A stretch of DNA of 64,000 nt from Arthrobacter sp. StoSoilB20 (GTDB taxonomy: Bacteria; Actinomycetota; Actinomycetes; Actinomycetales; Micrococcaceae): NCBI RefSeq assembly GCF_019977295.1, contig NZ_AP024651.1, positions 2,294,001 to 2,358,000 on the forward strand, given 5' to 3'. The translations under genes and the position numbers were made by a program. Of this stretch, positions 1 through 64,000 are shown piece by piece. The number at the start of each line of letters is the position of its first letter. Position 1 is the first letter of the stretch. The notes under the pieces were generated by a model, which saw only the letters and a program-made list of their open reading frames with translations, was not told where the DNA came from and ran no database searches.

Positions 1-2
1 AG

Positions 3-290
3 CTCCACGCTGCCCTCAGCGATACACCGGTAGCGTTGGAAGCGGATGGCGTAGACCAAAATTCGGGCGTCGCGTGGAGCGTGGTGGTCAAGGGATCAGC
101 AGAGAGCATCAAGCTGACAGAGGATGTAATGGACACCGTTGGCCTGCTGCTATTCCCTTGGCAGGCCGGGCGGAAGGATCACTTCGTCCGTGTTGTTCCT
201 ACTTCCTTGTCCGGCCGCCGCTTCAAGGTGACGCCACCGCTGACGTGGTGGAGTCCGCTCGACGACGCCACCCGGGCGGGTGTGGAATGA
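3..290 (+). CDS. Pyridoxamine 5'-phosphate oxidase-like protein (5' end outside window)
   Basis: This is the C-terminal part of a small flavin-binding split-barrel protein of the Pyridox_ox_2 kind. The reading frame is open from base 3, so the start lies upstream of the window. Visible family features are the AWSVVVKG strand, the LFPWQAG..D segment and the C-terminal SGRRFK..PP..WWSP block, all of which recur in the next gene and in those at 3750 and 4435. The family binds FMN or F420, but the substrate is unknown here. Its stop codon overlaps the start of the next gene (ATGA), so the two are translationally coupled. Confidence 0.85.
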   Translation, partial: LHAALSDTPVALEADGVDQNSGVAWSVVVKGSAESIKLTEDVMDTVGLLLFPWQAGRKDHFVRVVPTSLSGRRFKVTPPLTWWSPLDDATRAGVE

Positions 291-751
291 CAACCAAGCC
301 GGGTGCCGCCGTCGAACGCCTCGCTCCGGATGAATGCTGGGACCTGCTGGCACAGACCAACGTTGGCCGCCTGGCCGTCCTGGTGGACGGCCATCCTGAC
401 ATCTTTCCGGTGAACTATGTGCTGGACGGTGACAGCATTGTGTTCCGAACCGGGGCAGGTACAAAGTTTTGGAGCACATTGACCACGCCTTGCGCTCTGG
501 AAAGCGACGGCTACTGGCCCCTGAGCGGAAAGGCGTGGAGCGTCGTTGTCCGAGGGCAGACGCACCTGGTACTGGACCGGCAGGAAAGAGCCGACGTCGA
601 TGCCCTGGGTTTGGATCCCTGGCAACCAGGCAGCAAGGACTGCTACTTGAGGTTGACGCCGGAGACAGTCACTGGGCGGCGGTTCGAGACTAAACGACCG
701 GATCTCTGGGGGACCCCCTTGAACGACGCCCGCCTGGACGAATTCCACTAG
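287..751 (+). CDS. Pyridoxamine 5'-phosphate oxidase-like flavoprotein
   Basis: A 154-residue protein. The start chosen is the ATG in the ATGA overlap with the preceding gene; a longer in-frame extension begins inside that gene and has no family similarity. The order of motifs is that of the Pyridox_ox_2 family: an N-terminal helix ending in C-W-D-L-L, the GRLAVLVDGHPDIFPVNY beta hairpin, FRTGAGTK, AWSVVVRG, and the closing TGRRF strand. Such proteins are common members of hypoxia/dormancy regulons in Actinobacteria. The reaction is not predictable from sequence. It forms a pair with the truncated paralogue upstream and is followed 48 bp later by an alcohol dehydrogenase gene. Confidence 0.88.
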   Translation: MTTKPGAAVERLAPDECWDLLAQTNVGRLAVLVDGHPDIFPVNYVLDGDSIVFRTGAGTKFWSTLTTPCALESDGYWPLSGKAWSVVVRGQTHLVLDRQERADVDALGLDPWQPGSKDCYLRLTPETVTGRRFETKRPDLWGTPLNDARLDEFH

Positions 752-799
752 CACCCGCCCGGTGTTTGAACCAGGCAAAGACAAGGACGGACTAACACA

Positions 800-1867
800 A
801 TGAAGGCACTCGTCTACGGTGGCCCCGGCGAAAAGTCCTGGACAGAGGTTCCGGACCCCGTCATCCTGCATCCCACCGACGCAATCGTGCGCATCGACAC
901 CACCACCATTTGCGGCACGGATCTGCACATCCTCAAAGGGGACGTTCCAGCTGTCCAGCCGGGTCGCATCCTCGGGCACGAGGGGGTTGGGACCGTCACC
1001 GAGGTTGGAAGTTCGGTCAGTTCACTCAGCCCGGGGGACCGGGTCATCATCTCCTGCATCAAGTCGTGTGGACACTGCGGCAATTGCAGGAAGGGACTGT
1101 TTTCCCACTGTCTTGGTGATGAAGGACAGGCTGGAACCGGCTGGATCTTCGGCCACCTCATTGACGGGACACAAGCCGAATTCGTCCGGGTTCCCTATGC
1201 GGAAAACTCCCTGCACAAACTGCCCCACGGAGTGAACGACGAGGAAGCCGTCATGCTCTCCGACATATTGCCCACGGCGTTCGAAATCGGAGTCCAGGCC
1301 GGACACGTGGCCCCGGGTGACGTGGTGGCCATCGTGGGGGCAGGACCCATTGGCCTGGCGGCCATGGCAACAGCGGGACTCCACGGCGCAGCTACCGTGG
1401 TGGCCATTGATCCGGACGAGGGCCGGCTTGCCAAATCCGGCGGCTTCGGAGCCACCCACACGGTCAATCCCAGCAACACCGACTGGATGGCGGAAGTTCT
1501 GGCCCTCACTGATGGCGCCGGGGTGGACGTGGCCATGGAAGCTGTCGGAGTACCGGAGACTTTTGACATGGCCCTGCGACTGGTTCGCCCCGGCGGGCAT
1601 GTAGCCAACATCGGTGTGCACGGAAAACCCGTCCAACTTCCGCTCCAGGACCTGTGGATCCAGAACATCAACATCAGCATGGGGCTGGTCAACACCAACA
1701 CCACCCCAATGCTGCTTCGCCTGGTGGCCCAACACAAGCTCCCGGCGGACAAGTTCGCTACCCATCATTTCGGGCTGGAACAGATCATGGCTGCCTATGA
1801 CACGTTCTCGCGTGCAGCGGAAACAGGGGCCCTGAAGGTGGTCCTGAGCCGAAATCCTCATGCCTGA
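800..1867 (+). CDS. Zinc-dependent alcohol dehydrogenase (MDR family)
   Basis: A 355-residue medium-chain dehydrogenase/reductase, the usual family length. The N-terminal GroES-like domain has the catalytic zinc ligands in ICGTD and GHEGVG. The structural zinc lobe is the four-cysteine cluster CGHCGNC plus a later Cys in FSHC. The Rossmann domain carries GAGPIGL, followed by an acidic residue (AIDPDE) that favours NAD(H). The substrate is unknown; this subgroup is usually annotated as alcohol or threonine-like dehydrogenase. It lies 3 bp upstream of a metal ATPase gene and downstream of two PPOX genes, so all four probably share a transcript. In other Actinobacteria similar genes sit in DosR/DevR regulons, which is a contextual inference here. 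Confidence 0.9.
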   Translation: MKALVYGGPGEKSWTEVPDPVILHPTDAIVRIDTTTICGTDLHILKGDVPAVQPGRILGHEGVGTVTEVGSSVSSLSPGDRVIISCIKSCGHCGNCRKGLFSHCLGDEGQAGTGWIFGHLIDGTQAEFVRVPYAENSLHKLPHGVNDEEAVMLSDILPTAFEIGVQAGHVAPGDVVAIVGAGPIGLAAMATAGLHGAATVVAIDPDEGRLAKSGGFGATHTVNPSNTDWMAEVLALTDGAGVDVAMEAVGVPETFDMALRLVRPGGHVANIGVHGKPVQLPLQDLWIQNINISMGLVNTNTTPMLLRLVAQHKLPADKFATHHFGLEQIMAAYDTFSRAAETGALKVVLSRNPHA

Positions 1868-1870
1868 TCC

Positions 1871-3805
1871 GTGGATATGAGACAACGGCTGCTGCACCCG
1901 GCCTTGCGTTTTCCTTTAGTGACAGCAACCTTGGTGGTGCTGGCCGCCGTCGCGGTCCTGGCTGCTATCGGCCTCATGCCGGCGGCCCAAGGGGTGGCGA
2001 GCATTTTTGCACTTAGTGTTGCCCTCTATCGGGCCGGCACCATGATCAGAGGGCTCCTGCATGGACGCTGGGGGATAGATCTCCTGGCGGTGATGGCCAT
2101 TTGTTCGACTGTTGCCGTGGGGGAGTACCTGGCATCCATGATCGTGGTGTTGATGCTGACAGGCGGCGAAGCGCTGGAACAATTTGCCCAAGGCCGCGCA
2201 ACAAGGGAGCTCCGAGCACTCCTGGATCGGTCCCCACGGAACGCTCACCGGGAACGGCCCGGCCTGCCGGTGGAAGATATCTTGGTCGATGCCGTGGTTC
2301 CGGGGGACGTGCTCCTGGTCAGGCCGTCAGAGTTGGTCCCGGTGGACGGCAGCTTGCTGTCCGCCGTCGGACTCTTTGACGAGTCAGCGCTAACGGGTGA
2401 AAGCCTGCCTGCTGAGCGAACCACGGGCGAACTTCTGCTCAGCGGCTCGATCAACGGAGCCGATGCCGTGCGTATGAAGGCCACGGCCACCGCGGGGGAT
2501 TCCCAGTACAGCCAAATAGTTGCCTTGGTTCAGGAAGCTGCGGCAAGCCGCGCGCCGACAGTACGGCTCGCCGACAGATACGCGGTGCCGTTCACTCTGG
2601 TCGCCTTGGTGCTGGCCGGCGCTGCGTGGTTCTTCAGCCAGGATCCGGGACGGTTCGCTGAGGTTCTGGTGGTAGCCACCCCCTGCCCACTGCTGATAGC
2701 TGCACCTGTCGCGTTCCTTGCCGGGACCAGCAGGGCCGCCCATGCCGGCATCATCATCAAAAACGCGGGGACGCTTGAGCAACTCAGCAGAGTCAAAACC
2801 GCCGTCTTCGACAAGACCGGGACCCTCACGCAAGGAAATCCTTCCCTGGCCGAAATTCGGGTGGCCCCGGCCTCAAAACTGTCCCAAGACGCCCTGCTGC
2901 AGCTGGCCGCCTCCGCCGAGCAGTATTCCACCCACGTCCTGGCTGCTTCAGTCATGGCAGCAGCCCGATCGCGCGGCCTGGCGCTTGTACCGGCAACGAG
3001 CGCCAGCGAACATGCAACCAACGGTGTCACGGCCGACTGCGGAGACCACCACGTAGTCGTCGGAAAACCTGCCTATGTCGGTTCCCTCGTGTCCGGCTTC
3101 GACAAGATGGCACTGCCCGGAGGCCAACTCGGGATCTACATCGGTGTGGATGGCCGGTTTGCAGGCACCCTGATCATGAGCGATCCATTGCGTCCAAATG
3201 CGAAGGATACCCTGACGGAACTTCGGAGGCTCGGGGTCGCGGAGACGATGCTCCTGACCGGTGACGCTGCAACTACAGCCGAACACATCGCTGCGGAGGC
3301 GGGCATCAGCAACGTCATTGCCGAATGCCTGCCTGCTGACAAAGTTACTGCCGTAGCAGCCCTTCCGCTCAGGCCTGTAATGATGGTAGGCGACGGCGTC
3401 AATGATGCCCCGGTACTGGCAGCGGCCGACGTCGGCATCGCCATGGGTGCCAAAGGCGCCACCGCGGCCAGCGAGTCAGCGGACGTAGTGATTATGGTCG
3501 ACGACCTATCCAAGGCCGCCGTTGCCGTTGGCATCGGGCAGCGTACCCTTCACATCGCGCGGACCAGCATTTGGACTGGAATACTGCTGAGCCTCGGCCT
3601 GATGGTGATGGCTTCGTTAGGCATGATTCCGGCTGTCGCCGGGGCGCTGCTGCAGGAGTTGGTGGATCTTGCCACTATTCTCAATGCCCTCAGGGCTTTG
3701 GGTCCCGGACGGATGGTTGTGCCAGTGCGCGCGGCGGATAACCGCGGGGTCAATACCGCTCCGGCTCATCACCGAGTTCAAAGTGGCGGCCATGGACCCG
3801 GGTAG
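1871..3805 (+). CDS. Heavy-metal translocating P1B-type ATPase
   Basis: A 644-residue membrane cation pump. The actuator loop has TGES (FDESALTGESLP). The phosphorylated Asp is about residue 314 in DKTGTLT, and the hinge is GDGVNDAPVL. The intramembrane metal site is TPCP (about 270-273), not the CPC of copper pumps, so the ion is uncertain. There is no N-terminal heavy-metal-binding domain. A GTG start is used, with an ATG two codons later as alternative. The last 56 bp overlap the convergent PPOX gene and encode a poorly conserved tail, so the functional C-terminus may be shorter. The position behind an alcohol dehydrogenase and PPOX genes matches the kind of CtpF-like ATPase found in dormancy regulons, which is inference. 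Confidence 0.9.
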   Translation: MDMRQRLLHPALRFPLVTATLVVLAAVAVLAAIGLMPAAQGVASIFALSVALYRAGTMIRGLLHGRWGIDLLAVMAICSTVAVGEYLASMIVVLMLTGGEALEQFAQGRATRELRALLDRSPRNAHRERPGLPVEDILVDAVVPGDVLLVRPSELVPVDGSLLSAVGLFDESALTGESLPAERTTGELLLSGSINGADAVRMKATATAGDSQYSQIVALVQEAAASRAPTVRLADRYAVPFTLVALVLAGAAWFFSQDPGRFAEVLVVATPCPLLIAAPVAFLAGTSRAAHAGIIIKNAGTLEQLSRVKTAVFDKTGTLTQGNPSLAEIRVAPASKLSQDALLQLAASAEQYSTHVLAASVMAAARSRGLALVPATSASEHATNGVTADCGDHHVVVGKPAYVGSLVSGFDKMALPGGQLGIYIGVDGRFAGTLIMSDPLRPNAKDTLTELRRLGVAETMLLTGDAATTAEHIAAEAGISNVIAECLPADKVTAVAALPLRPVMMVGDGVNDAPVLAAADVGIAMGAKGATAASESADVVIMVDDLSKAAVAVGIGQRTLHIARTSIWTGILLSLGLMVMASLGMIPAVAGALLQELVDLATILNALRALGPGRMVVPVRAADNRGVNTAPAHHRVQSGGHGPG

Positions 3806-4172
3806 GGGTGATCTCCACGTAGGTGTATTTGCGCGTTGGAATCCACGGCTTCAAGGGCAGTTTGTCCGCTTCGTCGATCTCCGACTGTGACTCAATCACC
3901 CTGGCAGTGCCCTTAAGGACAACACTCCAGGCTTCGGCGTCGACGATCTCCTCCACTTCGAAGGCAACCTTTTCATTGACGGTCAGCTCAGCGAGCTTTG
4001 TCCCCGGATTCGTCCTCAGCAGCAGCCGCTGGTTGTGGGCGATGAAGTTCAGTGGGTAGATGTCAGGCTCGCCCAGGACGCTGACTGCCAAACGACCGTG
4101 TTGGTTCCGTTCCAGAACCTTCCATGAGTCGGCTTCGGATAGGACGGTTCCTGGGCGTTCGTCGGTTTCCAT
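3750..4172 (-). CDS. Pyridoxamine 5'-phosphate oxidase-like flavoprotein
   Basis: A 140-residue member of the same Pyridox_ox_2 family as the three other copies nearby. The frame stays open further upstream, but the start at 4172 is preferred because AGGAG lies about 9 bases before it and homology begins there. The motifs are GRLAVSVLGEPDIYPLNF, LRTNPGTK, AWSVVLKG and HGRHFEL. It lacks the C-terminal WW..P tail of the other copies, so it is a separate subgroup. It is divergent from the PPOX gene at 4435, and the shared intergenic DNA carries DosR-like boxes. Its 3' end overlaps the convergent ATPase gene by 56 bp. Confidence 0.87.
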   Translation of the reverse strand: METDERPGTVLSEADSWKVLERNQHGRLAVSVLGEPDIYPLNFIAHNQRLLLRTNPGTKLAELTVNEKVAFEVEEIVDAEAWSVVLKGTARVIESQSEIDEADKLPLKPWIPTRKYTYVEITPTRVHGRHFELGDEPERY

Positions 4173-4269
4173 GGTCTGTGTCTCCTGGGTGGGATGGCTG
4201 CTTGCGAATCGCCGCGTTGCCGTTGGTTTCGATGCTCCCGAGCCTATGACCGCCTCCCCACCACCAACA

Positions 4270-4399
4270 GAGTCCAAGGTCCCGGGGGAAACGTTGTCAT
4301 CATGACCTTTGCCTCTGGTCTTGGGGCCCGCTGGGTGGAAGGCCCAGGAGCGCCTCAGCAAAGCCGAAGAGCGCGGGCTTGGGGCGGGACCTTTTGCCC
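4270..4399. promoter_or_regulatory. Cluster of DosR/DevR-like 14-mers between divergent PPOX genes
   Basis: Compared by eye with the mycobacterial DosR-type core GGGACTTTNGGCCC, three sites stand out. GGGACCTTTTGCCC at 4386-4399 (+) scores 12/14 and lies 35 bases before the start at 4435. GGGACCTTGGACTC at 4270-4283 (-) scores 11/14 and lies about 100 bases before the start at 4172. TGGTCTTGGGGCCC at 4316-4329 (+) scores 11/14. The gene types on both sides suit hypoxic or dormancy control. No DosR-type regulator is in the window, so binding is inference. Confidence 0.45.
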
Positions 4400-4434
4400 T
4401 ATCAGCGTGTCGGTTCACGGGTTAGGCTCGCCCC

Positions 4435-4917
4435 ATGGAGAACACATCGATGGATCCAGACACCACAGAGCTCAGCGTCCACGACTGCTGGAAGTACCTT
4501 CAATCGGTTTCCATCGGCAGGATCGCCGTTATCAACGGCGAGGTACCGGAGATCTTTCCGGTGAACTACGTGCCGAACTATGGAACTGTTCTCTTCAGAA
4601 CGGGACCAGGGACGAAGCATGATGCCCTGCGGGAAGGGGCGGTGATTGCGCTGGAAGCCGATGGGTTCAACCGGTACGGAACCGTCGCCTGGAGTGTCGT
4701 CCTCAAAGGAAGCCCGGAGTTCGTGACCCATCCTGAAGACATCCGGGAGGCAGTGGAGGCCGGTCTTTCTCCATGGCAGCCTGGCGCCAAGGATGTCCTG
4801 GTCAGGGTGACGCCCACGGAGATCACCGGTCGCCGGTTCGTTATCGCACCTCCGACGAAGTGGTGGCCGCCGCTGGATCCGACCGCCACCGACGATCACG
4901 ACGGCGACACCCACTAG
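4435..4917 (+). CDS. Pyridoxamine 5'-phosphate oxidase-like flavoprotein
   Basis: A 160-residue Pyridox_ox_2 family protein, and the closest of the local copies to the truncated gene at the window start. It carries GRIAVINGEVPEIFPVNY, FRTGPGTK, AWSVVLKG, LSPWQPGAKD, TGRRF and a closing KWWPPLD. The ATG at 4435 is the first good start; another Met lies five codons later. It stands alone on its transcript, with 142 bp to the convergent ABC exporter. A DosR-like 14-mer lies just upstream. Cofactor (FMN, F420 or haem) and substrate cannot be told from sequence. Confidence 0.88.
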   Translation: MENTSMDPDTTELSVHDCWKYLQSVSIGRIAVINGEVPEIFPVNYVPNYGTVLFRTGPGTKHDALREGAVIALEADGFNRYGTVAWSVVLKGSPEFVTHPEDIREAVEAGLSPWQPGAKDVLVRVTPTEITGRRFVIAPPTKWWPPLDPTATDDHDGDTH

Positions 4918-5059
4918 GCAACGCCCGGCACCTTTGGCGTGGGCCGCGTCAGTAAAGTCCGGCGCAGCACATGCTGGATAACGGATCACAGCAGCACGCC
5001 CAGACCAGCCCGCCCTTTGTACCCATGACCTGCAATTGCGCCTCTCTTGCAGCAGCCTC

Positions 5060-6682
5060 TCAGGCTGTGAGGTCCCGGTGCCTGAGTAAATAACCGGCGA
5101 TTCCTGCCCCGGCCAGGGCAATGCCGGTCATGCTGAGGGCAGCCATGGGATCGAATGCTTCGACGGGCATCGCCGCCGTGTGGCGGAAAGGACTAAGGTC
5201 CTGGAGCCAGGTTGGCAGGCGCATAAGTTCGCCGAATTGGCCCAGGACCAGCCCGACAGCCAGGAACCCCCAGCCCACGGCGATGCTCGCCCGCGGGATG
5301 ACAGAGAAGGCCACGGCCGCAGCAGCGATGAAAACGACGGCGGCCGGAACGTGAGCGAGGGCGGCGCCGATCAGCAATCCAGGCGCTCCACTCGCCGTCC
5401 CTGACAGGGCAAGTCCTGCCGTCGTTGCCGTTCCCGCGACTACTGCAACTACGCCGGCAGAAGCCACGGCGATTATCAGGTTCGCGGCGAGCCAACGCGC
5501 CGACGAACGCGGGGCCGCCAATAGCAGTTCAGCGCGTCCCTCCGCTTCCTCTGCCCGGAGTCGCAGCACCACCTGGACGCCTGCGGCAGCGGCAAGAACG
5601 CCCGCGATGCCCAGCAAGGCGGTGGTGAAAACGTCAATGAGCTCTCCACGGCCGCCGGGAACGAGCCGGAGAATCAGCTCGCGAAGCGACTCATTACCGC
5701 CGATGACATGGGTGACTACAGGTCCCAGCCCACCGGCGATGCTGCCAAGCAGAGCCGCGAAGACACACCATCCAAGGATGGTTAAGCGCTGCTGGTGCCA
5801 CGCCAAGCCAAGAAACGAGGATGACCCGGACGCGAGCCGATCCCGCCCTGTGCGTTCGGCCAGCAGACTTTCGCCCAAATCTCTTCTGCTCCTGAGCGCT
5901 GCCACGGCCAAGGCCAGAAGAAGGCCCGCTGTCGTCAATGCCAGCAGAGGTGTGGGATCAGCCACCGTAAAAGGCCGGGAACGTTGCCCCCAGCCGATGG
6001 GGGAAAGCCACGAAAACCATCCACTCGTCACTCGGGTCAGATCAGCGGACGGAATGCCTGAGGCGTCACCAATGCCCCGAACGAAGTAGGCTCCGCCCAC
6101 CAAAGCAGCTGCTGCGCCGTTGGCCGACCGCCCCGAGGGCAATATCTGTGCTACAAGTCCACCGACGGCCACGAAGAACCAGCCAACAGAACCTACGGCC
6201 GCTCCAGCGGTGAGAGCACCAATGCCGGGCAAACCTGTGGCGGCAAGCCCCGCCGCCACACAGACTGCCAGAACCAGGTTCGTTGCCCCTCCTAGGATAA
6301 GCGTTGCCGTAATAGGTGCCGCCCGGCCTACCGGAGTGGAACTGACTAGTTCCGCCCGCCCAAGTTCTTCATCCGTACGGGTGTGCCGGATAACCAAGAA
6401 CGTGCTCATCAAACCTGCAAGGACAGCGGTGAAGGCGTAGCCCTGAAAAAACACCATTGCCCCGGCACTGGTCCCGTCAGGAAGTCCCCGCACAAACAGG
6501 AACGCCGGGCTCGCACCGGCAACAGTGATGATCGCCCGCCGGGCTGCTTCGTCGCCGAATTCGGTGGAAACGGCACTGGAGATGATGTAACTCAGAAAAG
6601 CGATTCCGAGAATCCAAACGGGCAGCAGCACCCGTTCCCTGCGCGCCTGAACCACGAGCAGGGCAAACATGCCGGACATCAA
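5060..6682 (-). CDS. ABC exporter permease (ABC-2 / polyketide-antibiotic exporter type)
   Basis: A 540-residue integral membrane protein with about twelve hydrophobic segments, built as two homologous halves, which fits an exporter with both permease domains in one chain. It resembles the actinobacterial permeases annotated as exporters of polyketide antibiotics. The start overlaps the stop of the ATPase gene by 4 bp, so the two subunits are translationally coupled and form one transporter in the cytoplasmic membrane. The substrate is unknown. No biosynthetic genes lie nearby, so a drug or lipid efflux role is only a possibility. The gene converges on the PPOX gene at 4435. Confidence 0.88.
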   Translation of the reverse strand: MMSGMFALLVVQARRERVLLPVWILGIAFLSYIISSAVSTEFGDEAARRAIITVAGASPAFLFVRGLPDGTSAGAMVFFQGYAFTAVLAGLMSTFLVIRHTRTDEELGRAELVSSTPVGRAAPITATLILGGATNLVLAVCVAAGLAATGLPGIGALTAGAAVGSVGWFFVAVGGLVAQILPSGRSANGAAAALVGGAYFVRGIGDASGIPSADLTRVTSGWFSWLSPIGWGQRSRPFTVADPTPLLALTTAGLLLALAVAALRSRRDLGESLLAERTGRDRLASGSSSFLGLAWHQQRLTILGWCVFAALLGSIAGGLGPVVTHVIGGNESLRELILRLVPGGRGELIDVFTTALLGIAGVLAAAAGVQVVLRLRAEEAEGRAELLLAAPRSSARWLAANLIIAVASAGVVAVVAGTATTAGLALSGTASGAPGLLIGAALAHVPAAVVFIAAAAVAFSVIPRASIAVGWGFLAVGLVLGQFGELMRLPTWLQDLSPFRHTAAMPVEAFDPMAALSMTGIALAGAGIAGYLLRHRDLTA

Positions 6683-7578
6683 CGCACCTGGCTGCTGTAG
6701 TGGCTGAGGAAGAGGGACTCCAACGACGGTGGGGACACGGTGAGCCCGCTGAGTCGGGCTGCTGCCGCTGCCCGCAGTACCGGCGCGAGATCGGCCGGGT
6801 CAACGTCGAACTCAACCACACCGCCGTCGACTACAAGGTCCCGAACGCCGGGCAGGGACTCAAAGACTGCAGGGTCGGGGCATTCCACTCTGAAATGAGT
6901 GAGTTTGAAGTGCCGCAAACCTGCGAGAGTCCCTGATTCCACGGTGCGCCCTGCACGGATGATCGTAACCTTTTCACAGAGCTGTTCAACCTCACTGAGG
7001 ATGTGGCTCGAAAGCAGCACTGTGGCGCCGTCCGCGGTTACGCGCTGAACCTGCTGACGAAAGACCGACTCCATGACAGGATCCAAACCAGCGCTCGGCT
7101 CATCGAGCAGATACAGGCGTGCAGGGCGTGCGAACGCCGCAATCAGGGCCACCTTCTGGCGGTTTCCTTTCGAATACGTCCTGGCCTTGCGGCGCGGATC
7201 CAATTCGAAGTTTTCGATCAAGACCCGGCGGAGCGGTTCATTGACGCCCCCGCGCAGGCCTGTCAGCAAATCGATGACCTCACCACCGGAAAGGTTCGGC
7301 CACAAGCTCACATCCCCCGGGACATAAGCTATGTCCCGGTGCGCCCGGACAGGGTCCCGCCAGGGATCAAGTCCAAAAACCCGGGCTGTTCCTGCCGTTG
7401 GGCGCATCAGTCCTAAGAGGAGGCGGAGGGTTGTTGATTTCCCGGCCCCGTTGGGTCCCAGGAAGCCGTGGACTTCCCCGGGGCCGACCTGCAGATCCAG
7501 CCCGTCCAAGGCACGTGTTCTGCCGAAGGTTTTGACAAGCTGTTTGGTCTCGATGACTGGTTCTGATGCTGATGTCAT
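6679..7578 (-). CDS. ABC exporter ATP-binding protein
   Basis: A 299-residue ABC ATPase that energises the permease encoded directly downstream. It has Walker A GPNGAGKST, a signature region degenerated to YSKGNRQK (the normal form in this exporter subgroup), Walker B LYLLDEP and the switch His in LLSSH. The start at 7578 is preferred over a 20-codon longer reading because family similarity begins there; a GAGGGA lies upstream. The C-terminal 80 residues form the accessory domain typical of drug and antibiotic exporter ATPases. The promoter should lie in the 175 bp before 7754, and no regulator is adjacent. Confidence 0.9.
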   Translation of the reverse strand: MTSASEPVIETKQLVKTFGRTRALDGLDLQVGPGEVHGFLGPNGAGKSTTLRLLLGLMRPTAGTARVFGLDPWRDPVRAHRDIAYVPGDVSLWPNLSGGEVIDLLTGLRGGVNEPLRRVLIENFELDPRRKARTYSKGNRQKVALIAAFARPARLYLLDEPSAGLDPVMESVFRQQVQRVTADGATVLLSSHILSEVEQLCEKVTIIRAGRTVESGTLAGLRHFKLTHFRVECPDPAVFESLPGVRDLVVDGGVVEFDVDPADLAPVLRAAAAARLSGLTVSPPSLESLFLSHYSSQVR

Positions 7579-7753
7579 GGTGGATCCCGTCCCTCGGTCC
7601 AACGACCCAGGCGGTTGCCGGAGTCGTTCCGCGGGCACGATGCCCAGCGGGCCGACCAGGCTTCCCGGCTCTCCGAATCACAGCCTACGTCCGCCCAATC
7701 AGCGGGGGAAGTGGCTGTGGCAACTCTGCCATTGACTTGAGGTTCTTCAACCG

Positions 7754-8176
7754 ATGATGGGTCGTTCTTCGGGAGCCGCCACGTTTTGGGCCTGGTCGAA
7801 GGGGCGTATTACTCTCGCTGGCGACGCGGCCCACGCTACCTCCCCTTACGCGGCCTATGGTGCCGGCATGTCGATCGGCGACGGCTACACACTGGCCCAA
7901 TGCCTGACGGGCGTCGATCTCGCAGACACGGAATCAGTTACCGCAGCGCTTCGGAGTTACGACTCGCGCCGCATCGCACACACGAACTCCCAGGTTCAGC
8001 AAGCCTACATTTTGGGCAAGGTGTTCCATCACGCGCCCGCCTTCCTGCGACCTCTTCGGGATTTCGTCCTCGACCACACTTCGATCCTGCAAAGGCAGGT
8101 CGGCGAGAAGAGTCCCAGTGAGATCGTCGCACAGCTGAAGGAAATGGGAGAAGGGCTGGTCCGTGCGGCCAGATAG
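7754..8176 (+). pseudogene. 5'-truncated FAD-dependent monooxygenase remnant
   Basis: Only the last 140 residues of a PHBH-type FAD monooxygenase remain. The second FAD motif is intact (ITLAGDAAHATSPYAAYGAGMS), followed by the C-terminal helices. The frame is closed by a stop at 7733-7735, and nothing in the 175 bp upstream restores the missing roughly 250 residues with the N-terminal GxGxxG nucleotide-binding fold. A protein made from the Met at 7754 could not bind FAD normally. The gene is therefore read as a deletion remnant. The TetR gene that follows 9 bp later was probably its regulator. Confidence 0.8.
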
Positions 8177-8185
8177 CCTGAGTCA

Positions 8186-8815
8186 ATGAAGCAAGGACAT
8201 GCTCCCACCGAGCGCGCACCCCAACAGGATCGAAGCAGGCAAAGCTGGGAGCGCGCGCTCCACGTAGGGATGGAACTCTTTGAAGAACATGGCTGGGACG
8301 GGTTGACCATCACCGAGGTCTGCCGCCGGGCCAAGATCTCAGCCCCTTCGCTCTACGCGCGCGTCGATGGGAAAGCCGGGCTGTTTCTCGCTGTTCACGA
8401 ACGTTGGCTGGAGCGCATCGCCCGCACCGAAGGTGAGCTCATTACCCAATTCCTACGAGTCGATGCGTCGCCCTCTGAAGGTGCCGGCGGCGCAGCGCAG
8501 GTGGTCATGGGAGTCTTTGAAAGGCACGCAGGCGCCCTGCGGGCCCTCACCGACCGCAGCGCGCGGGACGAGGAGCTTCTCGAGAGAGGTGCCTTGGCCT
8601 CCCAGGAATTCGTACGCCGCCTTGCCCAGGTAATTCCGGCCGACTTTACGGTAGGAGCCACAGCTGTTCGCGCGGTGTATGCCGAGTGCCTGCTTCGGCT
8701 CATGTACGGAGCCCGGTTCCTCATGGTCGAAGAAGAGAGCATCGAAGTTTTCCACCAGCGCGTCACAGGACTTGCGAGAACCATCGTCGCTGGCCCGGGC
8801 CCGGGCCGGGGCTGA
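8186..8815 (+). CDS. TetR/AcrR family transcriptional regulator
   Basis: A 209-residue regulator. An N-terminal TetR helix-turn-helix spans about residues 20-65, with the typical spacing F-E-E-H-G-W-D-G-L-T-I-T-E-V, then A-K-I-S..SLYARVDGK. The C-terminal ligand domain is of the TetR_C type with no recognisable specificity. It follows the truncated monooxygenase by 9 bp and may formerly have repressed it. It converges on the rhamnosidase gene, with about 40 bp between the stops. No clear ribosome-binding site precedes the ATG. Confidence 0.87.
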   Translation: MKQGHAPTERAPQQDRSRQSWERALHVGMELFEEHGWDGLTITEVCRRAKISAPSLYARVDGKAGLFLAVHERWLERIARTEGELITQFLRVDASPSEGAGGAAQVVMGVFERHAGALRALTDRSARDEELLERGALASQEFVRRLAQVIPADFTVGATAVRAVYAECLLRLMYGARFLMVEEESIEVFHQRVTGLARTIVAGPGPGRG

Positions 8816-8856
8816 TGGGGCGACCACAGCGTCCAACAGCTGGGTCCGCGACGTCG

Positions 8857-11250
8857 TTAATAACGAGGAAGGGGATCGTGATGTCCGCTGGTGAACTCAT
8901 GCGAGCCACCCCCTGCAGTATGCGTTGAGCCGTCCGGCATCTTCACCGTCGCGTTCACGGACATCGGGATTTCCACGTGGAGCGTGAACTTTCCATGCTC
9001 GATGCTCCAGGCGCTGCTGATCCGGCCGTGGACGGTATCGACGGCGGCCCTCGCCCAGGCGATGTCGCCCCCTGGCTGCGGGGCTATGGTTACCGTGCGG
9101 TAACCGGCGTGTGCCTCGTCTGGATTCTCCGGAAGGCGTATACCAGCCACATGGGTGTAGAGGAACGATCCCACTGCGCCTTTGCTGTAGTGGTTGAGGG
9201 ACCCACGGGCACCACTGGTTGTCACTCCATCCCACCATTCCCACATGGTGGTGGCCCCGGCGTCGAGCATCCCCAGCCAGGAGGGTGAGCCGGTGGAAAG
9301 CAGGAGCTCGTAGGCAACGTCGGGATAACCGTGGTCGGCGAGCGTTGGCAGCAGGAGGCCTGTGGCGAGGAAGCCGGTGCCCAGCCGGTTTCCGTTGAGG
9401 CCGATGAGTTCAACGAGCCTGGCGGCAGCGAGGGGCGCAAGGTGGGGCGGTACGAGACCGAAGGCCAGGGCTCGGACGTAGTGTCCTTGGGACTCTTCGC
9501 TCAACAGGCCGGAGTCCTCGAGGTACTCTTCGCGCCAGGCCGCGAGGACTTCGGCGGCCAGCGCGCGGCAATGGTCAGCGGTCGGGAAATCACCGAGTAC
9601 GCCGGCCGCTTTCGCCAGCAGGTCAGCAGACCGGTAGAGGTAGGCCGTAGCAACGATGCCATGATCCCGCGCGGGGTCCGGATTCGGTGGAGTGTCCGGT
9701 TCCAGCCATTCGCCAAAGTGGAAGCCGGTGTCCCACAGGTACTGCTCGTGGGGCAGGGGAGCGGGCCGTAGGGCTGCCCGCTCAGGGTGGCGTCCGCTGG
9801 CTGCGGCTCTGGACGCGTAGTCAACCCATGAGCGCATGGCGCCGAAGGCCTCCCGCAGCGCCTGTCGGTCTCCATAGGCACGCCACAAGGACCATGGGAC
9901 GAAGACGGCTGCGTCACCCCATCCGGCAGAGCCTGCGGCTGAATCTTCGAAGAAGTTGCCGGAGGGTCCGTCGCCGGCCGGATTCGGAACCACAGTGGGC
10001 ACACGGCCGTCAGGCCCCTGGTCCGCTGACAGATCCCGGAGCCACTTTGCGCTGAATCCCGAGACATCGAACATGAGGGCGGCCGTATCCACAAAGACCT
10101 GCCAGTCACCGGTGAAGCCGGACCGTTCCCGTTGCGGGCAGTCAGTGGGCACGTCGCAAGCGTTGCCGCGGAAACTCCAAAGTATGGCGTCGTGCAGGGC
10201 ATTGAGACGGTTGTTGCTGCATTCGAAGGTGCCGGTGCGCTGGAGATCGGAATGGACCACGACGGCGGTGAGGTCCTCGTGCGCGATGGCGCCCGCGTTG
10301 CCTTCAACTTGTACGTAACGGAAGCCGTGGGTCGTGTGCCGCGGTTCAAATACGTCACCTGCGCGGCCGGCTGAGATGATTTCGTCGATTTGGCCGGCGG
10401 GCAGGGGAGTTTTGCTGGCGAAGTCGAAGGCCCGGATGTTTTCCAGCGATACCAGGCCTGCGTCGTCCAGTATTTCGCCGTGCTTTAGCGTGATGTGTGT
10501 TCCGAAGGGCCCCAGCGCCCGCAGGCGAACCCAGCCGTTGATGTTCTGGCCGAAGTCAACCACGGTGATCCCTGACGCAGGAACAGCCACAGTGACGGGA
10601 GCCAGCTCCTCGATGCGCCGCACAGGAGGGGCGATGGGCCGGATGAGCCGCTCCCGGTTGTCGTACAACCCGCCCTGGCGGGGGACCACGGGAACCCAGC
10701 CATCCGCCGTCGTAATTTCCTCCGCGGAGCCTAAGAGTCGGAAGTCGGTGGTCTGGCCGTCCATGAGGTCGGCGCGGGTGATGTGGCTTTCCCGCGATTC
10801 CCAGTCAGCGCTTGTTGCGGCAAGGGTTCCCCGGGCAGATGTTACGGATGCGAGGAAGGCTGTGGCCGTGCCGAAGCCATCGGCCCGGCGTTCAAATCCA
10901 TGCCTGCCGCGGAACCAGCCATCCGAGAGTAATGCGGTGATGACGTTCCCGCCACTGACCAGTTGGTGGGTGATATCCCAGGACTGGACCTGCAGCCGCT
11001 TGCGGTAGGAGGTGAATCCTGGAGTCAGTTCCTCGTCCCCTGCACGAATACCGTTGACGAACAGCTCGTAAATGCCGTGGGCCGTGGCATGTGCTGTTGT
11101 CTCGCCGTCGTCCGGGCTCCACGTGAAGTGGCTGCGCATCCAGTACGCAGGCCGCTTGCCGGGTTCAGCCGGTTGATCTTCTGCTGGAGAGATCCACGTG
11201 GCGGCGTTAAGTGCCGCCTGCGGCGACAGGGAAGATCGGTGGTCAGTCAA
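8857..11250 (-). CDS. GH78 alpha-L-rhamnosidase (first copy)
   Basis: A 797-residue glycoside hydrolase that removes terminal alpha-L-rhamnose. Accessory beta domains come first (VNG and YDVR-like segments), then the (alpha/alpha)6 barrel. The general-acid region is VPTDCPQRERSGFTGD (about 365-380), and the second catalytic Glu is in TTMWEWWDG (about 668). The TTG start at 11250 is chosen because AGAGGAG lies 5 bases before it and the sequence upstream is not family-like; earlier in-frame starts would run into the operator. There is no signal peptide, so it acts in the cytoplasm on imported glycosides. It is divergent from a TetR gene, with a 26-bp palindrome between them. A second, distinct GH78 lies at 26774. 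Confidence 0.93.
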   Translation of the reverse strand: MTDHRSSLSPQAALNAATWISPAEDQPAEPGKRPAYWMRSHFTWSPDDGETTAHATAHGIYELFVNGIRAGDEELTPGFTSYRKRLQVQSWDITHQLVSGGNVITALLSDGWFRGRHGFERRADGFGTATAFLASVTSARGTLAATSADWESRESHITRADLMDGQTTDFRLLGSAEEITTADGWVPVVPRQGGLYDNRERLIRPIAPPVRRIEELAPVTVAVPASGITVVDFGQNINGWVRLRALGPFGTHITLKHGEILDDAGLVSLENIRAFDFASKTPLPAGQIDEIISAGRAGDVFEPRHTTHGFRYVQVEGNAGAIAHEDLTAVVVHSDLQRTGTFECSNNRLNALHDAILWSFRGNACDVPTDCPQRERSGFTGDWQVFVDTAALMFDVSGFSAKWLRDLSADQGPDGRVPTVVPNPAGDGPSGNFFEDSAAGSAGWGDAAVFVPWSLWRAYGDRQALREAFGAMRSWVDYASRAAASGRHPERAALRPAPLPHEQYLWDTGFHFGEWLEPDTPPNPDPARDHGIVATAYLYRSADLLAKAAGVLGDFPTADHCRALAAEVLAAWREEYLEDSGLLSEESQGHYVRALAFGLVPPHLAPLAAARLVELIGLNGNRLGTGFLATGLLLPTLADHGYPDVAYELLLSTGSPSWLGMLDAGATTMWEWWDGVTTSGARGSLNHYSKGAVGSFLYTHVAGIRLPENPDEAHAGYRTVTIAPQPGGDIAWARAAVDTVHGRISSAWSIEHGKFTLHVEIPMSVNATVKMPDGSTHTAGGGSHEFTSGHHDPLPRY

Positions 11251-11304
11251 GGGAACTCCTCTGGGAAAGCCGGCATCGTCACCGCTTTCGCCAATGGTAG
11301 AACA

Positions 11305-11330
11305 TAAAAACAACGTGTGCACTGTTTTTA
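11305..11330. promoter_or_regulatory. 26-bp operator-like palindrome between GH78 and TetR genes
   Basis: Outer arms TAAAAACA (11305-11312) and TGTTTTTA (11323-11330) are perfect complements around a partly symmetric core. It is strikingly AT-rich against its surroundings. It sits between the divergent starts at 11250 and 11360, the normal place for a TetR operator that controls both genes. Confidence 0.6.
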
Positions 11331-11359
11331 TTCACTACAGCTTTGTCTACGCTGGGAAG

Positions 11360-12007
11360 GTGCGAACACGTCGGAAAACAGGAAGCTATGAAGTTGGGCG
11401 TGCCAAGCGCGCCGAAATCCTGGATGCCGCAACCAGGCTTTTCGCAGCCTCCGGCTATCACAAGGTTCCCCTGTCCCAAGTGGCAGCGGACGTCGGCCTC
11501 AGTGAAAGCGGCCTCATGCATCACTTCCGTTCCAAGAAGCACCTCCTGCTCGGTGTTGCGGAGCAGCGGTTGGAACGAACGGCAACGTGGTGGGGTTCGC
11601 GCCAGGAAGGCAATGCCAAGGAGCCGGTTGCGCTGTTCCACAACATGGTGGACTCTACGGGTGAGCTGGTGGGCGAGCCGGGCCTTATTGAGCTTTTCGT
11701 GCTGATCTCCGCCGAGGCCGCGGACACCACCACGCCCGCGCACCAGCTGTATGCCTCATGGTACGAACGGGCCGTGCGTGAGACGGCCGGGCGGCTCGCC
11801 GAGGGCGTTGAGCGTGGCTATCTCCGGTCGGACACCAACCCGGCAGCATGCGCCCGGGAAATCATCGCCGTCAGCGACGGCCTTCAGTTGCAATATGTGC
11901 TGTCCGGGGGAACCCTGGACCTGGTGGAGGGTGTCCGGGACTACGCGCGGCGCCTGGCCAGGTCGCTCCTTGCCCCCGAATATCTGGACGCCGCTGAAGC
12001 GATCTAG
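11360..12007 (+). CDS. TetR/AcrR family transcriptional regulator
   Basis: A 215-residue regulator with a classic N-terminal TetR domain (AEILDAATRLFAASGYHKV..., GLMHHFRSKKHLLLGV). The GTG at 11360 is favoured. It follows a TACGCT-like -10 by 6 bases, so the mRNA may be leaderless. An ATG at 11294 would place the palindromic operator inside the coding sequence and add non-family residues. It most likely represses the divergent rhamnosidase gene and itself, with a rhamnoside or flavonoid as inducer (inference). Its stop overlaps the stop of the convergent IclR gene by 4 bp. Confidence 0.88.
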   Translation: MRTRRKTGSYEVGRAKRAEILDAATRLFAASGYHKVPLSQVAADVGLSESGLMHHFRSKKHLLLGVAEQRLERTATWWGSRQEGNAKEPVALFHNMVDSTGELVGEPGLIELFVLISAEAADTTTPAHQLYASWYERAVRETAGRLAEGVERGYLRSDTNPAACAREIIAVSDGLQLQYVLSGGTLDLVEGVRDYARRLARSLLAPEYLDAAEAI

Positions 12008-12834
12008 CGCATCCGCACACTCTCGCTGGGTCCCGGGTTGAAGCCCAGGTTTCGCGATACCGCCCGGGCAGTCGCCTGAACAGCCGGCGCCAGGACATTC
12101 GGAGGCGTAGCGCCATCAGGAACCACAATGGACAGCGCCGCCACCACGGACCCTTCCGCGCCGTATATGGGTGAGGCCACCGATACGGTTTTTGAGGGTG
12201 CAGATCGCCGGATCATGGCCAGGCCCGTCCTGCGGACATCGGAGAGCGTGCGCCTCAGTTGACCTTCCGGCATGGAATCCACTCCCACCTCGGCGTCGGG
12301 TGGCTGAGTGATCACTGACTCCTGGAAGTCTGCATCGGCACCGGACAGCAGGACCAGGCCCACCGCCGTCGACCTCAACGGCGCCCGCCCGCCGACGCGA
12401 TAGGCGACCTCCGTGGCCTCCTTGGATGACAACCGCTCGATCAGCACGGCCTCATTTTTGTCCCGCACGGCAAGCAGCACATGATGGCGCGTCACTGCGA
12501 AGAGGTCCTCAAGGTAGGGCAGTGCGATCTCCCGGACGCCGTGCCCGCGGGGTGACAGCGATGCTACCTCCCACAACCTGACGCCAACAACGTAACGCCC
12601 GTCCTCCAAACGCTCCAAGGCTCCCCACGCAACAAGGCGCCCGATCAAGCGCAGGGCAGTGGGAGCCGGCATATCAGCCAACCTCGCCATGTCCGACAAC
12701 GTCAACGCACGACGCCGGTCGCTGAAGACGGCGAGAAGGCTCAGGGCGCGGTCGATCACGGGTTCGCCCTGCTTGGGCCGCTTGCCGCGCTGCGGTTTTT
12801 CGATGCCGTTCCCATCGTTGGCCTGCGTCAACAT
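12004..12834 (-). CDS. IclR family transcriptional regulator
   Basis: A 276-residue regulator. An N-terminal winged helix covers about residues 20-80 (ALSLLAVFSDRRRALTLSDMA..., APTALRLIGRL). The C-terminal IclR effector domain contains HHVLLAVRD, VGGRAPLRSTAVG and the SVASPIYGAEG strand. The start at 12834 is supported by AAAGGA five bases before the ATG; the longer reading upstream has no family similarity. It is divergent from the ABC importer operon at 13065. IclR proteins commonly control aromatic catabolism, so it is the best candidate regulator of the 13065-25559 operon. Confidence 0.88.
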   Translation of the reverse strand: MLTQANDGNGIEKPQRGKRPKQGEPVIDRALSLLAVFSDRRRALTLSDMARLADMPAPTALRLIGRLVAWGALERLEDGRYVVGVRLWEVASLSPRGHGVREIALPYLEDLFAVTRHHVLLAVRDKNEAVLIERLSSKEATEVAYRVGGRAPLRSTAVGLVLLSGADADFQESVITQPPDAEVGVDSMPEGQLRRTLSDVRRTGLAMIRRSAPSKTVSVASPIYGAEGSVVAALSIVVPDGATPPNVLAPAVQATARAVSRNLGFNPGPSESVRMR

Positions 12835-12873
12835 GAATCCTTTCAACGCCCCGAGTGATCTCCACCACAATAC

Positions 12874-12892
12874 TGTTTCAACCAATGAAATA
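12874..12892. promoter_or_regulatory. Candidate IclR operator upstream of the importer operon
   Basis: TGTTTCA at 12874-12880 and TGAAATA at 12886-12892 form an inverted repeat with 6 of 7 matches and a 5-base spacer. It lies 40 bases upstream of the IclR start and 170 bases upstream of the importer operon. The IclR assignment rests on position only. Confidence 0.4.
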
Positions 12893-13064
12893 CACATGGG
12901 GCGAAGGGCTGCCCTCAAAGGACTCTTGAAGAAGCCGGTTACCGGAAGCCATCTGACGAGAGGGCGCCGTCGGATCGGCCCGGACAGGTCACAGCCGACC
13001 ATGTCCAGGCCGCCGGTCCCACATCTCGACACACGATTCCATCACGAATGCGAAGGCGCAGCAC

Positions 13065-14621
13065 ATGAATCTCCTCACCTCACCTGCACGTCGGAGCGCG
13101 GCCGTCCTGGCCGGGGCGCTCCTCCTTGGGTCACTCACAGCCTGCGGTGGCGGTTCAGCTGCCACATCCAACGTGGACAAGAGCACGCTGACCATCGCAA
13201 CAGACAGCGACAGTGCATCGTTCGGCTATGACCCCCTGCGGGTTTCGGACGCCCAGCGCCAGTTCTTCGAAGGCCTCTACGAGAACCTCATGACCCTTCA
13301 ACCAGATGGCAGCGTTGGTCCCGGCCTTGCCAAGGAATTCAGCTACAACGCGGACAACACCGTCCTCACGTTGACCCTCAAGGAAGGCGTGACTTTCACT
13401 GACGGGTCCACCTTGGACGCAGCCTTGGTCAAGGCCAACCTTGACCGTCGCACCGACACCGCCCTCAGCGCGTACTCGGCCATAGCGAAGGGCGGTGCAC
13501 AGGAAATTGCCTCCGTGGATGTTGTCAGCCCCACCCAAGTGGCCATAACGTTCGCAAAAGCCCAGCCGGGATTCGAAAAGAACCTCACCTCCACCTTGGG
13601 CATGATCGTAGGCAAGAAAGCCGTTACGGACACAGCCAGCCTGGCCACCACCCCGGACGGCTCCGGGCCCTACACCCTGGACAGCGCCACAACTGTGAAG
13701 GGCAACAAGTACGTCTTCACCAAGAACGACAAGAACGCTGACGCCTCCAAATACCCGTACAACAAGATCACCTTCAGCGTGATCATGGACCCCCAGGCCC
13801 GTGCCAACGCGCTGGTTTCCGGCCAGGCGGACGTCGCCTCGCTGACCTCTCCCACGGTCGACTTCGCCAAGTCCAAGGGAGTGGGCGTATCCCAGATCGG
13901 CGGCACCGTCCAGACCATGATCTCCTTCGACAAGATCGGCAAGACCGCACCTGCATTCGCCAGCGAAAAGGTGCGCCAGGCCTTCCAGTACGCCATCAAC
14001 CGCCAAGCTTTGGTGGACGCGCTCCACAAGGGCGACATTCCTGCATGGAACGCACTGCCCAAGGACTCTGCGGGATTCTCGGAAGAACTGAACAAGACCT
14101 ACGCCTATGATCCCGCCAAGGCCAAGAGCCTCTTGGAGGAAGCCGGGTACGGCAGCGGCTTCGAGTTCACCATCATTGCCGGCCCCCAGACGCAAACGGA
14201 CCTGCAGGCAGTACAAAAGGACCTGGCAGCCGTTGGAATCACCATGAACGTCAAGCTGGCGGCCTCCACGGATGAAGCCTTCGCAGCCGTGGCTACAACC
14301 CCGCTGGGTTACGCCCCCTTGGGCTGGGACAACCCGGTTGGACTGATGTACGGAGCCGTCCTCAGCGGCTTCACCAATGTCCAGAAAGCTACGGATGATC
14401 AGCTGAATGCTGCGACGGCCGAGGCTGCGGCGGCGAAGGACGATGCTTCCAGGAAGACCGCCCTGACCAAGCTCAACACCCGCCTGGTGGAGTCCGGTTG
14501 GATGATCCCGCTCTATGAATCCCTCACCAACCAGGGCTACAACACCAAGAAGGTCCAGCAGGTGAAGTTCGCCGGAAGCAACGTGTACCCGCTGCTGTCC
14601 TCGTACGCACCCACCAACTGA
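13065..14621 (+). CDS. Family-5 ABC transporter substrate-binding lipoprotein
   Basis: A 518-residue extracellular solute receptor of the peptide/nickel/oligosaccharide class (SBP_bac_5). The signal peptide has a twin-basic n-region and ends in lipobox LTAC, so Cys27 should be lipidated and the mature protein anchored outside the membrane. It first gene of an operon with two permeases and two ATPases. Family-5 proteins bind peptides but also oligosaccharides and plant glycosides. The position next to rhamnosidases, a glucosidase and aromatic catabolic genes suggests a glycoside or phenolic ligand here (inference). A 15-bp hairpin follows the stop codon. Confidence 0.92.
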   Translation: MNLLTSPARRSAAVLAGALLLGSLTACGGGSAATSNVDKSTLTIATDSDSASFGYDPLRVSDAQRQFFEGLYENLMTLQPDGSVGPGLAKEFSYNADNTVLTLTLKEGVTFTDGSTLDAALVKANLDRRTDTALSAYSAIAKGGAQEIASVDVVSPTQVAITFAKAQPGFEKNLTSTLGMIVGKKAVTDTASLATTPDGSGPYTLDSATTVKGNKYVFTKNDKNADASKYPYNKITFSVIMDPQARANALVSGQADVASLTSPTVDFAKSKGVGVSQIGGTVQTMISFDKIGKTAPAFASEKVRQAFQYAINRQALVDALHKGDIPAWNALPKDSAGFSEELNKTYAYDPAKAKSLLEEAGYGSGFEFTIIAGPQTQTDLQAVQKDLAAVGITMNVKLAASTDEAFAAVATTPLGYAPLGWDNPVGLMYGAVLSGFTNVQKATDDQLNAATAEAAAAKDDASRKTALTKLNTRLVESGWMIPLYESLTNQGYNTKKVQQVKFAGSNVYPLLSSYAPTN

Positions 14622-14632
14622 TCCACCGATGA

Positions 14633-14664
14633 CAGGGCGTCGGTTCCCAGGAACCGGCGCCCTG
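14633..14664 (+). terminator. Intercistronic hairpin after the binding-protein gene
   Basis: A 15-bp stem (one G-U pair) spans 14633-14647 and 14650-14664, lying between the binding-protein stop and the permease start. No T-tract follows, so it is more likely a partial attenuator or 3' stabiliser that raises binding-protein mRNA above permease mRNA than a full terminator. A similar arrangement exists at 63251. Confidence 0.6.
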
Positions 14665-14684
14665 CCCGACCAATGGAGGTCACC

Positions 14685-15626
14685 ATGGCAATGTTCGTCA
14701 CCAAACGCCTGCTGATGGCGCTCACCACCGTGCTGGTGGTGGCGGTACTGGCGTTCCTGCTGGTCCACGCCATGCCAGGCAGCCCAGGTGCGGTGTCGCT
14801 GGGAGCAGGCGCTTCGCAGGAGGCCATCGACCAGTTGAACCAATCGCTCGGCTGGAACGATCCGCTGGTGGGCCAGTTCTTCCGCTGGCTCGGTGATGCC
14901 GTCCAAGGCAACCTCGGAAACTCCCTCATTGACGGCCGGTCCGTTAGTGCAGACCTGGCCAACAGGCTTCCGGTCACCGCTTCCCTCGCCGCCGGCGCCA
15001 CCGTCCTCAGCGCAGTCTTCGGCATCGTCCTCGGCGTCACAGCAGCTGTTCGCGGTGGCCTCCTGGATCAGCTCATTGGAGGATTCGTCGGGCTCCTCGT
15101 CGCGCTGCCTGCGTTCTGGATCGGCGTCATCTTCGTTTACCTCTTCGCCGTCCAATCGTCCGTTTTCCCGGCCACCGGCTATGTCCCGTTCGACGTCTCC
15201 CCGCAGGATTGGGCGATGTCCCTGGCCCTTCCCGTGATCACGCTCGCCGTTGGCGGCGCAGCGTTTATTGCCCGGCAGACCAGGGCTTCCATGCTCGAGG
15301 CGTTGCAGCAGGAACACATCCGGACGCTCCGCGCCACAGCTACTCCCACATGGAAGATCCTCTATATCCACGCCCTGCGCTATGCGAGCTTGCCGATCGT
15401 GGCAGGCATCGCGCTGCAGTTCATCGGCCTTTTCGGCGGTTCCGTCATTGCCGAGCAACTATTCGCCATGCCGGGCCTTGGCCAAGCCGTCCAAACCTCC
15501 GTCAGCACCCACGACGCCCCGGCAGTCCAAGGCGTAGTGGTGATCGCCACGGTGGTTGTGGTCGCTGTGAACCTGGTGCTCGAAATCGCTACCAAATTCC
15601 TTGACCCGAAGTTGCGTGCCTCATGA
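14685..15626 (+). CDS. ABC importer permease, DppB/OppB type
   Basis: A 313-residue membrane permease with six hydrophobic segments and the EAA-type loop (RASMLEALQQEHIRTLRA). The N-terminal F-V-T-K-R-L-L start is typical of DppB. The ATG at 14685 is chosen because GGAGG lies 6 bases upstream; an ATG 12 bases earlier would cover that site. Its last codons overlap the next gene (ATGA). It forms the transmembrane channel together with the permease half of the following fusion protein. Confidence 0.9.
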   Translation: MAMFVTKRLLMALTTVLVVAVLAFLLVHAMPGSPGAVSLGAGASQEAIDQLNQSLGWNDPLVGQFFRWLGDAVQGNLGNSLIDGRSVSADLANRLPVTASLAAGATVLSAVFGIVLGVTAAVRGGLLDQLIGGFVGLLVALPAFWIGVIFVYLFAVQSSVFPATGYVPFDVSPQDWAMSLALPVITLAVGGAAFIARQTRASMLEALQQEHIRTLRATATPTWKILYIHALRYASLPIVAGIALQFIGLFGGSVIAEQLFAMPGLGQAVQTSVSTHDAPAVQGVVVIATVVVVAVNLVLEIATKFLDPKLRAS

Positions 15627-17674
15627 TTCCCACCCTTCCAGCAACAACGCCGGCAACACCCCCGGCATCCCCACGCAGGACAGCCCTGGCCAGGCTTTCA
15701 GGGCACCGACTGCCCACCTCCCCAGCGGGGATGGCCGGCACCCTCTGGCTGGCGGCGATGATCATCGCATCCCTGACGGCGCCCTGGTGGTTGCCCTTCA
15801 AAACCGAAGACCAGGACTTCACCGCCGTCCTCTCCGGACCGACCGCCGCGCACTGGCTTGGCACGGATGAACTGGGCCGGGACATCCTCAGCCGGATCTT
15901 CGCCTCAGCAGCCGAGACACTGGGGACCTCGTTCATCACGGTGTTGGTCGGCGTCGGGCTTGGGACCCTGATGGCACTGGCCGCGGCCAACAGCCTGCGG
16001 GCCGAAGGCGTCATCAGCCGGGTCACCGAGATCATGATGTCGTTGCCCGGAACGGTCATTATCCTGGCCGTCATTGGCGCCGTGGGCACCAACATCCCCC
16101 TGATCATGGCCATCCTGGGCGTTCTGATCTCAGCCGGCATTTACCGGGTGATGCTCGGCCAGGCAAAGTCCTTGCAAAACCAGCTCTACGTGGATGCGGC
16201 CAAGGTGGACGGCCTGGGCCCTGTTGCCATCAGCGCCCGCCACGTACTGCCCGGGCTGGCGACCACCATCGTGGTGCAATCGGCGCTGATCTTCGCAGTG
16301 GGCCTCCTGATCCAGGCCGGCCTCGCGTTCATCGGCTTCGGTCCACCGCTGCCCCAGCCCAGCTGGGGCGGCATGATCCAGAGTGCCTCACAGCATGTCT
16401 ACGACGCCCCATGGCTTATGGTTCCCACCGGCGTTGTGTTGGCCCTGACGGTTCTGTCGGCCAACGCGATCGGCAACGCCCTGGGCAAGGCCCCCAACGC
16501 CACAGCTTCGCACCTTCCCTCCGCCGCCATCCGGCGAAAGCGGGCCGCTCAGGCTGCCGCCGCAGCCGCGGCCGCCCCTGCGGTGCGCGACGCACCTGGG
16601 GCCGGCAAACTGAGCGTCCGCGGAGTCTCCGTAGGGGTCGACGGCGGCACTCCACTGGTCACGGACGTCTCCTTCGACGTCGAGCCGGGAACGGTCCTTG
16701 GGCTGGTTGGCGAGTCCGGCTGCGGCAAGACCATGACCGCGTTGTCGCTGATGGGGTTGCTGCCTTCCGGCGTCGCCATCACCGGCGGGCAGATTCTCTG
16801 GAACGGCAGGAACCTGGCCGCTGCCACGGACAAGGACTTGGAAGGCATCCGGGGGCGCGACATCGCCCTCATCTCCCAGGAGCCAATGCGGGCACTGGAT
16901 CCGATGTTCACCGTGGGCTACCAGCTGACTTCTGCCATCCGCCGACTCCGTTCGGTGGGAAAGACGGCAGCGAACGCCGATGCGTTGGGCCTGCTGGAGA
17001 AGGTGGGGATCGTTGACGCGAAGCGCATCCTCAAGACCTACCCGCACCAGATCTCGGGCGGCATGGCACAGCGCGTAGCCATTGCCCTGGCGTTGTCCGG
17101 TAATCCACGCCTGTTGGTTGCCGACGAACCGACCACCGCCTTGGACGTTACCGTCCAGGCCGAGATCCTGTCCCTCCTCCGAACGCTCGTGAAGGACACG
17201 GGCATGTCTGTAGTCATGGTGACGCACGACCTCGGAGTAGTGGCCGACATCTGCGACCACGTTGCGGTCATGTACGCCGGCCAAGTGGTGGAGAACGGCC
17301 GCACAGCCGGCATCCTGGACAACCCACGGCATCCTTACACCCTGGCACTGCTTGCGGCCGATCCCCACGCGAATACGGCAGACGATATGCCCGAACGCCT
17401 GGCCACCATCCAGGGCCAGGTGCCGCAGCCCAAGGACTGGCCGGCAGGCTGCCGGTTTGCCGCCCGCTGCCAGTTCGCAGGATCTGCCTGCCTGGTACCT
17501 GTGCCCCTCCTGCCTTCGGGAACGGGGTCCGGCCTGGTGCGTTGCGTCAAGGCCGATGAACTGGCCATTGAAGGGTTGTCGTGGGTGCCCACTGAGCTCC
17601 CTTCAGAACACGCGGTTCCGGCGGACGTACCCGCCCGGCACAGACTGGACATCGTAGAAAAGGACCTGGCATGA
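15623..17674 (+). CDS. Fused ABC permease-ATPase (DppC-DppD in one chain)
   Basis: A 683-residue protein joining two subunits that are normally separate. Residues about 1-290 are a DppC-type permease with the conserved TDELGRDILSR and an EAA loop (YVDAAKVDGLG). Residues about 300-330 are a linker of basic residues and a run of alanines. Residues about 330-683 are a DppD-type ATPase with Walker A GESGCGKT (363-370), signature ISGGMAQR, Walker B LLVADEP, and the C-terminal Cys-rich oligopeptide/dipeptide motif. No frameshift or stop separates them. Fusion fixes one ATPase to one permease. Such fusions occur in Actinobacteria but are uncommon. Confidence 0.93.
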   Translation: MIPTLPATTPATPPASPRRTALARLSGHRLPTSPAGMAGTLWLAAMIIASLTAPWWLPFKTEDQDFTAVLSGPTAAHWLGTDELGRDILSRIFASAAETLGTSFITVLVGVGLGTLMALAAANSLRAEGVISRVTEIMMSLPGTVIILAVIGAVGTNIPLIMAILGVLISAGIYRVMLGQAKSLQNQLYVDAAKVDGLGPVAISARHVLPGLATTIVVQSALIFAVGLLIQAGLAFIGFGPPLPQPSWGGMIQSASQHVYDAPWLMVPTGVVLALTVLSANAIGNALGKAPNATASHLPSAAIRRKRAAQAAAAAAAAPAVRDAPGAGKLSVRGVSVGVDGGTPLVTDVSFDVEPGTVLGLVGESGCGKTMTALSLMGLLPSGVAITGGQILWNGRNLAAATDKDLEGIRGRDIALISQEPMRALDPMFTVGYQLTSAIRRLRSVGKTAANADALGLLEKVGIVDAKRILKTYPHQISGGMAQRVAIALALSGNPRLLVADEPTTALDVTVQAEILSLLRTLVKDTGMSVVMVTHDLGVVADICDHVAVMYAGQVVENGRTAGILDNPRHPYTLALLAADPHANTADDMPERLATIQGQVPQPKDWPAGCRFAARCQFAGSACLVPVPLLPSGTGSGLVRCVKADELAIEGLSWVPTELPSEHAVPADVPARHRLDIVEKDLA

Positions 17675-18678
17675 GCATCGAAACCCCGCTGTTGAGCTCC
17701 GCGGCCATGGCCGTCAGGCCCGGGCCCATGCTCGACGTCAAGGACCTGGTGGTCCGCTACGGCACGGGTCGGAAGGCCTCTGCGGCACCGCCAGCCGTCG
17801 ACGGTGTCAGCTTCACCATCCAGCCCGGTGAAACGGTGGGTCTGGTGGGGGAGTCCGGCTCGGGCAAGTCGACCATTGGCAAAGCGATCCTCGGCCTGCA
17901 GAAGGTGTCCGGCGGTTCCGTGGAATTCAAGGGTGAGGACATCACGCATGCGGGCTCGGGCAAGCGCCGCGCCATTGGCAGTGAGCTCCGGGCTGTGTTC
18001 CAGGACCCCAACTCTTCGCTGAATCCCAGGAAGACAATCGGCGCCTCACTGGCAGAACCCTTACGCGTCCGCGGTATTGCCGGCGGCGAGGCCCGCACCA
18101 AAGCAGAGGACATGCTGGAACGGGTGGGACTGCCGCGGGAAGCCGTGGACCGGTACCCGAGCCAGTTCTCCGGCGGGCAACGGCAGCGCATTTCGGTGGC
18201 ACGCGCGCTCATTTGCGAACCACAGCTTGTAGTCTGCGACGAAGCTGTCAGCGCCTTGGACCTGTCAACGCAGGCGCAGGTTTTGAACCTCCTGGCCGAT
18301 CTGCGGGACGAGCGCGGCCTGAGCTACCTGTTCATTGCCCACGACATCTCCGTGGTCCAGTTCCTGGCCCAACGGGTGGTGGTCCTGTACCGGGGGCAGG
18401 TCATGGAGGCCGGCCCTGCCGCAGCGGTCACGGAATCGCCGAAGCATCCCTTTACCCAAGCCCTCGTTGCGGCATCACCGGTGCCACGCCCGGCCGAACA
18501 AGCGCAGCGCCGGGCTGTCCGTGAATCCATGGGAGTCAGGACTGCCGCCGCTGTCTCAACGACCGCCGGCGGATGTCCTTTCCGTCAGCGCTGCCCGCTG
18601 GCCACGGAACTATGCGCCTCCGAACGGCCCGCCTTGCGGCGCGTCGGCGAAGCTGACGTCGCCTGCCACTACGCCTGA
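17671..18678 (+). CDS. ABC importer ATP-binding protein, DppF/OppF type
   Basis: A 335-residue ATPase, the second nucleotide-binding subunit of the importer. It has Walker A GESGSGKS (about 60-67), signature FSGGQRQR, Walker B LVVCDEA and switch His in FIAHD. The C-terminal oligopeptide-transporter domain has C-P-F-R-Q-R-C-P-L-A. The start overlaps the preceding stop (ATGA). It follows the fusion subunit and precedes three hydrolase genes in the same orientation with short gaps, so transport and hydrolysis are likely co-expressed. Confidence 0.92.
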   Translation: MSIETPLLSSAAMAVRPGPMLDVKDLVVRYGTGRKASAAPPAVDGVSFTIQPGETVGLVGESGSGKSTIGKAILGLQKVSGGSVEFKGEDITHAGSGKRRAIGSELRAVFQDPNSSLNPRKTIGASLAEPLRVRGIAGGEARTKAEDMLERVGLPREAVDRYPSQFSGGQRQRISVARALICEPQLVVCDEAVSALDLSTQAQVLNLLADLRDERGLSYLFIAHDISVVQFLAQRVVVLYRGQVMEAGPAAAVTESPKHPFTQALVAASPVPRPAEQAQRRAVRESMGVRTAAAVSTTAGGCPFRQRCPLATELCASERPALRRVGEADVACHYA

Positions 18679-18707
18679 TTTTCCGCCCAAGACTCCAGGA
18701 GCAACCA

Positions 18708-19694
18708 GTGACCCTTCAAACACCAGCAAAGACTGCCGATATCAGCCCTGATTCACACCGGGTACCCACCCCGCCGCCGTTTCCCGCCTTTCATGCGCCA
18801 GTCAAACCTGAAGAGGTGTCGGAGGAATCGCTGCTGCACCGGGAACTCAGTTACGCCATCACGGTCGGTTTCCGCCGCCTTTCCATGGACGTATGGCTGC
18901 CCCGGAAGACTTCCGAAGCCGCCGTCCCGGTGGTCGTGTGGATCCATGGGGGAGCGTTCCAGTTGGGCGACCGGAGGGAGCTCCCGCCGACCTTCGCCCC
19001 GGACTCTGTGTTCCGGCTGTTGAACGAGGCTGGGATCGCGTGCGCAACGGTGGACTACCGGCACTCCCTCGAGGCCCCTTTCCCCGCCCAGCTGCACGAC
19101 ATCAAATCAGCGGTCCGCTACCTCCGGCACCACGCTGATGAGTTGGGAATCGATCCGGACAGGATCGGGGCGTGGGGCGAATCGGCAGGAGGCCACCTCG
19201 CTGCACTTCTGGGGCTCACCGGTTCCCGGGACGACCTCGAAGGCGGGCTCGGCGTGCAGGGCCAGTCCAGCGCAGTCAACGCGGTGGTGGACTTCTACGG
19301 CATTTCTTCGCTCAACGATGTTTCAAGACGGCAAGGAATGGAGTCCTTCCTGAACGGTCCACTGACCGCGGCCGTCCCGCGAAGAGCTTCGCTTGATCCC
19401 GGAACGATGCTCGTGGGAGGCTCACCGGAACCGGCACTGCTGCACGCAGCCAGCCCCCTTGGATATGTCACAGCCGGAGCACCTCCGTTCCTGCTGATTC
19501 ATGGCAACAAGGATGGCCTGGTGCCGCACTCCCAAAGCGAACTTCTCGCCGATGCCCTGGAACGGGCAGGCGTACAGAATAAACTCATCACCATCGAGGG
19601 CGCGGACCACTGCTTCTTTTTTGCCGAAGAGCAGGTGGATTGGATCCTGGAGACGTCCATCGACTTCTTCCGGCGTGAATTCGGGCAGCAATGA
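18708..19694 (+). CDS. Alpha/beta hydrolase (esterase, HSL/BD-FAE type), first of three
   Basis: A 328-residue cytoplasmic serine hydrolase. The oxyanion motif is HGGAF, the nucleophile elbow GESAGG, the acid lies in GNKDGLVP and the catalytic His in GADHCFF. The GTG start at 18708 has AGGAG seven bases upstream. No signal peptide. The nearest annotated relatives are carboxylesterases and feruloyl-esterase-like enzymes. In this operon the obvious ester is the depside released by quercetin dioxygenase, or acyl groups on plant glycosides (inference). It overlaps the next hydrolase gene by 4 bp. Confidence 0.9.
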   Translation: MTLQTPAKTADISPDSHRVPTPPPFPAFHAPVKPEEVSEESLLHRELSYAITVGFRRLSMDVWLPRKTSEAAVPVVVWIHGGAFQLGDRRELPPTFAPDSVFRLLNEAGIACATVDYRHSLEAPFPAQLHDIKSAVRYLRHHADELGIDPDRIGAWGESAGGHLAALLGLTGSRDDLEGGLGVQGQSSAVNAVVDFYGISSLNDVSRRQGMESFLNGPLTAAVPRRASLDPGTMLVGGSPEPALLHAASPLGYVTAGAPPFLLIHGNKDGLVPHSQSELLADALERAGVQNKLITIEGADHCFFFAEEQVDWILETSIDFFRREFGQQ

Positions 19695-20698
19695 GCCTGG
19701 ACGCCGGGCTCCGTGCACTGATGGAGCCAGTGGCCGGGGAGGCGTCCTTCGCTGAGTTGCTTGCCAATCCATCAGGGATGAACAGGCTGGAGGCGTTCGG
19801 CGGGGCGGGCCTCCCGTATTCGCCTCCCCGGGTCCACGTCATGGAGGCGCAGGCACTAGGTCCCAACGGCCTGGTCCCGTTGCGCGTATACGGTCCTCTG
19901 GGCGAGGATGGCCCGCTGCGCGTGGATGGCCCGCTGCGGGGCAAAGCGGACGACGGCGGTGGTCCCGGTTTGGTCTGGTTGCATGGTGGCGGGTTTGCCG
20001 GCGGCGACCTGGAGATGCGCGAAGCCGACCAGCTGGCCCGTGAACTCGTGGCCAGGACCGGCGGAGTGGTCATTTCCGTTGACTACCGGTTGGCCAGGGG
20101 CGGGGTGCATTTTCCCGTCCCGCACGAAGACGTCATCGCGGCATGGTTCTGGGCCGTTGAACAGGCCAGTGGCCTGGGAATCGATCCGGGCAGGCTTTGC
20201 CTTGGTGGGGCGAGCGCGGGAGCCAACCTGGCATGTGGGGCCGCCATGTACCTTAAAGATATCGGCTCGTCGCTGCCGGCGAAGATGCTTCTGGCCTATC
20301 CGTTCCTCCACTCGACGGTGCCACCATTGACCGTGCCGTCCGCGGTGATGTCCTCACTGCCACCCTTTTTGCGGTTCTCGGCCGAGGACTGCACGGCCAT
20401 GTTGGAAAATTTCCTCGGCGGCCCGGCAAGCACGGCATCCTCCTATGCCGTGCCCGGGCATGGAGATCCCACAGGGTTGCCTCCTGCTGCCGTCGTGGCC
20501 TGCGAATACGACGACCTCCGTCCCTCGGCAGAACTGTATGCACAAAGCCTCCGCGGCGCGGGGATCAATGTAGCGTTCAGACTCGAGCAAGGAGCCACTC
20601 ACGGATACCTCAACCACTCCGCAGCATTGGACATAGTCCAACGCGGGTTGGCGTTCCTGGCTTCTGAACTGGCCAGTGCTGACGGTTCCAATGATTGA
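19691..20698 (+). CDS. Alpha/beta hydrolase (hormone-sensitive-lipase type), second of three
   Basis: A 335-residue serine hydrolase with the HSL-family HGGGF motif, nucleophile elbow GASAGA, acid in EYDDLRPS and catalytic His in GATHGYLN. It is translationally coupled to the preceding hydrolase (ATGA). It differs clearly from its two neighbours in the elbow sequence, so the three are not recent duplicates. An oddity is a short internal repeat around residues 70-82 (GPLGEDGPLRVDGPLRG) in a surface loop. Its substrate is unknown; a cytoplasmic ester of the same pathway is likely. Confidence 0.88.
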   Translation: MSLDAGLRALMEPVAGEASFAELLANPSGMNRLEAFGGAGLPYSPPRVHVMEAQALGPNGLVPLRVYGPLGEDGPLRVDGPLRGKADDGGGPGLVWLHGGGFAGGDLEMREADQLARELVARTGGVVISVDYRLARGGVHFPVPHEDVIAAWFWAVEQASGLGIDPGRLCLGGASAGANLACGAAMYLKDIGSSLPAKMLLAYPFLHSTVPPLTVPSAVMSSLPPFLRFSAEDCTAMLENFLGGPASTASSYAVPGHGDPTGLPPAAVVACEYDDLRPSAELYAQSLRGAGINVAFRLEQGATHGYLNHSAALDIVQRGLAFLASELASADGSND

Positions 20699-20792
20699 AA
20701 TCGACTGTTCACGCCGGGGAGCGTATTCGACATCCTTGGAGGGAACGCCCGGAACATCGAGGATCCGGCGAAAGACGCAGAGGGAGTCAACG

Positions 20793-21650
20793 ATGACGGA
20801 GGGCCGCATACTCACCGGGATTGAGTTTGCCCGCACCGGCGACGACGGCTCGCGGCCGCTGTTGCTCGATCTCTACCTGCCGGAATCCGCGCCCGGGTCC
20901 GCTGGCCACCACAAGCTGCGTCCCGCCGTCGTTCATTTCCACGGTGGCGGCTGGCGCGTAGGGGAGCGTTCCTCCCTGGGGCCGGTGTGCGATGGCTTCG
21001 GCCTGACGCCCTTTGATGTTCTTACCGAAGCCGGATTCGTCGTGGCGTCGGCGGATTACAGGCTGAGCGCCGAGGCGCAGTTTCCAGCTCAGCTCCACGA
21101 TGCCTTGGCCGCAGTGCAATGGCTCCGGGAGCATGCTGACCACTACGGCGTTGATCCCCAGCACATTTATGCCTGGGGCGACTCTGCAGGCGGGCACCTG
21201 GCCAGTCTTGTTGCCCTCACCGGGGCAGGCGAGAGCAAGGTCGCCGCGGTCGCCGCGTGGTACCCGCCCACCGATCTGGTTCACATGGGGGAGCAGGCGC
21301 TGCCCGACGCTGTCGCGCGGGCCAGCGATCCCGGGTCCCGGGAAGAGCTGCTGGTGGGCGCGGTGTTGGCTGAATATCCCGGTAAGGCAGCTGCAGCGAG
21401 CCCCATCAGCTTTGTCCATCCGGACGCTCCGCCCTTCCTGTTGGTCCACGGCACGGCAGACAGGTTTGTTCCCGCCGCCCAATCGGAGTCCTTGGCCGCC
21501 GAACTGCAGAAGGCCGGCGCCGACGTCGAACTCCTCCTCATCGAGGACGCCGACCACATGTGGCGGCTGGAGGACGGAAGCCCGGGCGCTGCCGAGAAGG
21601 CCCTCGCGGCCACAGTCTCCTTCTTCCGCCACCAGTCCGGCCATCCATAA
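20793..21650 (+). CDS. Alpha/beta hydrolase (BD-FAE-like), third of three
   Basis: A 285-residue serine hydrolase related to the first copy: HGGGW oxyanion motif, GDSAGG elbow, acid in GTADRFVP and His in DADHMW. The ATG at 20793 is chosen because AGGGAG lies seven bases upstream and family similarity begins there; the frame extends further upstream without it. The 94-bp gap before it is the largest within the operon after 14685 except that before 21750. Substrate specificity is not visible from sequence. Confidence 0.88.
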   Translation: MTEGRILTGIEFARTGDDGSRPLLLDLYLPESAPGSAGHHKLRPAVVHFHGGGWRVGERSSLGPVCDGFGLTPFDVLTEAGFVVASADYRLSAEAQFPAQLHDALAAVQWLREHADHYGVDPQHIYAWGDSAGGHLASLVALTGAGESKVAAVAAWYPPTDLVHMGEQALPDAVARASDPGSREELLVGAVLAEYPGKAAAASPISFVHPDAPPFLLVHGTADRFVPAAQSESLAAELQKAGADVELLLIEDADHMWRLEDGSPGAAEKALAATVSFFRHQSGHP

Positions 21651-21749
21651 CTTTTCCGCACTACTGGCTACGGCCCGGCCTTCAGGCCCGACTTTGCCGT
21701 GCCCTCTACCTTCCGACAACCGCCTTCGGGCGAACCTGAAAGGCCCATC

Positions 21750-22607
21750 ATGCAGTACATAGGTATCAACCACGACGGCGGCCCCTGGGTCGCGGCCCTG
21801 AGCGGCGAGCGCGTTTTCCCGCTGGCGTCCGTGACGGACTTTTGGGCCGATGCAGCGAGGTGGCAGGAGAAGGCACCGGCGCTCATCACCGACATTGCTG
21901 CCGGCCTCGATCGAGCGGCTGTTATTGAGGTTCCACTGGTTCCGGCGTCCGCGCGGGTGATTTGCGTGGGCCTGAACTACAAGGCCCACGCCGCCGAAGG
22001 CAGCTATAAGGACCAGGAGCTCCCGCCTTATCCCACCCTGTTTGGCCGGTGGACTGCCTCCTTGTCCGTGGGCAACGTACCGGTACCGGTTCCGGGGAGC
22101 GAGGCGGGCCTGGACTGGGAGGGCGAGGTAGCTGCCTACATCGGTAGGCGGGTGGAGTCTGGTGACGAGGCTGCAGCCGAGGAGGCCATATTTGGTTACT
22201 CCACCTTCAACGACATCACCGCACGGCGTGCCCAAAAGCTCACGTCCCAGTGGACACTGGGCAAGAACGGCGACTTCACCGGTCCCATGGGCCCACTGGT
22301 CAGCCGCGATGACGTGGGCGACCTCCGCGATGGCCTCCAGGTCCGCACCCGGGTCAACGGCACGGAAGTTCAGAACGGCAACACCCGGGACATGATCTTT
22401 TCCGTCCCGGCCATCGTCTCGCTGATCAGTGAAACCTTCACCCTGCACCCTGGAGATGTGATCGCTTCCGGCACGCCTGAGGGAGTCGGCTATGCCCGCA
22501 CGCCACAGTGGTTGTTGCAGGCAGGCGACGTCGTAGAGGTCGAGATCGAGAAGCTCGGCACTTTGGTGACTCCCGTTGGTGAACCGTCGCTCCGGGCGAG
22601 GGCCTGA
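21750..22607 (+). CDS. Fumarylacetoacetate hydrolase (FAH) family protein
   Basis: A 285-residue member of the FAH superfamily, which cleaves or isomerises beta-diketo acids from aromatic ring opening. It shows VGLNYKAHA, the metal-binding Glu pair in DWEGEVAAYIG, the Asp in YSTFNDITAR, and the C-terminal GDVIASGTPEGVG block. The ATG at 21750 has GAAAGG upstream and begins the family's short N-terminal strand. It overlaps the FAD monooxygenase gene (TGATG). In this operon it probably hydrolyses an acylpyruvate-type product derived from the flavonoid A ring (inference). Confidence 0.92.
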   Translation: MQYIGINHDGGPWVAALSGERVFPLASVTDFWADAARWQEKAPALITDIAAGLDRAAVIEVPLVPASARVICVGLNYKAHAAEGSYKDQELPPYPTLFGRWTASLSVGNVPVPVPGSEAGLDWEGEVAAYIGRRVESGDEAAAEEAIFGYSTFNDITARRAQKLTSQWTLGKNGDFTGPMGPLVSRDDVGDLRDGLQVRTRVNGTEVQNGNTRDMIFSVPAIVSLISETFTLHPGDVIASGTPEGVGYARTPQWLLQAGDVVEVEIEKLGTLVTPVGEPSLRARA

Positions 22608-24328
22608 TGGCTGTTATCAGCCCGGCGCTCGTGGCGGATCTGCCACCCGAGGTCCCTGTACTGATCTCAGGTGGTGGCCCGAGCGGGTTGTTCCTGGCTT
22701 TGGACCTTGCCCACCGGGGGATCCGCAGCGTGGTCATTGAGCCGCGAACGGCCATAGACCAGGACCGGCCGCGTGCCAAGACCACGAATGCGCGAACCAT
22801 GACCCACCTGCGCCGGCTCGGACTCGCTGCACAGTTGCGGGAGGCAGCGCCGCTGCCTGTGGACTTCGCCCAGGACGTCATCTTTTGTTCGTCCCTGACC
22901 GGACGCGAGATCCGGCGGTTCCCGAACGCCTTCCAGCTTGAAGCAGGCCGATATGGGCCGCAACCCGAATGCGGGCAGCAGGTACCGCAACCGGTGCTGG
23001 AAACCGTGCTCCGTGAGGCCGTGGCAGCCTCAGCCCATGCCACACTCCTGACCGGATTGAGGGTGGAGGACTTCACCGCAAGGGCAGGCGGCGGGCAGTC
23101 CGTCACCGTGACCGACGGTGCAGGCAGCCGGACCGTTGGGTGCAGCTTCCTGGCCGGGGCCGACGGCGGTTCCTCCACCGTCCGCCGCGGGCTGGGAATC
23201 CGTTTCGAAGGCGGATCTGCAGCCCTGTCCAACATCAGCATCCTCTTCCGTTCCAGCGACCTCGCCGAAACGATCAGCCTGGATGCTGCCGTCCAGTATT
23301 GGGTCCTCGGCCCGGGAACAGCCGGGATGGTTGGCCGGATGAACCTTGGCCAAACGTGGTGGGCGATTATTCAAGGTGTCGACGCCACGGCAGAGGGGAT
23401 TGACCTGGATCCGGCAGCGATGGTCCGATCCCTGGTGGGTGCCGACGTCGAGGTTGACGTTATCGCGACCGATCCCTGGACCGCGCGTATGCTCCTTGCA
23501 CCGTCCTACGGAAGCGACGGCGTGTTCCTGGTGGGCGACGCCGCTCATCAGAATCCGCCCTGGGGCGGCCACGGCTTCAACACCTGCATCGGAGACGCCG
23601 CCAACCTGGCATGGAAGATCGCCGCCGCTTTGGATGGTTGGGCCGGGCCGGACTTACTGGACAGCTACGTGCTGGAACGGCGCCCCGTTGCCGAGCGAAC
23701 CATCAACGACGCCGCAGCCAATGGCAAGGCGCTCGCGTACCACTTCGCGGACCCGGCTTTGGAACGTGAAGGCGAGGACGGAGCGGCTGCCAGGGCACGC
23801 GCCCATGCAGCACTGGGCGTGAAGCAAAGCGAGTTCGATTCCCTGGGCCTGGTGTTGGGGTACAACTACGCAGCATCGCCGCTGGTTGTCCCGGACGGTG
23901 CACCCGTGCCTGCGGAAGATCCCATCCTTTACGTGCCCACAGCCACTCCGGGAGCGCTGCTTCCGCACACCTGGCTGCCGGACTCAACATCCCTCTACGA
24001 CCATTTGGGCGCAGGGTTCACGTTGCTGGTGGACGTCGAATCCCTGGCAGGTGGCGACGTCGGAGAAGTGTACGCGCCGGTCCTGTTGGCCGCCGCGGAG
24101 CTCGGCGTTCCCATGGCCACGATGGCAGTAGGACCTGACAGTAAGGGAACGCGGATGGCGGACCTGTGGGCAGCCGACGCCGTCCTGGTCCGCCCCGATC
24201 AACACGTTGCCTGGCGGGGCAGCACCGCCGAACCAGCAGCACATGCCCTCCGCATTGCCGCGGGGTGGTCCCACACCGAAACCCATGAACCAGAGGACGC
24301 CTCCCATGTCGACGCCGTCATTTCGTGA
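22607..24328 (+). CDS. FAD-dependent aromatic monooxygenase (PHBH/phenol hydroxylase type)
   Basis: A 573-residue group A flavoprotein hydroxylase. The N-terminal FAD fold carries GGGPSG; the second FAD motif is LVGDAAHQNPPWGGHGFN, and the C-terminus is the thioredoxin-like domain of the phenol hydroxylase subgroup. These enzymes add one oxygen to a phenolic ring using NAD(P)H, sometimes with loss of a carboxylate. Coupling to an FAH gene upstream and a DUF3500 gene downstream (23-bp overlap) suggests it hydroxylates phloroglucinol or 2,4,6-trihydroxybenzoate, the A-ring product of quercetin breakdown. The substrate is inference. Confidence 0.92.
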   Translation: MAVISPALVADLPPEVPVLISGGGPSGLFLALDLAHRGIRSVVIEPRTAIDQDRPRAKTTNARTMTHLRRLGLAAQLREAAPLPVDFAQDVIFCSSLTGREIRRFPNAFQLEAGRYGPQPECGQQVPQPVLETVLREAVAASAHATLLTGLRVEDFTARAGGGQSVTVTDGAGSRTVGCSFLAGADGGSSTVRRGLGIRFEGGSAALSNISILFRSSDLAETISLDAAVQYWVLGPGTAGMVGRMNLGQTWWAIIQGVDATAEGIDLDPAAMVRSLVGADVEVDVIATDPWTARMLLAPSYGSDGVFLVGDAAHQNPPWGGHGFNTCIGDAANLAWKIAAALDGWAGPDLLDSYVLERRPVAERTINDAAANGKALAYHFADPALEREGEDGAAARARAHAALGVKQSEFDSLGLVLGYNYAASPLVVPDGAPVPAEDPILYVPTATPGALLPHTWLPDSTSLYDHLGAGFTLLVDVESLAGGDVGEVYAPVLLAAAELGVPMATMAVGPDSKGTRMADLWAADAVLVRPDQHVAWRGSTAEPAAHALRIAAGWSHTETHEPEDASHVDAVIS

Positions 24329-25559
24329 CTACCTCTACACGCCGGATCATCCACGTGTAGCGAAACTCCGCGGCCTGGACGCCCGGGCCTACGCCGAAGC
24401 AGCCAAAGACGACCCGTTTGCCGGCCCCATGATCGAGGGATGGAAGAAGCTGTATCCCCAACCCTTCGTCGGTGTGACCAACGACGGCATGGTGCGCGAA
24501 GGGCTGTACACGCTCACTGAAGCGTTGCCAGGCGAGGAAGCACCGACGTCGGACATGCTGGCAGCAGCTGAAAAGCTGCTGGCGCTGCTGCCTCAAGAAT
24601 TGCAGGACCGCCTGTGCTACGACGTGGATGCCCCTGAATGGCAAAGCTGGGCCAACCCGGAATTCATGCAGCATGACACCGGGCTTCGCCTGGACGAATG
24701 CGACCCAGCAGTCCGGGATGCCGCCTTGGCCGTGGTTGAAGCGAGCCTCAGCCCCGAGGGTTTTGCGCTGACACGAAACCTCATGCGCATCAACGGCTTT
24801 CTGGGCGACCTCGTGGACCTGCCGCTGCTCATGAACGAGTACAGCTACAACTTCGCGATGTACGGGACCCCCTCGGAAACAGAACCGTGGGGCTGGCAGC
24901 TCTTCGGCCACCACGTGGCACTCAACTGCCTGGCAGCGGGCAGCCAAATGGTCATTTCACCGGTGTTCCTGGGCGCCGAACCAGACACCATCGACGACGG
25001 CGCCCACCACGGCGCTGAGTTTATTGAAGAACGGGTTTCCAAGGAACGGGTCTTCAAAGAACGCATCCAGTGGGCGCGGGAGCTCATGGGCGCCCTACCG
25101 GCTGGGCTCCGTGCCGAAGCAACCGTCTACCAGCAGATGCAGGACCCATCCATGCCGGAAGGACGCCTGCATGCAGGGGATGAACGGCACCTGGCGGGTT
25201 GCTTCCAGGACAACCGGATCATTCCCTATGAAGGCATTCCGGTCTCATCAATGCCGGCGACCGCGACAGCACTCCTGGACAGGATTGTGGAGGAGTGGAT
25301 CTCCTACCTGCCGGCCGGCCCGCGGGCTGCCCGCCTCCGGGAAATCCAAGCACACTACGACGAAACCTGGTTCTCCTGGATTGGCGGCTGGCAAGGCTCC
25401 GAAGCCTTCTACTTCCGCATCCAGAGCCCGGTGGCCATTCTGGAATTGGACCACCACACCGGCGTTTTCCTGAACAACGACACCCCCGCGCCCTTCCACA
25501 TGCACACGGTGGTGCGCACTCCCAACGGCAACGACTACGGACGGGCTTTGCTCGCCTGA
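24306..25559 (+). CDS. DUF3500 family protein, unknown enzyme
   Basis: A 417-residue protein recognised as DUF3500 by its C-terminal HMHTVVRTPNGNDYG motif preceded by LELDHHTGVFL. It is rich in conserved-looking His and acidic residues (FGHHVALN, DDGAHHGAEF, GDERHLAGCF), which suggests a metal site, and has no signal peptide. The ATG at 24306 lies inside the end of the monooxygenase gene, so translation is coupled. It is the last gene before the terminator at 25581. The operon has a ring hydroxylase and a C-C hydrolase but no recognisable ring-cleavage dioxygenase, so this protein is a candidate for the missing ring-opening step. That is a hypothesis. Confidence 0.85.
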   Translation: MSTPSFRDYLYTPDHPRVAKLRGLDARAYAEAAKDDPFAGPMIEGWKKLYPQPFVGVTNDGMVREGLYTLTEALPGEEAPTSDMLAAAEKLLALLPQELQDRLCYDVDAPEWQSWANPEFMQHDTGLRLDECDPAVRDAALAVVEASLSPEGFALTRNLMRINGFLGDLVDLPLLMNEYSYNFAMYGTPSETEPWGWQLFGHHVALNCLAAGSQMVISPVFLGAEPDTIDDGAHHGAEFIEERVSKERVFKERIQWARELMGALPAGLRAEATVYQQMQDPSMPEGRLHAGDERHLAGCFQDNRIIPYEGIPVSSMPATATALLDRIVEEWISYLPAGPRAARLREIQAHYDETWFSWIGGWQGSEAFYFRIQSPVAILELDHHTGVFLNNDTPAPFHMHTVVRTPNGNDYGRALLA

Positions 25560-25580
25560 GAAGCCCAACAACGACAAAAA

Positions 25581-25608
25581 GGTCCGGACTCCTTGAAGAG
25601 TCCGGACC
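25581..25608. terminator. Bidirectional intrinsic terminator
   Basis: A perfect 11-bp stem (GGTCCGGACTC, loop CTTGAA, and its complement) is flanked by an A-rich run on the left and CTTTGTTGTTT on the right. It lies between the convergent stops at 25559 and 25624 and can end transcription from both sides. Confidence 0.9.
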
Positions 25609-25623
25609 CTTTGTTGTTTCAGC

Positions 25624-26691
25624 CTAGAAGTCCAGGCCCACACGCCGCTGCGGCGGAGGGCCGACGACGGTCAGGTCCATCTCTGCCTGTGCCCGGCCAA
25701 AACCCTCCATGTCCATGTACGGAGCACCGCCCTCGGTATAGATGTAGTCCTCTGTGGGCTCGTTGAAGTACTCGAAGAAACCATTGAAGACCGATGGCGT
25801 CAGGAAGCCCACCATCTGGGTGTTGTGGGCATCGAACGCGAAGGAATGGATGGTTCCTGCAGGGGCGTGGACAAAGTCGCCCTTGGTCAGCAGCATCTCC
25901 CGGCCGTTCGCATAGAGCCACATGCGGCCCTCCGTGCACAGGAAGTTCTCCGTGTGCTCGGAGTGGAAGTGCAACGGGATATAGGGAGATTTGGCGCCTT
26001 TGGTGTGGACGGCAAAATAGCTATCCCCGGTATTCTGCGGCCGTGAAAGGTAGGAGAACATGGTCTGGTAGCTGACCAGGCGCTCGCCTTCGCCCGCGCT
26101 GAGGAAGTAAGGGCTCAGCGTTGCGGGCAGGCCGGCGTTTTGTTGCAGTCCCGGCTGGACGCGTTCCACATCCGGGAAAGTGATGCCGAATTCGGCACCG
26201 ACCTCTGCTTGTTCCCGGCTGGTCAGCGTGTGGCCGGCGCGGGCGGGCGGAACGTGTGAGTCGATGGGAGTGCCCACACGCTCGTAGTAGGCATCCGCCC
26301 CGCCGGGTGTCATCCAGTTGAGGAAGCGGGTGTAGTGGCTGGCCATGCGGTAGGCGTGGGGAGTACCCGGCGGAATGACTACTGAATCTCCGGGTGTCAG
26401 GATACGGCTTTCGCCCGGCAGCCACACGTGCAGGATGCCGTCGAAGACGTACAGCGTTTTATGTTCGATCGCGTGGCTGACAAAGGGCGACTCAGCACCC
26501 ATGCCGCCCGAAACGTAAGCAGCACTGAAGATACCGCCCGTGTCTGCCGCCCGGGCGATCACGGTGATGAGTTGGCCGTTGACCTCGTAGCGGGCGCCTT
26601 CGCCGGAGGCCATGTAGTAGGGGACAGCTTCGCCCGGAAGCGTGTTGGCCAGGGGGAGTGTTTTGTTGATTTCCTCGACGCTGAGGGGCAT
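25624..26691 (-). CDS. Quercetin 2,3-dioxygenase-like bicupin
   Basis: A 355-residue two-domain cupin with the length and architecture of bacterial quercetinases, which open the flavonol C ring and release carbon monoxide. The C-terminal cupin has a full metal site: His241, His243, Glu248 in HFHSEHTENF and His282 in AGTIHSF. The N-terminal cupin keeps His73 and His112 but has Val71 and Lys78 where the family has His and Glu, so it probably holds no metal. There is no signal peptide. It is the last gene of the leftward unit MFS - GH1 - GH78 - cupin. With a rhamnosidase and a beta-glucosidase upstream, quercetin from rutin is a natural substrate (inference). Confidence 0.88.
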   Translation of the reverse strand: MPLSVEEINKTLPLANTLPGEAVPYYMASGEGARYEVNGQLITVIARAADTGGIFSAAYVSGGMGAESPFVSHAIEHKTLYVFDGILHVWLPGESRILTPGDSVVIPPGTPHAYRMASHYTRFLNWMTPGGADAYYERVGTPIDSHVPPARAGHTLTSREQAEVGAEFGITFPDVERVQPGLQQNAGLPATLSPYFLSAGEGERLVSYQTMFSYLSRPQNTGDSYFAVHTKGAKSPYIPLHFHSEHTENFLCTEGRMWLYANGREMLLTKGDFVHAPAGTIHSFAFDAHNTQMVGFLTPSVFNGFFEYFNEPTEDYIYTEGGAPYMDMEGFGRAQAEMDLTVVGPPPQRRVGLDF

Positions 26692-26773
26692 GTGTTCCTT
26701 CTTTCCTTCGTCAGGCTGTGTGTCTGCTTTTAGCTTCGCGCACCACGCCGGTGGCCCGGTGCTGGATTTTCAA

Positions 26774-29053
26774 TCATTGGAAGGTGAGCTCGGCGGGGTG
26801 GGCGCTGATGGTGTGCCGGCCCGGGCCGACTGTTTGGTCGTCCTCGCCCGGGAGCCGCAGGACTGCCTCGGTGCCCTCCGGAACCGTCGCGGAGACCTCG
26901 AGCCGGCCATCAACCAGGTCCCATCGGACCGAGGCAATGCCGTGGGGCGTCTCCAGGGTGGTTTCTGCCCAGGTGAGTCCACCGCCGGGCTGCGGGGCAA
27001 TGAGGATGCGGCTGTAGCCGGGGTCCAACGGCGATAGTCCGCCGATGGTGCGGTGCATCCAGTCCACCACTGCGCCCAGGGCATAGTGGTTGAAGCTGGT
27101 CATTTCGCCCGGGTTGATGCTGCCGTCCGGAAGCATGGAGTCCCACCGTTCCCAGATGGTGGTGGCGCCCATGGTGACGGAGTAGAGCCACGAGGGGTTT
27201 TCGGTTTGGAGCAGGAGCCGGTACGCCGCGTCCAAGTGGTCGGTGACCGTCAGGGCATCGGTCACAAAGGGTGTGCCCGCGAAACCTGTGGAGATACGGA
27301 AGCCCGACTTTTCCACCAGTTCGGCCAGCCGATGGCCTGAGAACTTACGATCCGGCTCCCCGAGAATTCCGAAGACAATGGCCAACGCATAAACAGTGGT
27401 GCAATCGCTGGTGATGACGCCTTCTGCGGACACATAGTGCGCCTTGAAGGCCGTCCGCAGGTCCGCCGCCATGGCATCAAACTCGGCCATGGCCCCCTTG
27501 TCCCCGAGAACTTTGGCAGCTGCAGCCACCAATGACGCTGTGCGGTAAGCGCACAATGTCGCCACCACGTGCTTGTCAGCTTTCGCCGCCCACGGCTGGT
27601 CCGGCGAGGCATCGGGATCGAGCCAGTCACCAAACTGGAAACCGGTGTCCCACAACCCGTTGGGCGAGAGCTTGCTGCGCAGCCGCCGGGCGTGCCCGGT
27701 CATGGAAGCGAACTGCTCCTCGAGTACTCGTCGATCACCATAGGCCTCCCACAGTGCCCAAGGGACCCACACGGCAGCGTCGCTCCACACCGCAGCCGTG
27801 TCCGGTGCGCCGAACTCCGCAGGCTGCTCAATGTACTTCAGGACGTTGGGCACCACGAAAGGCACCAGGTCCTCGTCGTGGCTCTGTTCCAAGGCCAGGT
27901 CACGCAGCCAATCCCGCAGGAAGTCACGGCTGTCGAACAGGAAGGCAGCGCTCGGTGCGAACGCCGAGAGGTCACCTGTCCAGCCGAGCCGTTCATCCCG
28001 CTGCGGGCAGTCAGTGGGGACGTCCACGAAGTTTCCCCGCATGCCCCACACCGCATTTTCATGGAGGCGGTTCAGCAGGGGATTCGACGTTTGGAAAGTG
28101 CCGATCCGCTTCATGTCCGAACTGATCACGACGGCGGTCAGGCCGCCGTCGAGCAGGGCGTCAACACCTCCTGGCCAGCCCTCAACCTCCACGTACCGGA
28201 AGCCGTGGAACGTCAGGGTCGGCTCGAAGACGTCTGCCCCGCCCGAAAGCGTGAACCGGTCAGTCGCCTCAGCCGAGCGTAAGGGCCGGGTGCCCAACTC
28301 GTCATGCTCCAGCACTTCTGCGTGACGGACGGTGACCACGTCACCGGCAGTACCAGTCACAGACGCCCGGACCCATCCCACCAGGTTCTGGCCAAAGTCC
28401 ACCAGGACCTTGCCGGCGGGCGACGTCCATACTTTCGTCGGCTGCAGCTCCATTTGACGGCGTACGGGCGGACCGATGTAGGGCTCAAGACGGCTGAGGT
28501 TATCGTCCAGAATGCGCACCGGGGTCCACTGCCCTGAGCTGAACCCAGGGGCGAGCCAGGCGTCGTCGAATCGTCGGGCGTCTATTGACTGCCCGTCATA
28601 AACGTCATTGGCCGTGGTGGCCGAAGGCCCGGCGGTCCACGAGCCGTCCGTGCCGATCACTTGCTGGTGGCCGTCGGCGAACCGAACCCTCAACTCGGCA
28701 AACGCACCCAGCTCCTGGCCGTAGTACTTCGAACCCCCCGACCAAGCCAGCCGGCCCCTGTACCAGCCGTTTCCCAGCGCGAGTCCGATGACCGTCGTCG
28801 TGCTGATCAGCGCGGTGACGTCGAGCTCGCTGTACCGGACCCGCCACTCGTAGCTGGACCAGCCCGGCGTCAGCAGGTCCTGGGAAGCACGCTGGCCGTT
28901 GACCCACGCTTCCACCACGCCAAGTGCGGACAGGAAGAGCGTGGCGGACTCCACATCGCCGTGGCCTTCGTCGAGCTCGAACTCGCCGCGAAACAGCGGT
29001 GCGCCGTCGTGCTCTTTGTCCGCAGCAATCATGCGGGCGTGCCAGGTAGTCAT
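26774..29053 (-). CDS. GH78 alpha-L-rhamnosidase (second copy)
   Basis: A 759-residue GH78 enzyme. N-terminal beta-sandwich modules include WVNGQRAS and GNGWYRGRLAW; the catalytic barrel has general-acid motif DCPQRDERLGWTGD (about 345-358) and the second catalytic Glu in TTIWERWDS (about 634). The acid motif is one residue longer than in the copy at 8857, so the two belong to different GH78 branches and may prefer different linkages. No signal peptide, so it is cytoplasmic. It is 48 bp downstream of the GH1 gene and 82 bp upstream of the cupin gene. Confidence 0.94.
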   Translation of the reverse strand: MTTWHARMIAADKEHDGAPLFRGEFELDEGHGDVESATLFLSALGVVEAWVNGQRASQDLLTPGWSSYEWRVRYSELDVTALISTTTVIGLALGNGWYRGRLAWSGGSKYYGQELGAFAELRVRFADGHQQVIGTDGSWTAGPSATTANDVYDGQSIDARRFDDAWLAPGFSSGQWTPVRILDDNLSRLEPYIGPPVRRQMELQPTKVWTSPAGKVLVDFGQNLVGWVRASVTGTAGDVVTVRHAEVLEHDELGTRPLRSAEATDRFTLSGGADVFEPTLTFHGFRYVEVEGWPGGVDALLDGGLTAVVISSDMKRIGTFQTSNPLLNRLHENAVWGMRGNFVDVPTDCPQRDERLGWTGDLSAFAPSAAFLFDSRDFLRDWLRDLALEQSHDEDLVPFVVPNVLKYIEQPAEFGAPDTAAVWSDAAVWVPWALWEAYGDRRVLEEQFASMTGHARRLRSKLSPNGLWDTGFQFGDWLDPDASPDQPWAAKADKHVVATLCAYRTASLVAAAAKVLGDKGAMAEFDAMAADLRTAFKAHYVSAEGVITSDCTTVYALAIVFGILGEPDRKFSGHRLAELVEKSGFRISTGFAGTPFVTDALTVTDHLDAAYRLLLQTENPSWLYSVTMGATTIWERWDSMLPDGSINPGEMTSFNHYALGAVVDWMHRTIGGLSPLDPGYSRILIAPQPGGGLTWAETTLETPHGIASVRWDLVDGRLEVSATVPEGTEAVLRLPGEDDQTVGPGRHTISAHPAELTFQ

Positions 29054-29101
29054 CAGGGTAGCCTCCAGGGTTTTAGGGATTTGCAGGTGGTGCGGTCAGG
29101 A

Positions 29102-30373
29102 TCAGGCAGGTTGGCTTGCGGGTTCCAGCGAGGCGCCGTTGCTCTGCGCCACGCTGCCCAGCCAGTGCGCACTGGGTTTGGGAGTGCGCTCCTGCGTTGC
29201 CCGGTCCACCGCGATAAGGCCGAACTTGGGAACGTATCCGAACACCCACTCGAAGTTGTCGAATGCGGTCCAGGCGATATAGCCACGAACGTCGATGCCG
29301 TCTGCCAGGCAGGAGGCAACGCCTGCAACAGCGGTGCGCAGGTAATCCAGGCGCTGGGTGTCGTCCTCGGTTGCCAGCCCGTTCTCAGTGACGATGACGG
29401 GGATCTGTGCAATGCGGGCAGCCTCGCGGATGGTTGCCTCCAGGCCCTCAGGGTAGATTTCTTCGCCCATCTGGTTGGTGGGAACGCCGTCCTCGGCGTG
29501 GACAAGTCCCTCGGCTCCGAACACCGTGCGTCCGTAGGTCTGGATTCCCACAAAGTCGTCTCCGCGGGAGGCTTCCAGGAAGCGTTCATTGACCTCGCGG
29601 CGTATCCGGTCCGCGTTGGCTTCCCCGCCCGGCGCGGCGTGGATGTCCGTGTTGGCCAGGGTCCAGCCCACCATGAGCTCAGGGTAGCGGGCTTTGATGG
29701 CGTCACGGCCGGCGTGGTGCGCTGCAAGTTTTACGTCGAAGCCTGCATCGGAGACGGTGAACTGGAAGGGGGCCACTCTCGCCGCTTCGATGTTGAGGCG
29801 CTCGGCCGCAGCAGCCCAGACGGGCACCTGGCCCCGGGTCTCGGCGGGGCCGCCACCAATACCGAGTTCCTTGAGCAACCACGGGAGGTTGGGTTCATTC
29901 AGCGTGCAAGCGACGCCGATCAGGTCACCGAGGTGCTCGGTAACGCGGGCGCAGTAGTGCCCGAATCGCTCCGGAGTGGCCGCGTCTTCCCATCCGCCTG
30001 CGGCCAGCAGCCAGAGCGGGGAGGTGAAGTGGTGGAAGGTGACCACCGGGGTCAGTCCGTGCTCGTGGCACGCCTCCAGGACGCGACGGTAGTGGTTGAG
30101 CGCCGCCGTCGAATATTGTCCTTCCTCCGGCTCGATCCGAGCCCACTCCAAGGAGAACCTGTAAGTGGTGAACCCGAGGCTCGCAATGAGGGCGATGTCC
30201 TCGCGGTAGCGGTGGTAGTGGTCGATTGCGTCGCCCGAGGGCTCGGCGAAGATGGTGCCGGGCAGTTGTTCCAGGAACCAGGTGTCGCTGTTGACGTTGT
30301 TTCCTTCAACTTGGTGTGCGGCGGTGGCGACTCCCCAGAGGAAGTCGTTGGGGAACGATGCGGAGCTTGTCAT
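29102..30373 (-). CDS. GH1 beta-glucosidase
   Basis: A 423-residue family-1 glycoside hydrolase. The acid/base Glu160 lies in CTLNEPN and the nucleophile Glu330 in IVTENGLA; the N-terminal FLWGVATAAHQVEG is diagnostic. It has no signal peptide and acts in the cytoplasm. Together with the downstream rhamnosidase it could strip rutinose stepwise from a flavonol: rhamnose first, then glucose. It follows the MFS transporter gene by 39 bp in the same operon. A role on other beta-glucosides cannot be excluded. Confidence 0.95.
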   Translation of the reverse strand: MTSSASFPNDFLWGVATAAHQVEGNNVNSDTWFLEQLPGTIFAEPSGDAIDHYHRYREDIALIASLGFTTYRFSLEWARIEPEEGQYSTAALNHYRRVLEACHEHGLTPVVTFHHFTSPLWLLAAGGWEDAATPERFGHYCARVTEHLGDLIGVACTLNEPNLPWLLKELGIGGGPAETRGQVPVWAAAAERLNIEAARVAPFQFTVSDAGFDVKLAAHHAGRDAIKARYPELMVGWTLANTDIHAAPGGEANADRIRREVNERFLEASRGDDFVGIQTYGRTVFGAEGLVHAEDGVPTNQMGEEIYPEGLEATIREAARIAQIPVIVTENGLATEDDTQRLDYLRTAVAGVASCLADGIDVRGYIAWTAFDNFEWVFGYVPKFGLIAVDRATQERTPKPSAHWLGSVAQSNGASLEPASQPA

Positions 30374-30412
30374 GGTTTTCCTTTTCGAGGCGTGAAGTTG
30401 GTTGTCCGCTGC

Positions 30413-31732
30413 TTAGCGAACACCCTTGATGAACGTGACGGTGATGCTGCCCAGGGCGCAGAGTGCTGCTGCTGCGAACCAGAGGAAGCCGTAGTTGTGT
30501 CCGCTGCCGATGGCCAGGATCGCCGGGGCGGCGGCGGGAACAATGATGTTGGGGATGCTGAGGGCGAGGCTGAAGACGGCCATGTCCTTGCCGGTGTCCC
30601 GGGCGTCCGGGAGGACGGCGGCGCACAATGCCAGATCCACGGTGAGGTACATGGCCTGGCCCATCGCGAATACGATCCATGCAACGACGAACTGTTCAAA
30701 GGACGTTGCCGTGGCGCCGAGCACCAAGGCCGTGGCCATGAGGAGCGCCGCCGCGATCACGAACGGCTTGCGGCGGCCGATCTTGTCTGAGAGCCAGCCG
30801 GAGGCTGTAAAGAACAGGATGCTGACGGGAGCCGAAATCAGGGTCAGCAAGCCGGCGCTCTTTCCGGCCTCGGCGATCGGCATGCCCAGGTGGTCCATCA
30901 GGAAGAAGATGAAGTAGGCGAAGAGTGCCGTCATGGCGATGCCGGCCAGGAATCGTGAAACCCAGGCCCAGGCAAAGTTGGGGTGCTTTCGCGGGTCGAC
31001 CAGGAAGGACTTCGCGAGTCCCTTGAGGTCAAGCGGCGGGAGTTCGGCACGTGTCTTCGCTGGATCCTTGTAGAGGACCAGGAGTGGGATGCTGCAGACG
31101 AGGGCCAGCAGGACCGGCACGCACATCATGAGCAGTGGGGCGTCCACCAGCCAGGCGGCAAGGTAGGAGCCCGCGGACATTGCCAGTGCGCCGGCCATGC
31201 CCATGGCACCCATGACACGCGCCCGTTTGTTGTCCGGAAGGGCCTCGATGGGAATCACCGCGTAGGCGTTGAACGCCGCTTGCGCAGAGACCAGGGCTAC
31301 GACGTACGCGGCGATGATCACGGGCGTGGACGGCACGGTACCAATCACGGCTGCGGCGAGCAAAGCAGGTACCAGCCCGCCGATGATCCAAGGCCGACGG
31401 CGGCCGAACCGGCCGGCCGTGCGATCGGACAGGGCACCGGTGATCGGGATGGTGACGAGCAAGAGAAGTGAGCTGATGGAGACGGCCATGCCGTAGCTTG
31501 CCTCTTTGGCCGCCGGATCAACTACTGCCAAGCGCAGGGAGAGCGCCGTGCCCAGGGTCAGGCTCATGATGTACATGCCCAGGGCTGCGATGAGGACCAG
31601 GGCCATGGTCTTTTTACTGGACGGCAGCGTCTGAGGCGAAACGTTCGACGCCGGCTTGGCGGCTTCTGCTGATGAGCCAGGTGCGGCATTGGCAGGTTCC
31701 ATGACCTGTGCCTGAGCTGTGGGGTCACCCAT
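30413..31732 (-). CDS. MFS transporter (GPH/sucrose-type)
   Basis: A 439-residue permease with about twelve membrane segments. The SDRTAGRFGRRRPWI loop between segments 2 and 3 and the matching SDKIGRRKP loop in the second half are typical of glycoside-cation symporters. The start at 31732 has a near-perfect AAAGGAGG seven bases upstream; earlier in-frame starts cover that site. The first 40 residues are hydrophilic. As the first gene of the unit ending in GH1, GH78 and the quercetinase-like cupin, it probably imports a rhamnoside or glucoside intact. It is divergent from a TetR gene. Confidence 0.9.
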   Translation of the reverse strand: MGDPTAQAQVMEPANAAPGSSAEAAKPASNVSPQTLPSSKKTMALVLIAALGMYIMSLTLGTALSLRLAVVDPAAKEASYGMAVSISSLLLLVTIPITGALSDRTAGRFGRRRPWIIGGLVPALLAAAVIGTVPSTPVIIAAYVVALVSAQAAFNAYAVIPIEALPDNKRARVMGAMGMAGALAMSAGSYLAAWLVDAPLLMMCVPVLLALVCSIPLLVLYKDPAKTRAELPPLDLKGLAKSFLVDPRKHPNFAWAWVSRFLAGIAMTALFAYFIFFLMDHLGMPIAEAGKSAGLLTLISAPVSILFFTASGWLSDKIGRRKPFVIAAALLMATALVLGATATSFEQFVVAWIVFAMGQAMYLTVDLALCAAVLPDARDTGKDMAVFSLALSIPNIIVPAAAPAILAIGSGHNYGFLWFAAAALCALGSITVTFIKGVR

Positions 31733-31850
31733 AAAAATCCTCCTTTGGATCAGAACCACCTTTGGCTCTCTGTGACCGGTGATGAAGGCCTCGGGCAGTA
31801 ACGGCCGGGCCTTTCATGCAACGGTAACCAAACCTAGACCACATTGGAAT

Positions 31851-31895
31851 ACTTTAGTGAAGATTTCTTTACCAAAGTGGAAAAGAAACTTGGTA
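31851..31895. promoter_or_regulatory. Overlapping inverted repeats between MFS and TetR genes
   Basis: ACTTTAGTGAA (31851-31861) and TTTACCAAAGT (31868-31878) form an 11-bp inverted repeat with 9 matches. A second, looser pair, TACCAA (31870-31875) and TTGGTA (31890-31895), overlaps it. The segment is AT-rich and lies just upstream of both divergent genes, as expected of the operator of the TetR protein encoded at 31921. Confidence 0.5.
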
Positions 31896-31920
31896 GCCTC
31901 GTCTGAAAGGAGGTCTATCC

Positions 31921-32529
31921 ATGGATCAGGAAACCCGCGGGCCGGCCCGCACGGGCAAGCGCGCCCCCTACGCCAACGGGGCCAGGAAACGAGCCGAACT
32001 GGTAGAGGCGGCGTTCCAGGTCTTCGCCGAGAAAGGCTATTTGGGATTGTCCATCCGGCAGATAGCGGAGGCCGTGGGCACCAGCCATACCGCACTTCTC
32101 CATCATTTCGGCAGCAAAGAAGCGCTGCTTGAAGCCGTGCTGGTACTCCGTGAAGAACGGGAAGGGCCCTGGAGGCAGGAGCTGATCAGCGAACAGGGCC
32201 TTCTGGAAACTGTCCCCGCCGTGATGAGGCACAATGCCGGTATCCGGGGAGTGATCCAACTCGATGCCACGCTGCGTGCGGAGGCCATCAGCCCCGACCA
32301 TCCGGCCCATGACTTCCTGTTGAGGCGCAACCAGGACTTTGTTGACTCAGTCGTCGCCGAGCTGGAGCGGGAGCGTGAGGCCGGGCGCCTGCGGCAAGGC
32401 ATCCAGCCACACATAGTGGCCCGCCAGATCACCGCCCTTGTGGACGGAATCCAACTCGCCTGGCTCTATGACGAGTCGGTGGACATGGCCGAACACCTTC
32501 AGGCATTCATGGACCTCATCAAGGGCTAG
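31921..32529 (+). CDS. TetR/AcrR family transcriptional regulator
   Basis: A 202-residue regulator with an N-terminal TetR domain (RAELVEAAFQVFAEKGYLG..., TALLHHFGSKEALLEAV). A strong AAAGGAGG precedes the ATG. The C-terminal domain is similar in layout to that of the regulator at 11360, which suggests related ligands. It is divergent from the MFS - GH1 - GH78 - cupin operon and most likely represses it. A nucleoside-hydrolase-like gene follows after 61 bp and may be on the same transcript. Confidence 0.9.
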   Translation: MDQETRGPARTGKRAPYANGARKRAELVEAAFQVFAEKGYLGLSIRQIAEAVGTSHTALLHHFGSKEALLEAVLVLREEREGPWRQELISEQGLLETVPAVMRHNAGIRGVIQLDATLRAEAISPDHPAHDFLLRRNQDFVDSVVAELEREREAGRLRQGIQPHIVARQITALVDGIQLAWLYDESVDMAEHLQAFMDLIKG

Positions 32530-32590
32530 GTCGAGGACTGCATCGGGACAACCACTTCGCAGTACCGTGTCAGGAGAGGCTCGCATTTAC

Positions 32591-33454
32591 ATGCCAATGA
32601 TCAACATCGCAACAACCAGCAGGGTGGTCCTGGACAACGACTGGGCCGGTGATCCCGACGGACTCGTCGCACTGGCCCACCATGCCATGGCGCCGGCCAA
32701 TCGGATCACCGCCATCACGAGTTCACTGACCAACCCCATGTTTGGGCCTCCCGTCGGTAAGGCGCAAGCTGGAGCACAATTCGCACAGGACCTGCTTGAC
32801 ACTCTGGAGCAGCGGAACCCCGCAACCGTCCAGGCAGGACCGGATTCAACTTTTACAGGGCGGTCCCGAATGAACCCGGCGGCCCAATTGATCATTGACG
32901 CCGTGCGCGAAGAGGACGGGCTGCCCCTGACACTGGTGTGTGCAGGGCCGCTCACCAACGTGGCAGATGCCCTTCTTCAGGAGCCGGAGATCGCATCACG
33001 GTTCAAGCTGGCCTGGGTTGGTGGATCTTCCCAGGGGTTGGATGACGATGAATACAACTACTTCACCGACCCCATGGCTGCGAAGTTCGTCTTTGCCAAC
33101 CAGCAGCTGGACATTGACCAGTTTCCTGCGGAGGCGTACCGACCAGTTGTTATCTCAGTGGCGGAGCTTGATGAGGCACTGAGGGCTGGCGGCCGCGTAG
33201 GTAGGTGGTTATGGGATCACTTTCATGGCTTGGAAGTCCCGGACTTCATCAAGTTCGGGCCCTTGTGGTGCCTGGGGGACAGCGCCCCCTTGGTTGTCAC
33301 CGGCCTCGGCGAAGTGACCAGTACATTCGAGACTACGAGCACAACTCCGCACAGGCGGATGTGCCGGCACGTTGATGCGCGGCTTGTTGTTGCCGACTTT
33401 CTGGCCAGTCTGCGGCTGCAGGCCGCACATCAAGCCGCGGCGGCTATCCGCTGA
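32591..33454 (+). CDS. Nucleoside hydrolase-like protein
   Basis: A 287-residue protein related to inosine-uridine nucleoside hydrolases, which cleave N-ribosides with a calcium site made by an N-terminal aspartate cluster. Here the cluster is LDNDWAGDPDG, a D-x-D-x3-D-P-D variant of the usual D-x-D-x3-D-D, so the substrate may not be a nucleoside. VCAGPLTNVA in the middle is typical of the family. The ATG at 32591 is chosen because the metal motif should sit near the N-terminus; the frame is open further upstream within the TetR gene. The function is uncertain. Confidence 0.78.
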   Translation: MPMINIATTSRVVLDNDWAGDPDGLVALAHHAMAPANRITAITSSLTNPMFGPPVGKAQAGAQFAQDLLDTLEQRNPATVQAGPDSTFTGRSRMNPAAQLIIDAVREEDGLPLTLVCAGPLTNVADALLQEPEIASRFKLAWVGGSSQGLDDDEYNYFTDPMAAKFVFANQQLDIDQFPAEAYRPVVISVAELDEALRAGGRVGRWLWDHFHGLEVPDFIKFGPLWCLGDSAPLVVTGLGEVTSTFETTSTTPHRRMCRHVDARLVVADFLASLRLQAAHQAAAAIR

Positions 33455-33853
33455 TGTGTCCAATTGAGCCAGCCCGTCAGTAAGCTTCCACGTGCGCGCG
33501 GACGTGGCTGCCGTCGTCGTTTAGTCCTGGATAAGTCTGAGTTTGTTCATCCAAGGAGAGCAAGAAGGTTGCCAGGGTTTGCGTGGAATCCAGTGGACGT
33601 ATTAACCTCTTCCTACTGAAACCGGCATGGGCCACCGAAGCCCGGAGAGGAGGAGCGCATCACCGCTGACCAATCCAAGCATCACGTCCCATTCCCGTTG
33701 AAAGCCCCTCCCGAGGGGCTTTCCCTATGCCTGGCAGCCAATGAGGCGTCAGCATGAGGCAAGTCGTAATCATGCTTACTGCAGTTGGTAGTGTGGATGT
33801 CCCGACGGACCCAGCCGGGGTTCTCGTTCTCCGTCGTTGTGAGGAGTAGCCCC
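33455..33853. other. 399-bp intergenic region, no convincing protein gene
   Basis: Short frames here have no coding character. An inverted repeat CCACGT/ACGTGG at about 33490-33509 could be the 3' end of the preceding gene. A strong stem-loop at 33700-33723 is treated separately. The last 80 bases should hold the promoter of the ferredoxin-reductase gene, which has GAGGAG eight bases before its ATG. Confidence 0.6.
33700..33723 (+). terminator. Perfect 10-bp stem-loop without an assigned gene
   Basis: GAAAGCCCCT, loop CCCG, and the exact complement AGGGGCTTTC. It lies 245 bp after the nearest upstream stop codon and 130 bp before the next start. It could be a distant terminator or the 3' end of a small RNA transcribed from about 33520-33700. 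The run of T after the stem is short. Confidence 0.55.
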
Positions 33854-34954
33854 ATGGTCAGCTTTCGGCCCTTGGCCCGTATAGCTTCAGTTTTGACGAG
33901 CCCGCTTGCGCCGGAGGACGTTCTGGCGCTCTTCAATCCGGTCTATTCGTCTCGTCAGCTGCGTGGAGTCGTTACTAAGGTAGTCCAGGAAACAGCCCAA
34001 TCAGCCACTATTTTCTTCCGTCCCGGCCGCGGCTGGCATGCCCACCTCGCCGGCCAATGGGCGCGGATAGGGGTGGAACTGAACGGGGTGCGCCAATGGC
34101 GGTCCTATTCGCTGAGCGCGAAGGCAGGTAAGGATCCGGCCATCACGGTCACTGATGTTGGATCCGTGTCCGGGACCTTGGTCCGTAACACGAAAGTGGG
34201 TGACGTCCTCTTCCTGGCGCCACCCCAGGGCGATTTTGTCCTCCCTGAGCATCCACGGTCACTTCTGATGCTCACTGCGGGAAGCGGCATCACCCCCGTC
34301 ATGTCAATGATTCGGACACTGGTCCCAAGCCGCCCCGACGCAGATGTTGTCCTGATCCACTCCTCCCGCGAAGAGGGCGACACCATCTTTCGTGAAGAAC
34401 TGGCTGAACTCGCTGATCAGTTTCCCAACTTCCGCTTGGTGCAGTGGCACACCGGCGGTCGCGGCCGCCTGAACTTTACGTCCGCGGCCGCACTGGGAGA
34501 GGTCTGCCCGGACTGGCGGAACAGGGCGGCATATGCGTGCGGCCCCGAATCGTTCCTGAACGACGCCGAAGATATGTGGAATCGGGCTGCGTTGCCTGCA
34601 GCCGCCACAGCAGTGAAGGAATCCGATGGTGGAAGCGGGCACGGCTCGCTCACTATCGAACGATTCAGCACCGAACTCTTGGGAGGGGACGGCAGTGAAG
34701 GTGGCGTGGTCACCTTCGAAGCTTCTGACCGCGAGGTCATGGCCGACGGCGGGGTCCCCATTCTCGACGTCGGGGAGGACGCGGGGGTGCTGATGCCCAG
34801 CGGCTGCCGCATGGGTATTTGTCACAGCTGCCTGACTCCGCTGCTCGCCGGAAGAGTCCGCGACCTGCGTACCGGTGAAGTCCATGGAGCGCCCGGGGAA
34901 CTCATCCAAACCTGCGTCTCGGCAGCCGCCGGGCCAGTCAACCTCGAAATCTGA
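33854..34954 (+). CDS. Ferredoxin reductase with C-terminal 2Fe-2S domain (desaturase partner)
   Basis: A 366-residue electron-transfer protein. A FAD domain (W-R-S-Y-S-L-S) is followed by an NAD(P)H domain (LTAGSGITPVMSM, ACGPESF) and a plant-type 2Fe-2S ferredoxin with GCRMGICHSC and a later Cys in IQTC. Domain order and the adjacent desaturase match the mycobacterial Rv3230c/DesA3 pair, in which it passes electrons from NADPH to the desaturase. The start at 33854 has GAGGAG upstream. The two genes are 13 bp apart and form one unit. Confidence 0.93.
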   Translation: MVSFRPLARIASVLTSPLAPEDVLALFNPVYSSRQLRGVVTKVVQETAQSATIFFRPGRGWHAHLAGQWARIGVELNGVRQWRSYSLSAKAGKDPAITVTDVGSVSGTLVRNTKVGDVLFLAPPQGDFVLPEHPRSLLMLTAGSGITPVMSMIRTLVPSRPDADVVLIHSSREEGDTIFREELAELADQFPNFRLVQWHTGGRGRLNFTSAAALGEVCPDWRNRAAYACGPESFLNDAEDMWNRAALPAAATAVKESDGGSGHGSLTIERFSTELLGGDGSEGGVVTFEASDREVMADGGVPILDVGEDAGVLMPSGCRMGICHSCLTPLLAGRVRDLRTGEVHGAPGELIQTCVSAAAGPVNLEI

Positions 34955-34967
34955 GGAGCACAACCCC

Positions 34968-36128
34968 ATGTCAGTAGTTTCAACCAAAAGGTCCGCCGCC
35001 GCCGTCGAACCCAAGACACGTCCTGGTGCCCTTGCCGATGAGGGCAGGCCCACCGTGCGGCCTCCGGCGGCCGCACACCTCAGCGACGAGCAAGTAGCCG
35101 AACTGGGCCGTGAGCTCGACGCAGTTCGGGACGAAATCCTCGCCAAACGAGGTTCAAGCGACGCCGCGTACATCAGGCGCATGATCAAGATCCAACGCGG
35201 GTTGGAGATCTCCGGTCGTGCCGCGCTGCTGGCAGGCAAGAACAGGGTGGCCTGGTTCACCGGCACAACACTGCTCAGCGTGGCCAAAATCCTGGAGAAC
35301 ATGGAACTTGGCCACAACATCCTCCACGGCCAGTGGGACTGGATGCGTGACCCGGACATTCACTCCACCACCTGGGAATGGGACTTCGTTACCCCGTCGC
35401 GGTCGTGGCAACACACGCACAACGACCTCCACCACCGCTGGACCAACGTGGTGGGCAAGGACCGCGACGTCGGTTATAACCTTCTGCGCATGGACCCCGA
35501 CCAGGAGTGGAAGCCGTTCAATCTGGGCAACCCGCTGTACAACGCGTTGCTCGCGCCAGTGTTCGAATGGGGCATAGCCATCTACGATCTGGAGATTCCC
35601 GAGTACAAGGAAGGCCTGAAGTCGAAGGAGGCCATGAATAAGGACCTCAAGGCGCTGGGGCGGAAGGCGATCAAACAGTTCGCCAAGGACTATGCAGCCA
35701 CCCCGGCCTTGGCCATGCTGTCGGGTTCAGGGAAACAAGCCCTCTACGGCACGCTCGCTGCCAATGCCATCCGCAATGTCTGGGCCCATGCGGTTATTTT
35801 TTGCGGACACTTCCCTGAAGGAACGGACACGTTCACCGAGGAAATGGTGGAAGGCGAAACCCGCGGCGACTGGTACGTCCGCCAGATGATCGGCTCTGCC
35901 AACATCTCCGGCCCACGGTTCATGCACGTCATGACAGGAAACTTGTCCCACCAGATCGAGCACCACCTCTTCCCCGACCTTCCCTCCAACCGGTACGCCG
36001 AGATCGCACCCAAGGTCCGCGACATCTGCGAACGTTACGGCTTGAAGTACACCACGGGACCGCTGCCCAAGCAGGTCGGCTCCGCGTGGGCCAAGGTCTT
36101 CAAACTCGCGCTGCCTCCCAAAAAATAG
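34968..36128 (+). CDS. Membrane fatty-acid (acyl-CoA) desaturase, DesA3-like
   Basis: A 386-residue di-iron desaturase. The histidine boxes are visible: HNILH (116-120), HNDLHH (151-156) and HQIEHH (about 328-333). It introduces a cis double bond, probably delta-9, into acyl-CoA at the membrane, using electrons from the reductase encoded just upstream. The start at 34968 has GAGGAG ten bases upstream. The N-terminal 35 residues are a low-complexity Ala/Pro/Arg stretch. Such pairs adjust membrane fluidity and are often cold-induced. Confidence 0.94.
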   Translation: MSVVSTKRSAAAVEPKTRPGALADEGRPTVRPPAAAHLSDEQVAELGRELDAVRDEILAKRGSSDAAYIRRMIKIQRGLEISGRAALLAGKNRVAWFTGTTLLSVAKILENMELGHNILHGQWDWMRDPDIHSTTWEWDFVTPSRSWQHTHNDLHHRWTNVVGKDRDVGYNLLRMDPDQEWKPFNLGNPLYNALLAPVFEWGIAIYDLEIPEYKEGLKSKEAMNKDLKALGRKAIKQFAKDYAATPALAMLSGSGKQALYGTLAANAIRNVWAHAVIFCGHFPEGTDTFTEEMVEGETRGDWYVRQMIGSANISGPRFMHVMTGNLSHQIEHHLFPDLPSNRYAEIAPKVRDICERYGLKYTTGPLPKQVGSAWAKVFKLALPPKK

Positions 36129-36619
36129 GCAGCACGGCGTTCCAAGCGCTCACTGGGTATCAAATTCCTGGGGGACAGTACGAACCTCGCTGAAAACGCT
36201 ACCTATTGACACTGCGGCGGCGCCGCTTGTCACTATCCGACTCGTGACTATAGGAAATAGCCTGCCCACAGCCACGGATCCATCTAAGCCTGTAGTTGGC
36301 TGGTCCTTATGGTTCCGTGGGCGAGGCGCCGGCCGGTCCCGGCTCTTCGCCAGGTGGCTGGGACGTCGGCGCACATGACCCAGCGCCAACTTGGATCTTG
36401 AGGAAATCTTGAGGTCTTACTGAGCAATTCTTGAGGTTGCGCCACCATTTTTAATAGCGTCCGGGCGGAAGCATGGACATCCTGGGTGGCAGGTCTTGCA
36501 GTGGGCCGCCTCCCAGACTCCTCCCACGGGTGGCTGGCGATCCGAGCGGCAGAGGTCCGTAACTCGGATTTGTCCTTTGCCGGGACCTGCGCGTTGGGCA
36601 ATAACTTGCCTGTCTACCG
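36129..36619. other. 491-bp intergenic region between convergent genes
   Basis: No reading frame here shows family similarity, a good ribosome-binding site or credible composition. Its one distinctive element is the phased repeat array at 36396-36439. The DNA between the array and the MarR stop codon holds only frames that look like chance. Confidence 0.6.
36396..36439. repeat. Four tandem 11-bp direct repeats (response-regulator-type box)
   Basis: Units begin at 36396, 36407, 36418 and 36429. Three share TCTTGAGG exactly; the third is degenerate (TACTGAGC). A period of 11 bp puts every copy on the same face of the helix, as in binding sites for OmpR/PhoP/MprA-type response regulators. No such regulator and no evident target gene lies next to it. 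Confidence 0.65.
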
Positions 36620-37108
36620 TTAGTCCTCCAGTGAGGGCCGGGGGAGTGACGCCGTTGCCCTCACGTACTTATGCAGCAACCTGGCGAATTGGATCCGCTC
36701 GTCGTGGTCCCAATCTTGGGTGATGTAGTCGAATGCTTGACGTTGTTGGCGGCGGGAGTATGCCAACGCCTCGTGACCTGCGGCGGTTAGTCGCAGGGTG
36801 ATGCTTCGCCCGTCCGTTTGGGAAGCGACCCGCTCCAACAGCCCCTCGCCCACACAACGGGCTACGAGGCGGCTCACTGCGGTGCGGTCCATGCTCAGGG
36901 CGGCGGCAACGGCGTTGACGCTCAAGAGTCCGTCCGATTCCTCTACTACTGCCAGCAGAAGATCACGTTGAATGTCCGTGCGCACGATGGGCGGGTCCAG
37001 CGGAACGCTCGACGTCCGCCGCCGCAGCTTGGAGAAGGCCGTGCCGATCGTCTCGAGAAGAGCTTCATCATCCGGGCCGGCCCCCGACTCTGTGGTGCGG
37101 TCATTCAT
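36620..37108 (-). CDS. MarR family transcriptional regulator
   Basis: A 162-residue winged-helix regulator: LLSVNAVAAALSMDRTAVSRLVARC is the recognition region and the wing contains SQTDGRSITLRLTAAG. It is divergent from the amidohydrolase gene at 37215, and a 10-bp inverted repeat lies between the starts. MarR proteins usually respond to phenolic or aromatic ligands. Control of the amidohydrolase is the simplest reading. Confidence 0.9.
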   Translation of the reverse strand: MNDRTTESGAGPDDEALLETIGTAFSKLRRRTSSVPLDPPIVRTDIQRDLLLAVVEESDGLLSVNAVAAALSMDRTAVSRLVARCVGEGLLERVASQTDGRSITLRLTAAGHEALAYSRRQQRQAFDYITQDWDHDERIQFARLLHKYVRATASLPRPSLED

Positions 37109-37121
37109 TGCAGCTCCTAAA

Positions 37122-37161
37122 GTACGTGCATTCTGTCACCTAGATGATACTATGCACGTAC
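37122..37161. promoter_or_regulatory. 10-bp inverted repeat at the MarR/amidohydrolase divergent promoter
   Basis: GTACGTGCAT (37122-37131) and ATGCACGTAC (37152-37161) are perfect complements 20 bases apart. Centre-to-centre spacing is 30 bp, close to three helical turns, which would put two bound dimers on one face or allow one looped complex. A possible -10 (GATACT) lies between the arms. Confidence 0.6.
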
Positions 37162-37214
37162 ATGGACGGGGTCATCGACTCATTCTCGACGACATTGAAA
37201 CGGGGACTAATCCT

Positions 37215-38486
37215 ATGCGTACTGCAATTGTGGCCGACCGCGTATTTGACGGTACAAAGAACCTTGGGCGAAAGGTAGTTGTTGTCGTCGACGGCCTCAT
37301 CGACGCCGTCACGGATCGGGTCCCGGAAGGTGTTGGAATCGTTGAAGCTCCGGGAACCACACTTCTGCCCGGGTTGATCGACGCGCACGTCCATACTGAC
37401 GTCAGTGGACTGCGGATGGCGCTGCAATTCGGTGTGACCACGGAGTTGGAAATGCAGGGCGTCAATACTGCCCGCGATCGCGACCATATTATGCAGGACG
37501 ACGCCCTTGCTGATGTCCGTTCCGCCGGCTTCGGTCTCACTCCGCCCGGTGGCCACCCGGAGGAATTGTTCCCCAAAGACTTCAATCCACAGCGCGGCAA
37601 GGGTCCTGGCGGTCCCGGTGCGCGGGTGCGCGTTGATCCCATTGTGCGGGCGAAGGTCACCTCGCCGCAGGAAGCTGTTTCCGTGGTCCAAAAGCTGGCC
37701 GGAGCCGGTTCCGACTACATCAAATTCATGGTTGACGACGGAACCGTCGAAGGCCACCCGGGCTTGCCAATGCTCGATCAAGCCACACTGAATGCCGGTG
37801 TAGCCGAAGCGCGCCGACTGGGCATGACCACCATTGCCCATGCGCTCACCCTTGACGCAACACGGATGAGTATTGAGGCCGGGATTGATGGCCTGGCGCA
37901 TTTGTTCATGGACCGCCCGCACACTCCGGAGATCGTCAATGCGATCGCTCAGTCCGAGACATTCGTGGTCGCGTGCGTGGTGCTGAATGCCTCCATGATG
38001 GGGATCACCGGGGCCGCCCTTGCAGATGACCCAAGGGTCTCCTCGAAGCTCTCAAAGGAATGGGACGAAACTCTTAGGAGCAGCTTCAACCATTTCCCCC
38101 AAGGCCGCCTCCAAGACGTCCTGAACACTGTGCGCGCGCTGGATGAAGCCGGAGTTGACCTGCTCATCGGAACAGATGTCTCCCAACCCCTGCCGTTCCT
38201 CGGAGGCCTGGCCCACGGCGCCAGCGTTCATCAGGAGCTTCAACAGTTTGTTGACGCCGGACTAACCCCAATCAAAGCGCTCAGCGCTGCGACGGCAGTC
38301 ACCGCACGACGTTTTGGCCTCACTGACCGGGGAAGTATCGAGGTTGGCCAGCGCGCAGACCTCCTCCTTGTCGACGGCGACCCCACGTCCACAATCAGCG
38401 ACACCCTCAATGTCCGCGACGTCTGGCGGCGAGGTACGCGCGCCGAGCACTTGGTCTCCGTAAACGAGGGTCTCCCATTGTCCTGA
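37215..38486 (+). CDS. Amidohydrolase family protein (imidazolonepropionase/prolidase-like)
   Basis: A 423-residue metal-dependent hydrolase. Likely ligands are His58 and His60 in DAHVHTD, Lys170 in YIKFMVDDG (carbamylated bridging Lys), His209 in AHAL, His229 in LAHLF and Asp321 in GTDVS. The C-terminal strand V-G-Q-R-A-D-L-L-L-V-D-G-D-P closes the composite beta domain. The ATG at 37215 starts the typical first strand; an ATG at 37152 lies inside the operator. There is no signal peptide. The substrate is unknown, with aryl-amide or cyclic-imide substrates as possibilities. Confidence 0.9.
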   Translation: MRTAIVADRVFDGTKNLGRKVVVVVDGLIDAVTDRVPEGVGIVEAPGTTLLPGLIDAHVHTDVSGLRMALQFGVTTELEMQGVNTARDRDHIMQDDALADVRSAGFGLTPPGGHPEELFPKDFNPQRGKGPGGPGARVRVDPIVRAKVTSPQEAVSVVQKLAGAGSDYIKFMVDDGTVEGHPGLPMLDQATLNAGVAEARRLGMTTIAHALTLDATRMSIEAGIDGLAHLFMDRPHTPEIVNAIAQSETFVVACVVLNASMMGITGAALADDPRVSSKLSKEWDETLRSSFNHFPQGRLQDVLNTVRALDEAGVDLLIGTDVSQPLPFLGGLAHGASVHQELQQFVDAGLTPIKALSAATAVTARRFGLTDRGSIEVGQRADLLLVDGDPTSTISDTLNVRDVWRRGTRAEHLVSVNEGLPLS

Positions 38487-38536
38487 ACAACCGGAAATGC
38501 AGTTGCAGGGGGTTTCGCGCACTGTCCATTCCCGGA

Positions 38537-39934
38537 TCAGCCGATAATTGGCCGTTCTTCGGGAAGCATGAAATGCCTTGGCCGGGAAGCGAGGGCAATG
38601 GCTGAAGCCACGGTGATGGTGCCGATGCGCCCAGTAAACATCAGGGCCATCAGCACCCACTCCGCGGTTGGAGGCAGGTTGTAGGTTATTCCAGTGCTCA
38701 GGCCAACAGTTCCGAAGGCGGAGATGGATTCAAAAAGCACTTTCTCCAAGCTGTAGTCGGTGGTCATGAGGAGCAGCATGGTCCCTAAAATCACCGCTCC
38801 TACGCCGAGCAGGGCGACAGTGAGAGCCTGGCGTTGCGTGGAGGAGCTTATGGACCGGTGCGCAATGGTTACTTGCTCGCGTCCACGGATCTCGTTCCAA
38901 ATTGCAAAAGCCAGGACCAGGAACGTAGTGATCTTGATACCGCCGGCGGTGCCTGCGCTGCCGCCGCCAATGAACATGAGGACGTTGGTGACCATGAGTG
39001 TTTCCGGGGTTGCGGCCCCGTAATCGATGCTGTTGAAACCCGCTGTCCTGGGAAACACTCCACCCGCCAACGAGCCCAGGACTTTTCCGCCGAAACCCAT
39101 CGACCCCAGAGTCTCGGGTCGGTTCCATTCAAAGGCCGCGAACAATGCTATTCCCACTGCCAGAAGCAACAATGATCCGTAGACGGTCAGGCGAAGGTGG
39201 ATGGTCCAGTTCTTGAACCTCAGACGGTCCCTGCCCAGTTGGATGATCACAGGGAAGCCCAGGCCGCCGGCAATGATGGCTGCGCAGATAGGAACTATGA
39301 TCCACGGATCTTCTGCGAACCCAATGAGATTATCGCTGTAGAGGGCAAAGCCTGCGTTATTAAATGCGGAGACGGCGTGGAAGATGCCGTGCCACACTGC
39401 TGCGCCAGGGTTGTCGTCATAGGCGATCCAAAAGCGTATCGTCAGCATGATGGCTGTGAGGGCTTCAAAGAAGGCCATGATCTTCAGCACCCTGAACAGC
39501 ACGGTCTTGACGTCGCCGAAGTTCAGAGTGTGGGTTTCCGATTGGGCCACGAGCTGGCCTCGAAGCCCGATGGTCTTGCGCACGAACAACGCCAGAAGGG
39601 TTGCCAGGGACATGATCCCGAAGCCTCCCACCTGAATCAGTGCCAGGATCACCACGTGGCCGAATGGGGTCCAGAAAGTTGCCGTATCAACGGTGATGAG
39701 TCCAGTGACGCAAACAGCTGAAACCGCGGTGAAGAACGCGGTGGTAATGATGTCTTCGCCCTCGCCTGTCCGCGACATGGGCAGCATCAGGATTCCAGCG
39801 CCGAGGATTATCACTGCCAGGAACGCCATTGGCACTGAACGGACCGGGTGCAGAAGGGAAGCCTTAAGACGTTCTCCTTCGTTGGCCAGAACCCGCAACA
39901 CAGGGCTTAGCCCGGTCGAGGAACGTTCGGTCAT
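38537..39934 (-). CDS. TrkH/KtrB-type potassium uptake membrane subunit
   Basis: A 465-residue ion channel subunit made of four pore-loop repeats. Filter-like segments are FTAVSAVCVTGLITVDT, FHAVSAFNNAGFAL, GVFPRTAGFNSIDY and ISAFGTVGLSTGIT; each keeps the central Gly. The start at 39934 gives a short cytoplasmic N-terminus; longer readings upstream are Arg-rich and unlike the family. It takes up potassium with a cytoplasmic TrkA/KtrA gating subunit, which must be encoded elsewhere. It converges on the amidohydrolase gene. Confidence 0.93.
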   Translation of the reverse strand: MTERSSTGLSPVLRVLANEGERLKASLLHPVRSVPMAFLAVIILGAGILMLPMSRTGEGEDIITTAFFTAVSAVCVTGLITVDTATFWTPFGHVVILALIQVGGFGIMSLATLLALFVRKTIGLRGQLVAQSETHTLNFGDVKTVLFRVLKIMAFFEALTAIMLTIRFWIAYDDNPGAAVWHGIFHAVSAFNNAGFALYSDNLIGFAEDPWIIVPICAAIIAGGLGFPVIIQLGRDRLRFKNWTIHLRLTVYGSLLLLAVGIALFAAFEWNRPETLGSMGFGGKVLGSLAGGVFPRTAGFNSIDYGAATPETLMVTNVLMFIGGGSAGTAGGIKITTFLVLAFAIWNEIRGREQVTIAHRSISSSTQRQALTVALLGVGAVILGTMLLLMTTDYSLEKVLFESISAFGTVGLSTGITYNLPPTAEWVLMALMFTGRIGTITVASAIALASRPRHFMLPEERPIIG

Positions 39935-40346
39935 GCCGGACCGTCCTGGCCGGTACACAAAGGCCTCGCATCCGCGAGCGACCTCGTCAACGTCGTCACC
40001 GCGTCCCTTTCCGCACGGCAGATCCGCACTTCTTTCCGTGCGAAATCTAGCAGCGAACGCGCCGCCACGGGCGGAAAGGCGAATACCTTGACGAATCCTT
40101 AACGCCGCGGTGCACGTCATTCACATACGTCGCACGACGGCGGTGCGGGGCCAGTTGCCGGGGCACAGGCGCCGAAGCCGTCTGCCACCTCAACTCCGAT
40201 CAGACTGACATGGTCACCTGGGTGGCCTTTGGGCGCGCTTAGCAACCTGAGGGCCGGCTTTGAGCAGTTTGCTGCTGATGTGAAGGCTGAGACTAGGAGG
40301 GCAGTTGACCGGGCCCGCTATGGCCGGGGAGCAGTTTCCTGCCGGT
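39935..40346. other. 412-bp intergenic region
   Basis: It should hold the promoter of the potassium-channel gene. A frame at about 40205-40345 reads plausibly as an amphipathic helix (F-E-Q-F-A-A-D-V-K-A-E-T-R-R-A-V-D) but has no good start and then runs into the antisense of the MFS gene, so it may be a decayed gene end. Nothing else is recognisable. Confidence 0.5.
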
Positions 40347-41759
40347 TCAGTGGGAGAAGTCTGCTGAGATCTCGGCGAGGGTGCGACCCTTTGTTTCGGG
40401 AGCGAGCCACTGGGAAAGCAGTGCGCCGAGCAACGCGACGGCCGCCGCTACCACCATGCTTGGTCCCATCCCGATGTTGCTGATCGCCCAAGGCAGGGCG
40501 AAGGTGCCAAGCGCAGCTCCGATGCGGCTGAAGGCGGCAGAGAAGCCCATGCCAATGCCACGCAGGTGGCCGGGGAATACCTCGGCGGGATACACCTGGG
40601 TCATGGTGGTGTAGCCGGCATTGAAGAAGGAGAAGGCGAGGAACAGTACGAGCACCAGGATCGCAGGTGCGTCCGCCCAGAGTCCGATGACCAGCAATAT
40701 GCCTGCGCAGAGCCATTGCCCAGGCACGGTAAGGATCCGGCGTCCGAGCTTGTCAATCAGGAGCACGGTGGTGACGACGCCCGCGGCAGCAAGTGCGGAG
40801 AGTCCGACTCCACCCGTCCAGCCGCCGCCGAAGCCGAATTCATTGAGCACGTCGTCGGCAAAGGTCGCGATCGCGAAGTACGGGGTGACCGCGCAGAACC
40901 AAAAACCTGCAGTGAAGAGGGTGGTTCGCCAGTACTGCTTCGAGAACAGCATTCCGATGGAGGCGCCCTTGATTTTGGTCCTGCTCTTCGCGGCCTGGGC
41001 CTCCTGGACCATCCTCAAGTTGATCTCCTCGGTGATGCTGTCATGCATCTCAGGGGATTCAACATATCGGCGGGCGATAGCGAGTGCTTCCTCACGCCGC
41101 CCTTTGGTAATGAGCCAGCTCGGCGATTCGGGCAGCCCCAAGCGGGCGATGAACAGAATGAGTGCCAGTATTGTGCTCGTGCCGATGACCAGGCGCCATG
41201 GGGTGCCTGCATCGTGCAGGAGCGTGCCAATGATGAATGCCATCATGAAACCGACGTACCAGGCGATCAGGGTCAGTCCGAGCAAGCGCCCACGGAGTTT
41301 TGGCGGCGAGAACTCTGAGAGTAAGGGGCCGCCAATTGAGTACTCGCCGCCGATTGCGACGCCCATAAGGAACCGGATGGCGGCCAACTGGATCACAGCC
41401 CCGTCTCCGGAGGTTACGAAGAACTGGGCTCCTGAAGCAACCAGGAACAGGCCCATGTCCAGGAGGAACATGGGCTTGCGTCCGAATTTGTCAGTAGCCC
41501 AGCCCGCCAGCGGGGAGCCGACGAAGATACCAACCAGTGGTCCTGCGGCGATCATGCCCAAAGACAGTGCGTCCAGCTGAAGCTCTGACCGCATGGGCCC
41601 GGTGACGGGGCCAATGATTCCGAGGATGTAGCCGTCAAGGAACATTCCGCCGATGAAAACAGCCACAAGCCGCACCATAAAGCGGTGCTTGAACTTGGAG
41701 CTGGTCTCTTCCGGCGTGGAGGTGTCGACGGGATCCGTCGTCCTGGTTGGATGAATCAT
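40347..41759 (-). CDS. MFS transporter (sugar/metabolite-proton symporter type)
   Basis: A 470-residue permease with twelve predicted membrane segments. The conserved loop W-A-T-D-K-F-G-R-K-P after segment 2, RFLMGVAIGGEYSIG in segment 4 and L-P-E-S-P-S-W-L after segment 6 mark the sugar-porter/aromatic-acid branch. It ends with PETKGRTL, another sugar-porter signature. It has no adjacent catabolic gene in the same orientation. A palindrome at 42026 lies in its long upstream region. Confidence 0.9.
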   Translation of the reverse strand: MIHPTRTTDPVDTSTPEETSSKFKHRFMVRLVAVFIGGMFLDGYILGIIGPVTGPMRSELQLDALSLGMIAAGPLVGIFVGSPLAGWATDKFGRKPMFLLDMGLFLVASGAQFFVTSGDGAVIQLAAIRFLMGVAIGGEYSIGGPLLSEFSPPKLRGRLLGLTLIAWYVGFMMAFIIGTLLHDAGTPWRLVIGTSTILALILFIARLGLPESPSWLITKGRREEALAIARRYVESPEMHDSITEEINLRMVQEAQAAKSRTKIKGASIGMLFSKQYWRTTLFTAGFWFCAVTPYFAIATFADDVLNEFGFGGGWTGGVGLSALAAAGVVTTVLLIDKLGRRILTVPGQWLCAGILLVIGLWADAPAILVLVLFLAFSFFNAGYTTMTQVYPAEVFPGHLRGIGMGFSAAFSRIGAALGTFALPWAISNIGMGPSMVVAAAVALLGALLSQWLAPETKGRTLAEISADFSH

Positions 41760-42025
41760 TGAGATCTATTCCCTTCTGGCTTCAGTGGAAACCACTGACG
41801 GCACCAGAGTGCTGTTCCCTGGACGGACGGATGGTCGGACAGCCGGAGCCCTCTTGGGAGCGCTGGACGATGCCGGCTGGCTTGATGCCAACTGGCCGCG
41901 CAGGACCCGCGAAACGATCTCGGCGTCGTCATGTATCACTGATCTCCAGTACGGACCGGCAAGACCTTGGATCCGGCACCCTCGTGCCGACCCATCCAAG
42001 CAACCACAATTTGGTCGCCCGGATG

Positions 42026-42046
42026 TGACATATGACTCATATATCA
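42026..42046. promoter_or_regulatory. 21-bp operator-like near-palindrome
   Basis: TGACATATGA and TCATATATCA match at 9 of 10 positions around a single central C. It is AT-rich in GC-rich surroundings and lies 267 bases upstream of the MFS gene start. The shape resembles GntR-type operators. No regulator gene is adjacent. Confidence 0.45.
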
Positions 42047-42256
42047 GAACTCTAAGCGTAGGTTCCCTCTCGGTCAAGGGCTTAACAACGAAAGGCTGCC
42101 GGGGCGCGGCAGCTGTAAGCGGCTGATGAATCGAGGAAAGTGCCGCGCTGTGCCCGCCGCGTTCGGAAGCAAAGCAAACGCCACGGCGTCGTTCCACTCG
42201 TGCTGCCTGGGATGATCTATACGCAGAGCGACCGGCGCTGCGTGCGCTTTCAAACA

Positions 42257-42311
42257 CAGCCGACCAGCGGCCCTCCGCTGCATGATGCGGCAGAAGGACA
42301 CTGGTCGGCTG
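42257..42311. repeat. Perfect 11-bp inverted repeat with 33-base spacer
   Basis: CAGCCGACCAG at 42257-42267 is the exact complement of CTGGTCGGCTG at 42301-42311. It lies about 50-105 bases past the catalase stop codon on the opposite strand. It could be an RNA 3' structure or two halves of a protein-binding site. Confidence 0.5.
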
Positions 42312-42360
42312 GCACATGTGGAGGGTTAGGCAGCCACGCGGCTGCCGGGCCGGCCTACCC

Positions 42361-44577
42361 TTAGGCTGACACTGCGGGGAACCGTTCCCATACGCGGTGG
42401 GCGGAGAGCAGGCCCGTCAACTCCTGGATGACACCCTCTACCTTCTTGCCGGAGACGATGCCCGGAGCATCCGCGGGGATGCCTGCGGCCTTCAAGGCAG
42501 CTGAATTGCTGTCCAGGGTCGCAATTGCTTTTGCGTGGCGGAACGCCTCCGTCAGCAGCAACACCGCCCGCGGATCCAACGCATCCCCGGGAGCGGCGGC
42601 CTTGGCGTCCAGCCCCGGGGCGGCATCAGGCGCCACAGTGCCGGGCGTGGCGACCAGCACTGCATCAAACTCAGTTGAACGTGCGGTGAGATAAGTACGC
42701 TGAACGGGGACCCCGCCGTCGTTCCCCGATCCAAGGAAGCCACCCGCCGGAGCGATGACCAGCGGGACGATGCCCTCGGCGTCCAACGCCTGCCGTGCAG
42801 CCTCGACGGCGGCAAGATCGCTTCCCTCGTCGGCAAGGATCCCCACGATCCGACCGGCAACAGGCCACTTCTTGCCAACCTGGGACAGGGAAGGGCTGGG
42901 CTTGGACTCCTGGACCTGTTCGCTCGGCGAGGGGGCCGGCAGGCCAAGGCCCTTGGCCACAGCCGCGCACAGCCGCGCATCCACGTTGGCCAAGGCTGCG
43001 AGCTGCCGTTCGCGGACGGACGTCTCGTAGCACTTGCCCAGTTCAAACGTGTAGGCCTGGATGACGTGGTCCTGTTCCACCGGGCTCAGGCTGCGGAAGA
43101 AGAGGCCCACCTGGCTGTAATGGTCATCAAAGGAAACCGGGTTTCTGCGCTCCTTGATGGAGGCGGCCAGTTCTTCGGGCACGTCGATGAATGCGCCCAT
43201 ATCCTGTCCGGCGAGGAAAGGGCAGCCGCCGTCGAGCGAGTTCGGGTGGTAGGGGGCAACTCCGGCGTGGACGGCTTGCTGGTGCATGCCGTCCCGCAAC
43301 ATGTCGTTGACAGGCGCCTGCGGCCGGTTGATGGGGATCTGCCCGAAGTTGGGGCCGCCGAGGCGCGAAATCTGGGTGTCCAGGTAGGAAAACAGGCGTA
43401 CCTGCAGCAGGGGATCATTGGTGACATCGATCCCCGGAACCAGATAGCCGGGGTGGAACGCCACTTGTTCGGTTTCGGCGAAGTAGTTGGTGGGGTTGGC
43501 ATTGAGCGTCATGAGGCCGATGGGCTGTACCGGCGCGAGTTCCTCCGGTACGAACTTGGTGGGGTCCAGCAAGTCAATGCCTTCAAACATCTGGTCTTCG
43601 GTGTCCGGGAACGTCTGGACGCCGAGTTCCCACTCCGGGTAGGCGCCGGCCTCGATGGCGTCGGCAAGGTCCCTGCGGTGGAAGTCCGGATCCATGCCAT
43701 TGATGATCTGGGCTTCTTCCCATACCAGTGAATGCACGCCCTGCTTTGGCTTCCAGTGGAACTTCACCAAAGTGGTGGCGCCTTCGGCATTGACGAACCG
43801 GAAGGTGTGTACGCCAAAACCTTCCATCGTCCGGTAGGAACGGGGGATTCCGCGGTCGGACATGTTCCACATGGTGTGCGCCTGGGCCTCGGTGTGGAGC
43901 GAGACAAAGTCCCAGAATGTGTCGTGCGCACTCTGTGCCTGCGGAATCTCACGATCCGGATGGGGCTTGGCCGCATGCACGATGTCAGGGAACTTGATGC
44001 CGTCCTGAACAAAGAAGACGGGAATGTTGTTGCCTACCAGGTCATAAGTGCCCTCGTCGGTATAGAACTTTGTAGAGAACCCGCGGGTATCGCGCACGGT
44101 ATCGGCAGAGCCCCGGGATCCCAGGACGGTGGAAAACCGAACGAACACCGGAGTCTCAACATCTTTGGCCAGGAAGCCTGCGCGTGTGATGTTGGCTGCA
44201 GTGCCGTAGGAACGGAAAACACCGTGGGCGCCGGCGCCACGGGCATGGACTACCCGCTCCGGGATGCGTTCGTGGTCGAAGTGGGTGATCTTTTCGCGCA
44301 GGTGGTGATCCTGCAGCAGGATGGGCCCGCGTGGGCCGGCCTTCAGGGAATGGTCGGTGTCTTGAAGGCGAAGCCCCTGTGCCGTGGTCAGGTACTGGCC
44401 GGACTGGGCGCGTGCAGTGGACGGCGCCCCGGTTGGGCTTCCTGTGGGGGAGACCGCCTCAGGTCCGCGCTGATCCGGCTTGGGCGGCAGGGGCTCCCTG
44501 GGAGTTGTAGGTTCTTCCAAGCTGGCAGGTTCGCTTGCCGGGGCGCCGGGGATCTTGATGCTGTGCTTTTCTGGCAT
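42361..44577 (-). CDS. katE: Large-subunit (clade 2) catalase with C-terminal DJ-1/PfpI-like domain
   Basis: A 738-residue monofunctional haem catalase of the HPII type, converting hydrogen peroxide to water and oxygen in the cytoplasm. The distal His is in [12 protein letters not shown], the distal Asn in [11 protein letters not shown] and the proximal haem Tyr in [12 protein letters not shown]. The C-terminal 150 residues, starting near [11 protein letters not shown], form the flavodoxin/DJ-1-like domain found only in large catalases. An extended Pro-rich N-terminus of about 60 residues is also normal for this clade. GAGGAG precedes the ATG. Such catalases are commonly stationary-phase or stress induced. 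Confidence 0.96.
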
Positions 44578-44633
44578 ATGTATCTCTCCTCAGAGTGGGC
44601 GAAACCAGCGGGCCTCGGCTGATCCGCAACTTA

Positions 44634-44647
44634 CTAAGCATGCTTAG
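44634..44647. promoter_or_regulatory. 14-bp perfect palindrome upstream of catalase gene
   Basis: CTAAGCA followed by its exact complement TGCTTAG, with a trailing GCATG repeat of the core. It lies 57 bases upstream of the catalase start, the only gene it can serve without crossing another. It may be the operator of a redox or MarR-type regulator (inference). Confidence 0.5.
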
Positions 44648-44736
44648 CATGTTCTGTACCCTAGGGAACGTTTTCCAAGACTGCAAGTTACTTGGGTACG
44701 GTCCGGAGACATCCGCCAGGCCGGCGGCTTGGGCCT

Positions 44737-45621
44737 TCACGCTTCGGGAATGACCATGGCAAAGCGTTCTTCGCGGGCTTCGTCCGGGTCGGGGCCGCTC
44801 CGCACACCGCTGTCGAGCGCGTCGATGATGCCTAGTTCCGGTTCTGAAAGCTCGAAACCGAAGACATCGAAGTTCTCGGCGATCCGGCCCGGGTTGGTGG
44901 ACTTTGGGATGGCTGACCGGCCCTGCTGCAAGTGCCAGCGAAGCATCACTTGGGCCGGTGTCTTTCCGTGGGCCTGGCCGATGCCGGCAATTGCGGGATC
45001 CTGCATGACGTTCCTGCGGTCCTCGCCGCCCCAGCCCGGGTAGAAGGTGATTCCACCGATGGGCGACCACGCCTGCGTGAGGATCCCTTGCTCTTCATCG
45101 GCTTCCTGGACGTCCGGTTGGGTGAAGTAGGGGTGCAGTTCAATCTGGTTGACAGCAGGGACCACCTCGGCAGCGGCGAGAAGTTGCCTCAGGTGGTGTG
45201 GCATGAAGTTGCTGACACCGATCGCCCTGACGCGTCCGTCAGCGAGCAAGTGCTCAAGCGCCTTGTAAGCGGAGATTGTCTTCTCGAACCGGTCCGGAGC
45301 GGGCTGGTGAAGGATGAAGAGGTCCAGATAGTCCACACCGAGTTTGCCGACTGCCTTGTCCCAGGCATGCAGGGTCTGGTCGTAGCCATAGTCGCTGACC
45401 CACACCTTGGTCTCGATGAAGACCTCCGAACGGTTCAGGCCTGAATTGCGTATGCCTTCCCCGACTTCCCGTTCATTTCCGTAGGCGGCGGCGGTGTCGA
45501 TATGGCGGTAGCCAGTGGCCAGTGCGGACTCGACGGCCGCCGTCGTGTCCGCAGGGGCGCTTTGGAAGACGCCGAGCCCTATGGCCGGCATGGTGATTCC
45601 GTTGTTGAGCGTGACATCCAT
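44737..45621 (-). CDS. Aldo/keto reductase
   Basis: A 294-residue NADPH-dependent reductase of the AKR5-like branch. The tetrad is visible: Asp in YRHIDTAAAYGNE with Tyr in the same stretch, Lys in ETKVWVSD and His in LFILHQP. The C-terminal I-P-K-S-T-N-P-G-R-I binds NADPH phosphate. The start at 45621 has AAAGGAG nine bases upstream; the longer frame upstream is not family-like. It is divergent from the regulator at 45788, which probably controls it. Confidence 0.93.
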   Translation of the reverse strand: MDVTLNNGITMPAIGLGVFQSAPADTTAAVESALATGYRHIDTAAAYGNEREVGEGIRNSGLNRSEVFIETKVWVSDYGYDQTLHAWDKAVGKLGVDYLDLFILHQPAPDRFEKTISAYKALEHLLADGRVRAIGVSNFMPHHLRQLLAAAEVVPAVNQIELHPYFTQPDVQEADEEQGILTQAWSPIGGITFYPGWGGEDRRNVMQDPAIAGIGQAHGKTPAQVMLRWHLQQGRSAIPKSTNPGRIAENFDVFGFELSEPELGIIDALDSGVRSGPDPDEAREERFAMVIPEA

Positions 45622-45787
45622 GGGGATCCCTCTCCTTTGTGGCTTGTGCATCAGTTCCCAGTGAACACCAGGGCCCGATTCCCAGGGAGTGCACGTCAGT
45701 ACCCCCTTGAACAAGCTACGTGCTCCGGTCCTCACGGGTATTGCCAGTGCCTCCCTGGGCCCAGCGGCCGGGCGTAGCGTTGAGTCC

Positions 45788-46669
45788 ATGACACTTAGCG
45801 AGGATGTGCGGAAATTCCTGACGTCGCGCCGTTCAAGGATCACCCCTGAGGAAGCCGGCCTGCCGGCCTATGGTGGGAACCGGCGCGTCAGTGGCCTGCG
45901 TCGCGAGGAGGTGGCGATGCTCGCGGGGATGAGCATCGACTACTACATCCGCCTTGAACGCGGAAACCTCTCCGGTGCTTCCGACAGCGTTCTGGAAGCG
46001 CTGGGACGGGCGTTAAAGCTGGACGACGCCGAATTGGCGCACCTTTTCGATCTCGCACGGGCTTCCGGTGCTGTACCCCGTGTTCGGCGCAGGCGCAGTC
46101 CCCAGGCTGTTCGTCCAAGTGTCCAACGAGTCCTCGATGCCATCACGGCCGCACCTGCCTGGGTGCGGAACGACCGTGGTGACGTTTTGGCCGCCAATGA
46201 TCTTGGCAGTGCGCTGTATATGGAGTTGATGGCTGAAGAAACCACGCCGCCCAACAGTGCCCGTTTCACGTTCCTGAACCCGAAGGCACGGGAGTTCTTC
46301 GCCGACTGGGAACGTGCGGCAGATGACATAGTGGCTGTCCTGCGGTCCACGGCAGGGAAAAACCCTTATGACAAGGACCTCACGGACCTGATCGGTGAAC
46401 TTTCAACCCGGAGCGGGGAATTCCGGACCCGTTGGGCCCGGCATGACGTCAAGTACCACCGAACCGGACGGAAGCGGCTCCATCATTCAATCGTGGGGGA
46501 CTTGGACCTGACTTTCGAAGCGCTCGAGCTGGCAGCGGATCCGGGGCTGCGCATCAACATCTACACGGCAGATCCCGGCACGCCGTCCGAGGATGCCTTG
46601 AAAGTATTGGCCAGCTGGGCCGCGACCAGGCAGAGCACCATGGGCGCTGCCGTGAAGCAAGCGAAGTGA
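45788..46669 (+). CDS. XRE-type helix-turn-helix regulator with MmyB-like ligand domain
   Basis: A 293-residue regulator. The N-terminal XRE domain contains R-R-V-S-G-L-R-R-E-E-V-A-M-L-A-G and SIDYYIRLERG. The remaining 180 residues form the MmyB-like ligand-binding domain (W-V-R-N-D-R-G-D-V-L-A-A-N, then TRWARHDVKYH). In Actinobacteria such genes are typically divergent from a short-chain or aldo/keto reductase gene that they control, as here. The ligand is unknown, with fatty acids proposed for relatives. Confidence 0.92.
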   Translation: MTLSEDVRKFLTSRRSRITPEEAGLPAYGGNRRVSGLRREEVAMLAGMSIDYYIRLERGNLSGASDSVLEALGRALKLDDAELAHLFDLARASGAVPRVRRRRSPQAVRPSVQRVLDAITAAPAWVRNDRGDVLAANDLGSALYMELMAEETTPPNSARFTFLNPKAREFFADWERAADDIVAVLRSTAGKNPYDKDLTDLIGELSTRSGEFRTRWARHDVKYHRTGRKRLHHSIVGDLDLTFEALELAADPGLRINIYTADPGTPSEDALKVLASWAATRQSTMGAAVKQAK

Positions 46670-46773
46670 GTGCTGCGCAGTAGACGGCGCCGGTATCCCG
46701 TGGGCAAGGGACACCCTTGAGGAGCGAAGTTCTGATCGGGTTGCCGGGCATGCCCGCCCAAGCAGGGGACCGG

Positions 46774-46799
46774 CGTCGTGCGTTACTTAAAGCACGACG
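46774..46799. terminator. 8-bp stem-loop between convergent genes
   Basis: CGTCGTGC (46774-46781) pairs exactly with GCACGACG (46792-46799) across a 10-base loop. It lies between the stops at 46669 and 46843. There is no clear T-tract, so termination strength is uncertain. Confidence 0.5.
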
Positions 46800-46842
46800 G
46801 CGGTGGGCGCAGTTTGCGCTGTCCAGGACCGCAGGCGGCAAG

Positions 46843-47610
46843 CTAGAAAAGGGGCCATGGTACCGCGGGCATGCCACCGCTCGGCGCAGGGAACCGGGCT
46901 GCTGAGCGCAACCGGACGCAGCGGGCGGTCAGAGAGGCGATTTCTTCAGCGGTGATCAACTCCGCAAGGTCACGGCCCAGCCCGCCATCCAGTGCTTCGG
47001 TGAGGCGATCAACGCCGTCGATTTCCCCGGTGTCAAGCGGCTCTCCCAACCAGCCCCACAGCACGGTCCGCAGCTTGTGCTCCTGGTGGAAGGTCAGCCC
47101 GTGATCCACCCCATGCCGATGACCGTCCGCCATGGCCAGAATGTGGTCGCCCTTGCGGTCGGCGTTGTTGACCAGCATGTCAAAGACCGCCATGCGCCTC
47201 AGCGCGGGAGAGTCCTCATGGATGAGGGAGACCATCCGCCCGTTCTCATCCTGCCCTTCGAGAACATGTTTCCACCCAGTCTCCGGTGCTTGTTCAGTCG
47301 CCACGAGGTCGACTGCCTGTTGGGCAGGGTCTTGCTCCTGCCAGAGTTGGACCATGCCCTCGCCCAACGGCCCATCGCGCAGCCAGGTGCGTGGCACGAT
47401 GTTCCAACCCAGCACCTCCGAAACCAGGTAGGCTGCCACTTCCCGTTGCGCCAGGCTTCCATGCGGGAAATCCCACAAGGGACTTTCGCCTGCCACCGGC
47501 TTATAGACCACGGCGACCTCGCCGATGCTGCCCAGGAAAGTGGCGTTCGAAGCCGTGGTGATCCGGCCAGTGAGCGTCAGCTCGGCGGTGTCCAGGTCCG
47601 GCGCCGGCAT
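46843..47610 (-). CDS. SCO1664 family protein (PI3/PI4-kinase-like fold)
   Basis: A 255-residue protein of a family confined mainly to Actinobacteria, distantly like phosphatidylinositol kinases. Kinase-like features are VAVVYKP (nucleotide Lys), the central D-M-L-V-N-N-A-D-R-K-G-D-H catalytic-type loop and V-D-H-G-L-T-F as a DFG-like metal motif. The biological substrate is unknown. The start overlaps the stop of the DUF3090 gene by one base (TGATG), so the two are coupled. Together with the next two genes it forms a conserved trio, often close to mshC; mshC is not downstream here. Confidence 0.9.
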   Translation of the reverse strand: MPAPDLDTAELTLTGRITTASNATFLGSIGEVAVVYKPVAGESPLWDFPHGSLAQREVAAYLVSEVLGWNIVPRTWLRDGPLGEGMVQLWQEQDPAQQAVDLVATEQAPETGWKHVLEGQDENGRMVSLIHEDSPALRRMAVFDMLVNNADRKGDHILAMADGHRHGVDHGLTFHQEHKLRTVLWGWLGEPLDTGEIDGVDRLTEALDGGLGRDLAELITAEEIASLTARCVRLRSAARFPAPSGGMPAVPWPLF

Positions 47611-48164
47611 CAGGCCTCGGGGAGGGTGCAGCTGTGCCCTTCGGCGTCCATGGGGTAACCGCACAGCGGGCAAGTGGGGCGTCCGGCTCCGACAATCTCA
47701 CGGGTCCGCTTGGCGAATGCGCGGGCTGTGCCTACCGGCATGCGTACCAGCAGCATCTCGGATTCGTTCGCGCCGTCCTCGTCAAAGGCTTCGTCATTGT
47801 CCTCGGCATCGAGATCGGCGATGGGGTAGGCCTCAACGACAACCTGTGCGGTGGTGGGATCCCAGCCCAGGCTCATGGCTCCGGCACGGAACTGCTCTTC
47901 AACGGCTTCAAGGGGGTCGTTGTCCACGAGCTCGATGGGGGTCCCTGTCGGCACGCTGAACGGGTTGCCTTGAACTGTAATGAGCTGGTCGAGTATTTCG
48001 TCGATTTTCTCTGCGAGCTGGGCCGACTGCTGCTTCTCCATGGCAATACTGACGATCTGTTTTCCCGCACGTACCTGCAGGTAGAACGTCCGGGACCCTG
48101 GGAGGCCAATGGTGCCAACTACAACCCGGTCAGGCCAGGCAAACTCGTGAACACGTGTAGGCAT
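47610..48164 (-). CDS. DUF3090 family protein
   Basis: A 184-residue conserved actinobacterial protein of unknown role. The C-terminus has a zinc-ribbon-like end with C-P-L-C-G-Y-P-M-D-A-E-G-H-S-C. The middle section contains an acidic run (D-A-E-D-N-D-E-A-F-D-E-D-G). It is the middle gene of the SCO1664 / DUF3090 / MSMEG_4193 trio and is almost always found with them, which implies a shared process. It is 18 bp downstream of the phosphatase-like gene. Confidence 0.92.
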   Translation of the reverse strand: MPTRVHEFAWPDRVVVGTIGLPGSRTFYLQVRAGKQIVSIAMEKQQSAQLAEKIDEILDQLITVQGNPFSVPTGTPIELVDNDPLEAVEEQFRAGAMSLGWDPTTAQVVVEAYPIADLDAEDNDEAFDEDGANESEMLLVRMPVGTARAFAKRTREIVGAGRPTCPLCGYPMDAEGHSCTLPEA

Positions 48165-48182
48165 GTCAGTATTTTAGGCACA

Positions 48183-48881
48183 TCAGGTTCGCTCCGCGTT
48201 CTGCCCTGCTCCGCCGCCCACCGGAGCATCGCCGGAATGGATGCCGTTGGACAACCATGAGAGGTCGCCGGCGTCGGTGTTGGTCGCGTGGACGCTAGGC
48301 CGGTCACGGCCGTAACGGACAATCGATACGGAGGCGGGGCCAACATTGATGCGCTGGAAAAGGTCCAGGTGCATGCCGAGGGCATCGGCGAGGACCGACT
48401 TTATGACGTCACCGTGACTCACCGCAACCCACACGGCACCCGGGCCGTGCTCAGCTTCGAAGGCAGCGTCGTGGCGTCGAATCGCCGCCACCGCCCTGGC
48501 CTGCATCCCGGCCATGGATTCACCACCGGGAAACACGACGGCGGATGGTTGCGTTTGCACCACGGGCCACAGGTCCTCGGTTGCGAGGTCACTGAGCGAG
48601 CGGCCCTGCCACTGGCCGTAATCGCACTCGGTGAGGTCGGCTTCGAGGGGCGCGTGAGGCGAACCGGCCTGGTGGTCAAGGATGAGTTGGGCGGTCTCCT
48701 GGCAGCGCTCCAGCGGGCTCGAAATCACTCCCACCAACGGTACGGCTGCGAGCCTGCCTGCTGTCACGGCAGCCTGTTCGAGCCCGGTTTTGTCCAGCCT
48801 GATGCCCGCGGCCCTGCCTGCCAGCAGTCCGGTGGCATTGGCTGTGGTGCGGCCGTGCCGCACGAGGATAACTGTGGCCAT
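48183..48881 (-). CDS. Histidine phosphatase, MSMEG_4193 family
   Basis: A 232-residue histidine phosphatase superfamily member. The phosphohistidine motif LVRHGRT is at the N-terminus; the partner Arg is in SSPLERCQET, Glu in LTECDYGQW and the second His in VAVSHGDVIKSV. It was first named a probable phosphomutase but could be a phosphatase for a small metabolite. The kinase-like SCO1664 gene in the same operon suggests an opposing pair acting on one phosphorylated compound (inference). The last 25 residues are Gly-rich and variable. Confidence 0.93.
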   Translation of the reverse strand: MATVILVRHGRTTANATGLLAGRAAGIRLDKTGLEQAAVTAGRLAAVPLVGVISSPLERCQETAQLILDHQAGSPHAPLEADLTECDYGQWQGRSLSDLATEDLWPVVQTQPSAVVFPGGESMAGMQARAVAAIRRHDAAFEAEHGPGAVWVAVSHGDVIKSVLADALGMHLDLFQRINVGPASVSIVRYGRDRPSVHATNTDAGDLSWLSNGIHSGDAPVGGGAGQNAERT

Positions 48882-48947
48882 GCACCCAGCCTAGTCATCC
48901 CGAAGGTGGTGTTCTGACCAACCCCAATCCCCGCCAAGCCACCCACA

Positions 48948-50357
48948 TCAGTGCATTGGCTCTTCCTGTCCTCCGATGAGGCTCGACAAAATCGCCAGGG
49001 CTTTGGAAAGCTGGAGGTCGGTGACGGCACCGTAACCAAGGACCAGGCCATTCCCGGGCCTGCGGTCGGCATAATATCCGGCCAGGGGGACCACCAGGAT
49101 TCCCCGTGCCAGGGCCGTGGCGGCAACTTCTGTCGCCTCGGGTTCCTGGAACCGCACCACTGCATGCAGTCCGCCATCCAAAGCTGAGATCTCAAGGTCC
49201 TTCCGGTTGCCCAGCCGCTCGATGATGAGGGCCCTGCGGTGCGCGTATTCACGTCTTGCCCGTGTGATGTGACGGGAAAGGCCTCCCCCTTTGATGTAGT
49301 GGGCAATTGCTGACTGCAGCACTCCGGCCACCGGGGTGTCCAGGGCTTGGCGGGTTGCTTTCAGCCGTCTGCCGGCATCGCCCCGAACCACCAAATAGCC
49401 GCAGCGCAACCACGGACTGAGGTTCTTGGAAAACGTTCCCAACAGGACGACGTCGGCAGTGCTCGGGAGGGAGGCAACAGCGGGGAGGGGCATGCGACTG
49501 TGCCGGAATTCGCTGTCGTAGTCGTCTTCGAGCACAAGCACACCGTGCCGGCCGGCCCACGCGAGCAACTCTATTCTCTCCTGGACAGCCATCCTGCCGC
49601 CCAAGGGGTATTGGTGGCTGGGAGTTACCAGGACTGCGTCCGGTATGTGCTCCAAGGCCTCCAGCTGTGAGCCTTTCAGGCCGTCTTCGTCCACGGGAAG
49701 TGTTACCAGCTCCGCGCCTGAAGCCTCCATGACCCGGCGCGCAGTGGGGTAGCCGGGGTCCTCAACCAGCACACGTGGCCGCAGGCCTCCGTGCCGGAGC
49801 ATGGCAACCACCAGGTGCAGCGCATCGCTGGTGCCGCCGGTGATGATGACATCGTCGGGATCGACAACAAGGCCCCTGGAGACGGCCAGGTGGTCAGCAA
49901 CCGCAACACGGAGCTCCGGTGTTCCTTGTGCCGGTGGGAGCTGGACCTTCACCTGCTCCGTTACGGCCGCCTTCCATGCGCTGCGCCATTGGCGGTCCTG
50001 GAAAGGTGATCCGGAGGGTCGGCCGGGCGTCAGGTCAATGACCTCGCTTCGGGGTGGGGGAGTGGACGGCCGATTCCCTTCCAAGGGGCGGGTGTTGATA
50101 TCCGGACGGATGGCTACTTTGGTCCCGCCTGCGCCATTGCTGACCAGGAACCCCTCGCCGGAGAGTTGTTCGAAGGCTCGTACCACCACTCCGCGCGAGA
50201 TACCGAGCTCCGTCGCGAGCCTTCGAGTGGCAGGAAGCGTATCTTCCGGCTGCAGGACGCCATCGAGTATAGCGGCCCGTAGTTGGCTGGCCACTTGGGC
50301 CGCAAGGGACGTGACGCTGTTCCTGTCCAGCTCGATGGGTATTTCGGCTTCACTCAT
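48948..50357 (-). CDS. MocR/PdxR family regulator (GntR domain fused to aminotransferase fold)
   Basis: A 469-residue regulator. The N-terminal GntR winged helix (about 10-80) has TLPATRRLATELGISRGVVV. A linker of about 40 residues rich in Pro and Arg joins it to a fold-type I aminotransferase domain with TGGTSDALHLV, LEDDYDSEFRH and the PLP-binding Lys in LGTFSKNLSPW (about 310). Such proteins sense PLP or PLP-amino-acid adducts. It is divergent from the DapA-like gene, with inverted and direct copies of TTGGACC between them, and is the likely regulator of that gene and the MFS gene. Confidence 0.93.
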   Translation of the reverse strand: MSEAEIPIELDRNSVTSLAAQVASQLRAAILDGVLQPEDTLPATRRLATELGISRGVVVRAFEQLSGEGFLVSNGAGGTKVAIRPDINTRPLEGNRPSTPPPRSEVIDLTPGRPSGSPFQDRQWRSAWKAAVTEQVKVQLPPAQGTPELRVAVADHLAVSRGLVVDPDDVIITGGTSDALHLVVAMLRHGGLRPRVLVEDPGYPTARRVMEASGAELVTLPVDEDGLKGSQLEALEHIPDAVLVTPSHQYPLGGRMAVQERIELLAWAGRHGVLVLEDDYDSEFRHSRMPLPAVASLPSTADVVLLGTFSKNLSPWLRCGYLVVRGDAGRRLKATRQALDTPVAGVLQSAIAHYIKGGGLSRHITRARREYAHRRALIIERLGNRKDLEISALDGGLHAVVRFQEPEATEVAATALARGILVVPLAGYYADRRPGNGLVLGYGAVTDLQLSKALAILSSLIGGQEEPMH

Positions 50358-50403
50358 TTGGACCTCCAGACTCTTACATTCTTGGACCTAGTGTAGGACC
50401 AAG
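50358..50403. promoter_or_regulatory. MocR-type operator: direct and inverted TTGGACCT repeats
   Basis: TTGGACCT occurs at 50358-50365 and again at 50382-50389, 24 bp apart. The second copy is also the left arm of CTTGGACCTA-GTG-TAGGACCAAG (50381-50403), an inverted repeat with 9 of 10 matches. Mixed direct and inverted half-sites are typical of MocR regulators. The first copy abuts the regulator's own start. Confidence 0.6.
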
Positions 50404-50471
50404 ACCCTTGGCAGCATGGACAGTGATACCCCAAGCGCTGCGTTCTTGCAGCACGACGAAAGCAGGAAGCA

Positions 50472-51359
50472 GTGTTCAACGGCCTCAGCGCTTTTCCGCT
50501 CACTCCCATGGACGGCGAAAGCGTGGACCTCAATGCCCTCGACAAACTGGTGAACCGTGCCGCGCAAGCCGGAGTTGATTCGCTGGGGGTTCTCGGTTCA
50601 ACGGGGAATTATGCCTACCTCTCCCGAGACGAACGCAGGGAAGTCCTGGAAGTCGCAGTGGAAGCTTCCAACGGCGTTCCGGTCCTTGCCGGAATCGGTG
50701 CTGTTCGCACCAGGGACGTACTGATGCTGGCCGGTGATGCCCAGGCCGCCGGAGCGTCCGCATTGCTGCTGGCCCCTGTGTCCTATCAGAGGCTGTCCGA
50801 TGCAGAGGTATTCGGACTCTTCCAAACCGTGGCGGCACAGTCCGATCTTCCCGTTGTTGTCTACGAGAACCCCGGCACCACCGGATTCACCTTCAGCGCT
50901 GCCTTGCACAGTGAGATTGCCAAACTTCCGGGGATTGCCTCCATCAAGATCCCGCCGCCGGCGACCGGTGACGTTGCGTCCACAGTTTCCAGGCTCAAGG
51001 CCGGCTTGCCGGACCAAACATCAGTGGGTATCAGCGGCGACTGGATCGCTGCGGAAGCCCTGCTGGCCGGATGCAATGTTTGGTACTCGGTGATCGCCGG
51101 GGTGTTGCCGCACCAAGCACGGACCCTCGCCGATCATGCTCTCGCGGGCAGGCGTGAGGCGGCCATGCGCGCCTCCGCGGATCTCGAACCCCTGTGGTCC
51201 CTCTTCCGCACCTATGGAAGCCTTCGCGTGGTTGCAGCCCTCGCCGAGGATCTTGGTGTGGTGCCGTCCTCCACTTTGCCGCTGCCCCTCCGGGGGTTGG
51301 ACGCCGAGGGGCGGAACAAGGTGGCGGATGCCATCCGTGAATGCGGCTTGGAGGCCTAG
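50472..51359 (+). CDS. Dihydrodipicolinate synthase (DapA) family aldolase
   Basis: A 295-residue class I aldolase of the DapA/NanA superfamily. Tyr131 is in VVVYENPG and the Schiff-base Lys159 in ASIKIPPP; LGSTGNYAYL replaces the canonical GTTGE loop. The loop change and the lack of lysine genes nearby argue for a catabolic keto-acid aldolase or dehydratase and not lysine synthesis. It uses a GTG start with AGGAAG just upstream. It is divergent from a MocR regulator and followed by an MFS exporter gene, so the three form one module. Confidence 0.9.
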   Translation: MFNGLSAFPLTPMDGESVDLNALDKLVNRAAQAGVDSLGVLGSTGNYAYLSRDERREVLEVAVEASNGVPVLAGIGAVRTRDVLMLAGDAQAAGASALLLAPVSYQRLSDAEVFGLFQTVAAQSDLPVVVYENPGTTGFTFSAALHSEIAKLPGIASIKIPPPATGDVASTVSRLKAGLPDQTSVGISGDWIAAEALLAGCNVWYSVIAGVLPHQARTLADHALAGRREAAMRASADLEPLWSLFRTYGSLRVVAALAEDLGVVPSSTLPLPLRGLDAEGRNKVADAIRECGLEA

Positions 51360-51419
51360 GAGTTGGTCCGGAACGAGTCTTCCCAGGAAAAGACGGGCAG
51401 CAACGGGGGGAGTGCCGGA

Positions 51420-52637
51420 GTGACCCTGGCCGGGAGAACCCGGCACGCCGGGACGGAGCGCCCAGGCTCCCCGGGTGGCCTTGCCCGTTATGTCCTCGCC
51501 GCCACCCTTGCACGCAGTTCCGATGGTGGAGCTGTTGTAGCAATCGTCCTGCTGGCAACCACCAGCGGTTCACCAGGGTGGCTGGCTGGAATATTGGGCG
51601 GATGCATTACTGCGCCACATCTTTTCGGCCCGCTGATAGCCCGGGTCCTCGATACCGCCAGGGATGGCAGGGCAGTGATCGCCTGGGCGTGTGTCATCCA
51701 TGGCGTGACACTGGCTGCAGCTGTCCTCCTTTTCCCGCTGACTCCGCCCCTCATCCCGGCGATGCTGCTCATTGCCTCCGGCTTGGTGGGTCCCCTACTG
51801 ACAGGAGGCATCAGCAGCAGGTTGGCAGCCATCGCCGGCCCCGGAAGGACCAGCCAGCGGCGTGCCCAAGGCTGGGATGTAGCCACGTACGGCATCAGTG
51901 GAACGATCGGGCCGTCGCTGGTTGCGGCAGTCTCGGCTTGGGCCAATCCGGCAACTGCAGCGTTGATTCTCGCCGGCTTTACCTTCGTGGCGGCTGCCGT
52001 CGTCAAGCTGTTGCCCTCTTCGCCTCCGGCTGCTGTTGCTTCCGAGGTTCCCCGGCCCGGCCGGACTTTGCTGATGATGATCTCCAGCGGACCCCTCCGA
52101 CGCACCCTCTACATGACAGTGGTGGTGGCCATGTCAGTGGCGGCCCTGCCGATCACCGCGGTTGCTTCCACCGGCGGGCTGGGCGTCGTTCCGGCGGCGG
52201 CAGGCCTGCTGACTGCTGCCTACGGACTTGGTGCACTCCTGGGATCAGCCGGGGTCATGATCCGGCCGCTGAGAACCGATGCGGATCCCTTGATGACGTG
52301 GTTGGCTGCGGCAGTAGGGATTGCCTTGTGCGGTGCAGCCCTGGCAGGGACATTTCCGACGGCGGTTGCAGCCTTTGCCTGCGCCGGCGTACTGAACTCG
52401 TACTTTTTCGCAGCCACTTTGGCGGCGCGCAGCGAGTACGCGCCACCGGCCGTCCGCGGTCAGGTATTCGTCTGGATCGGCGCCCTGAAGATCACTGCCG
52501 GATCAGCCGGCACGGCCTTGGCTGGAGCACTCATCGCCCCTGCAGCCACGCTTCCTTTGTATCTGGCGTCCGGTGTTGTCATCCTTGCCGTGGTGACCTC
52601 GCTCCTGGACCGGGGCCGGGAGCGTTCTGCAGCCTGA
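51420..52637 (+). CDS. MFS transporter
   Basis: A 405-residue permease with about twelve hydrophobic segments and short loops. It lacks clear sugar-porter motifs and looks like a drug or metabolite exporter of the MFS_1 group. The GTG at 51420 is preferred because GGGGGAG lies seven bases upstream; a TTG at 51363 would have its AGGAG directly abutting. The first 20 residues are polar and cytoplasmic. It follows the DapA-like gene by 60 bp and probably shares its MocR-controlled promoter. It converges on aspA. Confidence 0.85.
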   Translation: MTLAGRTRHAGTERPGSPGGLARYVLAATLARSSDGGAVVAIVLLATTSGSPGWLAGILGGCITAPHLFGPLIARVLDTARDGRAVIAWACVIHGVTLAAAVLLFPLTPPLIPAMLLIASGLVGPLLTGGISSRLAAIAGPGRTSQRRAQGWDVATYGISGTIGPSLVAAVSAWANPATAALILAGFTFVAAAVVKLLPSSPPAAVASEVPRPGRTLLMMISSGPLRRTLYMTVVVAMSVAALPITAVASTGGLGVVPAAAGLLTAAYGLGALLGSAGVMIRPLRTDADPLMTWLAAAVGIALCGAALAGTFPTAVAAFACAGVLNSYFFAATLAARSEYAPPAVRGQVFVWIGALKITAGSAGTALAGALIAPAATLPLYLASGVVILAVVTSLLDRGRERSAA

Positions 52638-52661
52638 CATCCCCCTCCAGCCCGGGGGGCC

Positions 52662-54080
52662 CTATCCTGGGGTGCCTGGGGTGGGCTGCCCTGTGTCGCC
52701 GCTTTGGGGTCCCACCAGCGCCTCGACTTGTTCAGGCAGGAGCAGGCCTTCGCTGACGGCGATGTCCAGAACACTTTGCCCTGAAGCGAGGGCCTTATGG
52801 GAGATCGCCGCTGCCACGGCGTAGCCCAGCAGCGGGAGCAGTGCTGTGGCCTGTGCCGTGGAGGCCCTTGACCGGGAGCGCAGCAGAGCCTCGTTTGCCT
52901 CAATGCCCTCGACGCAGAGGTCCCGCAGTACGTCTGTGCCGTTGGTCAGCCAACTTAGTGATTGCAGCAGGGCGTGGGCGATGACAGGTTCGAAGGCGTT
53001 GAGCTGAAGCTGCCCGTTGTCGGCAGCCATGGTGACGGTGAGGTCGGCCCCGGCCACGAAGAAGGCAATCTGGTTGACCACCTCCGGGATCACCGGGTTG
53101 ACCTTGCCGGGCATGATCGAGGAACCTGCCTGGCGTGGGGGCAACCGGATTTCGCCCAAGCCCGTTTGCGGTCCGCTGGAAAGCAGACGCAGGTCGCTGC
53201 AGATTTTGGAGAGTTTGATGGCGGTGCGTTTGAGCGTTCCGGAGAACGTCATGAAGGCGCCGGTGTCCCACGTTGCTTCGACGAAGTCATGGGCCCGGAC
53301 CAACTGCACTCCACTCACCGCCGAGAGCTGGTCGATGACGCGCTCAACATACAGCGGATCAGCAGTGATTCCGGTCCCTATGGCAGTGGCCCCCAGGCTG
53401 CACTCGAGCAGGAGTCCAGCCGCTTCCCGGAGGCGCTTTTGGTCTTCCTCCAGCGTGACGGAGAAGGCGGTGAACTCCTGGCCAAGGGTCATCGGCACCG
53501 CATCCTGGAGTTGCGTGCGACCCACCTTCGGGATGGCGGCGAAGGCCTGGCCCCGTTCGGCAAACGCTGCCGAAAGCAGGTCAAGACGTTCCAACAAGTC
53601 CTCCAGCCCGAACACCAGGGCCAAGCGGACCGCCGTCGGATAGACGTCATTGGTGGACTGGCACTTGTTGACATGCCCGATCGGGTCCACTAGCTCGTAG
53701 GAGCCACGTGGATGGCCCAGGGCTTCCAAGGCGAGGTTGGCGATGACCTCGTTGGCATTCATGTTGGTGGATGTTCCGGCACCGCCTTGGATGACGTCCA
53801 CGGGGAAAGCGTGGTCGACCTCGCCCGAGGCAACCGTGTCGCAGACTGCAACGATTGCCTCCCCGATGTCCGTCGGGATCAAGCCGAGCTCGGTGTTGGT
53901 CAGCGCAGCAGCCTTTTTCACAAGCGCCAGGGCCCGGATGAGGTGCCGGTGGGTCCCGAGTTGGATGCCGCTGATGGGGAAGTTGAGGATGGCGCGTTCG
54001 GTGTGGATTCCCCATAACGCCGATTCCGGGACAGCCATGGAACCGAGGCTGTCGTGTTCGATTCTTATCCCGACGTTCAT
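52662..54080 (-). CDS. aspA: Aspartate ammonia-lyase (aspartase)
   Basis: A 472-residue member of the aspartase/fumarase family, converting L-aspartate to fumarate and ammonia in the cytoplasm as a tetramer. The family signature GSSIMPGKVNP is at about 320-330, with GGAGTSTNMNANEVIAN and a T-H-R region further upstream. The aspartase assignment over fumarase rests on similarity and on context. The ATG overlaps the stop of the aldehyde dehydrogenase gene. It is the last gene of the unit homoserine dehydrogenase - aldehyde dehydrogenase - aspartase. Confidence 0.92.
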   Translation of the reverse strand: MNVGIRIEHDSLGSMAVPESALWGIHTERAILNFPISGIQLGTHRHLIRALALVKKAAALTNTELGLIPTDIGEAIVAVCDTVASGEVDHAFPVDVIQGGAGTSTNMNANEVIANLALEALGHPRGSYELVDPIGHVNKCQSTNDVYPTAVRLALVFGLEDLLERLDLLSAAFAERGQAFAAIPKVGRTQLQDAVPMTLGQEFTAFSVTLEEDQKRLREAAGLLLECSLGATAIGTGITADPLYVERVIDQLSAVSGVQLVRAHDFVEATWDTGAFMTFSGTLKRTAIKLSKICSDLRLLSSGPQTGLGEIRLPPRQAGSSIMPGKVNPVIPEVVNQIAFFVAGADLTVTMAADNGQLQLNAFEPVIAHALLQSLSWLTNGTDVLRDLCVEGIEANEALLRSRSRASTAQATALLPLLGYAVAAAISHKALASGQSVLDIAVSEGLLLPEQVEALVGPQSGDTGQPTPGTPG

Positions 54081-55504
54081 GAGGCGATCGCGATGACTTT
54101 GGGTTGGGTCATTTCCTCGTAAGCGAAGTGAACGCCTTCGCGGCCCATGCTGCCGTACTTGGAACCACCGAACGGCATGGCGTCGTGGCGGTAGTCGGAG
54201 GAGTCGTTGATCATCACGCCACCTGCGTCGATCGCCTTGGCGGTGGCCAGGGCCCGGCTCAGATCCTGGGTGAAGACCCCGGCTTGCAGGGCGTATTCGC
54301 TGTCGTTGGCCAGCTCGATGGCTTCCTCGGCGGTATCGAAGGGCTCCACCAAAACCACCGGTGCGAACAGTTCCTCGCTCCACGCCTCACAGCTGCGGGG
54401 CACCCCGGTCAGTACGGCAGGCGTCAATACAGCTCCGGCCAGATCGCCTCCGGTCAGCAGCTGGGCCCCGGCGGCCACGGCGTCTTCGATCTTGCGTTTG
54501 GCTTCGGCGGCGGAGGCTTTGCTGATCATGGGTCCTACGTCGGTGAGTTCGTTGCGGGGATCGCCGGTCTTCAGCGCCGCGGTTTGGGCGACGAAGTCCT
54601 GCACGAAGGCATCAAATACGGGGCGTTGGACAAGGAGCCGCTGGGCGCCGATGCAGTTTTGCCCTGCAGCCCAGAAGGAACCCGAAACGCAGGATTCGAC
54701 GGCGGCAGGAAGGTCGGCGTCGTCGAAGACGATGACGGGTGCGTTGCCGCCAAGCTCCATGGACAGGCGCTTGAGGCCGGCGTTCGCCGCAATGGCGTGC
54801 CCGGTGGCGAAGCCGCCGGTGAAGGAGACCATGCGGACCAGTTTGGAGGAGATGATGGTTTGGGCCATCGTGCGATCGCCCAGAACCACGGTCACGAACT
54901 CTGCGGGCAGGCCGGCCTCGCGGAGCAGGTCCACCAGGAGGATGGCCGTCAAGGGTGTCAGTTGCGAGGGCTTGAGGATGACGGTGTTGCCGCCGGCAAT
55001 CGCCGGTCCGAGCTTGTGCGCTACCAGGTTCAAGGCGTCGTTGTACGGCGTGATCGCGGCGATGAGTCCCAGTGGTTCGCGGGTGAACCATCCCTGCCGG
55101 TTTTCAGAACCGGCGAAGGAGTCAAACGGGACTACTTCTCCGACATTGCGGCGGGTTTCCGCCGCTGAGAGTTTGAGCGTGTTCACTGCGCGGGAGACTT
55201 CTTTGCGGGCCTGCTTGATGGTCTTACCGGCTTCGGCGACGATCAGTTCCGCGACTTTTTGGGATCGCTCCTGCAGGAGATCGGCGGCGGTGTCCAGGAT
55301 CCTGCCGCGCTCATGCCGGGGCATGGCGGCTGCTGCCGGAGCGGCCGCAGCCGCGCGGATAAGTTCTACGCGGACGTCAGCGTCGGAGCACTGGTCCAAG
55401 GTGGCCAGGACGGTGCCGTCAAACTTGTTGTGCACCACCAGTTCCCGGGTTGTCACAGCGGTGGTGGCTTCGTTCGTTGTTTCGGCGACTGCTGTTTCAG
55501 GCAC
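54077..55504 (-). CDS. NAD(P)-dependent aldehyde dehydrogenase
   Basis: A 475-residue aldehyde dehydrogenase. The cofactor Lys178 is in VILKPSQ, the general base Glu250 in MELGGNAP and the nucleophile Cys284 in AGQNCIG. The GTG at 55504 is chosen because AAAGGAG lies six bases upstream and the frame before it is antisense-like; it overlaps the end of the homoserine dehydrogenase gene by 8 bp. The aldehyde cannot be read from sequence. Between homoserine dehydrogenase and aspartase the fitting substrate is aspartate 4-semialdehyde, oxidised directly to aspartate without phosphate (inference). Confidence 0.9.
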   Translation of the reverse strand: MPETAVAETTNEATTAVTTRELVVHNKFDGTVLATLDQCSDADVRVELIRAAAAAPAAAAMPRHERGRILDTAADLLQERSQKVAELIVAEAGKTIKQARKEVSRAVNTLKLSAAETRRNVGEVVPFDSFAGSENRQGWFTREPLGLIAAITPYNDALNLVAHKLGPAIAGGNTVILKPSQLTPLTAILLVDLLREAGLPAEFVTVVLGDRTMAQTIISSKLVRMVSFTGGFATGHAIAANAGLKRLSMELGGNAPVIVFDDADLPAAVESCVSGSFWAAGQNCIGAQRLLVQRPVFDAFVQDFVAQTAALKTGDPRNELTDVGPMISKASAAEAKRKIEDAVAAGAQLLTGGDLAGAVLTPAVLTGVPRSCEAWSEELFAPVVLVEPFDTAEEAIELANDSEYALQAGVFTQDLSRALATAKAIDAGGVMINDSSDYRHDAMPFGGSKYGSMGREGVHFAYEEMTQPKVIAIAS

Positions 55505-56543
55505 GGACGGCTCCTTTGGTGAATTCGTCGACGGCGATGATGTCCGAGATGAGGGCGTAGGCAGTTTCGACGCGACCGGCACCTGGGCCGGAAACGGTGA
55601 CAGCACCGAGGAGGTCGGTGGTGAACGAGACGGCATTGGTGGCACCTGAAATGCCGGCCAGCGGGTGATCTGCCGGGAGGGCGATGGGCCGGACGGAAGC
55701 AGTGAGGCTGCCATCGCTCCCGCGGCGGGCTTCGCCGATCAGTTTCCAACGGAGGCCGCTGGCCAGGGCGTGGGCGACGTCCTCGCTGCTGACATCCTGG
55801 ATGCCGGTGGTGTCCACATCGCCGGGCAAAATGGTGGCGCCGAGAAGTTCGTTGGCCAGGATGGCTACCTTGAGCCTGACGTCCGAGCCGCCAATGTCAG
55901 CGGTCGGGTCCGCTTCGGCGTAGCCGAGGTCCTGGGCTTCGGCGATGGCCTCGTCCAGTCCCAAGCCGGCCTCCATGCGGCCCAACACGTAGTTGCTGGT
56001 ACCGTTCAGGATTCCCTGGACTGCAGTCACCTCAAGGCCTTCGAGCATCTTGTGTGCCAGCCGGATCACGGGCGTGCCGCTCATGACCGCGCCTTCATAC
56101 TCGAAGCGGACACCGTTGCTTGCAGCAAGCCTGCTCAGCTCAGGGCCTCGGAGTGCCACAGGTCCCTTGTTGGTGGTGACGACGTGTTTGCCGGACTCGA
56201 TGGCCCACTTCACATGCGAAACTGCCGGTTCGCCGTCGACCGGGCTGGTGAAGGTGGCCTCCACGATGATGTCGGCAGGGCTGTTCTTGATGACTTCCTC
56301 GTTGCGGGGGTCGGAGCTGCCGCCGGGGAGCCCGTCAAAGGAAGCTCCACGGGGCATGGCCAGAACGGCGGCAAGGTCGATGCCATCGCCTTGGACGAGG
56401 GAGCCAAAGGCAAGGTCAGTGATGGCTACGACCCGGAGCTCGAACCCGAGGGAAGCGAAGCGGCGCGGTTCGTCGCGGATCAGTTCAGCCAGGGCGCGGT
56501 TGACGCCTCCGAAACCGATCAGGGCCAGGTTGTAAGTAGTCAC
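55497..56543 (-). CDS. Homoserine dehydrogenase lacking the ACT domain
   Basis: A 348-residue NAD(P)-dependent enzyme that interconverts homoserine and aspartate 4-semialdehyde. The nucleotide fold has GFGGVNRAL; VTTNKGP binds the cofactor; catalytic residues Glu210, Asp221 and Lys225 are present, as is NGTSNYVLG. It ends without the C-terminal ACT domain that gives threonine feedback in biosynthetic enzymes of about 430 residues. No thrB or thrC is near. It has a GTG start with AAAGGAG upstream and is first in an operon with aldehyde dehydrogenase and aspartase genes, which suggests use in the oxidative direction. Confidence 0.92.
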   Translation of the reverse strand: MTTYNLALIGFGGVNRALAELIRDEPRRFASLGFELRVVAITDLAFGSLVQGDGIDLAAVLAMPRGASFDGLPGGSSDPRNEEVIKNSPADIIVEATFTSPVDGEPAVSHVKWAIESGKHVVTTNKGPVALRGPELSRLAASNGVRFEYEGAVMSGTPVIRLAHKMLEGLEVTAVQGILNGTSNYVLGRMEAGLGLDEAIAEAQDLGYAEADPTADIGGSDVRLKVAILANELLGATILPGDVDTTGIQDVSSEDVAHALASGLRWKLIGEARRGSDGSLTASVRPIALPADHPLAGISGATNAVSFTTDLLGAVTVSGPGAGRVETAYALISDIIAVDEFTKGAVRA

Positions 56544-56677
56544 TTCGATCTCCTTTGTAGGGCGGTGATGCTGTCCTCCAAGCCTCCGTCCGGACGGCGT
56601 CAGTTACCTATGTCCGAATTGCCCGTCAAGGATGCCGATATGCCCAATCGGCGACATTCCGGTCAGTTTCCATGTAT

Positions 56678-56730
56678 TGACTCCACAAAAGTGCCAGCGA
56701 CCGCCAGTTGCCGGCGTAGAAGTGGAGTCA
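56678..56730. promoter_or_regulatory. Perfect 9-bp inverted repeat upstream of homoserine dehydrogenase gene
   Basis: TGACTCCAC (56678-56686) and GTGGAGTCA (56722-56730) are exact complements with 35 bases between. A smaller pair, GCCGAT and ATCGGC, lies at 56634-56652. Both lie between the divergent starts at 56543 and 56830. They are candidate operator sites, and no regulator gene is adjacent. Confidence 0.45.
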
Positions 56731-56829
56731 CCCCCCGCCCCGGAAAGAAGGAAACCAGCCACCCCTTCGGGAACCGGCGAAAAGCGGCCACAATAGTGTC
56801 ATTGCAATCAGCCGGAGGGTTCCAGAGCT

Positions 56830-57606
56830 ATGAGCAAACTTCAGCAGACGAAGGCCCAAAACGTCACCACCGTCATTCCTGAGCGGGGCCCTGATCTTGG
56901 TTGCACCCTGCAGGACATGGTGTTGGACAGCCCAGACGTGGGGGAGTTTCTTTGCAATTTTTCCGCCCTGGCAGCGTCCAGGTTTTCAACCCCTGCAACC
57001 AAGGTCAGGTGCGGCGTTACCGTGGTCAGGCGGAAAAGAGGGGTTGTCGCGGCCAGCAGCGATGAACGGGCCAATCGCTTGGACACACTTCAGAACAGTT
57101 TTGGGGACGGGCCATGCCTGACTGCGCTGCGGGAGAGAACTGTCATGTACGTCCCTGACACCAGCGCCGAGACCCGCTGGCCCCAGTACATGGAGGCAGT
57201 GAGGGAGGAAGGCACGGGATCCATCTTGGCTGTTGCCCTGGAACTCGCCGGTGAAGCTGAAGCCGTAATGAACCTTTACTGTGATGCCACCGAGGGATTT
57301 TCCGAGCCCCGGATCCTGGCTGCTGGAGCTTTCGCCGAACACGGGGCTGTTTCGCTGAGGCTGGCTTTGAGGATCGCCCATCTCAAGCACGCCCGCGATG
57401 ACCTGGCCTCGGCCATGCAGTACCGGACGGCCATTGACAACGCCGTGGGAATCGTCATGGCACAGAACCACTGCAGCCGGGAATCGGCATTCAGGGTCAT
57501 CGCTGAAACCTCCAGTCACCGGAACATCAAAATCCATGACGTTGCGGCGGTCATTGTTGCCTCGATATCCGGCGAACAGAATGTCGCTGCCCACTTCGAG
57601 GACTAG
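56830..57606 (+). CDS. GAF-ANTAR domain transcription antiterminator
   Basis: A 258-residue regulator. A GAF sensor domain covers about residues 30-185 (GDGPCLTALRERTVMYVPD is its core). A C-terminal ANTAR RNA-binding domain covers about 190-250, with AIDNAVGIVMAQNHCSRESAFRVI carrying its hallmark Ala-Met/Gln spacing. ANTAR proteins bind paired hexanucleotide-loop hairpins in leader RNA and prevent termination. The ligand and target RNAs are unknown. It is divergent from the homoserine dehydrogenase operon. Confidence 0.92.
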   Translation: MSKLQQTKAQNVTTVIPERGPDLGCTLQDMVLDSPDVGEFLCNFSALAASRFSTPATKVRCGVTVVRRKRGVVAASSDERANRLDTLQNSFGDGPCLTALRERTVMYVPDTSAETRWPQYMEAVREEGTGSILAVALELAGEAEAVMNLYCDATEGFSEPRILAAGAFAEHGAVSLRLALRIAHLKHARDDLASAMQYRTAIDNAVGIVMAQNHCSRESAFRVIAETSSHRNIKIHDVAAVIVASISGEQNVAAHFED

Positions 57607-57704
57607 GGCACTGCGCGCTGACCATTTCGCCGCCGGTGGACATCAGCATTTTCCTGTCCATGCAACCCAGGTCCTTGGGGTGGATCCGGTATTACAGTGG
57701 ATGC

Positions 57705-58739
57705 ATGGCTGCTAGCCGCAATCCGTTGGATGAGCTGAGGGAAACCATCGGCCATCTGGCCAATCAACTCAAGCTGACGGGTTCAGAACGCGTCGATGAC
57801 CTGATGGGCGATCTGGTCGGTGCGCGCTCCGGTCCGGCCCGACCGTTGTCCGAAGTCCAGGCCGAGCTCGACGCTTTGGTGGGACTTGAGTCCGTGAAAG
57901 AACAGGTCAGGGCGCTGGTGGCACTGCTCCAGGTCCAGGCCCGTCGCAAGGCGCACGGCCTGCCGGAAGTTGCCACGTCCCAGCATCTTGTCTTCCTTGG
58001 AAACCCGGGCACCGGGAAGACCACCGTGGCGCGGCTGCTGGCGGAGATGTACCGCGCGGTGGGCTTGCTGCAGAAGGGCCACTTGGTCGAGGTGGACCGC
58101 TCGGGCCTTATGGGCCAGTATGTCGGGGCCACTGCCATCAAGACGGACAGGGTGATCCGGCGTGCGCTGGACGGCGTCCTGTTCATCGATGAGGCCTACG
58201 CGCTGGCCCCGGAGGACGGCCGGATGGACTTCGGGCCCGAAGCCATTGAAGTCCTGCTTAAGCGGATGGAGGACCACCGCCACCGCTTGGTGGTGATCGT
58301 GGCCGGGTACCCCCGGCTGATGGAATCCTTCCTGCTCTCCAATCCCGGCTTGCGCTCCAGGTTCGCCCGCGAAATCACCTTTCCGGACTACTCCGTGGAC
58401 GAACTCGAGACGATATTCCACCAAATGCTGGCCCAGCACCAATACACGCTGGAACCTGGAGGAGATCAGGTGCTGCGCCGTATCCTCGCGGGCCTCCACG
58501 CAGGCGAAGACTCCGGCAACGCCCGGTTTGCACGCACCTTGTTTGAGCAAGCGCTCAATCGCCAGGCGCTGAGGCTCTCCCTGGATGAAGGGCAAAGCCT
58601 CGACGCCCTCGATCGCGAGGCGGTGGTGACCCTTACCGGGGACGACGTCGTCGAGGCAGCGCTGGCCCTGGGTCAAGAGCCGGAGCCCGAAATTCCGCCG
58701 CAACCGCCGCAATCGCGCTGGTGGCGCTGGCTGGCCTGA
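57705..58739 (+). CDS. AAA+ ATPase of the CbxX/CfqX type
   Basis: A 344-residue AAA ATPase. Walker A is GNPGTGKTT (about 99-107), Walker B VLFIDEA, sensor 1 in VVIVAGYP and the Arg finger in GLRSRFA. The N-terminal 55 residues are helical and hydrophilic. Relatives include CbbX (Rubisco activase) and ATPase domains of type VII secretion EccA, but no Rubisco or ESX genes are here. The ATG at 57705 starts the family helix; an upstream extension exists but is not conserved. The target is unknown. It may share a transcript with the ANTAR gene 98 bp upstream. Confidence 0.9.
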   Translation: MAASRNPLDELRETIGHLANQLKLTGSERVDDLMGDLVGARSGPARPLSEVQAELDALVGLESVKEQVRALVALLQVQARRKAHGLPEVATSQHLVFLGNPGTGKTTVARLLAEMYRAVGLLQKGHLVEVDRSGLMGQYVGATAIKTDRVIRRALDGVLFIDEAYALAPEDGRMDFGPEAIEVLLKRMEDHRHRLVVIVAGYPRLMESFLLSNPGLRSRFAREITFPDYSVDELETIFHQMLAQHQYTLEPGGDQVLRRILAGLHAGEDSGNARFARTLFEQALNRQALRLSLDEGQSLDALDREAVVTLTGDDVVEAALALGQEPEPEIPPQPPQSRWWRWLA

Positions 58740-58752
58740 CCGGAATCAGGCC
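58733..58752. terminator. Hairpin spanning both convergent stop codons
   Basis: GGCCTGA (58733-58739) pairs exactly with TCAGGCC (58746-58752). The arms contain the stop codons of the AAA ATPase and the DUF808 gene respectively, separated by six bases. It is palindromic, so it is present in both transcripts. There is no T-tract. Confidence 0.5.
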
Positions 58753-59774
58753 CGCTCCTCCTGGGCGTGGTCTTGTGCGGGCTGATGTCCGGAGATCGCG
58801 GCGCGCAGATCGCCTTCCTCGTGCTCTTCCTTGCCCTTTTTCCCCAGCGGAAGAACCTTGAGCAGCGGGTGCACGATCACCATGACGAGCAGACCCCAGA
58901 TCGCGCCCAAGACAGCCGAGCACACCGTGTTTACCAGCCAGGCAAGGAAGCCGCCCACAACAGGGATTCCGGTGAAGGGCGATTCGAGGACATGGACGAG
59001 GTCGTACGGTCCATGCCAGCCGAGGTCGTGGGCACCCTGCAACATAATGTGGCCGCCGACCCACAGCATGGCGATGGTTCCCACCAAGGTGATCGTGGCC
59101 AGGACAGCGGGCATCCCCTTGACCAGAAGCCGGCCGAAACGCTGGGAGCCCTGGGAGTTTTTGGTGGTCAGGTGCAGTCCGATGTCGTCCATCTTGACGA
59201 TGAGTCCCACTGCGCCATAGACAAGGACTGTGATGGCGATAGCGACCACCACCAGGATGAACGCCCGGACCCAGAGTGATTCCGTGGCGACCTCGTTCAT
59301 GGCGATCACCATGATTTCGCAGGACAGGATGAAGTCGGTGGTAATGGCCCCCTTGGTCACCTTCGCCTCGGCTTCAGGGCCCCGCTGCACAGCAGGCGCC
59401 TTTTCGGCGTCAGCATGCCCGCGGAGTTTGTGCCAGACCTTTTCGGCGCCCTCGTAGCAGAGGTAGGTGCCACCCAGCATGAGGATGAACGGAATGATTC
59501 CGGGGATAAACGCACTTACCAGTAGCAGGGCCGGCAGGATGATGACCAGTTTGTTGCGCAGTGAGCCCCAGAAGATCTTTTTGATCATGGGAAGTTCGCG
59601 GGACGGATCCGCCCCGGACACGTACTGCGGGGTAACTGCGGCGTCGTCGATGACGACACCGGCGGCTTTGGCTCCGGCCTTGGCTGCTCCGGCTGCGATG
59701 TCGTCCACGGAGGCGGCCGCAATGCGGGCCAAGGCAGCTACGTCATCGAGCAGGGCGACGAGACCGCCGCTCAC
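58746..59774 (-). CDS. DUF808 family membrane protein
   Basis: A 342-residue protein of the YedI/DUF808 family with about six to eight hydrophobic segments. The conserved N-terminus reads S-G-G-L-V-A-L-L-D-D-V-A-A-L; the middle has K-G-A-I-T-T-D-F-I-L-S and E-I-M-V-I-A. The C-terminal 35 residues are charged and cytoplasmic. The function is unknown; a transport role has been suggested for the family without proof. It converges on the AAA ATPase gene with only six bases between stops. Confidence 0.92.
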   Translation of the reverse strand: MSGGLVALLDDVAALARIAAASVDDIAAGAAKAGAKAAGVVIDDAAVTPQYVSGADPSRELPMIKKIFWGSLRNKLVIILPALLLVSAFIPGIIPFILMLGGTYLCYEGAEKVWHKLRGHADAEKAPAVQRGPEAEAKVTKGAITTDFILSCEIMVIAMNEVATESLWVRAFILVVVAIAITVLVYGAVGLIVKMDDIGLHLTTKNSQGSQRFGRLLVKGMPAVLATITLVGTIAMLWVGGHIMLQGAHDLGWHGPYDLVHVLESPFTGIPVVGGFLAWLVNTVCSAVLGAIWGLLVMVIVHPLLKVLPLGKKGKEEHEEGDLRAAISGHQPAQDHAQEERA

Positions 59775-59981
59775 AGGGCTGCTCCGTCCAGGTCAGGAAC
59801 GGATGGCTGGGTGTGGACAACTGGTACGAGGAGCATGAAAGGCATGCTCGGAGTATACGGTGGCCGGCGGATCGGGGAGTGGCCGTGACGCGCCTTGGCC
59901 TGCAGATCGGAATCCAAAATCAACTCTGGCACGGTTTGTTCATGACGGACGTCACTAACCGAGTCCGCCTATGCTGTCCCC

Positions 59982-60110
59982 ATGACTTCCGATGAAGAAA
60001 AAGACCCGCCCGTACCCGCTGACGTTGAGGGCAAGATGCCTAAAAAGGTGCACGACACCGCGGACAAAGAGGCAAGCAAAGCAGCCAAGGACAAGCCCCG
60101 CGGAAGCTGA
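59982..60110 (+). CDS. Small charged protein of 42 residues
   Basis: An open frame from ATG 59982 to TGA 60110 encodes a hydrophilic peptide beginning M-T-S-D-E-E-K-D-P-P and rich in Lys, Asp and Ala (KKVHDTADKEASKAAKD). It has no membrane segment and probably forms a flexible helix. A TATGCT -10-like element at 59970-59975 ends six bases before the ATG, so the mRNA may be leaderless. Codon choice (GAC, AAG, GCC, CCG) matches neighbouring genes. It lies alone between the DUF808 and LacI genes. The function is unknown. Confidence 0.6.
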   Translation: MTSDEEKDPPVPADVEGKMPKKVHDTADKEASKAAKDKPRGS

Positions 60111-60133
60111 CGCACCGAAGCCCTAAAGGGGTG

Positions 60134-60196
60134 TTGACAGACTCGAAGTAACGCGGGTAACCTAAGTCACATGCCCGGCAAGTAACGCGCGTTACC
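60134..60196 (+). promoter_or_regulatory. LacI gene promoter with two operator copies
   Basis: A -35 TTGACA (60134-60139) and -10 TAACCT (60158-60163) are 18 bp apart. AGTAACGCGGGTAACC (60147-60162) overlaps the -10, and AGTAACGCGCGTTACC (60181-60196) follows it. The second contains a perfect 14-bp CG-centred palindrome, the typical LacI-family operator. Centres are 34 bp apart. Confidence 0.7.
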
Positions 60197-60276
60197 AACG
60201 ACGCTTTACGCCAGGCTTCCCAGACAACGAAGGTCCGGGGCGAACATCCAGATCAGCGAAGACACCGGAGCATTCG

Positions 60277-61347
60277 ATGGCGAAAAGCACCACCCCTGGC
60301 GACCCCGCAGCCATACGGCAGCGTGGGGTCACCATGAAGGACGTCGCCAACCATGCCGGCGTTTCCAGAACTGCTGTTTCCTTTGTGCTGAGCAACCGCG
60401 AAAACGCCAGCATCTCCGAGGAAACACGCAACCGCATCAACCACGCCGTGCAGGAGTTGGGCTACCGCCCCAATGCCGGTGCCCGGGCGCTGGCATCACA
60501 GCGCAGTGACTGGTACGGAATCGTGACGGAGATCGTCACCGCGCCCTTCGCCGTCGACATCATCAAAGGTGCCCAGGACCAAGCCTGGCTTGACCGCCGG
60601 TTCCTGCTCATCGCGCCCTCCGACCAGGCCGATGCCGTAGGACCCAACCAGGGCTTGGAAGATGCCGCCACTGAGAAGCTGTTGGAACAAAGAGTGGAGG
60701 GGCTTCTGTACGCAGCCACTTTCCACCGGGGCGTCCATGTTCCGGAGAGCGCCAATGAAGTACCAACCGTACTGATCAACTGTTTCGACGCCGACGGAAA
60801 GCTGCCCTCAATCGTCCCGGACGAGCGCGGGGGTGGCCGGGCGGCCGTAGAACGTTTGCTGCAAGCTGGTCACGAGAAGATCGGGGTCATCAATCTTGAC
60901 CCCGTGATTCCCGCGGCAGTTGGGCGTTTGGAGGGTGCACGCGAAGCACTCGCCACCGCCGGACTGGAGTTGGACCCCGAGTTGGTGGTGTCCGGCTATG
61001 CAACGGCGGACGGTGGCTATGACGCCGCCTGCCAAATCCTTGACCACTATCCGCCACAGGACAGGCCTACGGCGCTGTTCTGCTTGAACGACCGTATGGC
61101 GATGGGTGCTTATGACGCCATCAAGGAACGGGGCCTGACCATCCCCGGGGACATCGCCGTGATCGGCTTCGACAACCAGGAACTTATTGCGGCCTACCTG
61201 AGGCCGAAATTGACCACGGTTGCGTTGCCCTTCGAAAAAATGGGCGCCCTGGGTGTCCAGACGCTCGCCGCTCTTACAGCAGGACAGCCGATCAACGCCG
61301 ACCAGCAATTGGTCGACTGTCCGCTGCTAGAACGCTCTTCGGTCTGA
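60277..61347 (+). CDS. LacI family transcriptional regulator
   Basis: A 356-residue regulator. The N-terminal helix-turn-helix reads TMKDVANHAGVSRTAVSFVL and the hinge helix N-A-G-A-R-A-L-A. The rest is a periplasmic-binding-like sugar sensor with NDRMAMGAYDAI and GFDNQ. CG-centred palindromes upstream suggest autoregulation. It lies 80 bp before a family-5 ABC importer gene in the same direction, so that operon is the likely target. The inducer is probably an oligosaccharide or glycoside, but none can be named. Confidence 0.93.
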   Translation: MAKSTTPGDPAAIRQRGVTMKDVANHAGVSRTAVSFVLSNRENASISEETRNRINHAVQELGYRPNAGARALASQRSDWYGIVTEIVTAPFAVDIIKGAQDQAWLDRRFLLIAPSDQADAVGPNQGLEDAATEKLLEQRVEGLLYAATFHRGVHVPESANEVPTVLINCFDADGKLPSIVPDERGGGRAAVERLLQAGHEKIGVINLDPVIPAAVGRLEGAREALATAGLELDPELVVSGYATADGGYDAACQILDHYPPQDRPTALFCLNDRMAMGAYDAIKERGLTIPGDIAVIGFDNQELIAAYLRPKLTTVALPFEKMGALGVQTLAALTAGQPINADQQLVDCPLLERSSV

Positions 61348-61427
61348 CCGCGAAATCAACGCCGAAGAGCCAACCCCTCACCCACCCCTTCACCTTGGAC
61401 GATGAAGACAGGAAAGAGATAACCATC

Positions 61428-63101
61428 ATGACACAACCCCGATACTTCCGGGCTGCCCGGATGACGGCGGCAAGCCTTGCCGTGGGCGCAATGCTGCTCA
61501 CCGGCTGCACCGCCAACGTCACCAAGACCAGCACCTCCGACGCCGGAGCGAACGCCAGTGCCTTCCTCACCATTCCGCGGGAGGACATGGGCACGTTCGT
61601 GCAGAACTTCAACCCGTTCGCTCCCACCGTGAATCCCATGGTTCAGCAGTCCATTTACGAATCCCTCCTGGTTTTCAACCCGGCCAAGGGCGATACAGTG
61701 CCGTGGCTCGCCACTGAATGGGCCGCAGCAGAGGACGGCAAGTCCATCACCTTTACACTCCGGGACGGCGTGAAGTGGTCCGACGGCCAGCCTTTCGTGG
61801 CCGACGATGTTGCCTATACCTTCGAACTCCAGAAGAAGATCAAGGGCGGCTTCGACTATCTGGACACTGTCACGGCTGAAGGCAACAAGGTCACCTTCAA
61901 CTTCAACAAGCCATGGTCGCCTGCCCTGTACGACGTCGGTCAGCTCACCATCTTGCCCAAGCACATCTGGTCCGCGTTGCCGGACCCCGAAAAGGACGCG
62001 AACGCCAAGCCGGTAGGCACGGGACCTTACACCGAGATTGACAGCTTCCAGGCCCAGTCCTTCGTGCTGACGAAGAACCCCCACTACTGGCAGCCGGAAA
62101 AGCAGAAGATCGCAGGCATCAAGATGCTTGCTTTCGCAGGCAACGACGGCGCCAACCTCGCCGCTGCCAACGGAGATGTGGACTGGGCTCCGCAGTACAT
62201 CCCGAACATAGAAAAGACCTTCGTTTCCAAGGACAAGGAACACCGCCAGTACTGGTTCCCGGCTACCGGCGCCATGATCAACTGGCAGCTGAACACCACC
62301 AAAGCTCCGTTCAACGACGTTGATGTCCGCAAAGCACTGAGCATGGCCGTGGACCGTGACCAGGTCACCAAGATCGGCATGAGTGGCTACGCCAAGCCGG
62401 CGGACTGCACCGGACTCTCCGGCAACTATGAGAAGTGGAAGAACCCCGCAGTCAAGGACAGCTGCACGTGGACCAACCATGACGTCCAGAAGGCCAACGA
62501 GCTCCTGGACAAAGCGGGTTACCCCAAGGGTGCTGACGGGAAGCGCACTCTGAAGGACGGCAAGCCGTTCGAATTCAAGATCTCCGTGGGCGCAACGTCC
62601 TCGGACTGGCTCTCCGTAGCCAATGTCATCGCACAGAACCTGGCCGAAGTTGGCGTGACGGCCAAGGTGGAATCCCCGGACTGGGCGGCAGTGGTTGCCG
62701 GCTATGAGACAGGAGACTTCGACTCGGGCATTGTCTGGAGCGCGAACGACCCCAGCCCGTACAAGTACTTCAACACTTCCATGGGCACCGCCAGTGTGAA
62801 GCCGGTAGGCACCAAGACGTTCGATAACTACCACCGCTTTGGCGATCCCAAGGCCGACGTCCTCCTTGCCGACTTCGCCGCAGAGGCCGACGAGTCCAAG
62901 CAAAAGGACCTCGCCAACAAGCTGCAGGAAGAGTACAACGACGTCGCACCGCTGGTGCCGCTGTTCTCCGGCCCTGAATGGGGCGCCTTCAACGACACCC
63001 GCTTCACCGGATGGCCCACCGAAGAGAACCCCTACGCCACCCTCTCAGTGAAGTCGCCCACCACGGTCCTGGTTTTGACCACGCTGGAACCGCGCAAGTA
63101 G
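61428..63101 (+). CDS. Family-5 ABC transporter substrate-binding lipoprotein
   Basis: A 557-residue solute receptor. The signal peptide ends in lipobox LLTGC, so the mature protein is lipid-anchored outside the membrane. SBP_bac_5 features include the N-terminal FNPFAPT region, DGVKWSDGQPFVADDVAYTFE and the C-terminal YNDVAPLVPLF. The ATG at 61428 has GGAAAGAG upstream. LacI control suggests a carbohydrate ligand, as known for family-5 receptors of cello- and beta-mannan oligosaccharides (inference). A tandem repeat and a strong hairpin separate it from its permease gene. Confidence 0.92.
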   Translation: MTQPRYFRAARMTAASLAVGAMLLTGCTANVTKTSTSDAGANASAFLTIPREDMGTFVQNFNPFAPTVNPMVQQSIYESLLVFNPAKGDTVPWLATEWAAAEDGKSITFTLRDGVKWSDGQPFVADDVAYTFELQKKIKGGFDYLDTVTAEGNKVTFNFNKPWSPALYDVGQLTILPKHIWSALPDPEKDANAKPVGTGPYTEIDSFQAQSFVLTKNPHYWQPEKQKIAGIKMLAFAGNDGANLAAANGDVDWAPQYIPNIEKTFVSKDKEHRQYWFPATGAMINWQLNTTKAPFNDVDVRKALSMAVDRDQVTKIGMSGYAKPADCTGLSGNYEKWKNPAVKDSCTWTNHDVQKANELLDKAGYPKGADGKRTLKDGKPFEFKISVGATSSDWLSVANVIAQNLAEVGVTAKVESPDWAAVVAGYETGDFDSGIVWSANDPSPYKYFNTSMGTASVKPVGTKTFDNYHRFGDPKADVLLADFAAEADESKQKDLANKLQEEYNDVAPLVPLFSGPEWGAFNDTRFTGWPTEENPYATLSVKSPTTVLVLTTLEPRK

Positions 63102-63104
63102 TCC

Positions 63105-63220
63105 CCACCGCCGCCCTCACCTCGCTGCGCTTCGGCCAGGGAACCCGGGCGGCGTGGGCCCATCCACCGCCGCCCTCACCTCGCTGCGCTTCGGCCAGGG
63201 AACCCGGGCGGCGTGGGCCC
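63105..63220 (+). repeat. 57-bp perfect tandem direct repeat, two copies
   Basis: Bases 63105-63161 and 63164-63220 are identical; the period is 59 bp. It starts three bases after the stop codon of the binding-protein gene. Within each copy CCACCGCCGCCC can pair with GGGCGGCGTGG (one bulged base), so each unit can fold into its own hairpin. No coding frame is evident. Confidence 0.9.
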
Positions 63221-63250
63221 CTGCCACCGGGTCATCTACGGCCTGGCATT

Positions 63251-63297
63251 GCACGCCCGGCGGGTTGGCCGCTAACCGGCCAACCCGCCGGGCGTGC
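63251..63297 (+). terminator. Perfect 21-bp stem-loop between binding protein and permease
   Basis: Bases 63251-63271 pair exactly with 63277-63297 around a five-base loop; CCCCCTTTCTTT follows. It is the strongest hairpin in the window. Its place between a binding-protein gene and its permease gene suggests partial termination or 3' protection, giving more receptor than channel. Confidence 0.85.
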
Positions 63298-63343
63298 CCC
63301 CTTTCTTTCCGCACTTTCCGCAATTCCCGAATGGAGGGAAACC

Positions 63344-64000
63344 GTGCGCTTCATCCTGCGCCGCCTGGGTTTCTACCTGATCGCCTTCTGGGCATCCATC
63401 ACCCTGAATTTCCTGCTTCCGCGGTTCATGCCCGGAGACCCCGTGTCCCGCATGTTTGCCCGCTCCCAGGACCGAATGCAGCCCGAACAAATCGAGGCCC
63501 TGCGAAAGCTGCTGGGTGTTGATGACCGGCCCATTTGGGAGCAATACATCAACTACATGCAGAACATCTTCACCGGGCAGATGGGTGTTTCCATTTCCCG
63601 TTTCCCCACGCCGGTTACCGAGGTCATCTCCTCGCAGATCGGATGGACGCTGTTGCTGGGCGGCACCGCGCTGGTGATTGCCGCCGTCGTGGGCAACCTG
63701 TTGGGGATCCTCGCTGCTTGGCGGCGCGGCGGCGCGATCGACTCGGCGCTTCCTCCATTGCTGGTTTTCATCGGCTCCTTCCCGTATTTCTGGCTGGCCA
63801 TGGGTGCGCTGTACCTGTTCGGGGTGGTGCTGGGGTGGTTCCCGATCCGTCATGCCTTCACTGACGGTTTGGAACCTGCTTTCACTTGGGAGTTCATTGG
63901 CGACGTCGGTGCCCACCTTGTGCTGCCGGCGTTGACGATCGTGCTGGTTTCCATTGGCGGCTGGATGCTGGGCATGCGGAACACCATGATTGCCACGAAC
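63344..64000 (+). CDS. ABC importer permease, DppB/OppB type (3' end outside window)
   Basis: The first 219 residues of a permease whose frame is open to the end of the window. It begins with a GTG at 63344, with GGAGGG six bases upstream. The N-terminal R-F-I-L-R-R-L-G-F-Y-L, the FLLPRFMPGDPV loop and G-N-L-L-G-I-L-A-A-W-R-R are typical of DppB. About four membrane segments are visible before the edge. It should form the channel fed by the binding protein encoded at 61428. Confidence 0.9.
   Translation, partial: MRFILRRLGFYLIAFWASITLNFLLPRFMPGDPVSRMFARSQDRMQPEQIEALRKLLGVDDRPIWEQYINYMQNIFTGQMGVSISRFPTPVTEVISSQIGWTLLLGGTALVIAAVVGNLLGILAAWRRGGAIDSALPPLLVFIGSFPYFWLAMGALYLFGVVLGWFPIRHAFTDGLEPAFTWEFIGDVGAHLVLPALTIVLVSIGGWMLGMRNTMIATN

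Follow-up and report, generated by a model that had tools for sequence, protein, structure and literature searches.

A probable gene locus for flavonol glycoside breakdown in a soil Arthrobacter, with a proposed bacterial 1,2,3,5-tetrahydroxybenzene pathway

The locus described here probably serves the catabolism of flavonol (rhamno)glycosides in a soil bacterium related to Paenarthrobacter, with its final steps amounting to a bacterial counterpart of the 1,2,3,5-tetrahydroxybenzene (THB) pathway. It occupies positions 8857-32529 of the window, the 64,000-nucleotide stretch of the Arthrobacter sp. StoSoilB20 genome that was analysed. We infer every reaction and substrate from gene identities, recurring linkage and conserved residues.

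Pfam and NCBIfam scans recovered every gene that the preliminary description had named in this interval. At its left end lie GH78 alpha-L-rhamnosidase A (8857-11322, reverse strand), a TetR-family regulator (11198-12007, forward; PF00440) and an IclR-family regulator (12004-13032, reverse; PF01614, PF09339), the starts of both regulators being uncertain. The forward unit begins with an Opp/Dpp-type ABC importer (13065-18678), comprising a family 5 solute-binding protein with a lipoprotein-like N-terminus in its sequence (13065-14621; PF00496), a permease (14673-15626; PF00528), a fused permease and ATPase (15623-17674; PF00528, PF00005) and an ATPase (17671-18678; PF00005). Three alpha/beta hydrolases span 18708-21650: the BD-FAE protein esterase 1 (18708-19694; PF20434), the Abhydrolase_3 protein esterase 2 (19691-20698; PF07859) and a second BD-FAE protein, esterase 3 (20676-21650; PF20434). 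Genes for an FAH-family hydrolase (21699-22607; PF01557), an FAD aromatic hydroxylase (22607-24328; PF01494, PRK06126) and a DUF3500 protein (24306-25559, ATG at 24306; PF12006) follow in tandem on the same strand.

The facing unit on the reverse strand encodes a bicupin quercetinase (25624-26691), GH78 alpha-L-rhamnosidase B (26774-29053), a GH1 beta-glucosidase-like protein (29102-30373; PF00232) and an MFS transporter (30413-31759; PF07690), beyond which stands a forward TetR-family regulator (31921-32529; PF00440). The two convergent units had been described as sharing one terminator. The bidirectional hairpin in 25560-25625 folds better than every one of 200 shuffled sequences, whichever strand is taken (z -5.85 and -6.01). 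Among the flanking genes scanned, those on the left (ABC exporter genes and a TetR gene) and on the right (nucleoside hydrolase, ferredoxin reductase-like and desaturase genes) are apparently unrelated.

In the proposed pathway, glycosides such as rutin would be taken up by the ABC importer or by the MFS carrier, and the GH78 and GH1 enzymes would release rhamnose and glucose intracellularly. The bicupin would open the C ring of quercetin to give a depside and CO, and a BD-FAE-type esterase would split the depside into protocatechuate and 2,4,6-trihydroxybenzoate. Protocatechuate would pass to a putative dioxygenase pair encoded elsewhere, while the FAD hydroxylase is proposed to make THB from 2,4,6-trihydroxybenzoate (or phloroglucinol). 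The DUF3500 protein may then open the THB ring to an acylpyruvate (2,4-dioxoadipate), which the FAH hydrolase would split into pyruvate and malonate. The preliminary description's flavonol reading is partly supported, through quercetinase homology, esterase linkage, a PF00775 pair and glycosidases that occur just at quercetinase loci. It placed A-ring catabolism in the locus, as we do, but missed the specific THB route to which the evidence points.

A core of esterase, FAH hydrolase, FAD hydroxylase, DUF3500 protein and a quercetinase recurs in related Actinobacteria, and because it does so in many genomes the grouping is more than chance. Linkage was counted in the best 80 of 118 DUF3500 loci, ranked by similarity to the window protein, a set in which Micrococcaceae are over-represented and for which identity thresholds were chosen after inspection of the 36 closest loci. 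Among these best 80 of 118, 77 have an FAH gene no more than 2 kb from DUF3500, the FAD hydroxylase is present in 59, a quercetinase in 53 and esterase 3 in 50; esterase 3, FAH, hydroxylase and quercetinase all occur together in 48. FAH is missing from three of the best 80 of 118 (L048, which is on a short contig, and the true misses L097 and L102), and neither hydroxylase type exceeds the thresholds in 16. FAH was also not found within 20 kb in genomes G064 and G161. Forty of the 53 quercetinases are bicupin-type (L030-L058, L060-L065, L067, L070, L071, L106, L107). The other 13, at 27-33% identity, are taken for shorter single-cupin proteins, with a frame listed for 12 of them (not L109); such a quercetinase-like protein accompanies the same module in these 13 distant loci, one of which (L092) was compared with the PDB.

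Across 197 genomes of the family, the bicupin and DUF3500 occur together in 10, the bicupin alone in 4 and DUF3500 alone in 1 (Fisher 5.6e-13, with relatedness ignored). This set and the 80 loci are not independent, as some genomes belong to both (e.g., L039 and G123). An independent-pairs tree test with 7 pairs placed quercetinase and hydroxylase the same way in 3.3 and the other way in 0.0, with a median p of 0.25. Pairwise identities of core genes correlate at 0.75-0.84, and those of bicupin and esterase 3 at 0.41, values that carry no species-tree control.

The locus had also been presented as a single one, to be refuted if its two units were separated in most related genomes. The window's GH78-GH1-MFS-TetR arm is indeed apart from the core in most relatives, but the bicupin is not: in 35 of the 36 closest loci it faces DUF3500. 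The locus L059, without a bicupin, stops at a contig edge. The arm is joined in only 4 of the 36 (L031-L034) and also in G137, the remaining loci carrying different GH78s or none, so that the locus as a whole does not form a fixed unit. This rarity of attachment would suit a reading of the two facing units as unrelated neighbours, an importer and aromatic operon beside a rhamnoside-sugar unit. Such a reading is very unlikely, as the bicupin, the terminator-proximal gene of the arm, keeps its position facing DUF3500, and other loci (e.g., L037, L039 and L064) carry GH78 genes within the esterase operon itself. The glycosidases are add-ons to the recurring core.

That the bicupin is a YxaG-type quercetinase, predicted to dioxygenate flavonols with release of CO, is largely supported by its sequence. 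Residues 15-318 of 355 align to Bacillus subtilis YxaG (PDB 2h0v, E 5.7e-65), and the 3His-1Glu site of the C-cupin (H241, H243, E248, H282) is kept in 39 of 39 aligned rows. The N-cupin site is degraded: two of the four YxaG ligand positions there, 71 and 78, are replaced by residues other than His or Glu in all 39 rows. The quercetinase assignment made at the outset accordingly gains near full-length homology and loses one of two metal sites. Fungal quercetinases work with a single metal site, so an intact N-cupin site is not defining.

On the sugar side, both GH78 proteins contain four Pfam rhamnosidase domains, catalytic and accessory, above cut-off. GH78 B matches PDB 6gsz over residues 4-747 of 759 (E 8e-187), and the GH1 protein scores 265.8 bits against TIGR03356, below the 478.5 cut-off. 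The claim that the hydrolases lack signal peptides agrees with a crude hydrophobicity check of their N-termini. In the best 80 of 118 DUF3500 loci, 33 of the 53 with a quercetinase also carry glycosidases, against 0 of the 27 without one. These 27 loci without a quercetinase match imply that the THB module serves other inputs too. They would also fit a locus devoted chiefly to other phloroglucinol-type plant glycosides, with the quercetinase as one of several entry enzymes, and the three esterases suggest esterified substrates. We regard such a chiefly non-flavonol role as improbable, since a quercetinase almost always faces DUF3500 in the closest loci and glycosidases appear just where one is present.

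The BD-FAE esterase 1 type adjoins the quercetinase gene in relatives without DUF3500, which makes esterase 1 the candidate depside esterase and agrees with the depside-splitting role proposed earlier for an esterase of the locus. The FAD hydroxylase belongs to the NCBIfam PRK06126 subfamily (624.5 bits, cut-off 445).

In the FAH-family protein, proposed as an acylpyruvate (2,4-dioxoadipate) hydrolase, five residues do not vary across 77 of 77 rows: H80, E83, E124, E126 and D155, with the ATG at 21750 taken as the first codon. Its second-best PDB match is 8gsr, L-2,4-diketo-3-deoxyrhamnonate hydrolase, and the model of the same enzyme (NF053535) is its best NCBIfam match, which could place it in L-rhamnose catabolism and not in ring catabolism. 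That assignment is extremely unlikely: the NF053535 score is 154.3 bits against a cut-off of 500, RhaI is encoded elsewhere in the genome above its model cut-off, and in the best 80 of 118 loci FAH is near DUF3500 in nearly all, whereas GH78 has a match in just 20.

Ring opening of THB is assigned, tentatively, to the DUF3500 protein, which matches PF12006 with 335.1 bits (gathering cut-off 27.2) and has a predicted structure with a pLDDT of 84. Alignment with relatives shows invariant residues. Distant DUF3500 proteins, from a phylum search that found PF12006 in 21 of 296 genomes, keep W114, H201/H202, H397/H399 and R403 in most covering rows (the start Met is left out of the histidine numbering). 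The flanks retrieved with these proteins are so short that FAH does not appear in them even for the window's own locus. Corynebacterium glutamicum, the control genome of that search, also carries PF12006. The only solved relative found, ApmL/Amc20 (PDB 9x86), is titled a dehydratase of amipurimycin biosynthesis and resembles no ring-cleavage enzyme among the structures compared. That title counts against ring opening by DUF3500. In an alternative pathway, the same as far as 2,4,6-trihydroxybenzoate, DUF3500 would act as a non-oxidative lyase, hydratase or dehydratase after or instead of cleavage, and the ring would open through the action of a different enzyme or because the labile THB auto-oxidises. 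We consider this unlikely, though the strongest of the alternatives. Relatives at 25% identity may differ in reaction, and the 20 locus proteins scanned include no known ring-cleavage family apart from the quercetinase. In addition, a fungal study proposes the Aspergillus nidulans DUF3500 protein as THB ring opener (PMC12388069).

The broader proposal, to which we give somewhat less than even credence, is that DUF3500 is a bacterial ring-cleavage enzyme with a fold unlike that of known ring-cleavage dioxygenases. Together with FAH and the FAD hydroxylase it would form an actinobacterial THB pathway to pyruvate and malonate, which would have gathered various quercetinases of bicupin or single-cupin type, along with glycosidases and genes for malonate activation, into complete flavonol-glycoside degradation loci. 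CoA-transferase and carboxyltransferase genes, the kind that a malonate product might need, occur in some relatives: both lie near DUF3500 in L031, and in G137 a CoA-transferase III and a carboxyltransferase gene overlap the end of DUF3500. No NCBIfam model names a reaction for the L067 carboxyltransferase or the L094 CoA-transferase, both of which score below all cut-offs. The carboxyltransferase has no counterpart in the window genome (best match 30% over part), where the nearest CoA-transferase is at 44%. For the protocatechuate half, which had been expected as a product, an adjacent PF00775 pair above cut-off (4642963-4644082; ORFs of 289 and 206 aa, assigned at the PF00775 level) is a candidate.

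Plant phenolics in soil commonly include flavonols, and the locus offers a concrete five-gene hypothesis for aerobic bacterial breakdown of the flavonol A ring; no description of genes for such phloroglucinol-type ring breakdown was found in open-licence literature. If correct, this hypothesis would bring into bacteria a pathway that a 2026 paper describes as restricted to fungi to date (PMC13094099), and the uncharacterised DUF3500 family would gain a role. In a soil study, Paenarthrobacter and Pseudarthrobacter increased in quercetin-treated soil; Paenarthrobacter also increased under benzoxazolinone, and it was isolated from the benzoxazolinone and gramine soils but not from the quercetin soil (PMC8195599).

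Compared with YxaG (2h0v, 1y3t), the bicupin is similar over nearly its full length and retains the C-cupin ligands, but it keeps one of the two metal sites and sits beside genes of a ring pathway. GH78 B aligns almost end to end with the fungal alpha-L-rhamnosidase 6gsz, although by the crude check it has no obvious signal peptide. The Herbaspirillum fde flavonoid pathway uses an FAD hydroxylase, an FAH-type hydrolase and an extradiol ring-cleavage dioxygenase for the A ring. The first two have counterparts here, whereas Pfam scans of 20 locus proteins detected no extradiol dioxygenase, and C-ring opening would fall to a quercetinase. ApmL/Amc20 is shorter than the DUF3500 protein here and about 26% identical to it, belongs to a biosynthetic setting, and for the most part does not share the stretch around H288-H294.

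The fungal THB pathway likewise has a DUF3500 family member as proposed ring opener, the family being matched to AN10530 by name only. Just as DUF3500 is linked here to a flavin monooxygenase and FAH, the fungal cluster of Martins et al. 2024 reportedly includes a monooxygenase and an FAH-like gene together with DUF3500. That cluster is also reported to encode a short protein, to which no gene here was matched. The fungal pathway is fed by gallate, in contrast to a bacterial locus that would be fed by quercetinase, esterases and glycosidases, and to which some relatives add CoA-transferase and carboxyltransferase genes.

The preliminary description was right about the locus: every gene that it named for a flavonol-glycoside locus was found, and the content and linkage of the genes, as judged from sequence, give its flavonol reading good support. 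The window (G000:C1:2294001-2358000) lies in a single-contig genome of 4.78 Mb. Positions 13065-25559 likely form one operon, with several genes overlapping by a few bases, that encodes an Opp/Dpp-type importer, three esterases, an FAH-family hydrolase (FAH), an FAD hydroxylase and a DUF3500 protein, whose nearest named relative among the matches listed is from Paenarthrobacter nicotinovorans (96% identity). The facing unit, running from 31759 down to 25624, carries MFS, GH1, GH78 and bicupin genes. The common terminator proposed for the two units holds, as both stop at a single hairpin with a good fold on each strand. A second GH78, a TetR gene and an IclR gene lie upstream of the operon. Genes beyond the locus, as far as scanned, appear unrelated to it; just outside, at 32438-36128, a nucleoside hydrolase-like gene is followed by two overlapping genes, one ferredoxin reductase-like and the next for a fatty acid desaturase. 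Elsewhere in the genome, two further GH78 rhamnosidase matches lie outside the window, at G000:C1:2222492-2222791 and 3785442-3785738.

The bicupin aligns with Bacillus subtilis quercetinase YxaG over residues 15-318 of 355 (E 5.7e-65), and matches QueD and the Aspergillus enzyme more weakly. All 39 rows of an alignment (the window plus 38 loci) keep the C-terminal ligands H241, H243, E248 and H282. At the N-terminal site, the positions aligned with YxaG H62 and E69 are neither His nor Glu in any row. Because of this pattern, the bicupin should work with one metal site. A shorter single-cupin relative occurs in 13 more distant DUF3500 loci; the one protein compared matches both YxaG (E 3e-43) and QueD (E 4e-40). 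In three genomes (G100, G036 and G118) the bicupin is found beside a relative of esterase 1, with DUF3500 absent from the 20 kb fetched, which suggests that the esterase 1 type splits the depside.

PF12006 (DUF3500) exceeds its cut-off in a control genome, that of the model organism Corynebacterium glutamicum. Scanning one genome per species with DUF3500 yielded 118 confirmed relatives; the best 80 loci, with flanks of up to 10 kb, were kept. Among these best 80 of 118, 77 have FAH, always at most 2 kb from DUF3500. The FAD hydroxylase occurs at 59 (5 more have another hydroxylase type), quercetinase at 53 and esterase 3 at 50; 48 loci combine quercetinase and esterase 3 with FAH and the hydroxylase. 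In 35 of the 36 closest loci (L030-L065) DUF3500 is faced by the bicupin, and the remaining one stops at a contig edge. Across 197 family genomes, 14 have the bicupin, 11 DUF3500 and 10 both; of the 12 genomes of the window's genus, 6 carry both. One of the ten, G161, has a partial DUF3500 match (G161:C1:67726-68532, residues 136-414 only) that contains one stop codon. In the 20 kb around it that were covered, no FAH turned up; this locus (L139) is possibly decaying. On the DUF3500 tree, quercetinase presence switched at least 10 times, 7 of them forced by well-supported branches; an independent-pairs test gave 7 pairs, too few for a verdict.

Because glycosidases occur at 33 of the 53 quercetinase-bearing loci, compared with 0 of 27 loci without quercetinase (best 80 of 118), and the window's exact glycosidase arm in only 4 of the 36 closest loci plus genome G137, the core is an aglycone pathway to which sugar removal and uptake are add-ons. 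From rhamnosidase A through TetR2, G137 keeps the window's gene order, except for a missing esterase 2 match and two extra genes. Between its DUF3500 and bicupin, genes for a CoA-transferase III and a fused acetyl-CoA-carboxylase-type carboxyltransferase (L137:1578-4345) follow DUF3500 with 4-base overlaps; the pair is absent from that interval in the window. Their relatives lie near 14 (CoA-transferase) and 12 (carboxyltransferase) of the best 80 of 118 loci, and such genes hint at malonate, a product that might call for them. The L067 carboxyltransferase is similar to the AccA/AccD models and weakly to those for malonate decarboxylase, below cut-off in every case. In the window genome, the carboxyltransferase was not found and the nearest CoA-transferase relative is at 44%. 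Two PF00775 genes side by side at 4.64 Mb and RhaI at 4.29 Mb can be predicted to take protocatechuate and rhamnose, respectively. In a soil study, Paenarthrobacter and Pseudarthrobacter increased after quercetin treatment; the Paenarthrobacter isolates of that study were obtained from soils treated with benzoxazolinone and gramine (PMC8195599). This fits the flavonol reading loosely and points to no gene.

DUF3500 also occurs in a second kind of locus without quercetinase (L073, L078, L086, L089, L104), with FAH and a different FAD hydroxylase; the single one scanned is MhpA-like. Most of these loci also encode a GntR regulator, together with a small protein (about 143 residues) without NCBIfam match. 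They may represent a variant of the pathway for gallate or phloroglucinol. A list of strain-specific genes of Rhodococcus qingshengii RL1 includes a DUF3500 protein; adjacent locus tags belong to an MFS transporter, an FCD regulator and a hydroxylase of the MhpA-like kind (PMC8416521).

From gene linkage alone, the tandem FAD hydroxylase, FAH and DUF3500 genes suggest three steps: a hydroxylation, the opening of the ring and the hydrolysis of an acylpyruvate, with DUF3500 by elimination as the ring opener. By established chemistry, the half remaining after the quercetinase and esterase steps is 2,4,6-trihydroxybenzoate. If 1,2,3,5-tetrahydroxybenzene (THB) is opened between adjacent hydroxyls, the product would be 2,4-dihydroxymuconate, which is 2,4-dioxoadipate in its enol form. 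FAH-type cleavage of this product would, on chemical grounds, yield pyruvate and malonate; the dehydrated lactone of 2,4-dihydroxymuconate would be a 5-hydroxydienelactone. All 77 FAH rows compared keep the residues of the H-x-x-E pair and those of the acidic metal site. The original Aspergillus nidulans THB paper reportedly describes a cluster of a monooxygenase, an FAH-like gene, DUF3500 and a short protein, and is said to name 2,4,6-trihydroxybenzoate as a related substrate. In A. nidulans, the DUF3500 protein proposed to convert THB to 5-hydroxydienelactone is AN10530 (PMC12388069). The putative ring pathway is of more interest than the flavonol reading itself: on sequence grounds, the operon likely encodes a bacterial equivalent of a pathway regarded as fungal, and the putative ring opener belongs to an uncharacterised family, DUF3500.
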